Of a stretch of DNA of 64,000 nucleotides, positions 1 to 64,000 are shown piece after piece. Positions within the stretch are counted from its first letter, which is position 1. Every line of letters starts with the position of its first letter. The stretch is from Roseovarius sp. ZX-A-9 (GTDB lineage Bacteria; Pseudomonadota; Alphaproteobacteria; Rhodobacterales; Rhodobacteraceae): NCBI RefSeq assembly GCF_028369135.1, contig NZ_JAPWHW010000001.1, positions 186,001 through 250,000 on the forward strand, given 5' to 3'. The notes beneath the pieces are model-generated. The model was not told the DNA's origin, searched no databases, and saw nothing but the letters and a program-made list of their open reading frames with translations. A program made the position numbers and the translations under genes.

Positions 1-479
1 GCCTGGCCGATCCGGCCCATGCCAATGATACCGACAGTCTTGCCGCTCATGTGCTGGCCCAGCATCTGCGTCGGATGCCAGCCCTCCCACTTGCCTGACC
101 GCACCAGCCGCTCACCTTCGCCCGCGCGCCGCGCCGTCATCAGCATCAGGGTCAGCGCTATATCGGCAGTGGCATCGGTGACAGCGCCCGGCGTGTTGGT
201 CACGGTGACCCCGCAGGCACGCGCCGCCTCCACATCAATGTGGTTATAGCCCACTCCGAAATTGCTCAAAATCTTGCAGCGGTGGCCACCTTCCTCAAAG
301 ATCCCGGCATCGAACCGGTCGCCCAGCGTTGCCAGAACGCCGTCATAGAGCGCGAGGGCCGCGCGCATCTCAGCCGGTTTCATCGGCTTGGTGCTCTGGC
401 GCACCTCGACCTCGAACGCCGCTTCTGCCGCCGCGATCACCCGGGCGGGCAAGGGACGGGTAAGAAAGACTCGGGTCAA
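1..479 (-). CDS. D-isomer-specific 2-hydroxyacid dehydrogenase, glyoxylate/hydroxypyruvate reductase type (C-terminus outside window)
   Basis: The 159 visible codons are the N-terminal part of an NAD(P)-dependent 2-hydroxyacid dehydrogenase, the family that reduces glyoxylate or hydroxypyruvate in the cytoplasm. Visible marks are the substrate-loop segment FGVGYNHIDVEAA, the stretch TNTPGAVTDATADIALTL, the segment SGKWEGWHPTQMLG, and the start of the Rossmann nucleotide-binding motif, IIGMGRIGQA, at the window edge. The catalytic Arg, Glu and His lie beyond the window. No ATG fits; the best start is TTG at 477–479, inside the stop codon region of the upstream CsaA-like gene, which implies translational coupling. 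It is the last visible gene of the proC operon. The exact substrate cannot be decided from the sequence. Confidence 0.85.
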   Translation of the reverse strand, partial: MTRVFLTRPLPARVIAAAEAAFEVEVRQSTKPMKPAEMRAALALYDGVLATLGDRFDAGIFEEGGHRCKILSNFGVGYNHIDVEAARACGVTVTNTPGAVTDATADIALTLMLMTARRAGEGERLVRSGKWEGWHPTQMLGQHMSGKTVGIIGMGRIGQ

Positions 480-817
480 TGCATCCGCCCTCCCTCTGGA
501 ACCTCACTGTCGGGACGCAACAGCACGATTTCGCCCTCCGGGTCAGGCAGGCCCAGCACCAGCACCTCGGACATGAACGGGCCGATCTGGCGGGGCGGAA
601 AGTTTACCACGCCCATGACCTGACGACCCACCAGCCCTTCGGGCGTGTAATGCGCCGTCACCTGTGCCGAGGTCTTGCGTGTCCCGATCTCGGGGCCAAA
701 GTCGATCCACATCTTGATCGCCGGTTTGCGCGCCTCGGGAAACGGTTCGGCCCGGATCACCCGGCCAACGCGGATGTCCACCTTCAGAAAGTCGTCAAAG
801 GAAATTTCATCCGCCAT
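476..817 (-). CDS. CsaA-like tRNA-binding-domain protein
   Basis: This 113-residue protein is a stand-alone EMAP/Arc1p-type tRNA-binding (OB) fold. It begins ISFDDFLKVDIRVGRVIRAE and contains KMWIDFGPEIGTRKTSAQVT, followed by VGRQVMGVVNFPPRQIGPFMSEVLVLG, the pattern of the CsaA family. CsaA of Bacillus has been described as a secretion chaperone, and related domains bind structured RNA; the role here is inferred only from family membership. Length equals the usual 105–115 residues. The start ATG overlaps the end of proC by 11 nt, and its end overlaps the dehydrogenase start, so it is the middle gene of a three-gene minus-strand operon. Confidence 0.85.
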   Translation of the reverse strand: MADEISFDDFLKVDIRVGRVIRAEPFPEARKPAIKMWIDFGPEIGTRKTSAQVTAHYTPEGLVGRQVMGVVNFPPRQIGPFMSEVLVLGLPDPEGEIVLLRPDSEVPEGGRMH

Positions 818-1619
818 TGCGCAGCTCCCTCGACCGGTCCGCTGCCGCGGCCACGGTCTTGTTGATCAGCGGTGGCAAGCCTGTGGCCTCATCCATCAGC
901 ACCTCCAGCCCGGCCTGCGTGGTGCCATTGGGGCTGGTCACGTTGACGCGCAGCTGCGCGGGGTTCTCGTCCGCCGCTTCGGCCAGCGCACCTGCGCCCG
1001 CCACCGTCGCCTTGGCCAGTTGCATCGCCAACGAAGGCGACAGCCCTTGTGCCTCGCCTGCCTTCGCAAGACAGTCGATCATATGGAACACATAGGCCGG
1101 CCCGGACCCAGAAACACCCGTCACCGCATCCATCTGCCCTTCATCGTCCAGCCGCACCACCTGCCCCACGGCGCGCAGCAATGTCTCGGCCAGATCCATC
1201 TGCGCCGCCCCCGCATGCGCGTTGCCAACAATGGCCGTGATGCCCCGTCCGACAGCAGCTGGGGTGTTGGGCATGGCGCGGATGATCGCGCTCTCGGCGC
1301 CCAATGCCGCCTCGAATGCCGAAATCGGCGTGCCCGCAGCGACCGACAAAAAGAGTGTCTCGCCGCTGCCATTCGCCGCGATCGCAGGCAAGGCTTCGCC
1401 CATCATCTGCGGCTTGACCGCAATCAGCACGATGCCCGGTGCATCAGGCAGGTCAGCATTGATATGCACACCCGTACCCTGCAGCCATTCACTTGGGTTC
1501 GGGTCAATCACCCAGACCGACTCTGGCGGCAGCCCGTCCGAAAGCCAACCTTGCAACATGGCCGATCCCATCTTGCCACATCCCAGCAGTACGAGACCGC
1601 GCGTCGCCACGAAATCCAT
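807..1619 (-). CDS. proC: Pyrroline-5-carboxylate reductase
   Basis: ProC reduces 1-pyrroline-5-carboxylate to proline with NAD(P)H, the last step of proline synthesis in the cytoplasm. The N-terminus carries the Rossmann motif GCGKMGSAM. Further on are VIDPNPSEW, IAVKPQMM, RAMPNTPAAVGRGITA (a ProC signature region) and the C-terminal dimerisation and active-site segment VTGVSGSGPAYVFHMID and VTSPNGTTQAGLEVL. The frame stays open to 1691, but a GAGG ribosome-binding site ends 7 nt before the ATG at 1619 and only 1 nt before the ATG at 1625, so I choose 1619, giving 270 residues, the normal family length. It leads the operon with the CsaA-like and dehydrogenase genes. Confidence 0.95.
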   Translation of the reverse strand: MDFVATRGLVLLGCGKMGSAMLQGWLSDGLPPESVWVIDPNPSEWLQGTGVHINADLPDAPGIVLIAVKPQMMGEALPAIAANGSGETLFLSVAAGTPISAFEAALGAESAIIRAMPNTPAAVGRGITAIVGNAHAGAAQMDLAETLLRAVGQVVRLDDEGQMDAVTGVSGSGPAYVFHMIDCLAKAGEAQGLSPSLAMQLAKATVAGAGALAEAADENPAQLRVNVTSPNGTTQAGLEVLMDEATGLPPLINKTVAAAADRSRELRNGG

Positions 1620-1786
1620 GTCCATACCTCGCCCTTTCCCAACATCTTCAGCCTGTGACACACTGTTACGCCGCGCGATTTCGCTGGGCAACGCCCGAAC
1701 GTAACGACGGCAAAGAAATGCTCGCCGCCTGTCGGTTCAAGACCGAAACTTGCATCTTCTGGCCAAAAAATATGCCCCGGAGGGAG

Positions 1787-1832
1787 CGTTGAAAATTGTA
1801 TCAATTTTCAACGTTGGGGGCTGACCCCCAAC
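1787..1832. repeat. Two abutting perfect inverted repeats
   Basis: The first palindrome pairs 1787–1798 (CGTTGAAAATTG) with 1802–1813 around a TAT spacer. The second starts on the same base and pairs 1813–1820 (GTTGGGGG) with 1825–1832 around CTGA. They lie between the 3' end of the YbjN-like gene and the start region of proC. Read on the minus strand, the GC-rich hairpin followed by the AT-rich one could end the YbjN-like transcript; the AT-rich palindrome could equally be an operator for the proC operon. Confidence 0.6.
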
Positions 1833-1876
1833 TGCTGGTGCAGCGTGCCGAAGGCACTCATGAAAGAACGCTCGGT

Positions 1877-2377
1877 TCAGGCGCGCCCGTAGGTCTCCGC
1901 GATGGCGACCTGCATCGCATCGCGTGGGCTGCGGTCGCCCCAGACGACCAGTTGGAAGGCCGGGTAATACCGCTCGGCGCTTGTCACGGCGGCGGTGATC
2001 AGCGTGTCGATCTGCTCGGGGCTCGCCTCTTGCCCGCCGGTCATCACCAGACCATAGCGATACACCATCAGCTTTTGCTCCAGCCAATAGGTAAACGCCC
2101 CGGCCCAGCAGCGGTCATTGACCTCGTTGAGCGTATGATAGAGCGCGGGCAATTTTTCTTCCGGTGGCTCCATCTCGAAGGTGCAGATCAGCCGCAAGGT
2201 CTCGTCATAAGCCGACCAGGCCAAGGTGATCGCATAGGTCCGCCACTGGCCCACGACAGCCATGGCGATCTGATCGTCCCCGATCCGGTCGAAATCCCAG
2301 TCGTTGTGTTCGGCCAGATGCTCGACGATATCGATGGGATGAAGGTCTTCCTGCAGGTATTGCTCTGACAATGCCAC
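1877..2377 (-). CDS. YbjN domain-containing protein
   Basis: A 166-residue soluble protein of the YbjN type, a type III secretion chaperone-like fold of unknown biochemical role common in alphaproteobacteria. Typical segments are QEDLHPIDIVEHLAEHNDWDFDR, the DQIAMAVVGQWRTYAITLAW strand pair, ETLRLICTFEMEPPEEK and a long C-terminal helix region. The frame is open to an ATG at 2425, but GAGG sits 7 nt before the GTG at 2375–2377 and the conserved region begins directly after it, so GTG is the better start. It stands alone on the minus strand, with paired palindromes between its end and the proC operon. Confidence 0.8.
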   Translation of the reverse strand: MALSEQYLQEDLHPIDIVEHLAEHNDWDFDRIGDDQIAMAVVGQWRTYAITLAWSAYDETLRLICTFEMEPPEEKLPALYHTLNEVNDRCWAGAFTYWLEQKLMVYRYGLVMTGGQEASPEQIDTLITAAVTSAERYYPAFQLVVWGDRSPRDAMQVAIAETYGRA

Positions 2378-2516
2378 GGTGCCACCTCGTTTTTGCTTAG
2401 CGCTGGGGATGGGTAGCGCCCCCAAGCACTATGGGCCTGCTCTATGGGCGGGGGGTAATCCCCTCACCCTTACCAGATATGGTGGGGCACCCGATTCATC
2501 CTGTAAAGCAATTTGT

Positions 2517-2525
2517 TGTGGATAA
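2517..2525 (-). promoter_or_regulatory. Consensus DnaA box
   Basis: The minus strand reads TTATCCACA here, an exact match to the DnaA box. A weaker relative (GCGTCCACA on the minus strand) lies 20 bp away at 2537–2545. Together they sit in the short region downstream of a small minus-strand gene. A nine-base match can occur by chance, so function is uncertain. Confidence 0.35.
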
Positions 2526-2543
2526 CCGCAATAAGTTGTGGAC

Positions 2544-2569
2544 GCTTATCTCTTTCGATCAAGATAAGC
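2544..2569 (-). terminator. Hairpin at the end of the small hypothetical gene
   Basis: GCTTATCT (2544–2551) and AGATAAGC (2562–2569) pair around a 10-nt loop that contains the stop codon of the small gene ending at 2559. No clear U tract follows on the minus strand, so it may act as an mRNA 3' stabiliser rather than a terminator. Confidence 0.35.
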
Positions 2570-2807
2570 CGTCATCACGTTCCTTGATGCGGTCCCGCAC
2601 GGCGTTGGCCAGCGCCTGGTCGAACACCCCGGACTGCTCCAGCCTGTGCAACCGCTCCATCAGATCGTCGACGATACGGGTGTAGGTGATGATTGCCGCG
2701 TCGCGGCGCAGCTGTTCTGGCGCGTCCCTGATGATGCCCCGCAAAGCGCGGGCCTTTGCCAGACCGCTTTTGATCCGGCGCAGGTCTGTGGCGAGATCAT
2801 CCTGCAC
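2559..2807 (-). CDS. Small helical hypothetical protein
   Basis: An 82-residue, highly charged, probably all-helical protein with no membrane segment or signal peptide. It reads as two or three amphipathic helices: LATDLRRIKSGLAKARALRG, then DAAIITYTRIVDDLMERLHRLEQ, then QALANAVRDRIKERDDG. Such a pattern suits a coiled-coil dimer. The only start in reach is GTG at 2805–2807, without a strong ribosome-binding site. I do not recognise a named family. The codon pattern and heptad-like spacing suggest a real gene, and it stands alone between the YbjN-like gene and ubiK. No function can be assigned. Confidence 0.55.
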   Translation of the reverse strand: MQDDLATDLRRIKSGLAKARALRGIIRDAPEQLRRDAAIITYTRIVDDLMERLHRLEQSGVFDQALANAVRDRIKERDDGLS

Positions 2808-3072
2808 GCAACCCGTCCAGTCCGGCGGACATCTCCGGATTGCCGCACCTTTGCTCTGCTTGCTCCAACACCATTTTGCAACCCACGCACGTTACGCGAC
2901 TGGAGTGCACGCCTCTGGATTGTAAGTTACTGATAAAAGCGTACTTTTCTGAGCGTGGGGGTGTCAGCGATTCAAGTCAAATCAAACTTTTCGAAAAAGC
3001 CATGTATCCCGCCAAGGCAGAGGTCCGGCTCTCCCGCTGATCCTATGACCGATCTTTCGCGATGAACCGCCC

Positions 3073-3321
3073 TCAATCGGCGGACTTGCTTTCCAGCGCG
3101 TCGAGCCGCACCTTCAGGGCCTCGTTTTCTTCGCGGGCCTTCTGCGCCATGGCGCGCACGGCGTCGAATTCCTCTCGGGTGACGAAATCACGATCCGCCA
3201 GCCAGCGGTCCACCAACGAGGACATTGCGGTTTCGGCTTCCTGCTTGGCGCCCTGCGCCACGCCCATCGCGTTGGTCATCAGTTGCGAGATATCGTCGAG
3301 CACTTTGTTGCGGGTCTGCAT
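3073..3321 (-). CDS. ubiK: UbiK family (BMFP) accessory factor
   Basis: An 82-residue coiled-coil protein of the UbiK/YqiC (membrane fusogenic, BMFP) family. In Escherichia coli UbiK assists aerobic ubiquinone synthesis by linking UbiJ and lipids. The visible pattern is VLDDISQLMTNAMGVAQGAK near the N-terminus, then the linker DRWLADRDFVTREEFDAVRAM, and a leucine-spaced helix EENEALKVRLDALESK at the C-terminus. The frame opens at 3339, but GGAGAG sits 7 nt before the ATG at 3321, matching how homologues begin (MQTRNK). It is transcribed divergently from lgt. Function in this organism is inferred from the family. Confidence 0.85.
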   Translation of the reverse strand: MQTRNKVLDDISQLMTNAMGVAQGAKQEAETAMSSLVDRWLADRDFVTREEFDAVRAMAQKAREENEALKVRLDALESKSAD

Positions 3322-3421
3322 CGTCATTCTCTCCGGCATATTGTCTGAACCCTATATGGGGTGATCGGGCGCGCGCCACAAGGTTGACTTCCCCGGCGCA
3401 CAATGGGCAAGACGGCACCAA

Positions 3422-4306
3422 ATGCTGACCATGATCCCATTCCCCGATCTCTCGCCAGAGATTTTCTCGATCTCCGTTTTCGGGATCGAATTCGCGCTGC
3501 GCTGGTACGCGCTGGCCTATATCGCCGGTCTGATCCTCGGGTGGCGAATCGTCGTCCACACCACCCGCCGGCCGCAGCTCTGGCCCGGCGATGCGCCGGC
3601 GCTGAACGAGAAACAGGTCGATGACCTGCTGTTCTGGGTCATTCTCGGGGTGATCCTGGGGGGGCGGATCGGGTTCGTCCTGTTTTATCAGCCGCTCTAC
3701 TACCTGCAAAACCCGGCCGAGATCCTGATGATCTGGCATGGGGGCATGTCCTTCCACGGCGGGCTTCTGGGGGTGGTCGCGGTCAATTTCCTCTTTGCCG
3801 CCCGGCACGGTATTCACCCGCTGTCGCTATCCGACGTGATGGCGATGGTCGCACCCATCGGCATTCTGTTCGGTCGGCTGGCGAATTTCGTGAATGCCGA
3901 ATTATGGGGCCGGCCCACCGACTTGCCTTGGGGCGTGGCCTTTCCCGGGGCCGCGGCACAGGATTGCCCGGACATCTTGACGCTCTGCGCGCGCCATCCC
4001 TCGCAGCTTTACGAGGCGCTGCTGGAGGGTCTGTTTCTGGGAGCGATCCTGCTGTGGCTGGTCTACCGGCGCGGCGCGTTGAGAACGCCCGGTTTCGTCA
4101 CCGGCGTCTTTTTCATCGGCTACGGGCTGGGCCGGTTCATCGTCGAATTCGCCCGTCAGGCGGATGCGCAGTTCATCTCGGCCGACAACCCGATGGGCCA
4201 TGTCCTGCGGTTTGGCAGCGCGGGGCTAAGCATGGGGCAATTGCTGTCCCTGCCGATGATTGCCGTCGGCATCGGCCTGATCGTAGTGGCCCGGCGCCGC
4301 AGATGA
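3422..4306 (+). CDS. lgt: Prolipoprotein diacylglyceryl transferase
   Basis: Lgt transfers diacylglycerol from phosphatidylglycerol to the lipobox cysteine of prolipoproteins in the inner membrane. The 294-residue protein has about seven hydrophobic segments. It carries the signature motifs WHGGMSFHGGLLG, GRLANFVNAELWGRPTDLPW and RHPSQLYEALLEG, which include the conserved catalytic His, Asn and Arg positions. A possible alternative start lies nine bases in, at ATG 3431; neither has a strong ribosome-binding site. It heads an operon: its stop overlaps the next start as ATGA at 4303–4306. Divergent from ubiK. Confidence 0.95.
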   Translation: MLTMIPFPDLSPEIFSISVFGIEFALRWYALAYIAGLILGWRIVVHTTRRPQLWPGDAPALNEKQVDDLLFWVILGVILGGRIGFVLFYQPLYYLQNPAEILMIWHGGMSFHGGLLGVVAVNFLFAARHGIHPLSLSDVMAMVAPIGILFGRLANFVNAELWGRPTDLPWGVAFPGAAAQDCPDILTLCARHPSQLYEALLEGLFLGAILLWLVYRRGALRTPGFVTGVFFIGYGLGRFIVEFARQADAQFISADNPMGHVLRFGSAGLSMGQLLSLPMIAVGIGLIVVARRRR

Positions 4307-5379
4307 CGCCCACCACGACTCCGCTCTACCGGCATCTGCTGGCGCGGATCACGCAATCCGGTCCGATGCCTCTGTCGGACTACATGCAGATCTGCCTGAT
4401 GCATCCCGAACACGGCTATTACACCACGCGCGACCCATTGGGCGCCGCGGGCGATTTCACGACCGCCCCCGAAATCAGCCAGATGTTCGGAGAACTTCTT
4501 GGGCTGGCTATGGCGCAGGCCTGGCTGGATCAGGGGGCACCCGCCCCGTTCGCGCTGGTTGAACTAGGACCGGGGCGCGGCACGCTGATGGCCGACATGC
4601 TGCGGGCGACGGCAAAGGTGCCCGGTTTTTCGGACGCGGCACAGATTCATCTGGTCGAAGGCTCCCCTACCCTGCGCGCCGTCCAACGCCGCACCCTGCA
4701 AGGCACCGATGTCCAATGGCACGACCGGCTGGAGGATGTGCCGGACCTGCCCATTTTCCTCGTTGCGAATGAATTTTTCGACGCGCTGCCGATTCGACAG
4801 ATACAGCGCGACGGGCCGGGCTGGCGCGAACGCTGCGTTGGGCAGCAAGACGGCATGTTGGTCTTTGGGCTCGGTGCGCGCCTGCCGATCCCCGCGCTGG
4901 ACCACCGGCTGATGGATACAACGAACGGCGATATCATCGAGCTTTGCCCGCCCGGTGTCAGCATCGCCAGTGAAATTGGCCAGCGCATCGCGACGCAGGG
5001 AGGCGCGGCGCTGATTGTGGATTATGGCGACTGGCACACCCTGGGTGATACATTTCAAGCGCTGAGCAATCACGCCCATGCCGATCCGCTTGCGGCCCCC
5101 GGCACCGCCGACCTGACGGCGCATGTGGATTTCGAGGCGCTGGCGCAGGCCAGCGCGCCCGCAGCACACAGCCGCCTCACACCTCAAGGCGTCTTTCTGG
5201 AGCGCCTCGGGATCACCCAGCGTGCGCAGACTTTGGCCACCGGGATGACCGGCGCGGCATTGGACACGCATGTTGCCGCACATCGGCGCTTGACCCACCC
5301 GGCAGAAATGGGGACGCTCTTCAAGGTGATGGCCCTTTATCCCGAAGGCGCCGTCCCGCCACCGGGATGCACACCATGA
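4303..5379 (+). CDS. SAM-dependent methyltransferase, MidA/NDUFAF7 family (COG1565)
   Basis: This 358-residue protein belongs to the family of mitochondrial NDUFAF7/MidA, an arginine methyltransferase needed for assembly of respiratory complex I. Visible signatures are PLSDYMQICLMHPEHGYYTTRDPLGAAGDF near the N-terminus, FTTAPEISQMFGEL, the SAM-binding loop VELGPGRGTLMADMLR, FLVANEFFDALPIRQ, and ALIVDYGD. The ATG overlaps the lgt stop by four bases, so translation is coupled. Whether the bacterial protein methylates a complex I subunit is inference from the eukaryotic relative. It overlaps the downstream pgeF start in the same ATGA fashion. Confidence 0.9.
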   Translation: MTPTTTPLYRHLLARITQSGPMPLSDYMQICLMHPEHGYYTTRDPLGAAGDFTTAPEISQMFGELLGLAMAQAWLDQGAPAPFALVELGPGRGTLMADMLRATAKVPGFSDAAQIHLVEGSPTLRAVQRRTLQGTDVQWHDRLEDVPDLPIFLVANEFFDALPIRQIQRDGPGWRERCVGQQDGMLVFGLGARLPIPALDHRLMDTTNGDIIELCPPGVSIASEIGQRIATQGGAALIVDYGDWHTLGDTFQALSNHAHADPLAAPGTADLTAHVDFEALAQASAPAAHSRLTPQGVFLERLGITQRAQTLATGMTGAALDTHVAAHRRLTHPAEMGTLFKVMALYPEGAVPPPGCTP

Positions 5380-6131
5380 CACTGGAGATCCTCACCGCCG
5401 ACCGGCTCGTGCCGCTGCGCCATGGCTTCTTCACCCGCAAGGGCGGCGCGTCTTCGGGCATATTTCACGGCCTCAATTGCGGCCCCGGCTCTTCTGACCA
5501 ATCCGAGATCGTCGCCATCAACCGTGCCCGCGTCGCTGCGGCGATGCAGGTGCCTGTCGATCACTTGATCACGGTGCATCAGGTCCATTCCGCCGAGGTG
5601 GCAACCGTGGACGGCCCCCTGACCGAGCGGCCCCGCGCCGATGCGATGGTGACTCGCACACCGGGGCTGGCGCTTGGTATCCTGACGGCGGATTGTCAGC
5701 CCGTACTCTTTGCCGATCACTCCGCCGGGGTTATCGGCGCGGCACATGCGGGATGGCGCGGCGCACTGGACGGCGTGCTGGAGGCAACACTGGACGCGAT
5801 GGAGGACCTCGGGGCGCAGCGTAGCGACATCACTGCCGTGATCGGCCCCACGATCAGCCAGGCCGCCTACGAGGTCGGCCCCGATTTCCTTGATGAGTTT
5901 CTGGCCGAAGATCCCGAAGCCTCGCGGTTCTTTGCCAACGGTGAAGGGGACCGGATGCAATTCGATCTGCCCGGCTTTGGCCTGTATCGGCTGCGCAACG
6001 CGGGTGTGGGCCATGCGGAATGGACCCGCCACTGCACTTACGCGGATGCCGACCGGTTCTATTCCTTCCGGCGCACAACACATCACGGCGAGGCCGATTA
6101 TGGCCGCCTGATCGCGACAATCCGCCTCTGA
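5376..6131 (+). CDS. pgeF: Laccase-domain (YfiH/PgeF) protein
   Basis: A 251-residue multicopper-like YfiH/DUF152 protein. E. coli PgeF hydrolyses wrongly incorporated L-Ser from UDP-MurNAc, while other members act as purine nucleoside enzymes. The family metal-ligand motifs are present: HQVHSAEV, ILTADCQPVLFAD, and GAAHAGWRGALDGVLEATLDAM; the C-terminal segment RTTHHGEADYGRLIATI is also typical. The frame opens at 5367, but the ATG at 5376 forms an ATGA overlap with the upstream stop and has GGGA 8 nt before it. It is the third gene of the lgt operon. Confidence 0.9.
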   Translation: MTLEILTADRLVPLRHGFFTRKGGASSGIFHGLNCGPGSSDQSEIVAINRARVAAAMQVPVDHLITVHQVHSAEVATVDGPLTERPRADAMVTRTPGLALGILTADCQPVLFADHSAGVIGAAHAGWRGALDGVLEATLDAMEDLGAQRSDITAVIGPTISQAAYEVGPDFLDEFLAEDPEASRFFANGEGDRMQFDLPGFGLYRLRNAGVGHAEWTRHCTYADADRFYSFRRTTHHGEADYGRLIATIRL

Positions 6132-6479
6132 ATTCTCACCACCGCGTGGCTCTTGATCCGCGAGCCAGTTCAGAACCGGACCGATGCCCCATCAACAGTT
6201 GCCGGAATTTGGCAAAAACGCGGCCAAGCCAACCCGCCTTTGCCGCATTTCCACCCAAGCGTGCATGACGCGATTCTGAAACCACGTAAAGTACATGCAT
6301 AATACTGTTTACTTTCAGTCTTCTACGTAAATTTGTATTATAAAAATTAAGTTTCCCCTGCGCATTTACCGAAATTGCCCGAGCGGTCAAACCTTGGCCT
6401 CAAAGCCCTGCCATATTGTTCATCAACGCCAAGTAAAGTGCAGACCCGCGAGGCGGGCAAAGTCGAGGAGATGAAGCAG
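6132..6479. other. Intergenic region, AT-rich in the middle
   Basis: No convincing gene lies in these 348 bases. The stretch around 6290–6360 is clearly more AT-rich than its surroundings and probably holds the promoter of the small ORF at 6480. A minus-strand open frame across it lacks recognisable features and is treated as chance. Confidence 0.5.
6313..6341 (+). promoter_or_regulatory. Possible sigma-70 promoter
   Basis: TTTCAG at 6313–6318 and TATTAT at 6336–6341 are separated by 17 bp inside an AT-rich island, upstream of the small ORF at 6480. The -10 match is good and the -35 weak. Confidence 0.3.
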
Positions 6480-6626
6480 ATGAAACCGAAACAGAGCCGT
6501 TGGATGAAATCCGTTCTGGCCGCCAGCCTGACCGAGCTTCCTGATATGCCGTTCCGCCGCGGGCACCGCGCGAATATCGCCGCCCGCCTGACCGGATACG
6601 CAGCATGCCGGCTGCGCCGCGCCTGA
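6480..6626 (+). CDS. Small basic hypothetical protein
   Basis: A 48-residue, strongly basic protein (MKPKQSRWMKSVLAAS and so on), with a tryptophan and a short amphipathic helix followed by PDMPFRRGHRANIAARL. A GAGGAG ribosome-binding site at 6465–6470 lies 9 nt before this ATG and directly before the ATG at 6471, so I choose 6480. A hairpin with a T-rich tail follows at 6678. I believe short proteins of this kind occur in roseobacters, but I cannot name a family. It could bind nucleic acid given its charge; that is speculation. Confidence 0.5.
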   Translation: MKPKQSRWMKSVLAASLTELPDMPFRRGHRANIAARLTGYAACRLRRA

Positions 6627-6970
6627 GCGCCGTGCTAGCCGCATAAGGATTGTACGAGTGAGAAGTGTTGTGGATCAGATGGGGCCGTCCATTCCGACGG
6701 ACGGTCTCATCTGTTTATTCAGATCACGCCAAGGCGTCCCTGTATCGAGGCCCGCAGGTCGAAATTTGGCAAACCCGTTCACGCCGCAAGGAAAACGATC
6801 ACTGCGCCCAGAGGATTGACGTCGCTCATGCTTCCACTGTTTCCGGAGATCTGACGATCACCAACAAAACCACATATTCCGTCTGCAGCTGTTTGCAGAT
6901 GACATCCGTCCAGCTGTCGTTGTCGGTGGGGGCCGACGCGGTTGTGACAACCTGGAAAGGGTAACACAGC
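6627..6970. other. Intergenic region with one hairpin
   Basis: This 344-base stretch contains the hairpin at 6678–6711. The rest has open frames on both strands but none with a convincing ribosome-binding site or recognisable protein. It presumably holds the promoter of the Hint-fold gene. Confidence 0.45.
6678..6720 (+). terminator. Probable intrinsic terminator
   Basis: GATGGGGCCGTCC (6678–6690) pairs with GGACGGTCTCATC (6699–6711) over 13 bp, two of them G·U, around an 8-nt loop, and is followed by TGTTTATTC. It fits termination of the small ORF ending at 6626. Confidence 0.6.
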
Positions 6971-7750
6971 ATGGTCTACACCCCCTCGGCAGCGAGTCTG
7001 GCAAACGCGTCGCGCGTCGGCTCGGGACTTGCCGACAATGCCGCCACGATGCCCGGGCTGGACAGCCCGCGCGCGCAACCGACAATCAGCTATGACGTGC
7101 AGTATCTGTGCGGCAATGGCCAGATCGGCGAGGCGCGGCATTCGGCACCGGCCACGCCGCCTTTCATCGATGCCTTTTCCGCCTTTGCGCGCGGCACCCT
7201 GATCACGACCACGCACGGCCCTGTTGCGGTCGAGGATCTCATGCCGGGGATGAGGCTCCAGACGGGCGAACGCGGCCCTTCGCCCCTGCTCTGGATCGGT
7301 ACGATAACATTGCGCCCCGACGCCTGCGCCTTTGGCGGGACCGGGCCACGCCTTATCCGCGTGATGGCTGATGCCTTGGGCATCAGCCGCCCGATGACCG
7401 ATTTCATGGCCGGCCCCGGCGCGCGCGTGCTGAGGCGAGATCCCAACATTCAGGATCAGACCCTGCGCCCGGTGCGCGACATGCTCGACGGCACCCAAGT
7501 GATCGAACTGCGCCCGCCCAGCGCGGTTCAGTTGTTTCACCTGCTGTTGCCGCGCCATGCGACGATCATGGCCGCGGGACTTTCGGTTGAAACCTTCCAC
7601 CCCGGACCGGGCTTTGACCATTCCATGACCCAGGATGAACTGGCGCTGTTCCTCGGGTTCTTCCCGCATATCCGCAAACCGGTGGAATTCGGCAGCCTTG
7701 CGCATCCACGCGCGCCGTTGCGGCCGCAAGACGGATGGAATACCGCGTAA
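6971..7750 (+). CDS. Hint-domain-like protein lacking the catalytic cysteine
   Basis: A 259-residue protein of the Hint (Hedgehog/intein) fold group that is abundant in Rhodobacterales. The Hint core begins at about residue 71 with AFARGTLITTTHGPVAVEDL, then PGMRLQT and SPLLWIGTITL; the second half contains RGAR-like and HLLLPRHATIMAAGLSVETFHPG segments that match the end of these domains. In active Hint domains the first block begins with Cys (CFTxGT); here that residue is Ala71, so autoprocessing is not expected. There is no obvious signal peptide. AAAGGG lies before the ATG. Role unknown; many such proteins are annotated only by the domain. Confidence 0.75.
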   Translation: MVYTPSAASLANASRVGSGLADNAATMPGLDSPRAQPTISYDVQYLCGNGQIGEARHSAPATPPFIDAFSAFARGTLITTTHGPVAVEDLMPGMRLQTGERGPSPLLWIGTITLRPDACAFGGTGPRLIRVMADALGISRPMTDFMAGPGARVLRRDPNIQDQTLRPVRDMLDGTQVIELRPPSAVQLFHLLLPRHATIMAAGLSVETFHPGPGFDHSMTQDELALFLGFFPHIRKPVEFGSLAHPRAPLRPQDGWNTA

Positions 7751-7804
7751 AACGTTTCGTGTTGAAATGTGCTTGCAAGGCAGGATGCGGGGCCGAAGCC
7801 CGGC

Positions 7805-8305
7805 CTACGCCTCCTTGGTCAGCCGATCTTCCAGAACGTCGAACGGCACGCCCGGCTTGTCCTTGGCGACCCGGATGACCAGCGAGGTCTTGACGCTGGC
7901 CACATTCTCGACAGCGGTCAGTTCTTCGGTCAGGAACCGTTGAAAACTGCTTAGATCAGGGGCCACGCATTTGAGGATGAAGTCCACTTCGCCGTTCAGC
8001 ATGTGACATTCACGTACCAGCGGCCAGGCCCGGCAACGCGCCTCGAACGCGCTCAGATCGGCCTCGGCCTGGCTGAGCAGTCCGACCGAAGCGAAAACAC
8101 GCACCTCGAAGCCCAGCTCACGCGCATCCACATCCGCGTGATATCCGCGGATATAGCCGCTTTCTTCCAGCGTACGCACCCTGCGCAGGCAGGGCGGCGC
8201 AGAAATGCCGACGCGCCGGGCCAGTTCCACGTTGGTCATACGGCCATCGGCCTGCAATTCGGCCAGAATCTTGCGATCAATCGAGTCAAGGCGGGTTGTC
8301 GCCAT
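7805..8305 (-). CDS. Lrp/AsnC family transcriptional regulator
   Basis: A 166-residue one-domain-pair regulator: an N-terminal winged helix (LDSIDRKILAELQADGRMTNVELARRVGISAPPCLRRVRTLEESGYIRGY) followed by the RAM effector-binding domain (ECHMLNGEVDFILKCVAPDLSSFQRFL, NVASVKTSLVIRVAKDK). Such proteins form octameric dimers and sense amino acids. It is divergent from trxB across 218 bp, an arrangement I associate with Rhodobacterales, and a 15-bp palindrome in that gap is a plausible binding site. The effector cannot be read from the sequence. Confidence 0.92.
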   Translation of the reverse strand: MATTRLDSIDRKILAELQADGRMTNVELARRVGISAPPCLRRVRTLEESGYIRGYHADVDARELGFEVRVFASVGLLSQAEADLSAFEARCRAWPLVRECHMLNGEVDFILKCVAPDLSSFQRFLTEELTAVENVASVKTSLVIRVAKDKPGVPFDVLEDRLTKEA

Positions 8306-8368
8306 CTCTTACCTGTCCTTGGAATGCGCGTTAATGATTTTCCGGTTCTTATATCAGAGCGCGACTCT

Positions 8369-8406
8369 GCGCAACAATGCTTCGCCCTGACGCAATATCG
8401 TTGCGC
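8369..8406. promoter_or_regulatory. Likely Lrp/AsnC operator between lrp-like gene and trxB
   Basis: CGCAATATCGTTGCG at 8391–8405 is a perfect 5-5-5 palindrome, the size and symmetry typical of Lrp/AsnC sites. A further GCGCAAC half at 8369–8375 mirrors GTTGCGC at 8400–8406 with centres 31 bp apart, about three helical turns. It lies in the divergent gap, so it may control either gene. Confidence 0.45.
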
Positions 8407-8523
8407 GATCCGTCCCGACATTCGCATTATGCAGCACAGCATTGCAGGGGTTTCACCCAGCGCCCGCCGCGTCTATATCAGGCCGATACCGACGCGCAAT
8501 GACTGACCCGAAAGGCACGCCCC

Positions 8524-9480
8524 ATGGCCGAAACTCGCAAGACCAAGGTACTTATCATCGGCTCCGGCCCGGCAGGATACACCGCCGGCGTCTACGCCAG
8601 CCGTGCGATGTTGAATCCGATCCTGGTGCAGGGGATCGAACCGGGCGGCCAGCTGACCACCACCACCGAAGTCGAGAACTGGCCTGGCGATACCGAAGTG
8701 CAGGGTCCTGATCTGATGGTGCGGATGGAGGCCCACGCCAAGGCCATGGGCTGCGAAATCATCGGCGACATCATCAGCTCGATTGACTTCGACTCGCGCC
8801 CCTTTGTTTGCCAGTCCGACAGCGGCACGGTCTACGAGGCCGACGCGATCATTCTGGCGACCGGTGCGCGCGCCAAATGGCTGGGCCTGCCCAGCGAAGA
8901 GAAATTCAAAGGCTTCGGCGTCAGCGCCTGCGCCACCTGTGACGGGTTCTTCTATCGCGGGCAGGAGATCGTCGTCGTAGGTGGCGGCAACACGGCGGTC
9001 GAAGAGGCCCTGTTCCTGACCAATTTCGCCTCCAAGGTCACGCTAATCCACCGCCGCGATGAATTGCGCGCCGAGCGCATCCTGATTGACCGGCTGGAGA
9101 AGAACCCCAAGATCCACCCGCTGTGGTTCCACGAACTGGACGAGGTCTATGGCTCCGAGAACCCGCTGGGCGTCGAAGGGGTCAAGGTCAAGCATACGAA
9201 AACCGGCGAGATCACCGACATCCCCTGCAAGGGCGTCTTTATCGCCATCGGCCATGCGCCCGCGAACGAATTGGTCAAGGATGTGCTGGAAACGCACATG
9301 GGCGGCTATGTCGTCACCAAGCCCGATAGCACCGAAACCACTGTGCCCGGCATCTTCGCCGCGGGGGATCTGACCGACTGGAAATACCGTCAGGCGGTCA
9401 CTTCGGCCGGTATGGGCTGCATGGCAGCGCTCGAGGCCGAGCGCTGGCTGGCCGAACAAGCCGATGCGCCGCGCGACTAA
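8524..9480 (+). CDS. trxB: Thioredoxin-disulfide reductase
   Basis: TrxB uses NADPH and FAD to reduce thioredoxin in the cytoplasm. The 318-residue sequence shows the FAD-binding GSGPAGYTAGVYASR at the N-terminus, the redox-active pair in SACATCDGFFYRG, the NADPH-binding VVVGGGNTAVEEALFLTNFA, and the C-terminal FAD contact GIFAAGDLTDWKYRQAVTSAGMGC. Length is normal. It is transcribed alone, divergent from the Lrp-type regulator, with a hairpin about 25 bases after its stop. Confidence 0.96.
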   Translation: MAETRKTKVLIIGSGPAGYTAGVYASRAMLNPILVQGIEPGGQLTTTTEVENWPGDTEVQGPDLMVRMEAHAKAMGCEIIGDIISSIDFDSRPFVCQSDSGTVYEADAIILATGARAKWLGLPSEEKFKGFGVSACATCDGFFYRGQEIVVVGGGNTAVEEALFLTNFASKVTLIHRRDELRAERILIDRLEKNPKIHPLWFHELDEVYGSENPLGVEGVKVKHTKTGEITDIPCKGVFIAIGHAPANELVKDVLETHMGGYVVTKPDSTETTVPGIFAAGDLTDWKYRQAVTSAGMGCMAALEAERWLAEQADAPRD

Positions 9481-9505
9481 ACCAAAACACCCCCGGGGCA
9501 TGGGA

Positions 9506-9523
9506 CCGGAACGCCGGTTCCGG
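9506..9523 (+). terminator. Hairpin downstream of trxB
   Basis: CCGGAAC (9506–9512) pairs with GTTCCGG (9517–9523) around a GCCG loop. There is no T run after it, so termination efficiency is doubtful. Confidence 0.4.
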
Positions 9524-9586
9524 GCCTCAGTGAAGTCCGCATAGCGCCGCCTAACCAAGTCACGACGTGATCGGGGATTTCCAGAT

Positions 9587-9603
9587 CCCGTTTTGAAAAC
9601 GGG
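9587..9603 (-). terminator. Palindrome downstream of the GT10 gene
   Basis: CCCGTTTTGAAAACGGG is a 17-base near-perfect palindrome just past the end of the minus-strand glycosyltransferase gene. It could be a transcript end hairpin or a protein-binding site. No U tract is present. Confidence 0.35.
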
Positions 9604-9621
9604 GAACGCGGCACTGTTCCC

Positions 9622-10488
9622 TCAGGCGCTGTCCAGCACCGCACGCGCCGCGCGGCCCATGTAGTCGGCCCAACCGTCGGCCTGTCCCTGCACCGCGATC
9701 AGGCCAGGGCGCAATGCCTCGTACTGGGTCTCCGATACGTCCAGAACGGCGCGCCGGATATCTTCTTGGGATTCGCATATGATCATACCGCTGGTGTCGA
9801 TGAAATCGGCGATATTCGGGCAACCCCAGTAAATCGGCACGGTCTGGCACAGCACCGCGTCCAGCAACTTCTCGGTAAAGTAATTCCGCTCGCGCACATT
9901 CTCGATCACGATGGAATAGCGGTAGGGGGCCAGACCTTCGGCCTTGGCACCGAAGGGGACATAACCACCGCCCATCGTATCCACGTCCAGCCCCTCCGCA
10001 CTGGCCCAGGCAGCGACGCTGTGACGCAATGCGTGCCCCTCTTGCGAGCGTTTGGCCGAGGCTATGAGCGAGGTCATGCGCGTCTTGGTCAGGTCCAGCG
10101 TGCGCCATTCCGGCACCCATGTGCTGCCATGAGCAAAAAAGATGCCATTGGGGATCGCCGCCAGCAGTCCCTCGTTGCAGGTCAGAACCCGAAAAAAGCG
10201 CCGATAGCTCCAGCGCAGCCTGCGCAGATGATGGCCGTGGATCGCAGGCGGTTCCATCACCATGATCGAGATCCGCGCACGGATACCCCAGAACGGGCGG
10301 AAATGCAGCGTGGTCCGGGGAAAGACGATGAGATGATCATCAGTGCCAAGATCGCGCAGACATTTGCCCGAGATTTCTTGAGGCGTGCCCAAGGGCCAGA
10401 TCAACCGCTCCAGCGGGATCGCGCCAGGCTGTGCACCCAGCTTCATATTGCTGGGCAGAATGGCGATTTTCGGGGTGGCCTGAGGCAC
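9622..10488 (-). CDS. Glycosyltransferase family 10 (fucosyltransferase-like)
   Basis: A 288-residue protein whose C-terminal half carries the conserved GT10 block: PYRYSIVIENVRERNYFTEK, then LLDAVLCQTVPIYWGCPNIADFI (about residues 188–230). In alpha-1,3/1,4-fucosyltransferases this segment binds GDP-fucose. The N-terminal half (for example ISIMVMEPPAIHGHH and VLTCNEGLLAAIPNG) fits the acceptor-binding lobe. There is no membrane anchor or signal peptide, so it would act in the cytoplasm on a glycan precursor. The start is GTG at 10488. It stands alone, with no neighbouring polysaccharide genes, which hints at acquisition as a single gene. The donor sugar cannot be proven from sequence. Confidence 0.8.
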   Translation of the reverse strand: MPQATPKIAILPSNMKLGAQPGAIPLERLIWPLGTPQEISGKCLRDLGTDDHLIVFPRTTLHFRPFWGIRARISIMVMEPPAIHGHHLRRLRWSYRRFFRVLTCNEGLLAAIPNGIFFAHGSTWVPEWRTLDLTKTRMTSLIASAKRSQEGHALRHSVAAWASAEGLDVDTMGGGYVPFGAKAEGLAPYRYSIVIENVRERNYFTEKLLDAVLCQTVPIYWGCPNIADFIDTSGMIICESQEDIRRAVLDVSETQYEALRPGLIAVQGQADGWADYMGRAARAVLDSA

Positions 10489-10621
10489 ATGCGTCTCGCT
10501 GTCGGGTTTGCGTCAACCTTAGAACAGCAGGCGGGGAAGGTGAATCGAAATCGCCACACCCGCCACACGCACCGCCTTGTTCAAGCAGCAAGACTCTATG
10601 GTCAGGCCACACGCATCCCGA

Positions 10622-10849
10622 TTAGTGCACTGCCACCGGCGTCAGATCGTTCTGCCGGGCCAGCACAAAGGCCAGCTTGCGGTCACGCACCAGCGCCAGT
10701 CGCTCACCCTCGGCGCTGTGAACGGCATAAAGCCGGTCCAGCCCATGAACCTGTGCCTGCAGAGCCTGCGGCAGTTCGGTCACATCGACCGAACGCACAT
10801 ATGCGATGCGGTTTTGTTCGCCTGCGCCAAAATCATACTTGGTATCCAT
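10622..10849 (-). CDS. DUF1150 family protein
   Basis: A 75-residue protein of the alphaproteobacterial DUF1150 family, recognised from RIAYVRSVDVTELPQALQAQ, LYAVHSAEGERLALVRDRKLAFVLARQNDLTPV. The gene starts 12 nt after the stop of the Hsp20 gene and is in the same direction, the usual arrangement for this family. That pairing suggests a link to heat-shock protein function or regulation. No catalytic motif is visible. Confidence 0.85.
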   Translation of the reverse strand: MDTKYDFGAGEQNRIAYVRSVDVTELPQALQAQVHGLDRLYAVHSAEGERLALVRDRKLAFVLARQNDLTPVAVH

Positions 10850-10861
10850 ACTCTTCCTCTC

Positions 10862-11281
10862 CTATGCGCGGTTCTTGTTGATCTTGATGGTCTGTACGGC
10901 CATCTCGGGTTGGGCCCGGGTCAGATCGACATGCAGCAGCCCGTTTTCCATGATCGCCGCGCCCACCTCGACGCCGTCAGCCAGCACGAAAGATCGCTGA
11001 AACTGGCGGCCCGCGATGCCGCGATGCAGGAATACCCGTTCGCCCATGTCGTCGGCTTGGCGGCCACGTATGACCAATTGCCTGTCCTCGACCGTCACGG
11101 CCAGATCATCTTCGGAAAACCCGGCCACGGCCAAGGTAATGCGATAGGAGTTTTCGCTGGTCTGTTCGATATTGAACGGCGGATAGCCTTCGTTGCCGGA
11201 TTTGGCGCTGCGTTCCAGCAACCTTTCCAGCTGTTCAAAGCCCAGCATGTAGGGGTGTGCCCCTAAAGTCAGTTTTGTCAT
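10862..11281 (-). CDS. Hsp20 family small heat-shock protein (IbpA-like)
   Basis: A 139-residue alpha-crystallin-type chaperone that holds unfolded proteins. The N-terminal MLGFEQLERLLER and PPFNIEQTSENSYRITLAVAGFSEDDLAVTVEDRQLVIRG, followed by VFLHRGIAGRQFQRSFVLADGVEVGAAIMENGLLHVDL, make the complete alpha-crystallin domain. The C-terminal tail ends QTIKINKNRA with an I-x-I/V-like motif. The frame is open far upstream, but AAGGA lies 7 nt before the ATG at 11281, so the long version is not real. It heads a two-gene operon with DUF1150. Confidence 0.92.
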   Translation of the reverse strand: MTKLTLGAHPYMLGFEQLERLLERSAKSGNEGYPPFNIEQTSENSYRITLAVAGFSEDDLAVTVEDRQLVIRGRQADDMGERVFLHRGIAGRQFQRSFVLADGVEVGAAIMENGLLHVDLTRAQPEMAVQTIKINKNRA

Positions 11282-11449
11282 CGACATGTCCTTGAATCTA
11301 AGCGACCGGTCCATATGCAAGTGGCCCCATTCTGGCGACCACCGCATGAAAGGAATATGGGCACTCACTCCGGGCGCCGCAAGGGCTTTGCGAAACGTGC
11401 AACAGCGCCTATCCTGTCTTTCCATGCAACCTTGAGGGAATCGGGGCTT

Positions 11450-11674
11450 ATGAACGCTTTTGGCGACCTGTCGATGAAATCGGACGACGTGCTCCACGTC
11501 GAGCTGATCGAATTCCGCCGTCAGCACCGTGATCTGGATCTGGCAATCTCGGCGCTCGAAGAGCGCGGTCCGCTCGATCGGCTTACAATCAAACGGCTCA
11601 AGCAACAGAAATTGCGTCTCAAGGACCGGATTGCCTATATCGAGGACCGTCTGACGCCGGATATCATTGCCTAG
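11450..11674 (+). CDS. YdcH family protein (DUF465)
   Basis: A 74-residue helical hairpin protein of the DUF465/YdcH type: [25 protein letters not shown], then [26 protein letters not shown]. The pattern of charged residues suits an antiparallel coiled coil. The frame runs upstream to 11315, but the conserved part begins at this ATG, preceded by GAGGGAATCGGG. It is followed 47 bp later by purE in the same direction. The biochemical role of the family is not known. Confidence 0.85.
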
Positions 11675-11721
11675 CCGTCGCGGGTGAGTATAGTGCGCCC
11701 TCCAACATCGGGGGACACGAC

Positions 11722-12210
11722 ATGCCGGACGTGACAGTAGGGATCATCATGGGCAGTCAGTCGGACTGGCCCACGATGAAGCAGGCCGCGGAAATTCTGG
11801 ACGAACTGGACATCGCCTACGAGACCCGGATCGTATCAGCCCACCGTACCCCGGACCGGCTTTGGGATTACGGCCTCAACGCCGCCGAACGCGGCCTGAA
11901 GGCGATCATCGCCGGCGCGGGTGGGGCCGCGCACCTGCCGGGCATGATGGCATCCAAAACCCGCGTGCCCGTGATCGGCGTGCCGATCCAGACCAAGGCC
12001 CTGTCGGGTATAGACAGCCTTTACTCCATCGTGCAGATGCCGCGCGGTTATCCGGTCGCAACCATGGCGATCGGTGCTGCGGGAGCTGCCAATGCCGGGC
12101 TGATGGCCGCCGCGATTCTGGCCAACAATGACGCCGCACTGGCCGAACGACTGGACGCCTGGCGCGCCGCGCTCTCGGCCTCGATCCCGCAGGAGCCTCG
12201 TGATGACTAA
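11722..12210 (+). CDS. purE: N5-carboxyaminoimidazole ribonucleotide mutase
   Basis: PurE class I converts N5-CAIR to CAIR in purine biosynthesis. The 162-residue protein contains the active-site segments [51 protein letters not shown] and [16 protein letters not shown], covering the whole family consensus. A GGGGGA ribosome-binding site precedes the ATG. It overlaps purK by 8 bases, so the two enzymes of this two-step route are co-translated. Confidence 0.97.
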
Positions 12211-13276
12211 CCCCCTGCCACAAGGCGCAACCATTGGTATCCTCGGCGGCGGGCAGCTGGGGCGTATGCTCAGCGTTGCAGCCGCGCGTCTGGGCTTCAA
12301 AACCTGCATCTTCGAACCCGGCGCCGACTGCCCCGCCAGCCACGTGGCCAACGCCCATATTCAAGCGGCATACGAGGACGAGGGCGCGCTGCGCAAATTT
12401 GCCGCCAGCGTCGATGTCATCACCTTCGAGTTCGAGAATATCCCCACCTCTGCGCTTGATATTCTTGAGGCGCTCAAGCCCGTGCGCCCGAACCGCAAGG
12501 CCCTGCGTGTCAGCCAGGATCGGCTGGTGGAAAAGGCATTTCTGAACGATCTGGGGCTGCAAACCGCCCCATTTGCCGCCGTGGATGATGGCGTGGACCT
12601 GACCCAAGCCATGTCCGAAATCGGCCTGCCCGCGATTCTGAAAACCCGCCGTTTTGGCTATGACGGCAAGGGACAGGCCCGTATCAGCAGCCCCAACGAG
12701 GCCGAAGCGGCGCTGGCCGAGATGAACGGCGCGCCGTCGCTCTACGAGGGGTTCGTGGACTTCAGCCGCGAAGTTTCGGTGATCGCCGCGCGAGGTCTGG
12801 CTGGCGACGTGGCCTGCTACGATCCCGGCGAGAATGTGCATGAGGGCGGCATCCTGCGCACCACGACCATACCGGCACGCCTTACCACCGCCCAGCGCAC
12901 CGACGCCGTGCTGCTGGCAGCGAAGATCCTGAACAAGCTGGATTATGTCGGGGTGATGGGGGTGGAGCTGTTCGTGACGGACGCCGGCCTCGTGGTGAAC
13001 GAGATCGCGCCGCGCGTGCATAATTCGGGCCATTGGACGCAAAACGGCTGCGCGGTGGATCAGTTCGAACAACATATTCGCGCGGTCGCGGGCTGGCCGC
13101 TGGGCGGCGGCGTGCGGCATTCGAACGTGGTGATGGAAAACCTCATCGGTGACGACATGGACCGCGTGCCGGATCTGGCAAAAGACGGAACTGCCGCGCT
13201 GCACCTCTACGGCAAGGCCGAGGTCAAACCGGGCCGAAAGATGGGCCATGTAAACAAGATCACCGGCCCGGCCTGA
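12203..13276 (+). CDS. purK: N5-carboxyaminoimidazole ribonucleotide synthase
   Basis: PurK is the ATP-grasp enzyme that carboxylates AIR to N5-CAIR, the substrate of PurE. The 357-residue sequence begins with [22 protein letters not shown] and contains [40 protein letters not shown] and the metal-binding stretch [15 protein letters not shown]. The start ATG lies inside the end of purE, with AGGAG 7 nt upstream; the longer open frame is not supported. A GC-rich hairpin follows its stop. Confidence 0.97.
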
Positions 13277-13293
13277 ACGCCCGCCGCAGCCGG

Positions 13294-13322
13294 GTCGTGC
13301 CGCGAAACCACCCCGGCACGAC
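13294..13322 (+). terminator. Hairpin downstream of purK
   Basis: GTCGTGCCG (13294–13302) pairs perfectly with CGGCACGAC (13314–13322) around an 11-base loop, between the convergent purK and rnr. The tail is TCTCTG rather than a T run. Confidence 0.45.
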
Positions 13323-13366
13323 TCTCTGTGCCAGAGGTTTCCAAGCGCTAGGGAAACGCCTGATTG

Positions 13367-15622
13367 TCAGGTCCGTGTGCGCTTCACTTTCTTCTTGGCT
13401 TTCGCCGCCTTGCGTTTGGCCTGCCCCAGCTTGCGTCTGGGCGATTTGCCCCGTGCGCCGGACGCGCCGCGCGTCGCCGCCTTGCCCTCGATCGTGATCA
13501 GGTCAAGCGAGATACCGCCCGTTACAGGCGCCGCCTCGGCCAGTCGTACCGTGACCCGTTGGCCCAGCCCGATCACGCGGCCCGTATCTGATCCGGTCAG
13601 CGTCGCAGTGCCCGGATCGAACTGGAAATACTCGCGCCCCAGATTGCGGATGGGGATCAGCCCGTCCGCCCCGGTTTCGTCCAGCCGGACGAACACGCCG
13701 AACTTGGCAATGCCGCTGATTCGCCCCGAGAACTCCTCGCCCACGCGCTCGCTGAGGAAGGCCGCGAGGTAGCGGTCATTGGTATCGCGCTCGGCCATCA
13801 TGCTGCGGCGCTCGGTTTCCGAGATATGCTGTGCCGTCGCCTCCAGCTGGTCCTCGTCGCCGGGCTGCAAACCGTCATCGCCCCAGCCATGCGCCGAGAT
13901 CAGCGCGCGATGCACGATCAGGTCAGCGTAGCGCCGGATCGGCGAGGTGAAATGCGCATAGGCGCGCAGCGCCAGTCCGAAATGGCCAAAATTGCTGGGC
14001 GCGTAATAAGCCTGCGTCATGGCGCGCAGGGTGCTCATGTTGATCTGCTCGGCATGGTCCGTGCCCGCAGCGCCGCGCAACAGCGAATTGATATGATGCG
14101 TCTTCAGCACCTGCCCCTTGGCCAGCGTCAACCCGGCCGCCTCGGCCACCTCGCGCAGCGTATCCAGCTTTTCCTCGGGCGGCTCTTCGTGGACCCGGAA
14201 GAGCAGCGGGGATTTCTTCGCGTTCAGCACCTCGGCGGCGGCGACATTCGCCAACACCATGAATTCCTCGATCAGCTTGTGCGCGTCCAGCCGGTCGGTG
14301 AAATTCACGCTGAGCACTACGCCCTCTTCGCTCAGCTCTACCTTGCGTTCGGGCAGGTCCAGCTCCAGCGGTTGACGATGCTTTCGCGCGATCTTGAGCG
14401 TTTCGTACGCGGCATACAGCGGACGGATCACGTCCTCCATCAGCGGGCCGCATTTGTCGTTCGGCGCGCCGTCCATCGCCGCCTGCACCTCTTGGTAGTT
14501 CAGCGATGCGGCAGAGCGCATGAGGCCACGCACGAATTTCTGCCCAATCTTCTCGCCCTGGGCGTTGACCACCATGCGCACCGCGATGCAGGCGCGCGGC
14601 ACGCCTTCGTGCAAGGAACATAGATCACCCGACAGCCGATCGGGCAGCATCGGCACCACGCGATCCGGGAAATAGCTGGAATTGCCGCGCTTGCGCGCCT
14701 CGGCATCCAGCGCCGAGCCGGGCGTGACGTAATGGGCCACATCGGCGATGGCCACCCAGATCACATGACCGCCCTCGTTTTTCGGGTCTTCATCGGCATG
14801 GGCGTAGCAGGCATCGTCGTGATCGCGCGCATCCCATGGGTCGATGGTGATCAGCGGCATGTCCCGCAGATCGGTGCGCCCTTTGAGGCCCGCAGGCTTC
14901 ATCGCGTCCGCCTCGGCGATCACCTCATCGGGGAAATCATCCGGAATACCGTGCTGGTGAATCGCGATCAGTGACACGGCGCGGGGCGCGCTGGGATCGC
15001 CCAGCCGCGCCAGAATCCGCGCGCGCGGCAAGCCCATGCGGTCCTTGGGGCCGGATTGTTCGGCCTCCACCAACTCACCATCCTTGGCGCCCGCCGTTGC
15101 ATTCTCGGGCACCAGCCATTCCTTGCCGTTGCCCTTGTCGATGGGCAGAATGCGCCCGCCTTCGCTGCCTTTCCGGAACACGCCCAGCACCTTGTGCGGA
15201 TTGGTGCCGATACGGCGGATCAGCCGGGCCTCGTATTGGTGGGCCTCGCCGGTCACTTCCTGCAGCCGCGCAAGGATACGCTCACCTGTGGCCAGCGCCG
15301 GGTCGCCCGCCCGCGGCACCAGCAAAACGGCAGGCTCGGTGCCGCTGCCCTGCCATTCCAGCGGGCGTGCCATCAGGTCACCATCCGGCGTCGGCTCTGT
15401 CACTTGCAGCACGCTGACGGGCGGCAGGCGATCCGGATCGCGGTAGGTCTTCTTGCGCTTTTCCAGATGCCCCTCGGCCTCAAGCTCCTTGAGCACGCGT
15501 TTCAGGTCGATCCGCGCGGCACCCTTGATCCCGAAGGCCTTGGCGATATCGCGTTTCGAGGTGAGGGTCGGGTTGTCGGAAATCCATTGCAGGATTTCGT
15601 CCTTGTTGGGCTGCTGGCTCAT
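13367..15622 (-). CDS. rnr: Ribonuclease R
   Basis: RNase R is a processive 3'-to-5' exoribonuclease that degrades structured RNA. The 751 residues show an N-terminal winged-helix/cold-shock part (LTSKRDIAKAFGIKGAARIDLKRVL), the RNB catalytic core with the acidic cluster TIDPWDARDHDDACY, GNSSYFPDRVVPMLP and FTSPIRRYADLIVHRAL, then an S1 domain (FSGRISGIAKFGVFVRLDETGADGLIP), and a Lys/Arg-rich C-terminal tail. These are the family's domains in order and length. The gene is alone on the minus strand, convergent with purK. Confidence 0.96.
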   Translation of the reverse strand: MSQQPNKDEILQWISDNPTLTSKRDIAKAFGIKGAARIDLKRVLKELEAEGHLEKRKKTYRDPDRLPPVSVLQVTEPTPDGDLMARPLEWQGSGTEPAVLLVPRAGDPALATGERILARLQEVTGEAHQYEARLIRRIGTNPHKVLGVFRKGSEGGRILPIDKGNGKEWLVPENATAGAKDGELVEAEQSGPKDRMGLPRARILARLGDPSAPRAVSLIAIHQHGIPDDFPDEVIAEADAMKPAGLKGRTDLRDMPLITIDPWDARDHDDACYAHADEDPKNEGGHVIWVAIADVAHYVTPGSALDAEARKRGNSSYFPDRVVPMLPDRLSGDLCSLHEGVPRACIAVRMVVNAQGEKIGQKFVRGLMRSAASLNYQEVQAAMDGAPNDKCGPLMEDVIRPLYAAYETLKIARKHRQPLELDLPERKVELSEEGVVLSVNFTDRLDAHKLIEEFMVLANVAAAEVLNAKKSPLLFRVHEEPPEEKLDTLREVAEAAGLTLAKGQVLKTHHINSLLRGAAGTDHAEQINMSTLRAMTQAYYAPSNFGHFGLALRAYAHFTSPIRRYADLIVHRALISAHGWGDDGLQPGDEDQLEATAQHISETERRSMMAERDTNDRYLAAFLSERVGEEFSGRISGIAKFGVFVRLDETGADGLIPIRNLGREYFQFDPGTATLTGSDTGRVIGLGQRVTVRLAEAAPVTGGISLDLITIEGKAATRGASGARGKSPRRKLGQAKRKAAKAKKKVKRTRT

Positions 15623-15865
15623 AATGCTGATCTATCATGGCAAACGGCGGGCGTCATCCGGGATTACGACACAGTGCCGGCGGCCCTTGCGAGACTCGGG
15701 GAAGCTCTATATCTGATCTTGCATGAGACGGATTTTTGACATGGACGATCGCGCGCGCCTGCCCTGGCGGTTTTTTGGCGCATCTGTGAGTGTTCTAGCC
15801 CGCCTATGAGGCGCGCTACCCCCTGTCACGCCTGAATACCATCTGAACAATACGGGAGAGGACCC

Positions 15866-17272
15866 ATGTCCCCCAAAACGCTCTATGACAAAATCTGGGA
15901 TGCCCATCTGGTGCATGAGGCCGAGGATGGCACTTGCCTGCTGTATATCGACCGGCATCTGGTGCATGAAGTGACCAGCCCGCAAGCCTTTGAAGGGCTG
16001 CGCATGGCCGGTCGCAAGGTGCGCGCCCCGGACAAAACGATTGCCGTGCCGGACCACAACGTGCCCACGACACTGGACCGCGCCAACGCCGCCACCATGA
16101 CCGAAGACAGCCGCATCCAGGTCGAGGCGCTGGACCGGAACGCCAAGGAAACAGGCATCCACTACTATCCGGTCAGTGACGTCCGCCAGGGGATCGTGCA
16201 TATCGTCGGCCCCGAACAGGGCTGGACCCTGCCCGGCATGACCGTGGTCTGCGGTGACAGCCATACCGCGACACATGGCGCATTCGGCGCACTGGCGCAT
16301 GGCATCGGCACGTCGGAGGTCGAGCATGTGCTGGCCACCCAGACGCTGATCCAGCAGAAATCGAAGAACATGAAAGTCGAGATCACCGGCAAGCTTTCGC
16401 CCGGTGTGACCGCCAAGGACATCACGCTGACCGTGATCGGCGAGACCGGCACCGCCGGCGGCACCGGCTACGTGATCGAATATTGCGGCGAGGCGATCCG
16501 CGATCTCAGCATGGAAGGCCGCATGACCGTCTGCAACATGGCGATCGAAGGCGGCGCGCGCGCCGGGCTGATCGCGCCGGACGAAAAGACCTTTGAATAC
16601 TGCAAAGGCCGCCCGCACGCACCAAAAGGCGCGGCATGGGAGGCGGCGCTGGCCTGGTGGAAGACGCTCTATTCCGACGACGACGCGCATTGGGACAAAG
16701 TCATCACGATTCGTGGTGAAGACATTGCGCCGGTCGTCACCTGGGGCACATCCCCCGAGGACGTGCTGCCGATCACTGCCTCCGTCCCCGCCGCCAGCGA
16801 CTTTACCGGCGGCAAGGTCGGCGCGGCGCAGCGCAGCCTCGACTACATGGGTCTGACCCCCGGCACACCGCTGAGCGAAGTCGAGATCGACACGGTGTTC
16901 ATCGGCTCGTGCACCAATGGCCGGATCGAGGATCTGCGCGCTGCGGCCGCGATCCTGAAAGGCAAGAAGATCAAGGAAGGGTTGCGCGCCATGATCGTGC
17001 CAGGCTCTGGTCTGGTACGCGCCCAAGCCGAGGAAGAAGGGCTGGCCGATATCTTCATCGAGGCCGGGTTCGAATGGCGGCTTGCGGGCTGCTCCATGTG
17101 TCTGGCGATGAACCCCGATCAACTCTCGCCCGGCGAGCGCTGCGCCGCCACGTCGAACCGTAATTTCGAGGGCCGCCAGGGCCGCGGTGGACGTACGCAC
17201 CTGATGTCCCCCGCGATGGCGGCCGCCGCAGCCGTGACCGGCAGGCTCACGGACGTGCGCGAGATGATGTGA
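15866..17272 (+). CDS. leuC: 3-isopropylmalate dehydratase large subunit
   Basis: LeuC with LeuD isomerises 2-isopropylmalate to 3-isopropylmalate in leucine synthesis. The 468-residue aconitase-type subunit shows [48 protein letters not shown], and the Fe–S cluster cysteines in [17 protein letters not shown] and in [22 protein letters not shown] precedes the ATG. leuD follows after 82 bp on the same strand. Confidence 0.97.
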
Positions 17273-17354
17273 GGTCGACCGCCGGGCCACGGGCCCGGCG
17301 CACCCAGATTTGGCAGGACGGGCTCCAGCCCGCTACCGCACCAGGAGACACGAC

Positions 17355-17960
17355 ATGGAAAAATTCGAAAAACTCAGCGGCGTCGCCGCACCAATGCCGA
17401 TGATCAATATCGATACCGACATGATCATCCCCAAGCAGTTCCTAAAGACGATCAAGCGTTCCGGACTGGGCGTGAACCTCTTTGACGAGATGCGCTATGA
17501 CGATAACGGTGAGGAAATCCCCGATTTCGTTCTCAACCAGCCTGCGTATCGCGACGCGCAGATCCTGGTGGCCGGAGACAATTTCGGCTGCGGTTCGTCA
17601 CGCGAACATGCGCCTTGGGCGATCAAGGATTTCGGCATTCGCTGCGTGATCGCACCCAGCTTTGCCGACATCTTTCACAACAACTGTTTCAAGAACGGCA
17701 TCCTGCCCATCGCCCTGCCGCAGGAACAGGTCGATCTCTTGATGGACGAGGCGCAAAAAGGCGCGAATGCGCGGATCGAGATTGATCTGGAATCCCAGAC
17801 CATCACCACGTCTGACGGTGAGACGATCTCTTTTGACGTTGACCCGTTCAAGAAGCACTGCCTGCTGGAAGGGCTGGATGATATCGGCCTTACCTATGAA
17901 AAGAGTGCGGCGATCGACAGCTTCGAAACCCGCTCGGCGGCCGAGCGCCCCTGGGTCTGA
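17355..17960 (+). CDS. leuD: 3-isopropylmalate dehydratase small subunit
   Basis: The 201-residue swivel subunit of isopropylmalate isomerase. Visible features are [67 protein letters not shown], and the C-terminal [22 protein letters not shown]. The frame is open 15 codons upstream, but AGGAGA lies 6 nt before this ATG and the conserved region starts there. A strong hairpin follows at 18008. Confidence 0.96.
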
Positions 17961-18007
17961 TCGAAACAGCCCCGTTGCCCGGCCCTGGCGCCGGCCATCA
18001 GGGCTCT

Positions 18008-18036
18008 GCGTCCGCAATTCGGCGTATTGCGGACGC
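18008..18036 (+). terminator. Probable terminator after leuD
   Basis: GCGTCCGCAAT (18008–18018) pairs perfectly with ATTGCGGACGC (18026–18036) around TCGGCGT, followed by TTCAGTTTCGCGTTT. It is suitably placed to end the leuCD transcript. Confidence 0.6.
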
Positions 18037-18252
18037 TTCAGTTTCGCGTTTCACCTGAGACCTCGCGACATCGTATCAAGACCCGTGTTGGCCCCGCAGG
18101 GCATGAACGGGTTTTTGTGATACATGAGAAAAGACCACCAACATCTTGTGTTTGTGCTTTTTTCTGATTTCCTCTCACCCCTTGATTGATGTATTCTCGC
18201 ACCAGTTGTGAGATCAATACCGCGCCTTCCCTAGGGTAAGCTCAGCAAATTC

Positions 18253-18282
18253 TTGAGACAGTGCCAAAAACACGGCAAGAAT
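18253..18282 (+). promoter_or_regulatory. Possible sigma-70 promoter of the membrane protein gene
   Basis: TTGAGA at 18253–18258 matches the -35 box in five of six positions and AAGAAT at 18277–18282 matches the -10 in four of six, with an 18-bp spacer. It lies about 100 bp before the GTG start of the next gene. Confidence 0.3.
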
Positions 18283-18379
18283 AAGACATAAATGAGGCAT
18301 ACCGCGCGAATGTGCGGGATCAAGTTGGGACAACGTTGCGGCATCGTATCGCAACAGGCCAAGTTGAAGGGATCAAGCG

Positions 18380-19228
18380 GTGATTACACAGCTTACGGGC
18401 GCCATTTTGCGCGCATTTTTGGTGGCATTGCTCATGGCAATACCGTCCTTGGTCTTGCCTTCGGTCGCCTCTGACACCGCGCAGATCGTGATCATCCTGG
18501 GGTTTCTCGCCGGGATCATGGTCTTTGTCGAATATCACGGGCATTGCGCCAGCATCGTCGAATTCCGCTTTGCTCCCCCCTACAATCGGCTGAAATACGG
18601 CTTTATCGCACTGACCGTCCTGCTGATGTCGATCATCACGCGCGGCCTGACGGATCCCGGCAGCTGGAGCGTCCTGTTGACCGGGATCGGTCGCGGCATC
18701 GGCCAAATGCTCGATTTTCCTTACTCGCCCGTACGGCTGGTGATGGTGCTTTTGCCCCACAACACCGATGTCCAGACCGTTGACCTGCTGCGCACCTTTG
18801 CCGGGCTCAGCTACGCATTGTCCTTCGTGATGGTATTCACCTTCATCGGCCTGGTGCATCTCAGGGGTTGGCCGGTGCGGCGTCAGGCGTTCAACGTGCT
18901 GCTCAATCTGCCTCTGTTCGACCCGACCGCCGGCGGCGATGTGGTCAGTCGCCTCAATCGGGACGCCAGCATTCATATTTCGTTAGGCTTTTTGCTGCCA
19001 TTCTTGATGCCAGCAGCGGTCCTTGTGATCTCGAAACTGATCGACAGCTTCGAGACCCTCGGACCACAGGCCCTGATATGGACGATATGCGCATGGTCCT
19101 TCATTCCCGCCAGCATGATCATGCGCGGCGTCGCGACAAACCGGATTGCCGATCTGATCACGGCCAAGCGTCGCCGGGCCTATGCCCGCGCCGCGTCCGA
19201 AGCCGACGAGTCCATGCAAACCGTCTGA
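18380..19228 (+). CDS. Hypothetical inner-membrane protein
   Basis: A 282-residue protein with about six hydrophobic segments: AFLVALLMAIPSLVLP, TAQIVIILGFLAGIMVFVE, YGFIALTVLLMSIITRG, LRTFAGLSYALSFVMVFTFIGLV, LGFLLPFLMPAAVLVI, and LIWTICAWSFIPASMIMRG. The start is GTG, and the tail is charged (AKRRRAYARAASEADES), probably cytoplasmic. I do not recognise the family and see no transporter or enzyme motif. Its end overlaps the start of the next gene, an EEP-family enzyme with a probable signal peptide, so the two may work together at the envelope. Confidence 0.75.
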   Translation: MITQLTGAILRAFLVALLMAIPSLVLPSVASDTAQIVIILGFLAGIMVFVEYHGHCASIVEFRFAPPYNRLKYGFIALTVLLMSIITRGLTDPGSWSVLLTGIGRGIGQMLDFPYSPVRLVMVLLPHNTDVQTVDLLRTFAGLSYALSFVMVFTFIGLVHLRGWPVRRQAFNVLLNLPLFDPTAGGDVVSRLNRDASIHISLGFLLPFLMPAAVLVISKLIDSFETLGPQALIWTICAWSFIPASMIMRGVATNRIADLITAKRRRAYARAASEADESMQTV

Positions 19229-20304
19229 TTGCGGCGCTTCTGGTCTGGCTCTGCGCCGTCGTATCCGCTCCGGCCGAAACCCTGCGCATCGCCACCCTCA
19301 ATACCGAATTGGAGCGCGACGGGCCGGGTTTGCTGTTGCGCGATATCGAGCGCGGGCAGGATGCGCAGATCGACGCGCTGATCCAAGTCATCATCCAGGT
19401 CGACCCCGATATCCTCGTCCTGCAAGGGGTTGACTACGATCTGGAACTACGCGCGCTCAGTGCCTTGCGGGACCGGGTGTCAGCCGCCGGGTCGCATTAC
19501 CCCCATGTCTTTGCCCGACGCCCGAACACCGGCTGGCAAACCGGCCATGATCAGGACGGCGATGGTCGTCTGGGTGAGCCCGAGGATGCGCATGGCTTTG
19601 GCCATTTCGCGGGAATGGGCGGCATGGCGATCCTGTCGCGCTTTGCGCTGGACGAAACGCGGGTGCAGGACTTCAGCACGCTGCTCTGGCGTGACCTGCC
19701 GGGCGCGACATTGCCGCAACGGGACGGGCAGCCCTTTCCCTCGGCCGCGGCACAGGCGGCGCTACGGCTGGCGTCGGTGGCTCATTGGGGCGTGCCCGTC
19801 CAGCACCCCGACGGGCCGCTGTACCTGATGGCCTTCCACGCCACCGCGCCGGTCTTTGACGGGCCAGAGGATCGCAACGGGCTGCGTAACCGCGATCAAT
19901 TGCGCTTCTGGCCGCTCTACCTGGATGGGGCTTTCGGGCCTGCGCCGGAGCGGCGGTTTGTCCTTGTCGGGTCCGCCAATCAGGACCCGCAGGACGGTGA
20001 AGGGCTCAAGGAAGGCATCCGCGAACTGCTGAGCGATCCGCGCCTGACCGACCCGCACCCGATGCGCGCGGGGCCTGCGCCGGATGCGGCGGGTCATCGC
20101 ACCGATCCACGTCTGGATACCGTCGCATGGCCCACCCCGGATCCGGGGCATCTGAGGGTCAGCTACATCCTGCCGTCAAAGGATTGGCAGGTCGTGGCGT
20201 CCGGCGTGCACTGGCCGCCCGATGACACGCCCGCAGGCGCCACCGCCGCAGCGGCCAGCCGACACCGCATGGTCTGGGTCGATCTGCGCGCGCCGGAGGA
20301 CTGA
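19225..20304 (+). CDS. Endonuclease/exonuclease/phosphatase family protein, exported
   Basis: About 359 residues of the EEP (DNase I-like) fold, predicted to hydrolyse a phosphodiester or phosphomonoester outside the cytoplasm. A signal-peptide-like IAALLVWLCAVVSAPAE precedes TLRIATLNTEL, a typical EEP first strand. Further segments are DPDILVLQGVDYDLE, MGGMAILSRFALDE, the YLMAFHATAPVFDGPEDRNG stretch, FVLVGSANQDPQDGEG (the D/N metal site), LRVSYILPSKDW and a final SRHRMVWVDL with the catalytic His. No ATG, GTG or TTG occurs close to the signal peptide; a CTG at 19225 overlaps the previous stop, and the nearest ATG in frame is at 19093. The start is therefore uncertain. Confidence 0.82.
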   Translation: MIAALLVWLCAVVSAPAETLRIATLNTELERDGPGLLLRDIERGQDAQIDALIQVIIQVDPDILVLQGVDYDLELRALSALRDRVSAAGSHYPHVFARRPNTGWQTGHDQDGDGRLGEPEDAHGFGHFAGMGGMAILSRFALDETRVQDFSTLLWRDLPGATLPQRDGQPFPSAAAQAALRLASVAHWGVPVQHPDGPLYLMAFHATAPVFDGPEDRNGLRNRDQLRFWPLYLDGAFGPAPERRFVLVGSANQDPQDGEGLKEGIRELLSDPRLTDPHPMRAGPAPDAAGHRTDPRLDTVAWPTPDPGHLRVSYILPSKDWQVVASGVHWPPDDTPAGATAAAASRHRMVWVDLRAPED

Positions 20305-20308
20305 CGAC

Positions 20309-21193
20309 TCAGGCCCATTTGGCCATGGGCGGCAGCGACATAAGCACCGCGTTGGCGTCATGCCCGGTGGCAAGACCGAACTTGGTGCCCCGGTCATAGA
20401 CCAGATTGTATTCCGCATAGAGCCCGCGATGCAGCAGCTGCGTTTCCTTGTCGGCGTCGGTCCATTCCTGCACGCGCCGTGCCTCTATCAGCGGGACGAA
20501 TGCCGGCAGGAAAGCCCGGCCGATATCCTGCGTCAGTGCAAAATCAGCCTGCCAGTCACCACTGTTGCGGTCATCCAGGAAGATACCGCCGACGCCGCGC
20601 GCCCGGCCCCGGTGCGGGATGTAGAAATACTCGTCCGCCCAGGCCTTCAGCTCTGGATAGAGGTCGGTCCCGTGCGGATCGAGATGCGCCTGCTGGGTCC
20701 GGTGGAAATGGGCAGTGTCCTCGGCATATTCGATACACGGATTCAGGTCCGAACCACCACCGAACCACCACGCATGCGGCGTCCAGAACATCCGCGTATT
20801 CATGTGCACAGCAGGGCAATGCGGGTTCTGCATATGCGCCACAAGGCTGATCCCACTGGCCCAGAAGCTGGGATCGCGCTCCATGCCGGGGACACCGCGC
20901 GCGGCCATCGCCCGCTGCGCCGCTTCGCCCAACTGGCCGTAAACCTCCGAGACGTTCACGCCAACCTTCTCGAACACGCGGCCTCCGCGCATCACGCTCA
21001 TCAGCCCGCCACCTGCGTCACCACCATCCCCGGCGGCACGGCGTGTCTCGGTCATCTCGAACCGGCCTGCGGCACGATCCGACAGCGGCCCGGTGGTGTG
21101 GCTGTCTTCCAGCGCCTCGAACGCGGTCACGATCTCGTCGCGCAATTGCCGGAACCATGCGGCGGCGCGTTGCTTTTCCTTGGTGAAATCCAT
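20309..21193 (-). CDS. hemF: Oxygen-dependent coproporphyrinogen-III oxidase
   Basis: HemF decarboxylates coproporphyrinogen III to protoporphyrinogen IX using oxygen, in heme and bacteriochlorophyll synthesis. The 294-residue protein shows GGRVFEKVGVNVSEVYG, ISLVAHMQNPHCPAVHMNTR (family signature), WFGGGSDLNPC, HRGRARGVGGIFLDD and the C-terminal RGLYAEYNLVYDRGTKFGL. The open frame extends to 21295, but GGGGGA lies before the ATG at 21193, where homologues start. It is convergent with the EEP gene and followed upstream by an SDR gene in the same direction. Confidence 0.96.
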   Translation of the reverse strand: MDFTKEKQRAAAWFRQLRDEIVTAFEALEDSHTTGPLSDRAAGRFEMTETRRAAGDGGDAGGGLMSVMRGGRVFEKVGVNVSEVYGQLGEAAQRAMAARGVPGMERDPSFWASGISLVAHMQNPHCPAVHMNTRMFWTPHAWWFGGGSDLNPCIEYAEDTAHFHRTQQAHLDPHGTDLYPELKAWADEYFYIPHRGRARGVGGIFLDDRNSGDWQADFALTQDIGRAFLPAFVPLIEARRVQEWTDADKETQLLHRGLYAEYNLVYDRGTKFGLATGHDANAVLMSLPPMAKWA

Positions 21194-21248
21194 GATGTTC
21201 CCCCGTTCAATCAATGCAAAGGCGCCCATCCGGGCGGATGAGCAGCCC

Positions 21249-22049
21249 CTAGTGCGCCGAGACCGCCACCGGGTCGAGCAGCGACCGCCCGCCATCCACG
21301 GTCAGGATCTGACCGGTCATGAACGCGGCACTGTCGCTGGCCAGGTACTGCGCCGCTTCGGCCAGTTCCCACGGCGACGCGACACGGCCCAGCGGCGTAT
21401 GCGCCTCGATATCGGCGCGAAAGCTGCGATTGTCCTTCAACTTTTCTTTCAACGAGGCGCTCATCACCGATCCGAACGCCAGCGCATTCACCCGAATGCG
21501 GTGCGGCGCCAGCGTGACCGCCAGCGAGCGGGTCATCTGATCCACCGCCGCGGTCGAGACTGAATAGGCCAGAAGGTCAGGCCGCGTGCGCCGCGCGGCG
21601 ATCGACGACAGGTTCACGATTGATCCCGCCGGGCCCTCTTCTTGCCCCTCGGATTGCTTGATCATCCGTTTCGCCACCAGTTGGCTCAGGCGCAGAGATG
21701 TCATCAGGTTCTGCGTGAGCAATTCCTCGACACCATCATCATCGGGGTTGAGCGGGTCCGATACCACCACCTGCCGTGACGCGTTGACCAGGATATCGAC
21801 GCTGTCGAAAGCATCCAGCGTCGCCGAGAGTAGGTTGGCCAGCGTCAGCTTTTCGCGCAGGTCGCCTGCGAAATACCGCATCGCGTCGCCGTCCTTGTCG
21901 TCGCCCAGTTCGGCGATCAGCCGTTCCTCGTCCATATCGGCGAACATCACGTTCGCCCCCTTGTCGGCAAAGTGCCGCCCGATGGCGAGGCCGATGCCGT
22001 TGGCGCCGCCGGTGACGATCGCGGTCTTTCCGGAAATCGAGAATGACAT
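21249..22049 (-). CDS. SDR family protein with altered active site
   Basis: A 266-residue short-chain dehydrogenase/reductase by fold. The cofactor motif TGGANGIG (residues 13–20), DMD at the end of beta-2, and the C-terminal GQILTVDGG are intact. However the NNAG motif is replaced by VNASRQ (88–93), and the catalytic Tyr-x-x-x-Lys reads YSVST (162–166), with Thr at the Lys position; Ser148/149 and Tyr162 remain. Redox activity is therefore doubtful. GAGG precedes the ATG at 22049; the longer frame to 22139 is unlikely. It lies 55 bp upstream of hemF on the same strand and might be co-transcribed. Confidence 0.85.
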   Translation of the reverse strand: MSFSISGKTAIVTGGANGIGLAIGRHFADKGANVMFADMDEERLIAELGDDKDGDAMRYFAGDLREKLTLANLLSATLDAFDSVDILVNASRQVVVSDPLNPDDDGVEELLTQNLMTSLRLSQLVAKRMIKQSEGQEEGPAGSIVNLSSIAARRTRPDLLAYSVSTAAVDQMTRSLAVTLAPHRIRVNALAFGSVMSASLKEKLKDNRSFRADIEAHTPLGRVASPWELAEAAQYLASDSAAFMTGQILTVDGGRSLLDPVAVSAH

Positions 22050-22211
22050 GATGCAGGTCCTCGTGACGTGATTTTGCGTGGGCAAGGTTAAGGTGTTTGG
22101 TGAAAAACCTGAACAGCGGCTGCTCGCAAGACGCGGCAAGCCATCCGGGCGTCAAGCATGCCTGGCATCAACCCTGGCACCTCTGGCCCGACAATAGGCA
22201 CACTGGCCAAC

Positions 22212-23195
22212 TCAGCGCCGCTGACGCGCGGGGCGCCGCGCATGTAACAGCTTGAACTTGTTATCGCCCGCGATCTCGTTGGTTTCCGCAAACAACTCGG
22301 CGAGGTGGCGCTCGTAAGGCAGATGCCGGTTGGCGACCATCCACAGTTGCCCCTGCGGTTTCAGCAGGCGGGCGGCGGCGGCGATGAACGCCGTGCCCAG
22401 CTTCGGATCGGCGCTGCGCCCGGTATGAAAGGGGGGATTCATGATCACTGCGTCGGGGCGGGCATCGGGCTCCCAGTGCAGCGCGTCGGCCCAGTGCAAC
22501 TGCGCGCGCGCATCGGTCACGTTCTGCCGCGCACATTCCAGCGCCGCATGGCTGGCCTCGACCAGATCAATGCGCGCGATGTTGTCTCGTTCCAGCGCGC
22601 GGGCCGAGAGGTAGCCCCAGCCCGCCCCAAGATCGACCACATGCGCTCCGATTTGCTGCGGCAGATGATCGGCCAGATAGCGGGATGCAGGATCGATCCC
22701 GTCGGCGGAAAAGACCCCCGGCGCCGTGACGAAACCCGCCTCGATCGCAGCAGGTCCGGCGGGCATCCAGCCGGCAAGGTCCACCGCCGAATCGAACCAG
22801 AAAAGCTTGCCATGTGCCTTGTTGATCGGGCCGGAAACAGCGGTGCGTTTACGCATCTCCTTCAACGCCGATTCGATTCCATCCGTCTTGGTCCCGTCCA
22901 CCAAGACCGGCCCGTCGGTGACCGAGGCCGCCAGCGCGATCAGCGCGCGCGCCTCAGCCTTGGCTCGCGGGATCTCGATCAGAGCAGCCCCGTAGCGCCC
23001 CTCTGGTGCGACACCACAGTCGAAACCGCGCGCCTCGAAATCTTCGAAATCCGGGCGATTTCCGGTGATCACGTGACACTGATCCGCCTGCAACGGCGAC
23101 AGGTCCATGCCGGCACGTGGGGCAAAAACCGCGACGCGCGCAGTATCGGGCAGGCAAAGCCCGCTTTCCAGCGCCAGGGGCAAACGGGGATGCAT
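22212..23195 (-). CDS. RsmC-like class I SAM-dependent methyltransferase
   Basis: A 327-residue protein resembling RsmC, which methylates guanine 1207 of 16S rRNA. The first half is a degenerate methyltransferase-like domain (VAVFAPRAGMDLSPL, GYALIEIPRAKAEARALI). The second half holds the active domain: VVDLGAGWGYLSARALE as SAM-binding motif I, LHWADALHWEP, and the NPPF motif in AVIMNPPFHTGRSADPKLG, as in N2-guanine methyltransferases. The frame opens at 23225, but AGTAGG lies 7 nt before the ATG at 23195. It starts 8 nt after the clpS stop, so both are in one operon. Confidence 0.88.
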   Translation of the reverse strand: MHPRLPLALESGLCLPDTARVAVFAPRAGMDLSPLQADQCHVITGNRPDFEDFEARGFDCGVAPEGRYGAALIEIPRAKAEARALIALAASVTDGPVLVDGTKTDGIESALKEMRKRTAVSGPINKAHGKLFWFDSAVDLAGWMPAGPAAIEAGFVTAPGVFSADGIDPASRYLADHLPQQIGAHVVDLGAGWGYLSARALERDNIARIDLVEASHAALECARQNVTDARAQLHWADALHWEPDARPDAVIMNPPFHTGRSADPKLGTAFIAAAARLLKPQGQLWMVANRHLPYERHLAELFAETNEIAGDNKFKLLHARRPARQRR

Positions 23196-23203
23196 TGTAA
23201 TGC

Positions 23204-23548
23204 CTACTCTTTTTCCATCGTGCATTGCAGAGGATGCTGATGCTGGCGGGCAAAATCCATCACCTGCGCCACCTTGGTCTCGGCGATCTCGTGGCTGAAG
23301 ACACCGACGACCGCGACACCCTTCTTGTGCACGGTCAGCATGATGTCAAAGGCCTGCGCGTGGCTCATGCCGAAAAACCGCTCCAGCACCGCAACGACGA
23401 ATTCCATCGGCGTATAGTCGTCATTGAGCAGCAGCACCTTGTAAAGTGGTGGTCGCTTGGTCCGCTCACGCGTCGCGACCACGACAGAGACATCATTGTC
23501 ATCGTCGTTTTCGGGGCCGGCCAATATGTCTGCGTGCGTGTACATCAT
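23204..23548 (-). CDS. clpS: ATP-dependent Clp protease adaptor
   Basis: ClpS delivers N-degron substrates to ClpAP. The 114-residue protein has an acidic, flexible N-terminus, then the core [44 protein letters not shown] and [13 protein letters not shown], matching the family fold including the N-end-residue pocket region (LLNDDYTPM). Two ATG codons in tandem make the exact start ambiguous by one codon. It leads a two-gene operon with the RsmC-like methyltransferase. Confidence 0.95.
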
Positions 23549-23616
23549 GTCTCAACGAAGGGCATTCGTGCGGAGTCTATATAGCCTCTCTGGCGTGGGT
23601 GAAAAGGGGGCGTGCC

Positions 23617-23730
23617 ATGCAGGGCCAACCGATTGAAGCATATCTGTCGATTATCGCTTTTGATGCGGATGACACCCATTGGCAGAATGAACAGTTTTTT
23701 CGTCTGATCAAAGATCATTTTGCCGCGTAA
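23617..23730 (+). pseudogene. N-terminal fragment of a HAD-family hydrolase
   Basis: A 37-codon frame ends in a stop after the segment SIIAFDADDTHWQNEQFF. That segment carries the complete HAD motif I (D16-A-D18-D-T20) and the following helix of a HAD hydrolase, but no more of the enzyme follows: the zapE gene ends on the other strand seven bases later. The family normally has over 200 residues with three further motifs. The simplest reading is a truncated gene left after a deletion. The first residues may also be rearranged. Confidence 0.65.
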
Positions 23731-23736
23731 AACGCC

Positions 23737-24825
23737 TTATTCCAAGCCCCAATCCTCGGCCTGCATCTCGCGCAACCGGCTCGCGGTGCGCTCGAACTCG
23801 AACGTGCCCTCGCCTTCGACGTAGAGATATTCAGGTTCAGCCGCCGCCGAGCAGATCAGCCGCACCTTTGCCTCGTAAAGCGCGTCGATCAGCGTCACGA
23901 ACCGCTTGGCCTCGTTGAAATTCGACCGGCCCAGTTGCGGGATGTTTTCCAGCACCAGCACCCGCGCGGCCTCGGCCAGTGCCAGATAGTCGGCCGGTCC
24001 CAGCGGCTTGCCGCACAAATCGTAGAAAGACGCGCGCGCCACGCCGTTGTGAAAGGCCGGGATCTCGACCTGGCGTTTCTGCACGATCAGCGTATGGGGC
24101 TTTGCCTGTCCGCCGGTCAGATCCTGCCAAATCGCCGCGATCTCGGCACGGGTCTCGGCGTTGACGGGGGTGAAATAGGTCTGACTGCCCGCGATCCGGT
24201 CCTGCCGGTAGTCAGTGGGAGATTGCAGGTGATACACCACCATCCGCTGCTTGATCAGCTCGATGAAAGGCAGAAAGAGTTGGCGATTGAGCCCGTTCTT
24301 GTAGAGGTCATCGGGCACCCTGTTCGATGTCGCGACGACCACCACACCGGCGGCAAACAGCGCCTCAAAGAGGCGACCCACCACCATCGCATCGGTGATG
24401 TCGGTGATCTGCATCTCGTCGAACGCCAGCAGGCGCACATCCTTGATGATCTTTTCCGCAACAGGTGCCAGCGCATCCTCGCGCCCCGCCTGACGTGCGG
24501 CGTGCATCCCGGCGTGCACCTCTTGCATGAAGGCGTGAAAATGTACCCGCCGACAGGCCGAACCGACAGTTTCGGCAAAAAGGTCCATCAGCATGGATTT
24601 GCCGCGCCCCACACCGCCCCAGATATAGAGGCCCTTGGGCGGCTCCGGAGCCTTCTGAAACCAGCCCTTGCGCACCGGTGCGGCGAGGGCAGCGCGAATG
24701 CGCTCGAACTCGGGCATGATCGCTTCTTGCGCCGGGTCATGGCGCACCCTGCCTTCGGCAACCAGGCGATTGTAAATGTCTGGCATCGTTTCCATCCGGA
24801 CAGGGATACCTTGCTGCCGAGCCAT
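23737..24825 (-). CDS. zapE: Cell division protein ZapE (AFG1-like ATPase)
   Basis: A 362-residue AAA-type ATPase of the AFG1/LACE1/ZapE family. ZapE interacts with FtsZ, and the mitochondrial homologue acts in protein quality control. Visible are [20 protein letters not shown] (Walker A), [38 protein letters not shown] (Walker B), [20 protein letters not shown], and the C-terminal [15 protein letters not shown] and [19 protein letters not shown]. In-frame ATGs at residues 11 and 14 are possible alternative starts. It is convergent with the HAD fragment. Confidence 0.93.
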
Positions 24826-25125
24826 AGAAAAGCAGGAACCCGTGCGCTGCCTGCGCGCGCCCTGCGGAATTGCTGTTCACGTCAGAATGGTTTGCAATGG
24901 CGTCCTGTAGCCTCTAACGAAATTCATTGCTGGCCCTGTGACGAAACCGCGCGCATTCTGTCCACCCCCGCCCATCGCAAGCACCCCCGTTGGATTCGCC
25001 GTGAAACGGTGCCATATCCCGGCAAACAGGCGGCAAACTTGCCCGCGATCCCGGTAGCCGCCGAAGCGATTGCATTTCGCCCCTTCCACCGCCATATATC
25101 GCAAGCACCCGTGATGGAGCCGCAT
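24826..25125. other. Divergent intergenic region between zapE and accA
   Basis: No gene is visible in these 300 bases. A 13-bp direct repeat (ATCGCAAGCACCC) occurs at 24974–24986 and 25098–25110, the second copy just before the accA start. It may be regulatory or chance. Confidence 0.4.
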
Positions 25126-26088
25126 ATGACCAATTATCTCGACTTCGAAAAACCCCTTGCCGAAATCGAAGGCAAGGCCGAAGAGCTGCGCGCGATGGCC
25201 CGCGCCGGCGAAGGGGTCGATGTCGAGGAAGAGGCCGGCGCGCTGGACAAGAAAGCCGCCGCGATGCTGCGCGATCTCTACAAGGATCTGACGCCGTGGC
25301 GCAAATGCCAGGTCGCACGCCACCCCGAACGGCCCCATTGCAAGGACTACATCAAGGGTCTTTTCACCGAATACACGCCGCTGGCCGGGGATCGCAACTT
25401 TGCCGACGACCACGCGGTGATGGGGGGGCTGGCCCGTCTGAACGATACGCCGGTCATGGTCATCGGCCACGAAAAGGGCAACGATACCAAATCCCGGATC
25501 GAACGTAATTTCGGCATGGCGCGCCCCGAAGGGTATCGCAAGGCGATCCGCCTGATGGAAATGGCCGACAAGTTCGGCCTGCCAGTGATCACCTTGGTCG
25601 ATACGCCGGGCGCCTATCCTGGCAAAGGCGCCGAAGAGCGCGGCCAGTCCGAGGCGATTGCCCGCTCGACCGAGATGTGCCTGCAAATCGGCGTGCCATT
25701 GGTCAGCGTGATCATCGGCGAGGGCGGATCGGGCGGTGCCGTGGCCTTTGCCACCGCCAACCGCGTCGCGATGCTGGAGCATTCGGTCTACTCTGTAATC
25801 TCTCCCGAGGGATGCGCGTCGATCCTGTGGAAAGATCCCGAGAAGATGCGCGAAGCCGCCGAGGCGCTGCGCCTGACAGCCAAGGACCTGATGCGTCTGG
25901 GTGTTGCCGATCGGATCATCGAAGAGCCGATGGGTGGTGCACATCGCGACCCAAAGACGGCGATCGACGCTGTCGGCAAATCGATTCTGTCGATGCTGGA
26001 CGATTTGTCAGATCAGACCCCGGAAAAGCTGATCAAAGATCGGCGGCAGAAATATCTCGATATGGGGGCCATCGGCCTGTCCGTCTGA
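25126..26088 (+). CDS. accA: Acetyl-CoA carboxylase carboxyltransferase subunit alpha
   Basis: AccA with AccD transfers the carboxyl group from carboxybiotin to acetyl-CoA, the first committed step of fatty acid synthesis. The 320-residue protein begins [20 protein letters not shown], with the coiled N-terminal region, then [89 protein letters not shown] and [16 protein letters not shown], the complete family pattern. The open frame extends far upstream across the zapE antisense, but this ATG, preceded by GGAG, is where homologues begin. Transcribed alone. Confidence 0.97.
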
Positions 26089-26110
26089 CAGCCCAAGCCC
26101 CTGCTGCTGG

Positions 26111-26758
26111 TCAGCCGGTCAGCATCCGCAACCCCTGCGTTACATCCGAGCGCACCACGAGCCGCAGGCCCGGCTCATCCCCAGCCTTGAGCGCCGCGAT
26201 GATCAGCCGGTGAAAATGCGGCGGCTCCTTTTGCTGCAACCGGCCGTAAAGCACGCGCATCGTCGGCCCCAACTGCAACCAGACCGTTTCGGCCATGGCC
26301 AGCATCGCAGGTGCCTGCGCGCGCAGATAGAGTGTGCGATGAAACTCCAGATTGCGACGGATAAAGCCGACGGCATCCTGTCGCGCGATATCCTCGGCGA
26401 TCTGTGCATTGATCGACGTCAGCCGATCGATCAGCGCGATATGTGCGCGGGGCAAAGCGCGGCTGGCCAGTTCCACCTCTATCAGCGAACGCAGCGCGGC
26501 CAGTTCCTCGATCCGGTCATTGCTCAGCTCCGGAGTGGACACCCGCCCCGACAAGCTGAGTGTCAGCGCGCCCTCGGCCACGAGGCGGCGCAGCGCCTCG
26601 CGTGCGGGCGTCATCGACACGCCGAATTCGCGCCCGATGCCGCGCAGGGTCAGCGCCTGCCCCGGCGCGATCTCGCCATGCATGATGCGGCTGCGCAGCC
26701 CGCGATAAACACGGTCATGGGCGGCGGGGCTTGGATCGGGGCGCGGGTTGAGCAGCAT
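26111..26758 (-). CDS. GntR family transcriptional regulator (FadR/FCD subfamily)
   Basis: A 215-residue regulator: an N-terminal winged helix (VYRGLRSRIMHGEIAPGQALTLRGIGREFGVSMTPAREALRRLVAEGAL) and a C-terminal all-helical FCD ligand domain, with LRSLIEVELASRALPRAH and the metal-ligand-type His residues in FIRRNLEFHRTLYLRA and FHRLIIAALKAGD. FCD regulators usually sense carboxylic acids. No catabolic genes lie next to it, so the target is unknown. It is convergent with accA. Confidence 0.92.
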   Translation of the reverse strand: MLLNPRPDPSPAAHDRVYRGLRSRIMHGEIAPGQALTLRGIGREFGVSMTPAREALRRLVAEGALTLSLSGRVSTPELSNDRIEELAALRSLIEVELASRALPRAHIALIDRLTSINAQIAEDIARQDAVGFIRRNLEFHRTLYLRAQAPAMLAMAETVWLQLGPTMRVLYGRLQQKEPPHFHRLIIAALKAGDEPGLRLVVRSDVTQGLRMLTG

Positions 26759-26797
26759 GACCTAGCTAGTGATCACAAATCAACGCGGGGTCAACGC

Positions 26798-27484
26798 TCA
26801 AAACCGGTAACGATGCAGCGTCCCCCCGTTGACACGCAACCATTTGCGCGGTGCCGCGTATCCGGGCAGCAGCTGATCAACCAGCGCCCAGAAGGCCGGT
26901 GAGTGGTTCATCTCCTGCAGATGCGCCACCTCATGCGCGGCGACATAGTCCAGCACTTCGGGCGGCGCGAGAATCAGCCGCCATGAATACATCAGCCCCG
27001 CATCCGCGGTGCAAGACCCCCAGCGCGAGCGCGTATCGCGCAGCGTGATCCGCCCGTAGCTGCGCCCCAGCGCCGCGGCGTGGCGGTCCGATGCGGCCAC
27101 CAGCCGTTCGCGCGCCAATGTCCGCAGCCAAGCCTGCACCCGCGCGGCCGCACTGTCCGGCGCGCCCGGCACCAGCAGACGGCCCTCTTCGGCCACCACA
27201 CGCCGGCCCGTGCCCGGCGCAATCGTCATTTCCTGACCTTCGACCGGCAGAACGGCGCCAATCGACACCTGCACTTCCGGCTCTTGCCGCATCAGTTGTT
27301 GCGCCAGCCAATCCTGCTTGGACCGGGCAAAATCCAGCCCCTCACGCTCCGGCAGACCGCGCGGCATGGTCAGCGTCACCCGCCCGTCCAGGCCCGACAC
27401 CCGCAGCGAAATACGCCGCGCCCGCGCCGAGCGCCGCAGCGTGACCGCGATCGGGGGGTTGCCGGGAAGAACGTGGTGGCCCAT
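26798..27484 (-). CDS. YgjP-like (M48/SprT-type) metallopeptidase
   Basis: A 228-residue protein of the YgjP/DUF45 family of zinc-dependent hydrolases. The zinc motif is in DYVAAHEVAHLQEMNHSPAFWALVDQLLPGY, giving HEVAH plus a downstream His. The preceding segment YGRITLRDTRSRWGSCTADAGLMYSWRLILAPPEVLD is a family signature. There is no signal peptide, so it is cytoplasmic. Physiological substrate unknown. It starts 39 bases upstream of the end of the GntR gene and may share a transcript with it. Confidence 0.9.
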   Translation of the reverse strand: MGHHVLPGNPPIAVTLRRSARARRISLRVSGLDGRVTLTMPRGLPEREGLDFARSKQDWLAQQLMRQEPEVQVSIGAVLPVEGQEMTIAPGTGRRVVAEEGRLLVPGAPDSAAARVQAWLRTLARERLVAASDRHAAALGRSYGRITLRDTRSRWGSCTADAGLMYSWRLILAPPEVLDYVAAHEVAHLQEMNHSPAFWALVDQLLPGYAAPRKWLRVNGGTLHRYRF

Positions 27485-27600
27485 ATGCTCTCCATGAAGC
27501 GATCAGCGGTGCTCAGGCCGCAAAGCCTTTGACACCTCCGCCCTGTTATGGCAGGGGACGCTGATTGCCCGCAAGGTTTGAAATGTGAGAGGGATCACCC

Positions 27601-27918
27601 ATGCCCAAAGAAGAATGGGGCGTCAAACGCGTCTGCCCGACCACTGGCCAGCGCTTTTACGACCTGAACAAAGATCCGATCATCAGCCCGTACACGGGTG
27701 AGGTCGTCGAAATGAACAACGGCAAGTCCCGTTCGATCAAAGCGGACGCTGAAGATGCCGAAACGAAGAAGCTGAAAGACGCCGACGATGTCGTGCTGGA
27801 TGACGACGATGATGTCGATGTCGATCTTGGCGACGACGTGCTGGAAGATGACGACGACACCGATGATGTCTCGCTCGACGACATCGCCGACGTCGCCACG
27901 AATGACGACGACAGCTGA
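27601..27918 (+). CDS. TIGR02300 (FYDLN-acid) family protein
   Basis: A 105-residue protein of an alphaproteobacterial family defined by its FYDLN motif. The N-terminal third is a zinc-ribbon-like conserved block, EEWGVKRVCPTTGQRFYDLNKDPIISPYTGEVVE. The rest, from about residue 60, is an extremely acidic tail of Asp with Val, Leu and Thr. GAGAGGG lies upstream. Function unknown; the acidic tail would suit binding to basic proteins. Its stop is followed by a long perfect palindrome. Confidence 0.9.
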   Translation: MPKEEWGVKRVCPTTGQRFYDLNKDPIISPYTGEVVEMNNGKSRSIKADAEDAETKKLKDADDVVLDDDDDVDVDLGDDVLEDDDDTDDVSLDDIADVATNDDDS

Positions 27919-27970
27919 CGACACTCGGGGGCGGGATTTTTCGCTTGATCCCGCCCGGCGACTTGCCTAA

Positions 27971-28015
27971 AGCGTTCCGGGATGTTGTTGGACCACGGCA
28001 ACATCCCGGAACGCT
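27971..28015 (+). terminator. Long perfect hairpin downstream of the FYDLN-acid gene
   Basis: AGCGTTCCGGGATGTTG (27971–27987) and CAACATCCCGGAACGCT (27999–28015) pair perfectly over 17 bp around an 11-base loop. There is no T run, so it may be a terminator of a GC-rich genome type or a repeat element. Confidence 0.5.
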
Positions 28016-28096
28016 CTGGAACAGAAAATGTCGCGGGCGTTTTGAAGTCAGGTTGCGCGTCAACTTGATCTTGAATCGCCGTGACAGGCGAAAAAC

Positions 28097-28172
<76 letters not shown>

Positions 28173-28261
28173 AATCCCACCCCAATTTCTGCGACGACCT
28201 GACAGGGCGCGACGCGTTCGCCCGCGATACGTGATCCGGCCCGGGATGGCAGCGATTTGCC

Positions 28262-28285
28262 CGCGATCCGCCTTCAGCGATCGCG
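28262..28285 (-). terminator. Weak hairpin after the SecA-like gene
   Basis: CGCGATC (28262–28268) pairs with GATCGCG (28279–28285) around a 10-base loop, 27 bases past the end of the last gene of the giant-protein operon. No U tract follows on the minus strand. Confidence 0.3.
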
Positions 28286-28311
28286 AATCACACATTAACA
28301 CCTGCCTGATT

Positions 28312-30318
28312 TCAGATGTTGTCCGGCCTGAAGCCCAGCGCCTTTTCCTGCTTGCGCGCGCGCCGAACCGTTTCGGCCCGGCGGCGAAGGCCACGACGTT
28401 CTGCCCGCCCTTGCGCAAGGTTCCGCAGCAACTCGGCCAGCGGCGAAGGCAGGCGGCCCGGCCAACGCGCTGTGATCCAGCCCAACAGACGGACCATACC
28501 GGGGGCCATGTCCGAAAACAGCGCATCCTCCAGCGACACATAGGCAGCGGCGGACCCGCGCTGACCCTGCCGCCCGGTGCGACCGATCAGCTGGCGGTCG
28601 ATCCGCGACGAGCCGTGGAATTCGGTCACGATGACATGCAGCCCACCCTCGGCCTCGACCTCTTTGGCGACGGGGATATCGGTGCCGCGCCCGGCCATGT
28701 TGGTGGCCACGGTGATGCGCCCCGGCTGCCCCGCTTGCGCCACGATCTCGGCTTCGTCCGCGTCCTGACGCGCATTCAGAACCACCGGCGTCTGTCCCGC
28801 CGCGCGCAGCCGTTCGGCGATCTCTTCCGACGCGGCAACCGACCGGGTACCGATCAGCACGGGCCGCCCCTGCGCCGCCATGCGCGCCGCGTCTCGTGCC
28901 ACCGCCTGCCACCGCCTGTCCGCGCGACCATAGAGCCTTGTGCGCGCCATCCGGCGGCGGCTCTGGCGATGGGTCGGCAGGCGCAGCACGGCGCGGCCAT
29001 GGCTCAGGCGCAATTCGCGTGCCACTTCGGACGCGGTGCCGGTCATACCGGCAAACCACAGGTAGCGCGCGAAAAACGTCTGATAGGTGATCTGCGCCAG
29101 CGTTTCGCGCATGCCAGAACGTTCCACCCGCTCCTTGGCCTCGATCATCTGGTGCAGCCCGCTCTGCCATTGTCGGTCTGCCATCACCCGACCGGTGAAT
29201 TCATCGACGATGGCAAGGCCCTCATCGGTCAGGATGTAATGCTCGTCCCGCTTGTAGAGGTGCAGCGCCGACAGCGCCTGCACCATCGCTTCGCGCCGGG
29301 CGGTTTCTGCCACCAGCGCGGGCGTGGGCGGCACCAACCCCGCCAGCACGTCGTCGGCGGGCGGCAGCAGGCGCACGCGGCGCGCCTTGCGGTCCAGGTG
29401 GTAATGCGTGCCCTCCTCCAGCGTGTCGGCCAGCGCCAGCATCACATCATCCGCAGCGCGTTCCGCATCTCCGCCGGGGCGTTCGGCAGTGATGATCAGT
29501 GGCGTCTGCGCCTCGTCGATCAGGATGCTGTCAACCTCGTCGATCACCGCGAATCCCAGCCCCCGCGTCAGAATCCTCGCCGCGTCGCGCCCTCCGTCGC
29601 GGCCCAGCATGCGCCGCGACAGGGTGGCCAGAGCCGTGCGGTCATTCCCCATCGCCAGCCGGTCGCGCAGATAGTCGAAGGCTATGTCGGAATTGGTGGA
29701 AAATACCACATCGGAATCGTAGATCGCCGGCCGCAGGTGATGCTCGGTTTCCTCGGTGATGACGCCAAAGCTCAGCCCCAGCGCTTCCAGCACCGGGGCC
29801 AGCGTTTCGGCATCGCGCGTAGCCAGATAGGGGTTGACCGTGATCACATGCACCGGCGTGCCGGTGAGGGCCACCAGAACGGCGGGGATCAGGGTGGTGA
29901 TCGTCTTGCCCTCGCCTGTGGCCATCTCGACGATACGGCCCCGCGTCAGCGCCAGCCCGCCGGTGATCTGCACCGGATGATGCCGCATCTGCCGTTTGCG
30001 CCATGTCATCTCGCGCACCCCCGCGGCGGCGATGCGCATCGGACGCCCTTTCAGGCCTTGGGCCAACAGCAGCGGGGCCTGCGCGCGTATCTCTGCCACC
30101 AATTCTGCGTCATCGAGCGCGGCCAGTTCTTCGCCAATGCGCATCACGTCGCGCGTCTCCAGCCAGCTGCGCAAACCCGGCCCGGTGGTGGCCCGGCGCA
30201 GATACGACAGCACTGTCAGCACCACCTCGTCCGAGCGCTTGGGCGGGATCGGCCGCCGCTCCGGCTCTGCGGTATCGGCGCGCTCGGGCGTCACCCATGG
30301 GCGCGCGGCGTCAGACAT
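28312..30318 (-). CDS. SecA-like preprotein translocase ATPase without C-terminal third
   Basis: A 668-residue SecA paralogue; housekeeping SecA has about 900. The motor domains are complete: the segment HPVQITGGLALTRGRIVEMATGEGKT with Walker A at residues 134–139, VNPYLATRDAE, the crosslinking-domain entry VVFSTNSDIAFDYLRD, VIDEVDSILIDEAQTPLIIT (Walker B, about 258–276), WFAGMTGTASE, VLIGTRSVAASEEIAERL, VATNMAGRGTDI and the arginine-finger motif QLIGRTGRQGQRG (576–588). It stops some 70 residues later in an Arg-rich tail, so the helical scaffold/wing part and the zinc-binding SecB tail are absent. Its ATG overlaps the end of the M50 fusion gene by 8 bases. The inferred role is motor for export of the giant protein of the same operon. 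Confidence 0.88.
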   Translation of the reverse strand: MSDAARPWVTPERADTAEPERRPIPPKRSDEVVLTVLSYLRRATTGPGLRSWLETRDVMRIGEELAALDDAELVAEIRAQAPLLLAQGLKGRPMRIAAAGVREMTWRKRQMRHHPVQITGGLALTRGRIVEMATGEGKTITTLIPAVLVALTGTPVHVITVNPYLATRDAETLAPVLEALGLSFGVITEETEHHLRPAIYDSDVVFSTNSDIAFDYLRDRLAMGNDRTALATLSRRMLGRDGGRDAARILTRGLGFAVIDEVDSILIDEAQTPLIITAERPGGDAERAADDVMLALADTLEEGTHYHLDRKARRVRLLPPADDVLAGLVPPTPALVAETARREAMVQALSALHLYKRDEHYILTDEGLAIVDEFTGRVMADRQWQSGLHQMIEAKERVERSGMRETLAQITYQTFFARYLWFAGMTGTASEVARELRLSHGRAVLRLPTHRQSRRRMARTRLYGRADRRWQAVARDAARMAAQGRPVLIGTRSVAASEEIAERLRAAGQTPVVLNARQDADEAEIVAQAGQPGRITVATNMAGRGTDIPVAKEVEAEGGLHVIVTEFHGSSRIDRQLIGRTGRQGQRGSAAAYVSLEDALFSDMAPGMVRLLGWITARWPGRLPSPLAELLRNLAQGRAERRGLRRRAETVRRARKQEKALGFRPDNI

Positions 30319-32464
30319 CGAACGCCCGCAGGAACAGCGCACGCACCTCGCGCGCGACGCGCACCGCCAGCGACTTAGGCGCAAATGCCAGCCGCACATG
30401 GGCGCGCATGCCATAAGCCGGGCGCGGCGCACCATCGGGCAGCCCCAGGTCCAGCTGAAAGATCTGCCTGGCGCTGCGCAGTGGCCCGTCGCCGCCCGGA
30501 ACTGTCGCGAAGGTTCCGCCACCATCCAGCGCCAGCACCGGCGAAGGCAGCACATCACCGCCCGCGGGCACCTGCCGCAAAATGCTGGCGGACAGGATCA
30601 CATCCGGGCTATCGGCAAAGCGCAACTCGATCCCGCGTATTTCGCGGCTCATCAGCGTCGCCAGATCCTGCGGAATCGCCACGCGAATGACCGGTTCGGC
30701 GTCCGGCAATACATGCCCGATCACCGCGCCCCGGGCAAAGAACCGACCTTCCAGCCCGGTGGTCATCGGTAGGTTCAGCTGCCCGGGCAATGCTGCTGTC
30801 ACCTGCAATTGCGCCAACCGGGCATTGGCGTCGTCGCGGGCGATGCGCGCCTCGCGGACCCGGTCGCGGAATTTCGCGGCGCTGGCGCGATCCTTGGCGC
30901 GGGCGGCGGCATATTGCGCCTCGGCCTTGGCCAAGCGTGCGCCGCGCACCCGCGCCTCGGCTTCCAGATCGGGGGCCGCCACGGTGAAGAGCGGCGCGCC
31001 CAGCGCCACGCGGTCCCCGTGCGCTGCCTGCTGGGCGGTGATGCGGCCCGCTTGCGGCGCGCGCAGAATCGCCTCATCAGGCAGCCATACGACGCCCTGT
31101 ACTACCGCGTAATGCGGCAATGGCAGCGCAAAGAGCAACCCGCCAAGGACCACCACCGCCGCCCCCGCCCCCAGCACCGCGCGTTGTCCGACGCTCTGGA
31201 TACGCGGATCGGTCAGCCCCTTGTGCGCGGTCTTCAGCACCGGCCAGACCAGCATCAGCGACACCGACCACAGCGCCAGCAACACACCCACAAGCCGGTA
31301 GGTGGTGGCGATAAAGAGCGCGATGGTGATCGAGATGAAGATCCGGTAGGCGAACGCGGCAGGCGGGTAGAGCGCGAACCAAAGCCTCTCCCAGCCGCCG
31401 ATCTGCATACGGGTGCGCGCCCGCTCTCCGGTGCCAAGAAGATAAACGCGCACGACCTCACCCCACCATTCATTGCCGCGCTTGGCCATGTTGGGGATCT
31501 CGATGATATCGCACAGGACATGGTAGCCGTCGAACTTGAGCAGCGGATTGCCATTGACCGCCAGCGTCGACAGGCCGGAAATCACCATGGTGTTGAACAG
31601 CACCGTGCGCACCATCCCCGGCTCTGCCTGCGTCCAGAGGAACAAGGCAATGCTCGCGATGACCAGTTCGACAACGACACCGGCGCCAGCCACCGCCGCG
31701 CGGTCCCATTTGGACGGGAAGGAAAGCGAGGCCGACGCCTCGACATAGGGGATCGGATAGAAGGCGATGAACATCAGCCCCATTTCGTGCACTTCGCCGC
31801 CCCGACCGCGCACGGTGACACCGTGGCCGATCTCGTGCACCGCCTTGACGACGGGATAGATCAGCGCAATCAGCGCCAGGTTTTCAAGGTCCAGAAACCC
31901 TTCCAGCCCGCGCGCCGTCAGCGCCTGCCAGTGCAGCGGTAGCACCACCAGCGCAGCGACGATGATCACCAGCGCGCTCAGCCACCAAAGTGCGCGGGGT
32001 ACCGCGCCCATCGCGGATGAAAGCGCTTTCAGAAACTTGTCCGGGTCGATCAGCGGCAGGGTGATCGACGCCGGGTTCAGCAGCAGTTTCTTCCATTTTT
32101 GGATACGATCCTTGTCGCGCCGCTCCAGCAGATCATCCAGCAGCGGCGTCTCGGCGTTGTCCAGCAGGTCCGACTGGTGCAACTGGCTCAGCAGGCGGAC
32201 GATTTCGTCCTGCGTCGGCGCGTCTTCGGCCAGCCGCGTGGTCAGTTCTTCCCAGATATCCTCGACTGACCGCACGCCATCCAGCCGCCCGGCGACCTCT
32301 TGGGCGGCCGGGGTCAGGCGGTGCACCTTGGTCCCGGTGCTGTCGGTCAGCACATACCACGGCTGACCCAGATAGATGTGCCGGATGACCCGCACATCAC
32401 GGCGCAGGCGCGGGCGCGCGGCGCTGATCCGGTACCAGTCATTAGAGCGGTGCGTGTCCGACAT
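30311..32464 (-). CDS. PqqD-like/M50 site-2 protease/HlyD-type fusion membrane protein
   Basis: A 717-residue three-part protein. Residues about 25–115 resemble a PqqD-type winged helix (IYLGQPWYVLTDSTGTKVHRL, then VRSVEDIWEEL), which in other systems grips peptide leaders. Residues about 155–450 form a polytopic membrane domain with the site-2 protease zinc motif HEIGH (210–214) and the partner motif NPLLKFDGYH (307–316, Asp312). Residues about 455–700 are a HlyD-like periplasmic adaptor: lipoyl half (LRAPQAGRITAQQAAHGDRV), a coiled hairpin about 497–555, and a beta barrel. The ATG shares one base with the preceding stop (TGATG). I infer recognition, intramembrane processing and adaptor functions in one polypeptide; the substrate would be the giant protein. 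Confidence 0.85.
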   Translation of the reverse strand: MSDTHRSNDWYRISAARPRLRRDVRVIRHIYLGQPWYVLTDSTGTKVHRLTPAAQEVAGRLDGVRSVEDIWEELTTRLAEDAPTQDEIVRLLSQLHQSDLLDNAETPLLDDLLERRDKDRIQKWKKLLLNPASITLPLIDPDKFLKALSSAMGAVPRALWWLSALVIIVAALVVLPLHWQALTARGLEGFLDLENLALIALIYPVVKAVHEIGHGVTVRGRGGEVHEMGLMFIAFYPIPYVEASASLSFPSKWDRAAVAGAGVVVELVIASIALFLWTQAEPGMVRTVLFNTMVISGLSTLAVNGNPLLKFDGYHVLCDIIEIPNMAKRGNEWWGEVVRVYLLGTGERARTRMQIGGWERLWFALYPPAAFAYRIFISITIALFIATTYRLVGVLLALWSVSLMLVWPVLKTAHKGLTDPRIQSVGQRAVLGAGAAVVVLGGLLFALPLPHYAVVQGVVWLPDEAILRAPQAGRITAQQAAHGDRVALGAPLFTVAAPDLEAEARVRGARLAKAEAQYAAARAKDRASAAKFRDRVREARIARDDANARLAQLQVTAALPGQLNLPMTTGLEGRFFARGAVIGHVLPDAEPVIRVAIPQDLATLMSREIRGIELRFADSPDVILSASILRQVPAGGDVLPSPVLALDGGGTFATVPGGDGPLRSARQIFQLDLGLPDGAPRPAYGMRAHVRLAFAPKSLAVRVAREVRALFLRAFDV

Positions 32465-34338
32465 CAGGGCACCCAGCGCCACAGCAGCAGTTTCGCACGC
32501 ACCAGCGAGCCACGCAGCCAGGCATGCGCGAGGCTGGTGGAACCCGCTTCGATCTTGGCCACGCCCTGCAATCCGGGACGCAGCCCGGCGGGCGGATCGG
32601 TGACAAGCGCCTCGATCCGAAACCGGTTTTCACCCTCACCGGGGTCCGACACGGCGGCGATGGATTGCACCGAAAAGGGCACCGGGTCATCCGGCAGGCC
32701 CGCCAGCACGGCACGCCCCACCTGCCCCGACTGCACCAGCCCGAGGTCATACTCGCTGACATCGATACGCAGCCGCCAGCCGTCCTGCCGCGCCACCTCG
32801 AACAGGGTATCGCCCCGGCTGACCGGCGCGCCGATCCGCTGGCTCAGATCGCCCGACACGATCAACCCGGCTATGGGCGCGGTGATGCTCAGCCGCGCCA
32901 GCCGCGCGGCCGTCAGGTCGGCGGCGGCCAGTGCCTCGCTCAGGTCGGCGTTGGCGACGGCGGCGGCAGCGCGATCCCCCTCGGCCAGCGCCTCTCGCAG
33001 GGCTTGGCGCGCTTCGCCTATGCGCGCGGTCGCAGCGGCGGCCTCAAGCTCCAGATCGCTGGAGTCGAGCCGCGCCAGCAGATCGCCCGCCCGCACCTGC
33101 TGGCCCGCTCGCGCCGGGGCCTCGGCCAGAAACCCGTCAACCGGGGCCACGGCGGCCTGCTGCTCGGCCCCCTCGACAGTGGCATCGGCACGCACCCGCA
33201 GATCGGTCTGGATCAACATTGGCAGCCCCAGCGCCAGCACCACGCCAATCGCCCCCAGCGCCAGCGCCGGGCGGCGCCCCAATACCGCGCTCAGGCCCCG
33301 GCCCGCCCAATCGCGCAACCGCCCGGACACCAAACGGCGTTCGTCGTACTTGGCCTTCAGCAGCGGGGCCAGCGCCGCGGCGACCAAGCGCAGCTCATCC
33401 TGCGTGCCCTCGGCCAGCGCCACCGCCTCGTCGCCCTCGCGCCGCCGCTCCAGCAGCAACACGCCGACCGCCTGCCCACGCACCAGCAGCGGCGCCGAGA
33501 TCAGCGCACCGGCCCCCAGATCGCGCGCCAGCGCCCGGTGGGCGACGTCAATCATCTGCCGTGCGCCCTCGCGTGTGGGCCAGACGACGCAGCCCGCCTG
33601 CGCCACTGCCTCGTCCATCGCCGCCTCATAGGCCGCGACCGCTTCGGTCCGCTTGTCAAAGGCGGCGACCCGGCTCAGCGCCTCCAGCCGCACGCGGCCA
33701 CGCCGCAACATGCCGATGGCCGCGATGTCGAACCCGGTCAGATCCGGGATCGCGTTGACCAGCGCCAGTGCCGCGCCGTCGAACCGCGCGTGTGCATCGC
33801 AGGCAGCCAGCAGGTCGGTCAGCAATTGTGCGCTGCTGGCCTGTTTGCGCCCCAGTGTCGCTTGCCCCTGCATCAGCCGCGCCTCGATCCAGCCGCAGGA
33901 CCAGTGCAACTCTCGCATCAGCGCACGCATTGCCGCACCGTCAGGGTGCTTTGTCAGCGACAGCACCAAAATCCCCTGCACGATACCACCACTATCGATG
34001 GGATATCCCAGCAAGGTATGATCTTCGCGGCGTTGCAACAGCGGCTCCGGCTTGCGCAACAGCGCCTCGGCCAGCGTCACATAGGCGTCGGTCTGATCCT
34101 CGGCCACCTGCCAGAGCGCCGCCACGCCCAGCCGCCCGCCATCGCCGCGCAGAAAGAGCACGCCGCCCTCGGCCCCGGCGATCCGGTCGGCGGCAATCGC
34201 CAGCCAGCCGGCAAGATATGCCGCACCATCAGATGGATCGAGAAAGGCGCGCCACGGGTCGGCGGGCGCGGCGACGACAGGCGTCTGGATGCCGTCATCG
34301 GGTTGCGCCCGATCCTGGGTTTTGCCCTGGTCCTGCAA
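32464..34338 (-). CDS. GAF-like domain and HlyD-type periplasmic adaptor protein
   Basis: A 624-residue protein. Two GAF-like regions occupy about residues 40–155 and 170–330 on the cytoplasmic side (second one with GALISAPLLVRGQAVGVLLLERRR). One transmembrane segment follows at about 358–377 (ALALGAIGVVLALGLPMLI). The periplasmic part is a membrane-fusion protein: VAPVDGFLAEAPARAGQQVRAGDLLARLD, a long Ala-rich helical hairpin (430–480), LSITAPIAGLIVSGDLSQRIG, and a barrel ending GLRPGLQGVAKIE. Type I secretion adaptors normally lack a large cytoplasmic sensor. The gene lies 7 bases after the DUF3467 stop. It probably links the inner membrane machine to an outer membrane channel, with ligand control through GAF. 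Confidence 0.85.
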   Translation of the reverse strand: MQDQGKTQDRAQPDDGIQTPVVAAPADPWRAFLDPSDGAAYLAGWLAIAADRIAGAEGGVLFLRGDGGRLGVAALWQVAEDQTDAYVTLAEALLRKPEPLLQRREDHTLLGYPIDSGGIVQGILVLSLTKHPDGAAMRALMRELHWSCGWIEARLMQGQATLGRKQASSAQLLTDLLAACDAHARFDGAALALVNAIPDLTGFDIAAIGMLRRGRVRLEALSRVAAFDKRTEAVAAYEAAMDEAVAQAGCVVWPTREGARQMIDVAHRALARDLGAGALISAPLLVRGQAVGVLLLERRREGDEAVALAEGTQDELRLVAAALAPLLKAKYDERRLVSGRLRDWAGRGLSAVLGRRPALALGAIGVVLALGLPMLIQTDLRVRADATVEGAEQQAAVAPVDGFLAEAPARAGQQVRAGDLLARLDSSDLELEAAAATARIGEARQALREALAEGDRAAAAVANADLSEALAAADLTAARLARLSITAPIAGLIVSGDLSQRIGAPVSRGDTLFEVARQDGWRLRIDVSEYDLGLVQSGQVGRAVLAGLPDDPVPFSVQSIAAVSDPGEGENRFRIEALVTDPPAGLRPGLQGVAKIEAGSTSLAHAWLRGSLVRAKLLLWRWVP

Positions 34339-34345
34339 AGCGGGG

Positions 34346-34717
34346 TCAGTCCTTCAAGGAACCGTAACGTCCCTCGTATTCGTCGATCAACTCGTTGAGA
34401 ACCTCGCGCAGTTTGCTCGCTGCATGTGGGCTCATGATAACCCGGTGCGCAATCTCGATCTCCAGATCGCCATCGGTCCGGTCCCAGCTCTGGTTGAGGC
34501 CAAAGTTGATGACCACCTCCTCGCGGGTCGAGGTGGCGTTGCAGACGTTGCAATAAGAGCTTTTCATCCGGCTGGTATCCAGCTTGACCCGCCGTTCCGT
34601 TGCCACGGGTTCGGGGGGTGGTGTCGGCTCCGGCTTGACGGCTTTGGCTTTGGTCGCCTTGGCCGGTTTCGTGCTGGTGTTTTTCTGGTTGTTTGACTGG
34701 CCGTTCTTCTGGGTCAT
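34346..34717 (-). CDS. DUF3467 family protein
   Basis: A 123-residue soluble protein. The first 40 residues are a Lys/Pro/Thr-rich disordered tail. The rest is the DUF3467 domain: KSSYCNVCNATSTREEVVINFG (about 52–73), QSWDRTDGDLEIEIAHRVIMSPHAASKLREVLNELIDEYE. The fold is unknown to me; the domain is small and predicted to be beta-beta-alpha with a C-terminal helix. Its ATG overlaps the stop of the giant gene (34714–34717), which suggests tightly coupled synthesis and a possible role as chaperone or regulator of the giant protein. That role is inference from context only. Confidence 0.85.
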   Translation of the reverse strand: MTQKNGQSNNQKNTSTKPAKATKAKAVKPEPTPPPEPVATERRVKLDTSRMKSSYCNVCNATSTREEVVINFGLNQSWDRTDGDLEIEIAHRVIMSPHAASKLREVLNELIDEYEGRYGSLKD

Positions 34718-37700
34718 TTTGCGCCCTGATCCGATTCGTTCATATCCGAGAGCAGGATAGCATGGCGCGCGCTGCCGTGACCGTTCTTCGTGCGCGCACT
34801 GCCCGGACGGGTGGGTACGGCGGCGCTGAGCAGCGCCAGCGCGGTGAAGGACGACAGCCTGTCTTCCGATGGTGCCACATCCAGCGCCGCGTCCTCTTGT
34901 GGTGTGGCGGGTGCTGCCTCGACCGAGTCCATCTCGTCAAAGCACATGCGGAACTGCGCAGGCAGATCGCCGGGCTCGGTGATGGCGGCCTCCGTGGCCG
35001 CGGCAGGTGTTTGGTCCTTCTGAGGCAGCGGCGCCAGGCGATAGGTATCTCCCGGTTCGGCCCCTTCGGGCAATGCGCCGACGATGCAAACCTCGCCATC
35101 CGCGGCGCGCGTCACCTCGCCATGGTCCTGCTGTCCCACAGGGGTGATCCCGTTCAGCCGCCAGATCTGATCGGCGTCACTCAGATCAGCAGGCAGGCCG
35201 TCAAAGCACAGCCCGGCGCGGGCGGCACGTGCCGCGGCTCCGGGGTCATCCGCCATGTGCTCGGGCACCAGGCAAAGCGGCTGAGGCGTGGTGTAGCGCA
35301 GATAGAGCAGCTGATTGCCACCACCGTCGCCCGTCGCCTCCTGCGCGGCGTCGATCAGGCTCAGCGCATTGCCCGTCGCCAAAGCACTGAAGCTGCGGAC
35401 CGCAGTATCGCCAAAGGTGCCGCTGCGTCCTGTGCGCGCGCTCAAGGTCTGCAAAGTATCGTCATCCCCGGTCGCCCCACCCTCGGACGGCAGCGGACGC
35501 AGCAGGTTGGGGTCGATGAAGGCCCAGGCGCTCAGGCCTTCCAACGAATCCTCGGGCAATGCGGCGAACCGCGCCAAATCGGCGGCGGAAACGGTGCCGT
35601 CACCGTCTGCGTCACCGCGCTGCGCCACCAGCGTCAGGGCGCGGGTTTCGGACGCGGCGGGCGCCGGGGCGGCACGGCCAAAGGCACCTTCACCGAAAGC
35701 CCGGGCAAAGAGCGCCGGGGCTGCCGGGTCGGCGGTGGCAACGCCGTTGATCTCGGCCACGCGCATACGCAGCGGCGCGCCGGATGTGCCATAGTTCGCA
35801 CCCGCGTTCATTCGGCCCATCAGCCGCGCAATCTCAACCGTGCCAGCTTCAGGGGCGGTGTCGAACGCGATCCGGAAAGTCGCCTGCCCCGGTGTGCCGC
35901 CGGCATCGACCCGCGACACCATCGCGCCGGCCAGTTTCGAGACAAGACCGCTGATCTGCATCAGGTCCGCGTCCCAGCTGACCTGTACCACCATCGACCG
36001 CAGCCCGCCCGATTGCGTCATCGTCACAGCCAGCCCCGAACCGCGCACCCCGAGCGCCTGCCCGGCGGTCTGCACCGCGCCCTGAAGTGCCAGCGTAACC
36101 GGCGCTTCGGAGATGGTAATGACGCGTTCCTCGTAGCCCAGCGGCCCGGCCTCCAGCACGTCCCAGCGGCTGCGCCAGCCCAGATCGTCGGCGGTCAACC
36201 GCAGGCGATACTCGCCCGGTGGCAACGCCCCTTCGGTCGCGAGGAAAGTAAAGCCGCGTTCATCCGCATCCGGCACCAGAGAGCCACGCACCGGATTGCC
36301 CTCGGCATCCAGCAGCATCACATCCACCGGCTCGCCGGGGCGCGTGTCCAGACGGTAGGGGTTGGGCAAGCCGGTATCCACCGCCTCGTTGAAGCGCACG
36401 TTCACGCCCCACGCGCCCGATGTTACCTGCGTCACGCGCAGGCCGGGGGTGACCACCTCGATCACTTGCGTGGTGCGGCCCTCGGCACCTTCTTCGTCGG
36501 TTGCTGTCAGCGTGACTGCAAACCGGCCCAGCCGCATGTAAGTATGGCTGCTGCCGGTGGCCCCCGCAGGCAGCACCTCGGTCGTGCCATCGCCCCAGTC
36601 GATGGTCACCGGACCAATCGCATCGCCGCCCGGATCGGTGGCGGCAAAACTGACGCGCGCGGCGGTCTCGACCACGCTCGTGTCAGGTGCGGTCAGTGTC
36701 AGGACCGGGGCCGCGTTCTCAACATCCACCGTCAGGGTCTGCCGGGCCTGACCGCCATGCCCGTCATCGGCAAGGATGCGGAAAATGCGCGTCGTGGGCC
36801 CATCCGGCGCCGTCCAGCTCAGCCCGCCATCGGCCGTTATCGCCGCGCCCGCCGGGCCGTCTTCCAACGTGTAGGTCAGGAGATCGCCATCAATGTCGGC
36901 GGCGGCGATCTGCAACAAGAGCTGATCGCCTTCCTTGACCGTGGCGCGCGCCGTCCCGGCCAATACGGGCGCATCGTTCTGCGGCCGCACGACAAGGCTC
37001 AGGATAGCCGGAAACGGTCGGAACACCCCATCGCTGGCGGTAAAGCTCAAAATATCAGTGCCGTTGAAATCGGGCGAAGGCGTGTAGCGCCACACACCCG
37101 GCTCCACCGCAACCAGCGTACCGTTCGCAGGGCCTTGGGTGATCTCGATCGTCAGCGGATCGCCCTCGGCATCGGTCACCAGCGGGCGCAGGTCGATCAG
37201 GGCCGATGCATCCTCGTCCAGCGTGACGCTGCTGCCGCCAGTCAGAACGGGCGCGGTGTTGTTCAGCGCGCTCGGCACATCAAAGGTCAGCTCCTCGATC
37301 AGAACCCGCGCCTCGATGCCACCGAATCCCAACAGATCGAAGGACAGGGCAAAGGCCGCAGGCCCGCCGATCTGTGCCAGATCGACCGTAACTTCACGGA
37401 CCGCGAACCCGTCGAAATCGACGCCGCGATCGACCACGCTCAGCCCATTGGCGAGGCGCAGTTGCCCGCTGCCCTGCAGGTTCAGCGCCGCATCGGTGTT
37501 GCTCAGCCCGCTCAGCACCGTCAGCGGCGTGCCGGAGTTGCGCAAGAGAGCCACCTCGAACGCGTCGGGCGCGGCGTATTCTGCAACGCCCAGTCTGGAG
37601 CGGATGGTAAAGGTAAGTTCGCTCGCGCCCGCAGGCACCTGCAAGGCGCGGTAGGTCGATGTGCGGCTGATCGCCGTCTCGACCAGATCAAGCGCGCCCG

Positions 37701-40700
37701 CAGGGGTCTGCGTGACGTTGCCCAACACGTTCCAGCCCGTATCCCGCAGCGGCAAGGAGCCGACAGGTGGCGCCAGCAGATAATCGCGGTTGCCGGTTTC
37801 ATCTTCGGCCAGCACCCCTGCGGCACTCGCGGTCCGCAGCATGTCCAGTACCGCAGACACATCCGCCTCCGCACCTGCCTCGGGGTTGTCAGAGGCCAGT
37901 CGTATAGCCCCCTCATGAGCGCTCGTCAGGGTGAAATCATTGCGCAGGCCCATGATGCCCGCACCCTCCAGCGGCGCGCCATTGGTGAAGTCATAGAGGT
38001 CTGGCAGGCCCAGCGTGTGCGCGATCTCGTGCGCATAGGTCCAGGCGATGGTTTCGGCAAAGGCTTTGATCGGATCAAAACCGTCTTCGCGCGACGGCTT
38101 TTTCAGCGCATCAAACAGCGCCTTGGTGTCGATCACCACGCGGTCCGAGTTCCGGTCCGCATTGAAGAGCGCATCAAGGCGGAACCGCTGCTGCGCGGGC
38201 GTCAGGATATCATCCACATCGGAGCGCAACAGCGTGGCCAACTCGTCATCGGGGCCGGGATTGACCGGCGTAAAGTCAAAGCTGGCAAAGCCAAGCCGCG
38301 TCGCGTCGGTGATCTCGGCCACCTCGTCGACGATATCCTGCAACGGCTCTTCGGTCTCTTCCTTGGCGGCATCTACCTTCTCGCGGGTTTTCTCGGCCTC
38401 GGCCTTGGCGGCGGCAATCTTGTCGGTAAATTCGCTGCGCAGCGCCTCGGCCTCGGCCGCATCGCCCGCTTTCAACTCGGTGATGCGCTGGGCCAGCGCC
38501 AGAATATCATCCAGCGCCCCGCCCATCAGCGCACCTTGTGCGCCGATCTCGCCCAGCGCGCCGGTAATCGCGCCATCCAGCGCCCCCAGCGCGCCATCGG
38601 CGCCGACGCCTGCCGCCTCGGCAGCATCCTTGGCGCTGTTCAGCCGCGCTTCGGTCAAACCCAGTTCGGCCTCGGTACGGCCCCAGGCGGTATCGGCGTC
38701 CACCACCTTGCGGCCCAGATCCTTAAGCGTCTCGGGGTCGGTCTCGGCCCGGGCCAGAAGATCCAGTATGCCGTTGCCGTCGCTTTCGATCCCGTTGAGC
38801 ATCTCGCCCATCTTGGCCAGCGTTTCGCTGTTCAAGCTGAATGCGCCAGATATCTTTTCGCCCAGTTTCGCCATCGGGCTGGCAGCGCCATCGCCCAGCG
38901 CGTCCTTGAACAGCCCGGCCAGCATTCCGCTCAGCCCGGAATTGGCAGTTTCCGCCTCGACGAACCACGCCTGCCCGGTTGCGGCGTCTGCCTTGGTCTC
39001 GGACAGTTTCTCAAAGAACGAGGATGGCAGGCGATCACCGCCCAGAAAGCCCGACAAATCGCCGAGCATGCCGCTCATCTTACCCATCATGCCCGTCATC
39101 GTTTCGCGCATTTCGGTGATCGGCACCGACAGCGGGTTCATCGGATTGCGCTCGCCGGATTCAGCCTCCCCAAGCAGCCCGGTCAAACTGTCCAGCAGCC
39201 GCCCAGTACCGCCCAACAGACCACCGGCTCCCTTTGATGACGGAGAGTTTTCTGCATTGAGCGCCTCCGCGATAAGATTCGCGAAATTCGCGGAAAAGAT
39301 ACCGCCACCACCGCCGCCGCCAGAGCCGCCGCCACTGTGCACATCCGAGAGCAGACTGCTGTTGCCGACACTCCCGAGCAGCGAACCGACGCTATTCAGA
39401 AGACCGCCCATACCCGAGACCGAGCCTCCAGCCGCGCTCATCTGATTGCTGCCGATCTCGGAAATTTCAGTGAAATTGCCCAACAGACCGTCCACCAGCC
39501 CGTTGATGTTGCCCAATGTGCCCGAAATGTTGCCAAGAAGGCCGCCGAGGCTGGCACCTATATCTGTGCTTCCCCCGGCACCACCATCATCGCTGCTGTC
39601 ACCCCCAAACGCGCTCGACGAGAGCGTCGAAACCGCCTCAAGGAATTTCTGCGTATTCACGTTCAGGTTGATACCGCGCGTCCGGATCTCGGTCAGTTGC
39701 TGGGCTCCGGCATCGAAATTGCTTCGCAAGCTGTTTTCGATGGCATCGGCGGTCGCCTCACCGCCATGAGCGCTGTCGCGCGCCCCGTTGGCCATCAGGG
39801 CGTGTGACGACTCATAAGCATGCGCTTGCGCTTCCAACCCGTCGGCCTGGTTCAGCACGTCAGTGCCAAGCGTCATCGCCCGCGCGCCGACAGCCTCCAG
39901 CGGATCCTTCGCCAGAGTGGTGGCGGCGAGTGTGCCGATGGATTGCACCGACACCTTCTGCATGGTGTCTAAAAACTTGCCCATCTGGGTCTGCATCTCG
40001 GACAGAGTATTCTGGCTTTTCTGCACCTCGGTCGGATCAAGCGCGCCGCCCAACGCATCGACCAAACCGCTGATGATCGACTTGGTCTCGCCGAACATGC
40101 CGCCCATGCTGCTGAACAGGCCACGGCTTTCGGACACGATGCCGGTAAAGACATTGGCGACCTCGGCCCCGGCCTGGGTGCCTCCAAGCTGGCGTGACAG
40201 CCCACTCAGGATGCCACCAATCCCGCCACCGCCACCGCCGCTGGTCAGACTGCTCATCATCTGGGCCAAGCCGCTGTTCGCCGTGTCGCTCAGATCATTG
40301 CGCGCCTTGAAACTGGTCCCGCCCATCAGGCCCGAGCTAGAGAGGCTTTCGATCAACTTTCGGCTGCTGGCGCTCATCGCGTCGGTGATCGCGCGCATCT
40401 GGTTGAACAGCTGTGTCTGCTCGGCCGTCTGCACCTGTGCTTCGGCCTGCGCCATCAGACGCACCTGATTATCCAGCACCTCCGTCATCGACGGTTCCAG
40501 CGTCAGATTGCTGCTGGCCAGATCGCTCATCAAGCTCGTCAGCCCACTGGCCAGATTTTCGAACGCCCCGGCGTCCCCTTCCAGTGCAGCGGCAATATTG
40601 GCAAACTCGGCTTCCTCTGCCGCGATCCTGTTCTGCAAATCGCCCGCCGCGCTCACGGCACCACTGACAGCCGCGCCGAAATCATCGGCAAGATCCGAGA

Positions 40701-43700
40701 ACTGATCCTGCTCCGCCTCGTCAGCGACAAAAATTCCGTTCAGCAGGTCCGCCGCCTTGTCGAACTTGGCCTTGGGATCGTCCACACGCGCCTTCTGCTC
40801 TTCCAGCGCCTCTTCAAGGCTTTCGCTGGTCTCGGCGGCCCCTTCTTCGGCGTCGGATGGCTCGACCGGCAGGCTTGCACCGGTATCGGAGCCTTGGGTG
40901 AACTCGTAGGTCAGGTCGCCATCCGCGCCCTGCGTCACGGTGAACCCGGTTGCGCCCGCCGGGGCCAGCAGCGCGTTAACCTGCTTCTCGATCTCGGCCT
41001 TGATCTCGGCCCAGCGACTCGCCGTCAGACCATCAAAGAGCGCGGCAAAGCTCTCTTCTTCGGGCACGTCATCGGCGGCTTCCTGTTCCAGCAGCGCCTC
41101 CAGCTGCGTGATCAGCGCGGCGCGCAATGCGGCGGTGTCCAGATTGACCGTCTGCGGCGCGGTGCCGCGCCCTTCGACCTCGTATTCGCCGATCTGATTG
41201 CCCTGCCAGAACAGACGGATGATGCCGCTGTCCTCCAGCACTGGCTGCACGGTGCCCGGCGTGGCAAGAACACCGCGTGGAGCGAAGCCGAGGGTCAGCT
41301 GCCCCGCCGTGCTTGCGTCGACACTCAGCCAGCCGTCTTGCTGCGGATTGATGATGCTGGCCTCGAATCCGGCCGGATCGGCCAACACACCGCGCATCGG
41401 GATGACGATCTGGCGTTCCTGCCCGCTGGTCGTGTCAGCGATCTGCAACGTGCCATCGATGGCCGAGGCATCTCCACCGTCCAACATGTAGAACAGATTG
41501 GCCTTTTGCGAGTAGCTCTGCGGCGCGCCCTCGACATCGTACTCAACCCCCATCTGCGCGGTCAGCAGCGAGATACCGTCGATACCCAGCAACTCTTGCA
41601 GACGCGCGCGGTCTACCGACGCGCTCAGCGACAGGATTGCCTCGCTTCCGGCCAGCAGCCGCAGCGTCAGCGTGTCACTGGTGGCCCCGTCGAGCATATC
41701 CAGCGGCACGTCGGACAGCAATTGCCCATCGCTGCGTTTCCACTCGCCCTGCACCGCACCAACGGTCAGGAAATCGTTCTGCGGGATGCGTATGGTGATG
41801 TTGATCGGCTTGTCGTTGTTGTTCGTGATATTCAGCTCGTGCCGGTCGGTGCCGGTGCCTGCCTCCTCGGAGGTCAGGAAGGACGCCAGCCCATCGCCGT
41901 TCTCGACCAGCTGCCCCTTATCGTCGAACAGGATGTTCAGGTCTTCGCTATCGCCATCGGTGTCCGTCACCAGCACCTTGCCGTCAAAGCTGATATTGTC
42001 GATCTCGGCACGGAATGGGTTGATCTCTGCACCGGAGGCGGTGCCGTTCACGATCACGATGCGGCCAACCTCGCCCACCACCTGTGGCGGCAGTTGGAAC
42101 ATCACGCGCTTGGCCTCTCGCAACTCGCCATCGTCGCGGGCTATGGCGTCTTCCGGGGTCTCGGGCAGCAGGCGGTATAGGACATTATCGACCTCGGCGT
42201 AGACGTTCAGCTCGTTGCCGCGGCTGAAACCGGGCTCAGGGGTAACGATAGGGCGCAGCCAGGTCAGGTCGATGCCCAACAGATTCTTGCCTTCAGGGAA
42301 TTTCAGCGTATTGTGCACCAGGCTGCGGCCCGGTTGCAGCTCAAAGCTGTAGGTCAGCAGATTTTCCTGAATGTATTTCATCAGCGCCGGGATCCGCTTG
42401 ATCAGTTCGCCGCCGGCGAAACTGGCGATTGAGCTGCCAACGGAAATACTGCGCCTTTCTCGCGCCTCAACGGTCAGCCACTCGGTCAGCGCCGCTTCGG
42501 CCTGATTGTTGTCCCGTAAGTTGATCGCCCCGAATCCGCTGAGCGGAGGCTGATTTGGCCAGCTCAGCAATGTCCTGCCGTTGGCCAGATCCGACAGCGC
42601 CATTTCCTTGAGGATATCCATCGCGCCGCCGCCGAAGGTCAAATCGTGCAGCTTTAACCCGGTCTTGACAATCAATTTGGAAAGCAGACCAGGCAGATCG
42701 CTGATCTTGGATTTTCCTTCGTACAAAAGATTGAGCGCCTCGTTCGTCGCGACATCCCCGGCGCCTGCAATCTCGCTAAATGCGAACACTTCGTTGAGCA
42801 GGAAGGTCGCCAGCGTCTTGAGCTTGTCAAACGCATCTGTGGCCACAGCGGTCGGTGAGCTCGCGGCAAAGGCTTCGAATTTCGCCTGCAGCTTGTCAGT
42901 ATCCAGATGCGGCGTCAGCGAGTTGACACCGGGAATCGGGATCGCCTGCATCAATGTGGCGGCTTCGAAGCCGTCAGCTTGTGGGTTTACCCTGCCTTCC
43001 GAGGAAATCCCGCCACCATGGAAGGACCAGCCGGCGATCTCGTAGGCGCTGCGCCCAATCACAGGGACACGGCCATAGAACGGGCGGAACGTGCTCTCGA
43101 AATCGCCGTTGAACACGTCTTCAATGATTTCGGTCTGACCAGTCTGGGTGGCGTTCTGGATCTTTGTGGGATCGTATTTCCCGCGGGCGCTGCTGTTGAT
43201 CAGGCCGCGCAACTCGCTGCCGCCGCCCAGCGAGGAATAGAACCAGCCGGTGCCGACGCCTTCCCACGCGCGGTTGTCTACTGCCGATTGGGCATCAGTG
43301 CGCGCGCGGCGCTGCTCGAACTCGCGCGAGACATACCAGCTCTTGAGGTTTGTGTCGTACCCCTCCGAGCTCTTGACGATATCAGCGGGTTTCGGCGCCG
43401 TTGCATCGCTGTAATAGCGCGCCAGCGTGCCGAAATGCCATAGATCGCCGGGCGGCGGGAATGCGGTCTTGGTCTCGATGAACCGGTCAGAGGCTTGCCG
43501 CCAGATGTTGTCAGGCGCTTGCCCGACGCCGGTATAGGTCTCGGCCCCCAGATCGGCTGTGCCCAGATACCAGCCCACGGCGCGAGCGTTTACAGTGCCA
43601 AGGCCCATACCCAGCTGCGGCGTGGCAAAATTGAAGATGCCAAAGCCCAGATCGAAACTGGTGTCAGGTACCGCGTCATCCTCGAAGAAGCCCGGCAGCC

Positions 43701-46700
43701 CGGTCAGATTCATGTTCACATCAGCGCTGTCCAGCGGCAGACCCCGCCAGCTGAACGAGATTGCCCGTTTGGGATCGACCGCCTGCTGGAAATAGTTGTC
43801 GGCGAACCCGACGCCCTTCCAGTTGACCACCTTGGGATCCTGGAAATTGGTATAGTCGAGCACATCAAAGCCGAGCCAGGTCACGGCGGATTTGATGTCA
43901 CCAACTGTGCTTGCAAAATTCGCTGCCGCTTTGGCATTGCGGAATGCGGCCACGGTGGCAGGTACCGTCACCGGCGCCAGCGTCCCGTAAGACGAGATCG
44001 TGCCAAAAGTCTGCACCAAGCCATAGGTGAAGAAGCCGACAGCAACCAGTTTCCCCATATCCTCGACCGCTCCGAGGAAATCGGCGAGCGGCACTCTCAT
44101 CTGTGGCTGCACGCTGCCCGGGTCGATCGTCGTGGCGTGGATCTCGCCAAGATTATCGGGGCCCTCCAATGCCAACAGGCGCTGGATGATCTCGGAATTG
44201 ACCGCCGCGCCCCGGTCCTGCCCGATAAAGTGCAACGGAGAGGTCAGCAGCCCGTTCAGTTCGGATTTGTCCAGATCAACGATGTCGGCATAGAACGCAT
44301 CCGCCGCCGCCTCGGCAAAGCCGGTATCATTGACACTGCTGGCGTCGGTCCAGTCCGTGACCAGTACGATCGACGATGCCGTGTGCGGATCTCCCCGCAC
44401 CGTGATCCAGTTGCCCAGACGCCGGCCGCCATCGGAACCGATGCCCGGATCATAGACCAGCACTGCCCCGTCCGATGCCTTGGCGATCGACAGCGCAAGG
44501 TTGAACATCGACGTCTCGTCGACATTCGGCCCGATGATCGGCGTACTCATCCCGTGGGTCACGATCGTGACACCGGCATAGGCGTCGCCCGGTGCCGGTG
44601 TGGCCGGCTCGATCACCAGGCTGGCCTCGAGCGACGCGGTGCGCGGGTGGTTGTTGGAGCCTTGCAGCACCGTCTCGACACCCCAGTAATACTGTTGGCC
44701 ACGGGTCAGCACCGTGTTGGGCGGCAGGGTGATCTGGAACTTGCCATCGGCAAAATCAGCCATCACTTCTTCGCGCGTGATGGTACGGGTGTAGATCCGG
44801 TTGCGGTTGCCCTCGACCTTCAACGTGTCGGTCAGCGGCACACCGTCAAGGCGGCTGTCCACATAGCCCAGCTTCTTCAGCGCTTCGATTTCCGGTAGGG
44901 TGCTGTCGCCGACATACAGCCCCTTGTCGGGTGCCGCCACGGCGAGGGTAAAGACCACCTCGACCACCTCATCCAGATCGGTCAGCTCGAAATGGAAGGT
45001 GGGCTGTGGGTTCTGCTCGGCAGCATAGCGCGGCAGGTTGATTGATCCGGTGCCGCCGGTAACATTCAGATCGCCGCTGATGCCATCGGGCGCCAGATTG
45101 ATGATCGACCGGCTCTCGGCCACGGCGCGGGTGATACCGCCGGTAACGATAGGCGCGTTGCGGGCGTTGGGCCCCTCGATCGGGCCGATGTAGGAGCCGC
45201 GCCCCTCGAAAAAGAACTTCCCATAAGCGGCGCGCGCATCGATGTCTGTATTGATGTAGTTGCGCAAGTTGTCCGTGATCGGATCACCATCCGAGTCCAG
45301 ATCATCCACCGGATGATCATAGAGATGCCCCTGCGCATCCTCGTTCTCGATCATCTCGACGATTTCGTCGATCCGGTAGGCCAGAACATTGCCCACGCTT
45401 CCGCCCGACATGTACAGGTATTCGCCATCCGACGAGAGGCCGATATCGCTGCCCCAGCTGCTGGGAATACCGCGCGTCGCCGCGACCACCGTGGGCGTCA
45501 GTCCGCGCGAAGTGCCCAGCAGGTTCTTGATCACGGCGATGTTGGTGCCCGCCGGGTTGTTCTGGTAGCGCCGCACAGGGTTGTTGTCCGACAGGTTCGG
45601 GTTGCGTTCGATAAAGCGCTCGTCGAACCGGCGTTGGCCCAGCACGAATGCGGTCTTGCCATCGTTGGAAAACACGATGTCGATGGGATCGGCAATATCG
45701 AAGGGATCGCTGCCGGCATCGTGATCCGCCCCGAGCGGGAAGTTGAACGATACGTTTTCCTCAACCGTCCATTTGCCCGACTTGGTGTCGCGATTCAGGA
45801 TCGCCAGATTGCCGTTATACGCCCCAGAACTGCCGGTCGTTCCGTCCTGCCGGCCGCCATCCATGATGATCGCCTTGATCTGGTTGTCCTCGATGGCGAT
45901 CCGTGTCTGCACACCCTGCGGATTGCGCATGAAGGTGCCGTTGCCCGCCCCGCGCCGCCCGAATTCAAACAGCGGAACAGCCCGTGCACTCGCAGCGCTC
46001 GGGTTCATCAGCGCGGCCAGATCATAGATCGCGGCGCGCCCGTTGCCGCCGGGATCCGACCGGTCGGCCTGTGTGACGATAAGCTGGGAAAAGTCAGGCG
46101 TCAGGGTCGCGCCGGTGATCGGCCAGTCCTCGTCCAGCGTTCTGGTCAGGACCAGCTTGTGATAGCTGGCTGGATCATCGGGATTGATGCCGATGAAATA
46201 CAGCACCGGCTTGCTCGTGTCGGTGGCAATCAGGAAATTGTTGGCCCGGTCGAGGAAAATCTCGCCGATCCGCGCACCGGGCATCTCGATGAAGTTGGTG
46301 CGATCCTTGTCCTCGGGCTTGACGTCGATCTGGCGGTACATCACCGCGTCCACCACAGCGATGCCACCCGCGCCGGCCAGCCCGACATATAGCCGCGTGG
46401 CATCCTGCGTCAGCACGACCTTGTCGGGGCGCGCTGATCCCTTCTCTTCGATGGTGACGCCATTTTCGTCCAGATAGCCGACGGGTATGCGCGCGACCAG
46501 ACCAGGCAGGATGCGGCCAAGCCCGTCATCCACTTCGCGGATCACCACCAGTTGATCCAGCTTGCCCTGAACGGTCGCGACCTCGGCGCCCTCGGGCTGC
46601 TCGATCCCGCGTTCCACGGCTACGAACGTATCCGTCTCGCGGCCGCGGATCTGCGCCGCCTCCGAGAACTCCCAGGTGACATCGCGGTAACCGTCGCCCG

Positions 46701-49700
46701 TGGGCGAATCGGTGGCGTATTGTGTCGGCGTCGGCGCAAAGCCATAAGTCTGAAAGGCGCTGTCGGGGCGCACTACGATGACGCTGCTGACCGCTACATC
46801 GCGCGGCGGGCGTACGGTCAGCACATCCTCGCCGCCCTCCACCCTGTAGTCTGCACGCACCGCAACCCCGCCTGACTGCTTGGCGCGCAGAACCGCATCC
46901 ACCTCGGCCTCACCCGCCTCCAGCATCGCTTGTTGCAACTCGTCACGGTCGAAATTGCCAAAGACCACCCAAGTGGGCAGCGCGTTCGTACTGCCCACGG
47001 GGGCCGCCAGACGGTTGCCGCGGATTTCCAGCCGAGGATCGACAACTGCGCTCTCGGCGGTTTGCCCGGTCAGCAAGGTCGTGGTCGAGGTGATCACCGG
47101 CGCGGTGCCCGCGATGGCATCCGCCGCGGCACTGCCGACGATGGAAATCACCAGGTCCGCGGCCCCTTCGATGATTTGCAGCACCTTTTCACCGATATAT
47201 TCAAACGTATCGGCGTTAAAGACCGTGGTAATGATCCCGGTGACCGAGCGCGGCAGGTTCAAAACCATATTGCCGCCGGCATTCATCGCACCCATGACCG
47301 CGCCGCCGACGCCACCCAGACTGGTGACAAACGAGCTGGCCTGAACCGCGTCTGTCGCGTTTTTGCCCCGCACGTCAGCGGTATAACCGACCTGACGGGT
47401 CAGCGCCTCGTCCACCGTCGCCATGACATATTCGCCCGCAGCGCGCAGCCCGTCAAAGGGTGGCGAAGTGGTACGCGCCATACCGTCCGCTCCGATACGC
47501 CCGGTCTCGACCTGCTGATAGCCCTTGACCAGCCCGTCTTCGGTCACGAAATCGGTGATCCGGTAGAAGGCCACCATCGTGCCCTCGGGCAGATCGGTAG
47601 GGATCGCCAACTGCGCGGGAATGCGCATCGGTGCGTCTCCGGTATCCAGCCGGAAGGCGCTGGCAAATTCGAACCCGACGCCAGTGGGCAGCGGTGGTGC
47701 CTCGACATCCGCCTCGGACAGCGTCTCGATGGTGATCTGGGTATCACGCGGCAGCGCGCCCTCGGCGATGGCCACCTGGTAGCCATCGGCGTTCTGGACG
47801 ATGCCGCCCTCTTTGCCTACTGGCACAGCATCGCCCACCACGGGCGCGCGCACCTGCACCGGCACCAACAGTTCTGTCGCGCGGTAGATCACCTGCACGA
47901 TGGTTTCGCCCACCGCCTTGCCAATGATCCGTCCGTCTGCCGTGACCTCGACGATATTGCCGTTCACCACGTATTTCAGAACTTCGTCGCCGCGGGTCTG
48001 AATCACGTTCTCGTCGAACGGATCAAACAGCAGCAATTGCCGCTCGGCTCCCGGTGTCACCACCACCGCGTCGGGATAGACATCCGCGCCGTAGGTGATC
48101 AGCGCCTCGTCGTAATCGCTCTGCTTGCCGCTACGCACGACAGTCGCCGCCGTCACCGCGCCGCGCGTTGCTGTCAGCAGGCTGAACCCGTCCCCCAGCC
48201 CCTCCAACTGCCCGGTGCGCAACCGCGCGACCGCAGGATCGGCGAAATTGACCGTGACATAGCCTTCAGGCAAGGCGGCTGTGCCACCATCGGCAAAGCT
48301 GCCGGTGATGTCGAAATCAATTCGCTGCCCATCCGCCAGATAGGGCGTGCGGGTGCTGAACTCGATGCTTTCCAGCGCCGCGCCGGAAATATCTATCGCC
48401 AGCGTCTGCGCGCCCGACGACCGGTAGCCATCGCTGGCGCGAATGATCACCCGTCCCGGATCGGTACGCCCGGCCTCGGGAGTGAAACGAATGCTGCGGC
48501 CATCGGCGGTCAACGTGGCGGTACCGCCCACCGCGCCGATGATCTCGTAGAAGATCGGATCGCCCTCGGCGTCTTCGGCCATCTGTGCCAACGGAATGTC
48601 GATCGCCAGATCCGTGTAGGTCTTTTGCGCCTGCGGGGTCAGCACCGGCGCCGAATTGGGCAAGAGCCCGAAGTTCTGCAACAGCAGCGCCCGGTCTGCC
48701 GCATCCGCGACGCCGTCACTATTGATATCCGTGGGGGCCGTATCCTGCGCGCCCAGATCAGTGCCGTTCACCGCCCCGTCACCGTTCAGATCGCCCGCCG
48801 CGCTGATAGCGATCCGGTAGGTGCCCGCCGCGCCGCCGGTCAGTTCCAGCCCAAAGAGGCCCGACGCCTCGACGGCAAAGAGCGCCACGGTGGTTCCGCC
48901 TGACCGCTCCACGCTCTCGGGTTCCATCCCGCTGAGGGTCAGCCCGGCGGGGGCGGGCCCGTCAATCGCCACCCGCAACAGGATGCGCCCGCTGGCACTC
49001 TCAAGCTCGCTGGTGCGGATTGCCAGCGTGCTGCCGTCGCTTTCGCCCGCGCCCAGCACGACGCTGCGCGGTGCGGCCTCGGCCAATGTGCCGAAATGAT
49101 GCATCGCGGTGCTGACCGTCACACTGCCATCCGCGTCATAGCGATAATGCGCGCCCTCCGGCCCGGTGGCCGCGATCAGCCGCCCGCCCGCTCCTGCCTC
49201 GTAGGCGTAGAGCATCGGCGCCCCGACACCCGACCCGCCAGCAAAGCTCAACCGGCCGGCATCGTCATAAAGGTAGATGCGCCGCGATCCGTCGGGCAAC
49301 GTCAGCCCGGCAATGCCGCCCAGCGGATTGCTGACCACCTGCACCGCGCTGCCATCCGGCGCGATGATCCCGCTATCGGCAATGATCAGGCGCACGCCAC
49401 CCGTCTCGACCGCCTTGACCGATCCTGATCCGTCAGCGTGCCAGACCGTGCCATCAGGCAGCTCCAGCGTCAGAACCTCACCGCCCCGCCCGAACGGAGT
49501 GTAGGGCAGGCCCGAGACGACGGAATACAGCCCGCCTTCGCTCTCGGTCAGCAGCGGGCCATCATGGCTCAGGGTGTAGCCCGCCGTGGGGCTGGCAAAC
49601 CGCAGTATCGCGCGGTCCAGACCGGCAATGCGTTGCGTTTCGAACTCGGCGGTAAAGACCAGCCGCGTGCCGTCGGGCGCTGTCAGATGCACCCGGTCGC

Positions 49701-52700
49701 CCTCGCGCAGCGCGCGGTGCTGCCCGCTGGCAGGCCCCGCATCCAGCGCCAGATCGGTCCACCCGGCACTCCACCCCGCGCCGAAATCGCCAAATTTGCC
49801 AGCATCTCGGGCATCGTAGATCCGCGTCAGGTCCAGCGTGGCACCGCCCAGCTCTACCGTCGCGTCAACCTCGGCACGGCGCAACGTGGCCGAGGCTGAC
49901 GGCAGCACCTCGACCTTGCGTTCCAGCACCGATGCCAGGCCAGCCACATCCACCGCCTCCAGCCGCAGAGTGTAGAAACCCGACTGTACCAGCCCCGGAT
50001 CAAGCTGCCCCACGGGACCGTCCGTGACCGGACCGTCCCCTTCGCCCAGCAGAATGGCGGGCCCCGAGGCGGGCACCAGGATCGCGCGCCAGTTTGCCAG
50101 GCTCGGGTCAAGGACACTGCCGATCACCGGACCGGCAGACAGCACCGCGCCATCGGCAATATCCAGCGCCAGATCGGGGGCGTCGCGGTCGGTGGCATCG
50201 CGTACGGCGATCACCTTGGTCGTGGTGCCCACGCGCCCGTCGGCATCGGTCACTTCCAGCACCGCCGTCACCCGGCCCGGCGCATCGGGGACAAAGCTGG
50301 CGCGATTGAGATCGCTCAGCGCCACCTCTTGCCCGTCGATGGTCAGCCGGTAGGACACGACAGGGACAAAACCTGATCCCGCCACCGACAGCGTGACCGT
50401 CTGGCCCGGCCGGGCCGGGAAACGCGGCGTCACGTCCAGCACGGCGGTCGGCAATTGCGCCTCGCGGGTGACGCGCAGTACCATGTTGCGGCTGACGGTG
50501 TCCGTGCCATCGAAGGCGGTGATCCGCACCACGTTGTCGCCTAGATCACCCAGTTCGGGCCGGAAGGTCAGAATGCCCGTCGCGGGATCAAAGCTGGCGG
50601 TGTCCGGCAGGTTTTCGGCCGCCAGCGTCAGCACGTCATCGGCATCGGGATCGGTCGCACCGACATGCAATTCCAGCGTCTCGCCCAGCACCACCGCGCG
50701 ATTTTGCAGGTTCAGCACCGGCGCGCGGTTACGGTTCAGCACCTTGACCGACACATCCTGTTCGCTGTCGGCTCCGGCGGCGTCGCGCACCCGGACCTTG
50801 ATCGTGTAGTCACCCGCCTGCGCGTAGTCTGGCGTCCAGCGGAATTCGCCCGTGATCGGGTCAAGTGTCGCGCCACGGGGCAACGCGCCCACCGGCTCGA
50901 ACACGACACCGTCACCGTCGATATCGCCCGCCAGCAGGCGGAAGCCGAACTCGGCGCCCTCGCGGCCAGTCTGGGGCGGGGTCTGCACGAAGATCGGCGC
51001 GCGGTTGGTATTGGTCACGGTCAGCTTGATCGTCTCGGTCGCCGCCGTATGCCCGTCGCTGGCGGTGATGACGATATCCTCGTAGACGCCCGACTGGAAA
51101 CTGTGCGGCGTGAAGGTGATTACCCCGGTCAGTGGGTCGATCTCTGCCCCCACCGGCAGGCCGGTGGCCGAGAAGGTCAGCGGATCGCCCTCGGGGTCCG
51201 CCGCGCTGATGGTCTGCGTCAGCGTGTCCAGCTCGGCCACGGTCAGATCACCGATCGGTTGCAGGATCGGGCCGCCATTGACCGCGCGCACCGTCACCGG
51301 GATCACCAACGTATCACTCAGTGCATTGCCCGGTACGCCCGCGCCAGTATCGGTCACTTTCAGCGTCAATGTATGCGCGCCGATATCTGCCTCGGTCGGT
51401 GTCCAGCGCAGGACCGCACGGCCGTAGCCGTTGCCGGCACTCAGCACGGCCCCCTCAGGCAGGCCCGCAATGTTGAAGGTCAGCGGATCGCGATCTGCAT
51501 CCGTAGCGGTGAATTCATACTCCAGCTGTTGCCCCGGCACCGCGACCAGCCCGCCGACCGGCGCCAGCACCGGCCCCAGGTTCGACGCCTCCACGGTCAG
51601 AACAAAGCTGCCTTCGTCGCGCTGCGCGTTGGCCGCCGTCCCGTTGCCGTCATCCTCGACCCGCAGGTCGATGCGCCAGTCGCCCCGGTCCAGTTCCTGC
51701 GGCGTCAGGCGCAGCGTGACTTCGCCGCCTGCCGACGTCACCAGTTGGCCGAACGGCGAAGAACCATCCAGCGGGATCGGCGTCGGATCCAGGTCCAGCT
51801 GGTCGGCACCCGCCGCGCGGGTCGCCGTCGCCTCGAAGCGCAGCAGGTTGCCGTCGGGGTCAACGGAAGTCAGCGGGATCTCGATCACCTCGCCCCCCGC
51901 AACCGTGCGGTTCGGCAGATCGGGCAGTTCGGGCGGACGGTTCAGATCCTCGACATTGATGGTGATGTCGATGCTGCGGCTGGCCGCCACACCGGTGCCG
52001 TCGCCATCATCGGTGGCCGTCAGGCGCATCACGTAGCGGCCAGCATCGGCAAAGCCGGTTTGCCAGATGAACTGCCCGGTGCCCGCGTCATAGCTGGCCC
52101 CGTCCGGCAGGCCGGTCAGGGTATAGCTCACGCTCTCGCGTTGCGACCCTTCGTAATGCAGTAACGCCCCATCCGGGTCGCGTTCGGGCAGGATATAATC
52201 GGGATTGTCAGGGTCCAGTGCCGCCGTGCGGAAGAAGAGCGCCTGCCCCTCGGTGAGCGTCCAGTCGTCAAAGCCCTGCATCACCGGCGCGCCATTGGCG
52301 TTGGCGACGTTGATCCGCAGCACGACGCGCGTCGTGCCGGTGCCGTCGGTCACGTCGACCGGCACCTCGTAATTGCCCATCTGGGTATAGCCCGGCGTCC
52401 ATTCCAGCACGCCGGTTTCGGGGTTGATCACCGCGCCTGCAGGCAGCACCGGCGCGCTGTAGCGCAGCGCGCCGCCCTCGGGGTCTGCGGCGGTGATCGC
52501 GATGCGCAGGGGATCGCCTTCGCGCACTTCCAGCGGCAGGGGGGTCGCCACAACGGGGGCGCTATTGCCGGGCCGCACCACGATGTCGAAACTGGCCGTG
52601 GTCTGCGCCGCGCCGTCGCTGACGCCGATGGTCACCCCCTGATACAACCCGCGCTGCCCCGGTTGCGGGGTCCAGACCAGCTCTTGCCGGTCCTGATCCA

Positions 52701-55700
52701 GATACGCGCCGCGCGGCAGCTTGTCGGCAAACAGCAGCAGCATGTCCAGATCGTCGTCGAACGCGAGGAACGGCAGCCGCATCTGCTCGCCCTCGACGAG
52801 CTCGATCAGTGCCGTGGGCTGTTCGAGTTGCGGCGCGCTGTTCAACCCCTCCTCGATGGTGATTTCCCAAGTGATCTCTCCGAACCCGCCGGCATCGTCA
52901 TAGGCGCGCAGTACCACCGGAGTCGTGGGCGCCGCGTTCTCATCCGGTGTCCAGGTCAGCCGCCCGGTCTCGGGGTCCACCACCATGCCATCCGGCCCGC
53001 TGACCAGAACGAACCCGATGGAATCGCCCTCAAGATCGGCGGCCAGGAACGTGTGCTCATACATGGTCCCGACCTCGGCTTCGGTCGGCATGTCCTCCAG
53101 AATCACCGGCGCCGAGTTGCTGCCCGGCAGGATACGCACCCCGTGCTCGAACGCACCGCGCTGCCCGGCCTCCAGCAACAGCGTCACCGCCAGCGCGGTG
53201 GCGCTTTCGCCGGGGCTGAGGATACCATCCTCGCCAATCGCATCGGTCAGGTCGATCAACCAGAGGTCGCTGGCCCGCACCCCGCTGAGGGGTATGCCAC
53301 TGCCGGTCGGGTCAGCGGCATCCAGCGTCAGTTGCAGCGGCGCCAGCAAGGGGCGCGCGCCGATATTGGTGACGATCACCTCGTAGGTCGCGGTGCCGGT
53401 CTGCCGGTCGTACCGGGTGTTCTGATACTCGATCCGCACGTTTGCGGTGGCGTCCTGCAACCGCGTGAATTCTACCGTGTAAGGCGCGCCCATCGCCACG
53501 CCGCGCGCGCTCTGCACGTCGGCTGCGATCGACACCGCATAGATGCCCCGAGGCAGCGAGGCAAAGCGCAGCGTGACTTCGCGCAGATCGCTGTCGTAAT
53601 CCACCGATGTGATCGGCAGGATTTCTCCATTGCCGTCGATCAGTGCGAAATTGGCCGGGTCCAGCACCGAGCCCGCGCCGCTTGTCGCCATGTCGTCGTC
53701 GAACCGGAAACTGAAGCTGGCAACCGGCTGCGAAACGATCTGCCCGTCAACAAGGGTACTGGCGATCACTTCGGGCGCATAAAGCGGGCGCAGCACATCC
53801 AGCCCCGTGCCATGCGCAACGATCACCCGGCCATCGTTCAGCGCCGCGATACCTTCGCCACGGATCGGCGCGGCTGCCACCGACACGATCTGATGTGATG
53901 CCACATCCAGTGCAAATATCCGCGACAATGCCGCATCCCCGGCGCCGTCGCGCACCGATGTCAGTAGCGCCAGCCCGGCGAACTCGGTGCCCGGCGTGCC
54001 GAAGGTGATCGAATCGAGCGGCGCGGGCACCTGGGCGATCACCTCTGCCTGACCGTCTGCACCAAACCGCAGCACCCGGCCCCGATCCGGCCAACTGGTG
54101 CCCCAGAGGCTGCCATCGGGGGCTATGGCCAGATCATCGACGCGGGTATTCGAGAAGGCCGTGAATGTTTCGGTCGCGGCGTTGAAGATCGCCACGCCGT
54201 CGCCGGTGGAGACATAGATGGTGCCATCCGCGCCCACCGTCACCGACTGGGTGATCCCGTCACCGTACTGACCGATGATCTCGCCGGTGTCGGCGTCCAG
54301 TTCCAGCAGCGCACCACCGCCCGACGTGGCCCAAAGCCGCCCGTCTGGTGCCTGCGCCAGGTCGTAGATCGGCAGACCCAGACGCGACAGCGGCTCTGCC
54401 CCGCCCGCGCCCTCGGCATCCACGCGGTAGAGCCACGCCCGGTCCGGCCCGCCGGAATAGAGCACAGAGCCATCCTCCAGCCCCAGCACCGCCAGTGCAC
54501 CGATCCCGCCCTGACTGCCGGGCAGGCTGCCCACGAACGCCTCGAACGCGAATGGGGCAACGGCGGTGGCAAACATCCCCGGCCGCAGCGGCGATATGGT
54601 CGCAGGCACGCCCTCGAGCGCCTGAACAAATAGCGCATTGACCGGCTCTGGCAGCGCGCCATCCGCCACGGGCAGCGGCGCGGCCTGGGTCGTTGACCCT
54701 ACATCGCTGCCGCCCAGATCGACCACGTCCTGCCCAATATCACCGCTCGCCGCGACACCGGGAGGAGCCGCGGCGCGATTGCCCGCCACATCGCGGGCCA
54801 GAACCAGCACTTCGACCGTTGCGCCATCGGGCGCGGTGTAGATGAATTCGCCGGTGGTCTCGTTGCGCGCGACGATGCGGAAATCGCCGTCATCAAGCGA
54901 CACGTATATATTGGCATCCCGCACACCGGATCCGCCCGCCTCGTCAGTGGCGGACCAGGTGATGCGGTAATCGCTGGTGCCGGGAATGCGCCGCGCATCG
55001 TAGCTGGTGATCGGCGCGCCCTGATCCAGACGGTAGGTATAGGGATCGGTGTCCTCGGGTGCGCTGACGTCCAGGATCACCCGTGCCTCGGCGGCAACAA
55101 CGGCCCCGCTGGCGGCGTCCTCGTCCGCCAGCACCGTATAGCGCACCGAACCGGCCTCGCCCGGGCGCAGCAGGCCATTCGCCCCCTCGCCTTCCAGCAC
55201 CTCGCCGGTGGCGACGTCGATAGCCTGTACCAGCCAGGACGCGGTGCGGCTGTCCAGATCAATGCCCGCCGAGACGCGCAGCACGAAACCGCGCGTGGCG
55301 CTCAGGTCGATATCGGTCTGATAGACCAGCCGACCGGGCGGCACCTGCACCGTCAGATCGCCCAGCGTCAGCCCGCCAAGGCGGAAGCTGCGCGCGTCCA
55401 GCCCCTCGTCCAGCGTGGTGACGATGCGCAACTCGCGCGCCGGGCGCGGGCTGGCTTCGTCCAGCTCGAAACCCACCTCATGCGGCAGGGCCGCATCCTC
55501 TGGCACCCAATTGTCGTCGCCCGCCCCCACCGGGCCACGCAGCCATGCCGCGCCCTCGCCCTGTGCGATGCCCGCGATCTCGCGGAAGCGGTCCAGATCC
55601 AGCGCCTCAAGCTCGCTGGTGGTGGCATCCGAGCCGAAATCGGGCAGGTTGACCGCCCCCTCGCCCAGCCACGGCGAATAGACGTTGAAGGCGGTAAAGG

Positions 55701-58700
55701 TGGTCGGACGGGAAAGCCCCTGATCGAAATCGGCAAAGTCCGGCAGCGCCGCGACCGGCACGTCAAAGGGCAAGCCTTGCGGCGGCAGGCGGATGTCATA
55801 GCGGTCAATCGGGGCCAGTTGATCGGGCGTATCCCCGTACCAGCCCCGCACCTGCGCGTAGAAGTCGACCAGATCACCGCCGCTGCGCACCTCATCCCCT
55901 GCCGGACCGAGCAGCAGACCTTGGCTAAGCTGCGCAATCAGGCTCGTGACGCGGGTCTGTTCGAAAACGGGGGGGGCGTCGGCCTCGTCCCGCAACAATC
56001 CGGCGGTTTCCAGCGCGGCCAGAAATCCGTCCGTCCACGCATCCGCATCGGCGGCCAGAGTTTGCAACGCGGGCGTGGCACCGGCATCAGCCAGCACCGC
56101 CTGACGCAGTTTTTCGGCCTCGGCCCGCTGTGCGGCGACAAATTCGTTGCGGGTCATCGGTGTGGCCGCCGCCACCACGTTGAACTGGAACGGCAGATAC
56201 CAAGGCAGATCGCCCGAGATAACGTCGAAACCGGGGTCGGTGAAAATCTCGTGGATCAGCGGATCGACCGCCTCCAGTGCATCAACGCCGCTCGCCAGCG
56301 CGTCAGTCTCTTCCAGATCGGGGAAGCGGTTGTAGAGATACGTCTTGATCCCCTCGAAATCGCGATCGATCAGCGCCTGCAAGCCGGGGTAGGTCTGCAC
56401 CGCGAATGTCATCTGCGCCTGACCCTCGGCGGCCAGATCGAACGCATAACCCGGTGCCAGCAGTTGCCCGCCCAGATTGACCGCCGATTGCGCCCCGGTC
56501 AGCCCGTCGGCAGGTGCATCCGATCCGTCGCCGACATTGGTGGCGAATTCAAGGAAGGGCAGGCCGTAGACCATGTCGCTGGTGCCGATCTCGGGCGCGC
56601 CAAAGGTGAAATACACATAGGGGGTGTCGACGTTGGTCAGGCTGTCAACCGAAACGCTGTAGAACCCCGCCTGCCCCGCAGGCACCACGCGCGGCCCGCC
56701 AAGGCCCACGGTCACGTCGCGCTCTACCTGGCGTTCCACCAGGTAGCGGTAGGGCAATACCGCCTCGGCCCCGTCGGCATTGGTCACGATCACGTCGTAA
56801 AGACCGTGCTCGGCCCCTTCCAGATCGAAGGTCGCAATCACACGCGTGGCATCGATCCGTTTCAGCGACACGGGCAGGAATTCGGCCACCCCCGGGCGGC
56901 TGAGCTTGACCACCGCACCGGGCAGGATGCCTGCACCATCGATGGTCATGGTCACGAACCGCGCCGATCCCCCCTGATCCGGGCTGACAGACAAAATCTG
57001 GAACGGCAGCACTTCGGCGCGCAGCACATGATCCGTCTCTGGCGTGGCGTCATCGCCGCCAAAGCTGCGCACGAGGATGTAGTAGATGCCCGGCTCGGTG
57101 GACGAGATGATCGCCTCTTGCCGCGTTCCGAAAACGGTGTCGTGGCTGGCGTCAAAATCGGACTGGCTGGGCGGTGATCCGGCCTTGACGAACACTTCGT
57201 TCGGCACATTTGGATCGCCGCCGGACAGCGACACGCGCAGTGTCTCTCCTGCCGGCACTTCGATCCGGAAGAGCCGCTCGGACGCTCCATCAAGCGCCAC
57301 GACCCGGTCGATCCCCAGCGGAATGAGCGGGCTTTCAACGTTGATCGGGTTGGCGCCAGCGGTGGTATTGTTGGCCTCGAACGCGTCCTCGAATACCTCG
57401 TTGCGCGCGTCGGTGCGCACCAGCACCCGCCATGCGCCGTCGCTGAGGATCGGCAGATCGGCGGTCAGGCTGCCTGCGTAGCTCTCGCCCGCGTCCAATC
57501 CGCCGCTATGCTCGAACCGGCCAAGGAAAGTATCGCCAATGTCCCATGTCCCGTCCCGCGACAGGTAGACCGCATCGCTCCAGCGGCCATTGGCGGCGGC
57601 AGCGGATTGGTTGGTCACGGTCCAGTTCACGTTGACCGGGGCGCCCGGCGCGGAACCGCCCCCGATGGCAACGTCGCTGGCAATCAGATCGGCGGGCGGG
57701 ACCTGCTCGATCAGCAGCGGCTGGGCGGAGGCGCGAATATTGATCTCGGCACCATCCTCGAACACGCTGCCCGCCGGGTTGCTGCCCGAAACCGGATCGC
57801 TGAGAACAAAGACGAAGTAGCTGCCCGACAACCCCTTGGGCAGGCGTGTGGCCAGGTCGATCTCGCGCACTTCGCCCGGCTCCAGCGCGGTGCGGTGATC
57901 ATGGAACCCCAGGAAGAAATCCGTGCGCGGATCAAGCGATTCATCCCGGCTGAGATAGATCAGATCGCGCCATCCGCCCCCGGTGGAGCGCACGCCGGCA
58001 TTGGTGATCGCATAAGAGACATTCAGCGGCTGGCCGGTGACGCCGCGCTGCGGCAGGGTCAGTGCACTTACGATCAGATCGGCAGTTTCTGCCGCCTCGA
58101 CAGCAATCGGTGCGCTGGCGCGGTTGTTGCCTTCGCCCACGAACTCGTCCACGTCGTCGCTGACGATACGCAGCCCGCGCAGGCCCGCACGAATGGTCGA
58201 GGCCTGATAGGTGCCGCCCTCGTCCGAGGTGGCATCGGTCTCCATCACGATGGTGTAATCGCCCTCCAGCCCCAGCGGCAGGTCCAGCATCACCGTCTCG
58301 GTATAGCTCTCACCGATACCCAGCGCCCCGTCACGCCGGAATTCGCCGATCATGTGATCCTGCGGGTCAAGCGCGCCATCGACGGAGATAAAGAACCGAT
58401 CGTACCAGCGGCTTTCACGCGTTGCCCGGCTGCCCTGGTTGGTCACGGTGTAGGTGACGGCGATCTGTCCGCCGCTGGCGCCGTCGGCGGGCACGTCAAA
58501 GGCGCTGACCACCAGATCCGGCTCGGCATAGGTAATATCGACGCTGCCCCGGCCAAAGTTGCCGGACGGGTCATTCTCGTCCTCAAAGACAGATGACGTG
58601 TAGAAACCGGACGCCCTGTCGATCTGCCCCTCCAGGTTCTCGCCATTCGGCAGCTTGCCGAAATTCGCCACGTCCGTCGCCACATGCAGGAAGTAATCGC

Positions 58701-61700
58701 CATCGCTGCCCGCGGGCAGGATCACTTCGGTGGTTTCGGTATAGCTGGCACCGGCGGCCAGACCGCTGATGTTCTGATGGATCACACCGCCCAGATAGGT
58801 GGCGCGGTTGCGGTCAAACACCGGATCGCGCGACAGCCACACCGCGTCGCGCCAGTATTGCGTGCCGTCCCAGACCGCAGCACCATCGTTGCGCACGGTC
58901 CAGGTGACCGCCAGCGGCTCGCCCGAGGTCGCGCCGGGTGCGGCGCTGACTGCGATCACCCGCAGATCGGCGGGCGCATTGGTCACGTCCGCCGTACCGG
59001 TGGCCAGGTTGTTGTCCTCGTTTTCCTCGACCACCGCCTGGCGACCGCGCACCGACGCGTCGGTGATGACATGCACGAACTGCCCCGCCCCGGACGGCGG
59101 CAGATCGAAGGTGGCGCTGGCGCGGTAGCTTTCGCCGGGGGCGATACCACCCTCGCGGCGCACGTCGCCCAGGTGCCACAGCGTTTCGCCCGGCGCACCG
59201 AGCACGGCACTGTCACTGAGGTAGACGCGGTCAATCCATGTGTCCGGCGTACCGGTCAGCCCGTCATTGGTGACGGTCCAGCCGATGGTCAGCTGGTCGG
59301 TCCCGGCAAAGGCCGGGGCCTCTGACGTGACATCCGAAATCACTAGGTCGGGGCGCACCGGCGTGTAACCCAGAATATCGATCGCCCGGCCCTTGTAGTT
59401 GTTGTTATCCAACTCGTTGGGATCATCGGGGTTGATGTTGATCGCCAGCGTGTCCTCGGCCACCACATCATAGCTGTCGGACCAAGGCGTGATGAAATAC
59501 TGACCGCTGGGCAGGTCGGCGGGGATACGCACCCGAACCGTCATCTCGTAGCTGTCGCCCACCGCCAGCCCACCGGTATGCGTGACCGTGCCCAGCAGAC
59601 GCGCCGAGTTACCCTTGAGGAAATCCGTCCCGCCGACATCGACAAAGGCCGAGGTGTTGGGCCGCCGTGGATCGCGCGCAATCCAGATGGTATCGCGCCA
59701 GGTGTCGTCCAGCGTGTCACCGGCGCCTCGGTTGGTCACCCGGTAGCGCACTTCAATCTCGGAACCGAAGACCGCCTGCGCGGGTGCCACGACGCTGCCG
59801 GTCACCAGATCAGGACGTGGCAGCGCGGTCACGTTGAATTTCTCGGCGCGCTGGTTGTCGCTTTCCGCCGGGTATTCATCCACCTTTGCGTTGCTGTCGG
59901 TGGAGACGATCACATAGGCGTCGCCGGACCAACGCAACGGTATGGTGCCGATATCGGATACCACGGTGTAGCTCTCGCCCGGAGCAAGCGCCAAAGGATT
60001 GCCGGTGCGGCTGATCAGCACGTCATCACTGCTCAGCTTGTCATCCAGCGACAGGTACACGCTGTCCTGCCACGCGCCGGTCGCAGCGACACTGCCCTGG
60101 TTGATGATCTCGAATGTCGCCTGCTGTCCGCCACCTGCGCTGACCTCGGGCGAGATCACGACGCTTGCCACCTGCAGGTTGGGGCGCGGATTCAGCGTCA
60201 CGGTCAGGGGGCGGTCATCGGTGCCGGTGTTGTTGTCGGCTGCGGCCCCTTCCTCGTAAATGCCGCGATTGTAGTTCGTCACCACGGTCAGGCGATACGC
60301 CCCCTCGATCCGCTCCGGCAGGCGGAACCGTTCGGTGCGCTGATAGCTCTCGCCAACGGCCAGCGCGCGCGAATTGGTAAAGGTGCCGACGGTGATGCTG
60401 GGCTTTGACGAGTCGATGGGCACCAGAACCAGCCGATCGGTCCAACTGCCGTCGAGCGGAGCAGCACCAGCATTGCTGACGCGCCATGCCACGTCGATGA
60501 TCTCACCCTCGGGCGAGGTTTCTACAGTGGCGATGTCGCTGACTTGCAGATCGGGCGTGGGGGCCAGCGTGATGGTTGTCCGCACCCGATCTGAAACGTT
60601 GTTATCGTCGAAAACAAATTCATACGGCGCGCCGATATCCGCGGTTTCGACGCTGACGTATAGCTGTCCTTCGACGCCATTGGGCACCCGGATCACCGCC
60701 GTGCGCTGATAGCTGTCGCCAACCTGCAGGCTGCCCAGATGCGTATAGCGCACACTGGTCACTCTGCCGCTGCCGTCGGGATTGCGCGACAGGAGAATTT
60801 CGTCCGACCAACTGGTGCGGTCGGTGACGCCGATCCCGTCGTTGCGCACGGTCCAGCTGACCTCCAGGTCGGTGCCCGAGACGCCCGCTGCCGCCGCCTC
60901 GATCGAGGTGATTTTCAGATCGGCATAGGGTTTGACCGCCACATCGGTAAAGCCGTCCTGAACACCGCGGTTGTTGTCCGTCTTGCCGTCTTCAAAAACC
61001 AGATTCGTGGCATCGGCCACCACGTAAATTTTCAGCCGCTCCGAGAAACCGCTGGGCAGGTTGATCGCCTCGGACCGGACATAGCTCTGCCCCGGTGCCA
61101 GCCCGCCATCGCGCAGGAAACTGCCCAGCAGGATATCATCGGCGTCGCCCAAAATATCATCCTTGGACGCCCAGACCTGATCGGTCCAGCCGGTTTCCTT
61201 GCCGCGCGTATCGGCAATGTTGCTGACGCGCCAGCCGACGGTAATCACCGCCGGATCGGCCACGGTGAGCGGCGGGGCAGTCACCTCTGTCACCGCCAAA
61301 TCGGCATGATCGGCCAGTTGCACGGCCAGCGCACGGGCCAGATGGTTGTTGTTCTCCAGCGCCTGCTCTTCGTTACGGTCAGTGGCATCGGCCACGACGA
61401 TCAGTTGCCAATCGCCGCTGACGTCGATCGGAACGCGGACATCGACGCTCTGCATATCGCTCCCGCCCGCGGCCAGCGCATCGCGCGCGGCGGTGGTGTG
61501 CAGCACGATGTCATTGCCATCCGCGATACCGTCGCGCGACAGCAGGATGCGATCGACCCGGCCACCCACTGCATTGCCAAAGCCTGCGTTCTGCACGGTC
61601 CAGTTCACCGTGATCACCGAATCCGACGTGGCGGCGTCCGGTGCGGATACGTTCGTGACCTGGAAATCGGGCGTCGCCAGACCGAACGGATCATCATCCA

Positions 61701-64000
61701 GCGCCGCGTTATCCTCGCGCCCGGCCTCGAAGACCTGGCCGTTGATGTCTGTGACCACCAGGAAACGCCATGTGCCTTCGGCCAGCGAAGGCAGTGTCAC
61801 ATCCAATGACACATCGACGCCCTGCCCCGGATCAAGCCCGGCGGAATGGGTGAAATTTCCCAGCGAGCGCGCACCGCTGAGCGTGCCTGTGGGGCTCAGG
61901 TAAACGCGGTCAGTAAAGGGCGCGCGGGCCGTCGCCTCGCCCACGTTCTCGGTGCGCCATGTTACCCGGACCACATCGCCTGGCGACCCGTCGGCAGGCC
62001 CTTCGACATTGCGCACCACCAGATCGGCGGCGGGCACGGCAGAGATCGCCACCGGCTCCAGCGCCAGCCCCTGATTGTTGCCCTCTCCCAGCCCTTCTGC
62101 CTGGGTATTGGCCGCGTCGGTCACCACGATCAGACGATAGGCCCCGGTCAGATTGGGCGGAATGCTGACATTGGCGCTGGCGGTATAGCTGCCACCCGGA
62201 ACCAACGGCGCTGCGGGGGCTGCAACCTCGGCCAGCAGGATGTCGCCCTCATCGAAAACGCCGTCTTCGCTGAGATAGACCCGGTCCAGCCAATTGGAGT
62301 CGCTGGCCGTTGTGCCGGCATTGCCCACCCGCCACGACACCGGTACGCTCTCGCCCCAGCTGGCGGCATTGGGGCCGGCCACGGCCTCGACCACCAGATC
62401 GGGGGCGGCACCGGGCGCGATGGTCAGCGCCGTCGGACCACCAGAATTGTTGTCTTCGTCGTCCCCTTCGACGATAGCACCCTCTGCGTCGGTCACGATA
62501 AAGAGGTGGAAATCACCCACCTGATCACCCGGCAACATCACATTGACGCTGACATCGTCCGATGCACCCACCGCCAGTGCGGGGCGGGTCACATTGTCGA
62601 GCACGATATCATCGCCATTGCCCAACGTTTCATCCGAGGACAGGATCACCCGATCAACCCGTTCGCCCGCGCCTGCATCGCCGCCATTGGTGACGCGCCA
62701 GTCGAGCTGAACCATGCGGCCCGCCACTGCTGCGCCGGTCACGGTGGGCGCGGTCACGGTCAGATCGGGATAGGTCTGTTCCCGCGAGGTAAAGGACAGT
62801 TCGGCAAAGTTGTTGTTCTCGGCGTCGCCATCTGCGTTGACCTCGATCACCGCAGGAGAGCTGCCATTGTCCACATAAACTCGGAACCGCAGATTGCCGG
62901 TGCCCGAGGCCCCGTCAGGCAACTGCGTGGTAAAGCTGCGCGTTCTGGTCGCGCCCACGGGCAAAAGCACGCCCGCGTCCGCCTCGAAATCAATCCGCTG
63001 GTTCACCGGCGTGTCACGCGCATCAAGGTTGGTCAGTTGTACCAAACTGCGGAACGGCACCGGCAGATCGGCGGTGCCCGCGTTGCGGATGGTCCAGGTA
63101 AAGGTAACTGTATCGCCCGCCTGTGGATCGGCCTCGACGATCTTCAGCCCTTCGATCACCAGATCGGGGGCGTTGATCACTTCGAATACGGTCGTGTTGT
63201 TGGTCTCGCCGGTGCCTGCGTCATTATCCTCGGGCACGGCGTTGTCCAGATCGGTGGTGATCTCGAACCCCATCGTGCCGGTGCCGTCCACACCATCGGG
63301 CCAGGTGATGGTCGTGCTGCGTTCCACCGTGGCCCCTGCCGCGATCACTCCGCTTGTAGCCGGGTCATAGGCCAAGCTCTGCACGTCAAGCGTCGGGTCG
63401 TTGTGCGGTGTCAGGTTGCGCAGGCGCAATTGGTCGATGAAGGGCTGCGTGACATCCGAACCGCCAGTGTTGCGCAGGGTCCAGCGCACCGTGACCGTAT
63501 CGCCGGGCTTGTACCCGCTGGCCGGTTCGGCGCGGATATTTTCGACCACCAGATCGGCCAGTTGATCGTTGAGCGCGGTAAAGGCGACCGTGGCGATGTT
63601 GTTCCGTTCGGGGGCGATACCACCATCCGTCTCGTCAATGTCATTGGCGATATCCACCTCGACCTCGGCAATCAGATCGCCCGCCCCCAGCGCGCCGGAG
63701 GGCAGGTTGAGCGTGGCCTGACGCGTCACGCTGGCCCCCGCACCCAGCACCTCGGTGCCCGCGGCGATGACGCGCACGCCAACGATCTCGCCGGTATCGA
63801 CGCGGCGCAGGATCACCCGGTCGCGGCCCGGCACCACCCCGACGGCACCGGCGTTCGTTTCGGTCCAGCTGACGGTCAGGTCCATGCCCGCCTGCACCGG
63901 TCCCGCAGCACTGACAGAAACGCTCGACGGCACCAGATCGGGCGCCACGCGCGCCGCGCTACTGGCGGGCACCGCCGCGCGGTACGGCACTTCGAGCAGG
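34714..64000 (-). CDS. Giant multidomain CARDB/Ig/dockerin surface or secreted protein (N-terminus outside window)
   Basis: One open frame of at least 9,761 codons without a stop; the 5' end lies past 64,000. Order from the N-terminal side: 17 CARDB modules, a PPC-like and a TIG-like domain, an unassigned alpha/beta stretch, a beta-propeller, nine He_PIG repeats, an RHS-like stretch, a dockerin, Big2/ZU5-like domains, a second propeller, an alpha/beta-hydrolase-like domain, further beta domains, a glycine-rich helical region, an M6-like protease motif, cadherin-like and PKD domains, a cohesin-like domain, a single calcium loop and an acidic tail. I see no RTX nonapeptides, LPxTG motif or autotransporter barrel. 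Many Asp-rich calcium-type loops suggest an extracellular, Ca-stabilised filament or adhesin. It is the first visible gene of the export operon and the presumed cargo. Confidence 0.92.
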   Translation of the reverse strand, partial: LLEVPYRAAVPASSAARVAPDLVPSSVSVSAAGPVQAGMDLTVSWTETNAGAVGVVPGRDRVILRRVDTGEIVGVRVIAAGTEVLGAGASVTRQATLNLPSGALGAGDLIAEVEVDIANDIDETDGGIAPERNNIATVAFTALNDQLADLVVENIRAEPASGYKPGDTVTVRWTLRNTGGSDVTQPFIDQLRLRNLTPHNDPTLDVQSLAYDPATSGVIAAGATVERSTTITWPDGVDGTGTMGFEITTDLDNAVPEDNDAGTGETNNTTVFEVINAPDLVIEGLKIVEADPQAGDTVTFTWTIRNAGTADLPVPFRSLVQLTNLDARDTPVNQRIDFEADAGVLLPVGATRTRSFTTQLPDGASGTGNLRFRVYVDNGSSPAVIEVNADGDAENNNFAELSFTSREQTYPDLTVTAPTVTGAAVAGRMVQLDWRVTNGGDAGAGERVDRVILSSDETLGNGDDIVLDNVTRPALAVGASDDVSVNVMLPGDQVGDFHLFIVTDAEGAIVEGDDEDNNSGGPTALTIAPGAAPDLVVEAVAGPNAASWGESVPVSWRVGNAGTTASDSNWLDRVYLSEDGVFDEGDILLAEVAAPAAPLVPGGSYTASANVSIPPNLTGAYRLIVVTDAANTQAEGLGEGNNQGLALEPVAISAVPAADLVVRNVEGPADGSPGDVVRVTWRTENVGEATARAPFTDRVYLSPTGTLSGARSLGNFTHSAGLDPGQGVDVSLDVTLPSLAEGTWRFLVVTDINGQVFEAGREDNAALDDDPFGLATPDFQVTNVSAPDAATSDSVITVNWTVQNAGFGNAVGGRVDRILLSRDGIADGNDIVLHTTAARDALAAGGSDMQSVDVRVPIDVSGDWQLIVVADATDRNEEQALENNNHLARALAVQLADHADLAVTEVTAPPLTVADPAVITVGWRVSNIADTRGKETGWTDQVWASKDDILGDADDILLGSFLRDGGLAPGQSYVRSEAINLPSGFSERLKIYVVADATNLVFEDGKTDNNRGVQDGFTDVAVKPYADLKITSIEAAAAGVSGTDLEVSWTVRNDGIGVTDRTSWSDEILLSRNPDGSGRVTSVRYTHLGSLQVGDSYQRTAVIRVPNGVEGQLYVSVETADIGAPYEFVFDDNNVSDRVRTTITLAPTPDLQVSDIATVETSPEGEIIDVAWRVSNAGAAPLDGSWTDRLVLVPIDSSKPSITVGTFTNSRALAVGESYQRTERFRLPERIEGAYRLTVVTNYNRGIYEEGAAADNNTGTDDRPLTVTLNPRPNLQVASVVISPEVSAGGGQQATFEIINQGSVAATGAWQDSVYLSLDDKLSSDDVLISRTGNPLALAPGESYTVVSDIGTIPLRWSGDAYVIVSTDSNAKVDEYPAESDNQRAEKFNVTALPRPDLVTGSVVAPAQAVFGSEIEVRYRVTNRGAGDTLDDTWRDTIWIARDPRRPNTSAFVDVGGTDFLKGNSARLLGTVTHTGGLAVGDSYEMTVRVRIPADLPSGQYFITPWSDSYDVVAEDTLAININPDDPNELDNNNYKGRAIDILGYTPVRPDLVISDVTSEAPAFAGTDQLTIGWTVTNDGLTGTPDTWIDRVYLSDSAVLGAPGETLWHLGDVRREGGIAPGESYRASATFDLPPSGAGQFVHVITDASVRGRQAVVEENEDNNLATGTADVTNAPADLRVIAVSAAPGATSGEPLAVTWTVRNDGAAVWDGTQYWRDAVWLSRDPVFDRNRATYLGGVIHQNISGLAAGASYTETTEVILPAGSDGDYFLHVATDVANFGKLPNGENLEGQIDRASGFYTSSVFEDENDPSGNFGRGSVDITYAEPDLVVSAFDVPADGASGGQIAVTYTVTNQGSRATRESRWYDRFFISVDGALDPQDHMIGEFRRDGALGIGESYTETVMLDLPLGLEGDYTIVMETDATSDEGGTYQASTIRAGLRGLRIVSDDVDEFVGEGNNRASAPIAVEAAETADLIVSALTLPQRGVTGQPLNVSYAITNAGVRSTGGGWRDLIYLSRDESLDPRTDFFLGFHDHRTALEPGEVREIDLATRLPKGLSGSYFVFVLSDPVSGSNPAGSVFEDGAEINIRASAQPLLIEQVPPADLIASDVAIGGGSAPGAPVNVNWTVTNQSAAAANGRWSDAVYLSRDGTWDIGDTFLGRFEHSGGLDAGESYAGSLTADLPILSDGAWRVLVRTDARNEVFEDAFEANNTTAGANPINVESPLIPLGIDRVVALDGASERLFRIEVPAGETLRVSLSGGDPNVPNEVFVKAGSPPSQSDFDASHDTVFGTRQEAIISSTEPGIYYILVRSFGGDDATPETDHVLRAEVLPFQILSVSPDQGGSARFVTMTIDGAGILPGAVVKLSRPGVAEFLPVSLKRIDATRVIATFDLEGAEHGLYDVIVTNADGAEAVLPYRYLVERQVERDVTVGLGGPRVVPAGQAGFYSVSVDSLTNVDTPYVYFTFGAPEIGTSDMVYGLPFLEFATNVGDGSDAPADGLTGAQSAVNLGGQLLAPGYAFDLAAEGQAQMTFAVQTYPGLQALIDRDFEGIKTYLYNRFPDLEETDALASGVDALEAVDPLIHEIFTDPGFDVISGDLPWYLPFQFNVVAAATPMTRNEFVAAQRAEAEKLRQAVLADAGATPALQTLAADADAWTDGFLAALETAGLLRDEADAPPVFEQTRVTSLIAQLSQGLLLGPAGDEVRSGGDLVDFYAQVRGWYGDTPDQLAPIDRYDIRLPPQGLPFDVPVAALPDFADFDQGLSRPTTFTAFNVYSPWLGEGAVNLPDFGSDATTSELEALDLDRFREIAGIAQGEGAAWLRGPVGAGDDNWVPEDAALPHEVGFELDEASPRPARELRIVTTLDEGLDARSFRLGGLTLGDLTVQVPPGRLVYQTDIDLSATRGFVLRVSAGIDLDSRTASWLVQAIDVATGEVLEGEGANGLLRPGEAGSVRYTVLADEDAASGAVVAAEARVILDVSAPEDTDPYTYRLDQGAPITSYDARRIPGTSDYRITWSATDEAGGSGVRDANIYVSLDDGDFRIVARNETTGEFIYTAPDGATVEVLVLARDVAGNRAAAPPGVAASGDIGQDVVDLGGSDVGSTTQAAPLPVADGALPEPVNALFVQALEGVPATISPLRPGMFATAVAPFAFEAFVGSLPGSQGGIGALAVLGLEDGSVLYSGGPDRAWLYRVDAEGAGGAEPLSRLGLPIYDLAQAPDGRLWATSGGGALLELDADTGEIIGQYGDGITQSVTVGADGTIYVSTGDGVAIFNAATETFTAFSNTRVDDLAIAPDGSLWGTSWPDRGRVLRFGADGQAEVIAQVPAPLDSITFGTPGTEFAGLALLTSVRDGAGDAALSRIFALDVASHQIVSVAAAPIRGEGIAALNDGRVIVAHGTGLDVLRPLYAPEVIASTLVDGQIVSQPVASFSFRFDDDMATSGAGSVLDPANFALIDGNGEILPITSVDYDSDLREVTLRFASLPRGIYAVSIAADVQSARGVAMGAPYTVEFTRLQDATANVRIEYQNTRYDRQTGTATYEVIVTNIGARPLLAPLQLTLDAADPTGSGIPLSGVRASDLWLIDLTDAIGEDGILSPGESATALAVTLLLEAGQRGAFEHGVRILPGSNSAPVILEDMPTEAEVGTMYEHTFLAADLEGDSIGFVLVSGPDGMVVDPETGRLTWTPDENAAPTTPVVLRAYDDAGGFGEITWEITIEEGLNSAPQLEQPTALIELVEGEQMRLPFLAFDDDLDMLLLFADKLPRGAYLDQDRQELVWTPQPGQRGLYQGVTIGVSDGAAQTTASFDIVVRPGNSAPVVATPLPLEVREGDPLRIAITAADPEGGALRYSAPVLPAGAVINPETGVLEWTPGYTQMGNYEVPVDVTDGTGTTRVVLRINVANANGAPVMQGFDDWTLTEGQALFFRTAALDPDNPDYILPERDPDGALLHYEGSQRESVSYTLTGLPDGASYDAGTGQFIWQTGFADAGRYVMRLTATDDGDGTGVAASRSIDITINVEDLNRPPELPDLPNRTVAGGEVIEIPLTSVDPDGNLLRFEATATRAAGADQLDLDPTPIPLDGSSPFGQLVTSAGGEVTLRLTPQELDRGDWRIDLRVEDDGNGTAANAQRDEGSFVLTVEASNLGPVLAPVGGLVAVPGQQLEYEFTATDADRDPLTFNIAGLPEGAVLSAGNGYGRAVLRWTPTEADIGAHTLTLKVTDTGAGVPGNALSDTLVIPVTVRAVNGGPILQPIGDLTVAELDTLTQTISAADPEGDPLTFSATGLPVGAEIDPLTGVITFTPHSFQSGVYEDIVITASDGHTAATETIKLTVTNTNRAPIFVQTPPQTGREGAEFGFRLLAGDIDGDGVVFEPVGALPRGATLDPITGEFRWTPDYAQAGDYTIKVRVRDAAGADSEQDVSVKVLNRNRAPVLNLQNRAVVLGETLELHVGATDPDADDVLTLAAENLPDTASFDPATGILTFRPELGDLGDNVVRITAFDGTDTVSRNMVLRVTREAQLPTAVLDVTPRFPARPGQTVTLSVAGSGFVPVVSYRLTIDGQEVALSDLNRASFVPDAPGRVTAVLEVTDADGRVGTTTKVIAVRDATDRDAPDLALDIADGAVLSAGPVIGSVLDPSLANWRAILVPASGPAILLGEGDGPVTDGPVGQLDPGLVQSGFYTLRLEAVDVAGLASVLERKVEVLPSASATLRRAEVDATVELGGATLDLTRIYDARDAGKFGDFGAGWSAGWTDLALDAGPASGQHRALREGDRVHLTAPDGTRLVFTAEFETQRIAGLDRAILRFASPTAGYTLSHDGPLLTESEGGLYSVVSGLPYTPFGRGGEVLTLELPDGTVWHADGSGSVKAVETGGVRLIIADSGIIAPDGSAVQVVSNPLGGIAGLTLPDGSRRIYLYDDAGRLSFAGGSGVGAPMLYAYEAGAGGRLIAATGPEGAHYRYDADGSVTVSTAMHHFGTLAEAAPRSVVLGAGESDGSTLAIRTSELESASGRILLRVAIDGPAPAGLTLSGMEPESVERSGGTTVALFAVEASGLFGLELTGGAAGTYRIAISAAGDLNGDGAVNGTDLGAQDTAPTDINSDGVADAADRALLLQNFGLLPNSAPVLTPQAQKTYTDLAIDIPLAQMAEDAEGDPIFYEIIGAVGGTATLTADGRSIRFTPEAGRTDPGRVIIRASDGYRSSGAQTLAIDISGAALESIEFSTRTPYLADGQRIDFDITGSFADGGTAALPEGYVTVNFADPAVARLRTGQLEGLGDGFSLLTATRGAVTAATVVRSGKQSDYDEALITYGADVYPDAVVVTPGAERQLLLFDPFDENVIQTRGDEVLKYVVNGNIVEVTADGRIIGKAVGETIVQVIYRATELLVPVQVRAPVVGDAVPVGKEGGIVQNADGYQVAIAEGALPRDTQITIETLSEADVEAPPLPTGVGFEFASAFRLDTGDAPMRIPAQLAIPTDLPEGTMVAFYRITDFVTEDGLVKGYQQVETGRIGADGMARTTSPPFDGLRAAGEYVMATVDEALTRQVGYTADVRGKNATDAVQASSFVTSLGGVGGAVMGAMNAGGNMVLNLPRSVTGIITTVFNADTFEYIGEKVLQIIEGAADLVISIVGSAAADAIAGTAPVITSTTTLLTGQTAESAVVDPRLEIRGNRLAAPVGSTNALPTWVVFGNFDRDELQQAMLEAGEAEVDAVLRAKQSGGVAVRADYRVEGGEDVLTVRPPRDVAVSSVIVVRPDSAFQTYGFAPTPTQYATDSPTGDGYRDVTWEFSEAAQIRGRETDTFVAVERGIEQPEGAEVATVQGKLDQLVVIREVDDGLGRILPGLVARIPVGYLDENGVTIEEKGSARPDKVVLTQDATRLYVGLAGAGGIAVVDAVMYRQIDVKPEDKDRTNFIEMPGARIGEIFLDRANNFLIATDTSKPVLYFIGINPDDPASYHKLVLTRTLDEDWPITGATLTPDFSQLIVTQADRSDPGGNGRAAIYDLAALMNPSAASARAVPLFEFGRRGAGNGTFMRNPQGVQTRIAIEDNQIKAIIMDGGRQDGTTGSSGAYNGNLAILNRDTKSGKWTVEENVSFNFPLGADHDAGSDPFDIADPIDIVFSNDGKTAFVLGQRRFDERFIERNPNLSDNNPVRRYQNNPAGTNIAVIKNLLGTSRGLTPTVVAATRGIPSSWGSDIGLSSDGEYLYMSGGSVGNVLAYRIDEIVEMIENEDAQGHLYDHPVDDLDSDGDPITDNLRNYINTDIDARAAYGKFFFEGRGSYIGPIEGPNARNAPIVTGGITRAVAESRSIINLAPDGISGDLNVTGGTGSINLPRYAAEQNPQPTFHFELTDLDEVVEVVFTLAVAAPDKGLYVGDSTLPEIEALKKLGYVDSRLDGVPLTDTLKVEGNRNRIYTRTITREEVMADFADGKFQITLPPNTVLTRGQQYYWGVETVLQGSNNHPRTASLEASLVIEPATPAPGDAYAGVTIVTHGMSTPIIGPNVDETSMFNLALSIAKASDGAVLVYDPGIGSDGGRRLGNWITVRGDPHTASSIVLVTDWTDASSVNDTGFAEAAADAFYADIVDLDKSELNGLLTSPLHFIGQDRGAAVNSEIIQRLLALEGPDNLGEIHATTIDPGSVQPQMRVPLADFLGAVEDMGKLVAVGFFTYGLVQTFGTISSYGTLAPVTVPATVAAFRNAKAAANFASTVGDIKSAVTWLGFDVLDYTNFQDPKVVNWKGVGFADNYFQQAVDPKRAISFSWRGLPLDSADVNMNLTGLPGFFEDDAVPDTSFDLGFGIFNFATPQLGMGLGTVNARAVGWYLGTADLGAETYTGVGQAPDNIWRQASDRFIETKTAFPPPGDLWHFGTLARYYSDATAPKPADIVKSSEGYDTNLKSWYVSREFEQRRARTDAQSAVDNRAWEGVGTGWFYSSLGGGSELRGLINSSARGKYDPTKIQNATQTGQTEIIEDVFNGDFESTFRPFYGRVPVIGRSAYEIAGWSFHGGGISSEGRVNPQADGFEAATLMQAIPIPGVNSLTPHLDTDKLQAKFEAFAASSPTAVATDAFDKLKTLATFLLNEVFAFSEIAGAGDVATNEALNLLYEGKSKISDLPGLLSKLIVKTGLKLHDLTFGGGAMDILKEMALSDLANGRTLLSWPNQPPLSGFGAINLRDNNQAEAALTEWLTVEARERRSISVGSSIASFAGGELIKRIPALMKYIQENLLTYSFELQPGRSLVHNTLKFPEGKNLLGIDLTWLRPIVTPEPGFSRGNELNVYAEVDNVLYRLLPETPEDAIARDDGELREAKRVMFQLPPQVVGEVGRIVIVNGTASGAEINPFRAEIDNISFDGKVLVTDTDGDSEDLNILFDDKGQLVENGDGLASFLTSEEAGTGTDRHELNITNNNDKPINITIRIPQNDFLTVGAVQGEWKRSDGQLLSDVPLDMLDGATSDTLTLRLLAGSEAILSLSASVDRARLQELLGIDGISLLTAQMGVEYDVEGAPQSYSQKANLFYMLDGGDASAIDGTLQIADTTSGQERQIVIPMRGVLADPAGFEASIINPQQDGWLSVDASTAGQLTLGFAPRGVLATPGTVQPVLEDSGIIRLFWQGNQIGEYEVEGRGTAPQTVNLDTAALRAALITQLEALLEQEAADDVPEEESFAALFDGLTASRWAEIKAEIEKQVNALLAPAGATGFTVTQGADGDLTYEFTQGSDTGASLPVEPSDAEEGAAETSESLEEALEEQKARVDDPKAKFDKAADLLNGIFVADEAEQDQFSDLADDFGAAVSGAVSAAGDLQNRIAAEEAEFANIAAALEGDAGAFENLASGLTSLMSDLASSNLTLEPSMTEVLDNQVRLMAQAEAQVQTAEQTQLFNQMRAITDAMSASSRKLIESLSSSGLMGGTSFKARNDLSDTANSGLAQMMSSLTSGGGGGGIGGILSGLSRQLGGTQAGAEVANVFTGIVSESRGLFSSMGGMFGETKSIISGLVDALGGALDPTEVQKSQNTLSEMQTQMGKFLDTMQKVSVQSIGTLAATTLAKDPLEAVGARAMTLGTDVLNQADGLEAQAHAYESSHALMANGARDSAHGGEATADAIENSLRSNFDAGAQQLTEIRTRGINLNVNTQKFLEAVSTLSSSAFGGDSSDDGGAGGSTDIGASLGGLLGNISGTLGNINGLVDGLLGNFTEISEIGSNQMSAAGGSVSGMGGLLNSVGSLLGSVGNSSLLSDVHSGGGSGGGGGGGIFSANFANLIAEALNAENSPSSKGAGGLLGGTGRLLDSLTGLLGEAESGERNPMNPLSVPITEMRETMTGMMGKMSGMLGDLSGFLGGDRLPSSFFEKLSETKADAATGQAWFVEAETANSGLSGMLAGLFKDALGDGAASPMAKLGEKISGAFSLNSETLAKMGEMLNGIESDGNGILDLLARAETDPETLKDLGRKVVDADTAWGRTEAELGLTEARLNSAKDAAEAAGVGADGALGALDGAITGALGEIGAQGALMGGALDDILALAQRITELKAGDAAEAEALRSEFTDKIAAAKAEAEKTREKVDAAKEETEEPLQDIVDEVAEITDATRLGFASFDFTPVNPGPDDELATLLRSDVDDILTPAQQRFRLDALFNADRNSDRVVIDTKALFDALKKPSREDGFDPIKAFAETIAWTYAHEIAHTLGLPDLYDFTNGAPLEGAGIMGLRNDFTLTSAHEGAIRLASDNPEAGAEADVSAVLDMLRTASAAGVLAEDETGNRDYLLAPPVGSLPLRDTGWNVLGNVTQTPAGALDLVETAISRTSTYRALQVPAGASELTFTIRSRLGVAEYAAPDAFEVALLRNSGTPLTVLSGLSNTDAALNLQGSGQLRLANGLSVVDRGVDFDGFAVREVTVDLAQIGGPAAFALSFDLLGFGGIEARVLIEELTFDVPSALNNTAPVLTGGSSVTLDEDASALIDLRPLVTDAEGDPLTIEITQGPANGTLVAVEPGVWRYTPSPDFNGTDILSFTASDGVFRPFPAILSLVVRPQNDAPVLAGTARATVKEGDQLLLQIAAADIDGDLLTYTLEDGPAGAAITADGGLSWTAPDGPTTRIFRILADDGHGGQARQTLTVDVENAAPVLTLTAPDTSVVETAARVSFAATDPGGDAIGPVTIDWGDGTTEVLPAGATGSSHTYMRLGRFAVTLTATDEEGAEGRTTQVIEVVTPGLRVTQVTSGAWGVNVRFNEAVDTGLPNPYRLDTRPGEPVDVMLLDAEGNPVRGSLVPDADERGFTFLATEGALPPGEYRLRLTADDLGWRSRWDVLEAGPLGYEERVITISEAPVTLALQGAVQTAGQALGVRGSGLAVTMTQSGGLRSMVVQVSWDADLMQISGLVSKLAGAMVSRVDAGGTPGQATFRIAFDTAPEAGTVEIARLMGRMNAGANYGTSGAPLRMRVAEINGVATADPAAPALFARAFGEGAFGRAAPAPAASETRALTLVAQRGDADGDGTVSAADLARFAALPEDSLEGLSAWAFIDPNLLRPLPSEGGATGDDDTLQTLSARTGRSGTFGDTAVRSFSALATGNALSLIDAAQEATGDGGGNQLLYLRYTTPQPLCLVPEHMADDPGAAARAARAGLCFDGLPADLSDADQIWRLNGITPVGQQDHGEVTRAADGEVCIVGALPEGAEPGDTYRLAPLPQKDQTPAAATEAAITEPGDLPAQFRMCFDEMDSVEAAPATPQEDAALDVAPSEDRLSSFTALALLSAAVPTRPGSARTKNGHGSARHAILLSDMNESDQGAK
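35561..35630 (-). other. Single dockerin-type calcium loop in the giant protein
   Basis: The segment GDADGDGTVSAADLARFA carries one loop of the form D-x-D-x-D-G-x-x-x-x-x-D, followed by a helix. Only one of the two loops of a full dockerin is present. It follows the cohesin-like domain. Confidence 0.65.
35745..36105 (-). other. Cohesin-like domain in the giant protein
   Basis: The region reads like a cohesin or type I cohesin relative: LRSMVVQVSWDADLMQISGL near the middle and ATFRIAFDTAPEAGTVEIARLMGRM later, ending MRVAEINGVATADP. Cohesins bind dockerins. The match is by pattern and should be treated as tentative. Confidence 0.5.
36440..37265 (-). repeat. Cadherin-like/tandem-95 repeats and a PKD domain in the giant protein
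   Basis: NTAPVLTGGSSVTLDEDASA starts a tandem-95-type repeat with DAEGDPLTIEITQGPANGTL and FNGTDILSFTASDG. A second, NDAPVLAGTARATVKEGDQL, follows, then a PKD domain with VTIDWGDGTTEVLPAG, SHTYMRLGRFAVTLTATDEEG. These are common in large bacterial adhesins. Confidence 0.75.
37890..38230 (-). other. M6-like zinc metalloprotease motif in the giant protein
   Basis: The segment WTYAHEIAHTLGLPDLYDF has HExxHxxGLPDxYD, as in InhA-type M6 peptidases, at 38,017–38,031 for HEIAH. It is followed about ten residues later by GAGIMG, which fits a Met-turn. The domain boundaries are estimates. Confidence 0.65.
38300..40840 (-). repeat. Glycine-rich helical low-complexity region in the giant protein
   Basis: About 850 residues rich in Gly, Ala, Ser, Leu and Met. 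Heptad-like helices such as EEALEEQKARVDDPKAKFDKA and AEAEALRSEFTDKIAAAKAEAEKTR flank glycine runs (SGGGGGGIGGILSGL and GGGSGGGGGGGIFS). The composition differs from the beta-domain remainder of the protein. Confidence 0.75.
44000..44585 (-). other. Alpha/beta-hydrolase-like domain in the giant protein
   Basis: YAGVTIVTHGMSTPIIGPN opens a hydrolase-like sheet, followed by GAVLVYDPGIGSDGGR and IVLVTDWTDASS. The nucleophile-elbow position reads HFIGQDRGAAVNSEIIQRL (near 44,205–44,238), with Asp in place of the usual Ser. A following Asp-rich loop, ATTIDPGS, may hold the acid. Confidence 0.55.
45340..46450 (-). repeat. Beta-propeller-like region 2 in the giant protein
   Basis: Repeating blade-like strands: DATRLYVGLAGAGGIAVVDA, RANNFLIATDTSKPVLYFIG, TPDFSQLIVTQADR, NDGKTAFVLGQRRF and SSDGEYLYMSGGSVGNVLAYRID, the pattern of YVTN-type propellers. 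Confidence 0.65.
47540..48380 (-). other. Big2-like and ZU5-like domains in the giant protein
   Basis: LESIEFSTRTPYLADGQRID and a second copy around VTPGAERQLLLFDPFDE, with VTADGRIIGKAVGETIVQV, resemble bacterial Ig-like group 2 domains. GYQVAIAEGALPRDTQITIE and MRIPAQLAIPTDLPEGTMVAFYRI resemble a ZU5 domain. Confidence 0.55.
48390..48796 (-). other. Canonical dockerin pair and adjacent cadherin-like repeat in the giant protein
   Basis: DLNGDGAVNGTD and DINSDGVADAAD are two full dockerin calcium loops, separated by a short linker, at about 48,662–48,796. NSAPVLTPQAQKTYTD begins an adjacent cadherin-like repeat. Confidence 0.8.
49070..49890 (-). repeat. RHS-like region in the giant protein
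   Basis: LDLTRIYDARDAGKFGDFGAGW resembles the N-terminal part of RHS shells, followed by LTAPDGTRLVFTAEFE and YD-type strands such as LTLPDGSRRIYLYDDAGRL and GPEGAHYRYDADGSV. Only a few YD repeats are present, so no full cage is expected. Confidence 0.65.
50470..53122 (-). repeat. Nine He_PIG (putative Ig) repeats in the giant protein
   Basis: Nine modules of about 98 residues start with forms of N-x-A-P-V, such as SNSAPVILEDMP, GNSAPVVATPLPLEVREGDP and NRAPVLNLQNRAVVLGE. Each contains DPEGD-like calcium loops and xLPxGAxxDPxTGxxxWTP. Confidence 0.85.
53780..54515 (-). repeat. Beta-propeller-like region 1 in the giant protein
   Basis: Repeating strands such as LAVLGLEDGSVLYSG, APDGRLWATSGGGALLELDADTG, GADGTIYVSTGDGVAIFNAATE, APDGSLWGTSWPDRGRVLRF and ALNDGRVIVAHGTGLDVL match SMP-30/NHL-like propeller blades. 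Confidence 0.65.
57000..57320 (-). other. PPC-like domain in the giant protein
   Basis: IDRVVALDGASERLFRIEVP, AGETLRVSLSGGD and IISSTEPGIYYILVRSFGGDD form the strand pattern of bacterial pre-peptidase C-terminal domains. A TIG-like domain with ILSVSPDQGGSARFVTMTIDG follows. Confidence 0.7.
57340..63940 (-). repeat. Seventeen tandem CARDB modules in the giant protein
   Basis: I count 17 modules of about 129 residues. Each starts with a form of A-DLVV-x-x-V, then VxWTVxNxG, then DRVYLSxD, LxPGxSY and ends VxTDxxxxVxExxExNN. The modules are clearly divergent from one another at DNA level, so the array is old. The first lies 60 bases from the window edge and more may precede it. Confidence 0.88.

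What the first reader, a model, noticed from the sequence alone, without database searches (positions are those of the whole stretch)
28312..64000. A five-gene operon that looks like a dedicated export and processing system for a giant protein
Directly seen: five co-directional genes with 4-nt overlap, 7-nt gap, 1-nt overlap and 8-nt overlap, coding a >9,700-residue mosaic protein, DUF3467, GAF–HlyD, PqqD-like–M50–HlyD and a shortened SecA. Known: HlyD proteins bridge to outer membrane channels, SecA drives translocation, M50 proteases cut in membranes, PqqD-type domains grip leader peptides. Inferred: these four act together to recognise, push, process and release the giant protein. No ABC transporter, TolC or RTX signal is visible, so this is not an ordinary type I system. 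I am not aware of a characterised system with this composition.
Basis: partly seen in the sequence, partly recalled or inferred. Interest (0 to 1): 0.93.

Follow-up and report, generated by a model that had tools for sequence, protein, structure and literature searches.

The report
Leader-tagged giant protein export system
Beside a bacterial gene for a protein of about 11,600 amino acids sits a recurring set of membrane-adaptor, protease and ATPase-like genes that, in the genomes sampled, occurs almost only where there are large proteins sharing one short tag near their front end, and that likely exports them by a route unlike the secretion systems it was tested against.

Summary
The five minus-strand genes, with the stated overlaps and gap, are real. 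The giant frame runs past the window to 11,593 codons. Next to it, divergent, is a sixth gene, a periplasmic adaptor.

Tag and machinery go together. Of 292 genomes of the order, 24 of 26 with LEPR-XLL over cut-off also have the PqqD–M50–HlyD gene; 258 of 266 without it lack the gene (p 4e-26). Of 249 genomes of the phylum, 76 of 78 with a strong PqqD–M50–HlyD carry LEPR-XLL or DUF4347 proteins; 12 of 171 without it do. The order GAF–HlyD, M50–HlyD, short SecA recurs in alpha-, beta-, gamma-proteobacteria and Desulfobacterota.

Best reading (function inferred): a dedicated exporter whose PqqD-like domain grips a LEPR leader, as in daptide RiPPs, whose leader protease is its best NCBIfam match. 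No held paper we found links these parts.

The parts
28312..30318 (-). Short SecA-like ATPase (668 aa): DEAD/NBD1, preprotein cross-linking domain and NBD2, plus a short tail of its own; no scaffold, wing or two-helix-finger region (domain anatomy recalled). Walker A at about 29902-29916.
   Evidence: Pfam (query began 26 codons upstream); alignment to the genome's own full SecA covers 97-601 of 668 against 125-646 of a 947-codon frame; profile A4 separates this class from canonical SecA; conserved next to M50-HlyD
30311..32464 (-). PqqD-like domain, intramembrane M50 metallopeptidase and HlyD/MexA-type adaptor in one protein (717 aa). PqqD about 32162-32356; HEIGH about 31823-31837; adaptor part from about 31126 to the end.
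32464..34338 (-). GAF domain, a hydrophobic segment (by eye) and a HlyD-type adaptor (624 aa, TTG start)
   Evidence: Pfam; family profile 652 bits; adjacent to M50-HlyD in 73 of 76 named loci with room (in the other three it is there but the stop-to-stop frames overlap)
34346..34717 (-). DUF3467 protein (123 aa), optional member
   Evidence: Pfam; 29 of 80 named loci (L117 only by weak hits), 12 of 36 order-draw loci; model beta-beta-beta-alpha, no confident PDB match
34714..64000 (-). Giant protein: CARDB, He_PIG, cadherin-like, PKD and PPC modules, an HExxH site at about 38017-38031. It continues beyond the window to ATG 69495; its LEPR-XLL element, METFEPRLLLSAD, lies within 69232-69297 (window numbering carried on). 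The sixth gene, a periplasmic adaptor with a signal-peptide-like start, is at 69695-70510 on the + strand.
   Evidence: frame; Pfam; LEPR-8K 26.8 bits, cut-off 17; adaptor RND_mfp 121.8 bits, cut-off 94.9; 4 cysteines, no RTX

Best explanation
This gene set is likely a dedicated export system for giant proteins that carry one shared N-terminal element, LEPR-XLL, which would act as a leader gripped by the PqqD-like domain of the M50-HlyD protein. Shown: the element, the gene order, the intact protease motif, the adaptor fold in the model, and the close co-occurrence of tag and machinery. Inferred: the giant, in which no classical signal peptide is seen by hydropathy, is recognised at the inner membrane by the PqqD/RRE domain; the M50 site then cuts the leader off, as the homologous daptide protease does; M50-HlyD, GAF-HlyD and the small periplasmic adaptor together form the periplasmic tube that docks on a TolC-like or other outer-membrane protein encoded at the locus or elsewhere. 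The short SecA would supply ATP-driven holding or unfolding of the chain in the cytosol rather than the classical SecYEG push, since it lacks that part, and some systems do without it.
For: Tag-machinery link: order draw 24/2/8/258, p 3.6e-26; phylum draw, LEPR-XLL or DUF4347 against strong M50-HlyD, 76/12/2/159, p 2.9e-48; 32 of 34 named genomes with the module have LEPR-XLL. 26 of the 30 best DUF4347 proteins carry the same kind of motif just upstream. Element consensus in 52 of 53 loci: (hydrophobic)-E-x-L-E-P-R-(L/I/V)-L-L-S-(A/G)-(D/E), median frame 7,567 aa (R was required by the pattern used). The 27 long-frame C-termini printed fall into several unlike groups, so the signal shared by all is N-terminal. 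Short SecA: at least 30 of 249 genomes, all 30 with strong M50-HlyD, 27 with LEPR-XLL; 36 of 38 copies within 1.5 kb of the M50-HlyD gene, the other two with none listed on their contig. Motif R-x3-L-x6-(S/T) in 41 of 50 small adaptors, 200 shuffles mean 11.9, max 22. OEP/TolC genes by Pfam at three loci tested, L072, L073, L085. Daptide parallel: the protease model matches over residues 16-405; daptide leaders carry ELExMEAP and are removed by the RRE-dependent intramembrane peptidase (PMC10036551, passages), cut after ELExxxxx (PMC12338566, passages).
Against: No experiment shows that any of these giants is exported or cut. The energy source is unclear: the SecA class lacks the C-terminal third, has no recognisable ATPase motifs in three loci (L062, L066, L132; by alignment), is not adjacent in L117 and L168, and 15 of the 16 order-draw genomes of the weaker-scoring type show a single SecA match in the whole genome. 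No outer-membrane channel lies at the window locus; TolC-like genes elsewhere are three over cut-off and one below. The window's own small adaptor has P in place of S/T in the TolC motif, and M50-HlyD has the motif no more than chance, 14 of 80. G141 has M50-HlyD without a giant; 12 genomes have tagged proteins without strong M50-HlyD, 2 the reverse; two named module genomes, G539 and G542, have no LEPR match. Some related systems do share C-termini (L083, L084, L085, L088, L089), so a second signal is not excluded. LEPR-8K also rings in one of 14 control genomes, Deinobacterium chartae, not followed up. Co-evolution of the parts (Mantel r 0.70-0.89) and the p values do not allow for common descent. 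The LEPR-daptide likeness is a resemblance, not a binding test.
Confidence: 0.68

Rival explanations
1. A type I-like tripartite exporter: the adaptors serve an ABC transporter encoded elsewhere in the genome, and SecA and M50 are side functions.
For: Three HlyD-type adaptors; the adaptor part models like MexA/MacA/AcrA; OEP genes at three loci tested; the giant is poor in cysteine (4 in 11,593).
Against: No ABC-type signature within about 39 kb of the window operon by pattern; among the 36 order-draw loci one ABC-containing BLAST cluster recurs in 5, at scattered places (one member, L055, tested as ABC_tran); the signal common to all substrates is N-terminal; no RTX repeats. Type I ABC genes elsewhere in the genome were not searched.
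Confidence: 0.15
2. Sec-dependent export: the LEPR region is an odd, long signal peptide, canonical SecA/SecYEG moves the giant, and the locus does late steps (cutting, surface release). Overlaps in part with the best explanation.
For: LEPR-(LIV)LLS(A/G)(D/E) follows a basic stretch in the window-like systems and ends A/G-D/E after S; the genome has a full SecA.
Against: The hydrophobic stretch is short: highest 15-residue Kyte-Doolittle mean 1.5 for the giant and at most 1.8 in the relatives that read as giants, against 2.3 for the small adaptor's signal-like start (no signal-peptide predictor was run). Sec alone needs no PqqD-M50-HlyD partner, yet the two co-occur closely.
Confidence: 0.2
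3. A sensing module: GAF senses, the M50 protease does regulated intramembrane cutting, and the giant's gene is only regulated by it.
For: GAF domains and site-2-type proteases occur in signalling in general (recalled).
Against: Both proteins carry HlyD-type adaptor parts, and the shared feature of the partners is an element on the giant itself. None of the nine gene clusters recurring in three or more of the 36 loci, one member of each identified, was a sigma or anti-sigma factor.
Confidence: 0.06
4. Only shared history: the genes travel together on plasmids and islands without working together.
For: Patchy spread (32 of 292 genomes); one relative sits on a 62-kb plasmid (L096); tRNA-Ala beside the operon.
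Against: Overlapping genes in the window and the same order across classes and phyla; the bodies and C-termini of the giants change while the N-terminal element stays.
Confidence: 0.05

Closest known systems
LEPR-XLL domain proteins (NCBIfam NF012209, 'LEPR-8K') and DUF4347 proteins (Pfam PF14252)
   Same: The window's giant scores 26.8 bits, cut-off 17; long frames, short N-terminal element.
   Different: Two held papers hold the word LEPR-XLL (the passage in each read); neither passage ties machinery to it. The Vibrio paper (PMC10868602) tells of a ~8,000-aa LEPR-XLL giant with C-terminal RTX and serralysin domains; the window giant has no RTX.
Daptide RRE-intramembrane peptidases (NCBIfam NF041824; DapP/MpaP)
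   Same: PqqD/RRE domain fused to an M50 protease, match over residues 16-405 (139.9 bits); leader with an E-L-E core (papers).
   Different: Below the model's cut-off of 300; here a HlyD adaptor is added at the C-terminus and the presumed substrate is a giant protein, not a peptide; no daptide gene set was seen among the recurrent clusters.
Type I secretion / tripartite pumps (HlyBD-TolC, MacAB-TolC)
   Same: HlyD/MexA-type adaptors; TolC-like genes at some loci; TolC-contact motif in the small adaptor.
   Different: No ABC engine found at the window locus; common N-terminal element; protease and PqqD-like domain fused to an adaptor.
SecA / SecA2
   Same: NBD1, preprotein cross-linking domain and NBD2, with motifs intact in the window copy.
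   Different: About a third shorter: canonical SecA in the same draw match the class profile only to about position 553-560 of 668, the short class to 658-667; the missing part would hold scaffold, wing and two-helix finger (recalled anatomy).
SapC (Pfam PF07277; name recalled from Campylobacter S-layer export)
   Same: SapC genes sit in 19 of 80 named loci and 9 of 36 order-draw loci.
   Different: Not in the window operon; not universal.

Membership tests
LEPR-XLL proteins (NF012209) | Match to the 24-position model over its curated cut-off | tested here: met
   26.8 bits against 17; 33.2 bits in the genome search
Type I secretion system | ABC transporter partner at the locus | tested here: not met
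   Pattern scan of 123 kb: nearest ABC-type ATPases at 109,485 and 121,828; type I ABC genes elsewhere in the genome not searched
Type I secretion system | HlyD-type adaptor and TolC-type channel | tested here: inconclusive
   Adaptors met; TolC absent from the window locus, OEP genes elsewhere, three over cut-off and one below; OEP at three relatives' loci
Type I secretion system | C-terminal RTX repeats | tested here: not met
   0 RTX nonapeptides in the giant; RTX is common in, not required of, type I substrates (recalled)
SecA (TIGR00963 / PRK12904) | Equivalog cut-off reached | tested here: not met
   488 bits against 800; 493.1 against 814
SecA2 (TIGR03714, TIGR04221, TIGR04397, NF012136) | Cut-off reached | tested here: not met
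   398/930, 368/725, 432.8/1085, 329.5/1100 bits
SecA-type translocase | Scaffold/wing/two-helix-finger region | tested here: not met
   No SecA_SW hit; alignment to the genome's full SecA ends at residue 601 of 668
Daptide leader peptidase (NF041824) | Cut-off reached | tested here: not met
   139.9 against 300 bits, but over model positions 1-367 of 379
Daptide leader peptidase | Cuts a leader after an ELE-type motif | not testable with these tools
   Motif likeness only
M50 / site-2 protease | HExxH and second motif with N-P and D | tested here: met
   Invariant H208 E209 H212 and N304 P305 D310 in 51 sequences
M50 / site-2 protease | Pfam PF02163 gathering score for the window protein | tested here: inconclusive
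   21.3 bits against 27.2; 28.9 with neighbours in the frame
PqqD / RRE-type domain | Match over cut-off | tested here: met
   PF05402 25.0 bits against 23.4; binding not tested
SecB-like chaperone (for DUF3467) | SecB fold in the model | tested here: inconclusive
   No SecB among the 50 rows shown, best E 0.13

The most novel reading that the evidence does not exclude
A new type of protein secretion system in Gram-negative bacteria: an N-terminal LEPR leader, read by an RRE-type domain and cut by an intramembrane protease fused to a periplasmic adaptor, exports proteins of up to 15,000 residues, with a finger-less SecA as an add-on ATPase. RiPP leader logic would thus have been scaled up to some of the largest bacterial proteins, and LEPR-XLL and DUF4347 giants would be substrates of one system.
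Probability: 0.5. Interest if true: 0.95.

Novelty: categorically new. Interest (0 to 1): 0.87.

Why it matters
How bacteria export single chains of 5,000-15,000 residues that bear no type I signal is, as far as we know, open. Here a short tag and a gene set predict each other closely, which turns the question into simple experiments: delete one gene, mutate four residues. It would give a function to LEPR-XLL, DUF4347 and a SecA class now easily taken for the general translocase, link RiPP leader chemistry to protein secretion, and ask how a SecA without its translocating part can work.

Tried and rejected
DUF3467 as a SecB-like chaperone: not supported; the model (27 sequences, mean pLDDT 78.5) is beta-beta-beta-alpha and the best PDB rows are weak PC4 and PUR-alpha ones, E 0.13 and worse.

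A C-terminal signal common to all giants: not seen. The 27 C-termini printed fall into unlike groups, though some near relatives share theirs (L083, L084, L085, L088, L089; L061, L064, L067; L070, L071).

The TolC-contact motif in M50-HlyD: 14 of 80, not above shuffles (mean 8.7, max 16). In GAF-HlyD 36 of 74 (mean 13, max 24).

LEPR matches in short frames (L030, L033, L036, L037, L038; also G132, frame 71) do not read like giant N-termini and look false; the two over cut-off (G280, G236) were still counted as misses.

M50-HlyD genomes of the order draw without LEPR over cut-off (8 of 32): G050 and G174 have weaker matches in frames of 3,913 and 3,357/3,006 aa; G035, G138 and G277 have an adjacent long frame with LEERILFDA, LEPRTMFDA, LEDRIVLAG near its start; G102 and G291 run off the contig; G141 has none.

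Of 80 named loci, 25 show no clear 1,000-codon frame in reach; many of these contigs end nearby. For two with room (L135, L157) LEPR frames of 13,628 and 15,161 aa appear to begin just outside the fetched stretch.

Limits: the window M50-HlyD query and the structure job used 30393-32458, which lacks 27 C-terminal and 2 N-terminal residues; the SecA query used 28312-30396, 26 codons too long at the N-terminus. 'Strong' M50-HlyD in the phylum draw means E below 1e-100, set after seeing the gap between 3.4e-50 and 1.3e-142; its profile was built from order-draw relatives. Short-SecA genomes were sorted by hand from capped lists, so the counts are lower bounds. The logo used 53 of 59 loci L178-L236 (six short-frame ones left out) and a pattern that required R; L234 (Y for the core L) is the one not counted; L188 and L226 appear to be one organism. 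Planctomycetes were not searched. Papers: only the held library; searches were made; few bioRxiv texts are held.

Full report
WHAT IS THERE. The window is C11:186001-250000 of a 4.69-Mb genome in 62 contigs, 99.92% complete. On the minus strand the genes run: giant (from ATG 69495, past the window edge, to 34714), DUF3467 (34346-34717), GAF-HlyD (32464-34338), PqqD-M50-HlyD (30311-32464), SecA-like (28312-30318); the junctions are 4-nt overlap, 7-nt gap, 1-nt overlap, 8-nt overlap. The giant is 11,593 codons with one terminal stop and GTAGGA just before its ATG. It is built of CARDB, putative-Ig, cadherin-like, PKD and PPC modules, has 4 cysteines, one HExxH site near residue 10,489 and no RTX nonapeptide. 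Upstream and divergent, 69695-70510 +, is a periplasmic adaptor with a signal-peptide-like start (RND_mfp 121.8 bits).

THE TAG. The giant's N-terminal region reads METFEPRLLLSAD and matches NCBIfam LEPR-8K, 26.8 bits against a cut-off of 17. In the window-like systems the element lies mostly 43-110 codons after the frame's upstream stop, behind a basic stretch, often with a start such as MSFPF or MAFPF; in the weaker-scoring type 11-43 codons after the stop. In 52 of 53 loci examined the core is hydrophobic-E-x-L-E-P-R-(L/I/V)-L-L-S-(A/G)-(D/E): E after the core L in all 52, P in 42 (R was required by the pattern); frames have a median of 7,567 aa, 681 to 15,161. DUF4347 proteins carry the same kind of motif: 26 of the 30 best have LE-x-R-x-(L/M/V/I)-(F/L/Y/M)-x-(A/G) upstream of the domain.

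TAG AND MACHINERY PREDICT EACH OTHER. Order draw, 292 genomes: LEPR over cut-off in 26, M50-HlyD (E up to 1e-10) in 32, both in 24; Fisher p 3.6e-26. The two LEPR-only genomes have short, doubtful frames. Phylum draw, 249 genomes: LEPR (E up to 0.01) 45, DUF4347 78, strong M50-HlyD 78; either tag and M50-HlyD 76, tag only 12, M50-HlyD only 2, neither 159; p 2.9e-48. Named genomes with the module: LEPR in 32 of 34 searched, 35 asked, one not held. The p values do not allow for shared descent.

GENE ORDER. Of the 80 named loci kept, GAF-HlyD is present in 77, SecA-like in 77 (adjacent in 77 of 79 with room; not in L117 and L168), the small adaptor in 51, DUF3467 in 29, SapC in 19, and a frame of 1,000 codons or more clear of the module in 55. 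By record title they come from Rhodobacteraceae, Hyphomicrobiales, sphingomonads, Roseomonas-like bacteria, gamma- and betaproteobacteria, Desulfobacterota and one Nitrospira bin. Distances of the four machinery proteins correlate in the five pairs tested (r 0.70-0.89; highest of 999 permutations 0.18), which common descent alone could also give. A second type, with weaker M50-HlyD matches (E 4e-45 and worse), has giants and adaptors at nearly every locus but no SecA-like gene there; 15 of its 16 genomes show one SecA match genome-wide.

HOW IT LIKELY WORKS. Daptide work gives the lead: there an RRE domain is fused to an intramembrane site-2 protease, precursors carry ELExMEAP, alanine at L(-7) or M(-4) stops processing by the RRE-dependent MpaB/MpaC pair, and MpaP is said to remove the leader (PMC10036551, passages read); cutting is after ELExxxxx (PMC12338566, passages). 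The same fusion, in a homologous protein, here goes with N-termini of the form E-x-L-E-P-R-x-L-L. I therefore infer that the PqqD domain holds the LEPR leader at the inner membrane, that the M50 site cuts it during or after passage, and that the three adaptors form the periplasmic tube to an outer-membrane channel. Which channel is open: OEP/TolC genes at L072, L073, L085, Omp85-type proteins at L070, L071, L085, none at the window. The inner-membrane pore and the energy source are open; the short SecA is best seen as a helper ATPase.

WHAT IS KNOWN. LEPR-XLL is in 2 held papers, whose passages only name it. DUF4347 is in 4 (one on type VI effectors) and DUF3467 in 1; by listing none is about such a system. 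Searches joining giant proteins, HlyD, M50, PqqD, site-2 protease, SecA and TolC gave no paper on such a system by the titles and abstract starts shown (the listing of 99 showed 12 of 92). A review of type I and tripartite systems has no M50 in its held text, about 300,000 of 747,799 characters. A survey of huge proteins (PMC11573180) has no LEPR in its held text. A subscription paper or preprint could exist.

VERDICT. It fails defining features of type I (engine at the locus), of SecA and SecA2 (cut-offs, C-terminal part) and of the daptide protease (cut-off), while working like parts of each. Function remains inferred. The rivals' odds overlap with the best explanation and do not sum to one.

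Noticed in passing
window 28097-28172: tRNA-Ala (GGC) gene, + strand, about 140 bases beyond the SecA-like stop: a possible integration site for the operon.
   Followed up: no
L096 (NZ_CP049043.1): A system with M50-HlyD 90% identical lies on a 62-kb plasmid of Pseudohalocynthiibacter aestuariivivens; with the patchy spread this points to horizontal transfer.
   Followed up: no
L062 10182-11984, L066 6596-8317, L132 12330-13865: SecA-like copies without recognisable ATPase motifs that keep their place in the operon: pseudo-ATPases?
   Followed up: partly
L056, L057, L058, L069, L083, L084, L085, L088, L089; 19 of 80 named loci: SapC (PF07277; six members tested by Pfam) recurs at these loci, with a radical SAM gene nearby in L056.
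   Followed up: partly
L070 4370-5524, L071 3475-4710, L085 17805-19226: Omp85-superfamily proteins beside the module: a candidate outer-membrane port.
   Followed up: no
window about 38017-38031; L058 and L062 giants: HExxH metalloprotease-like motifs towards the C-terminal end of giants (HEIAHTLGLPD, HELGHTLGFTH, HEIGHVAGLDH).
   Followed up: no
L083, L084, L085, L088, L089: Giants of this subgroup share a C-terminal end (NRFNYEFLS-like): a possible second signal in SapC-bearing systems.
   Followed up: no
P0054: A 908-aa relative of M50-HlyD that also bears the SecA_DEAD domain: a natural fusion or a frameshift.
   Followed up: no
L075, L092 (genome G141): The one M50-HlyD gene of the order draw clearly without a giant; near a gene of the OEP cluster and long frames that, by eye, look like parts of a contractile injection locus.
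   Followed up: partly
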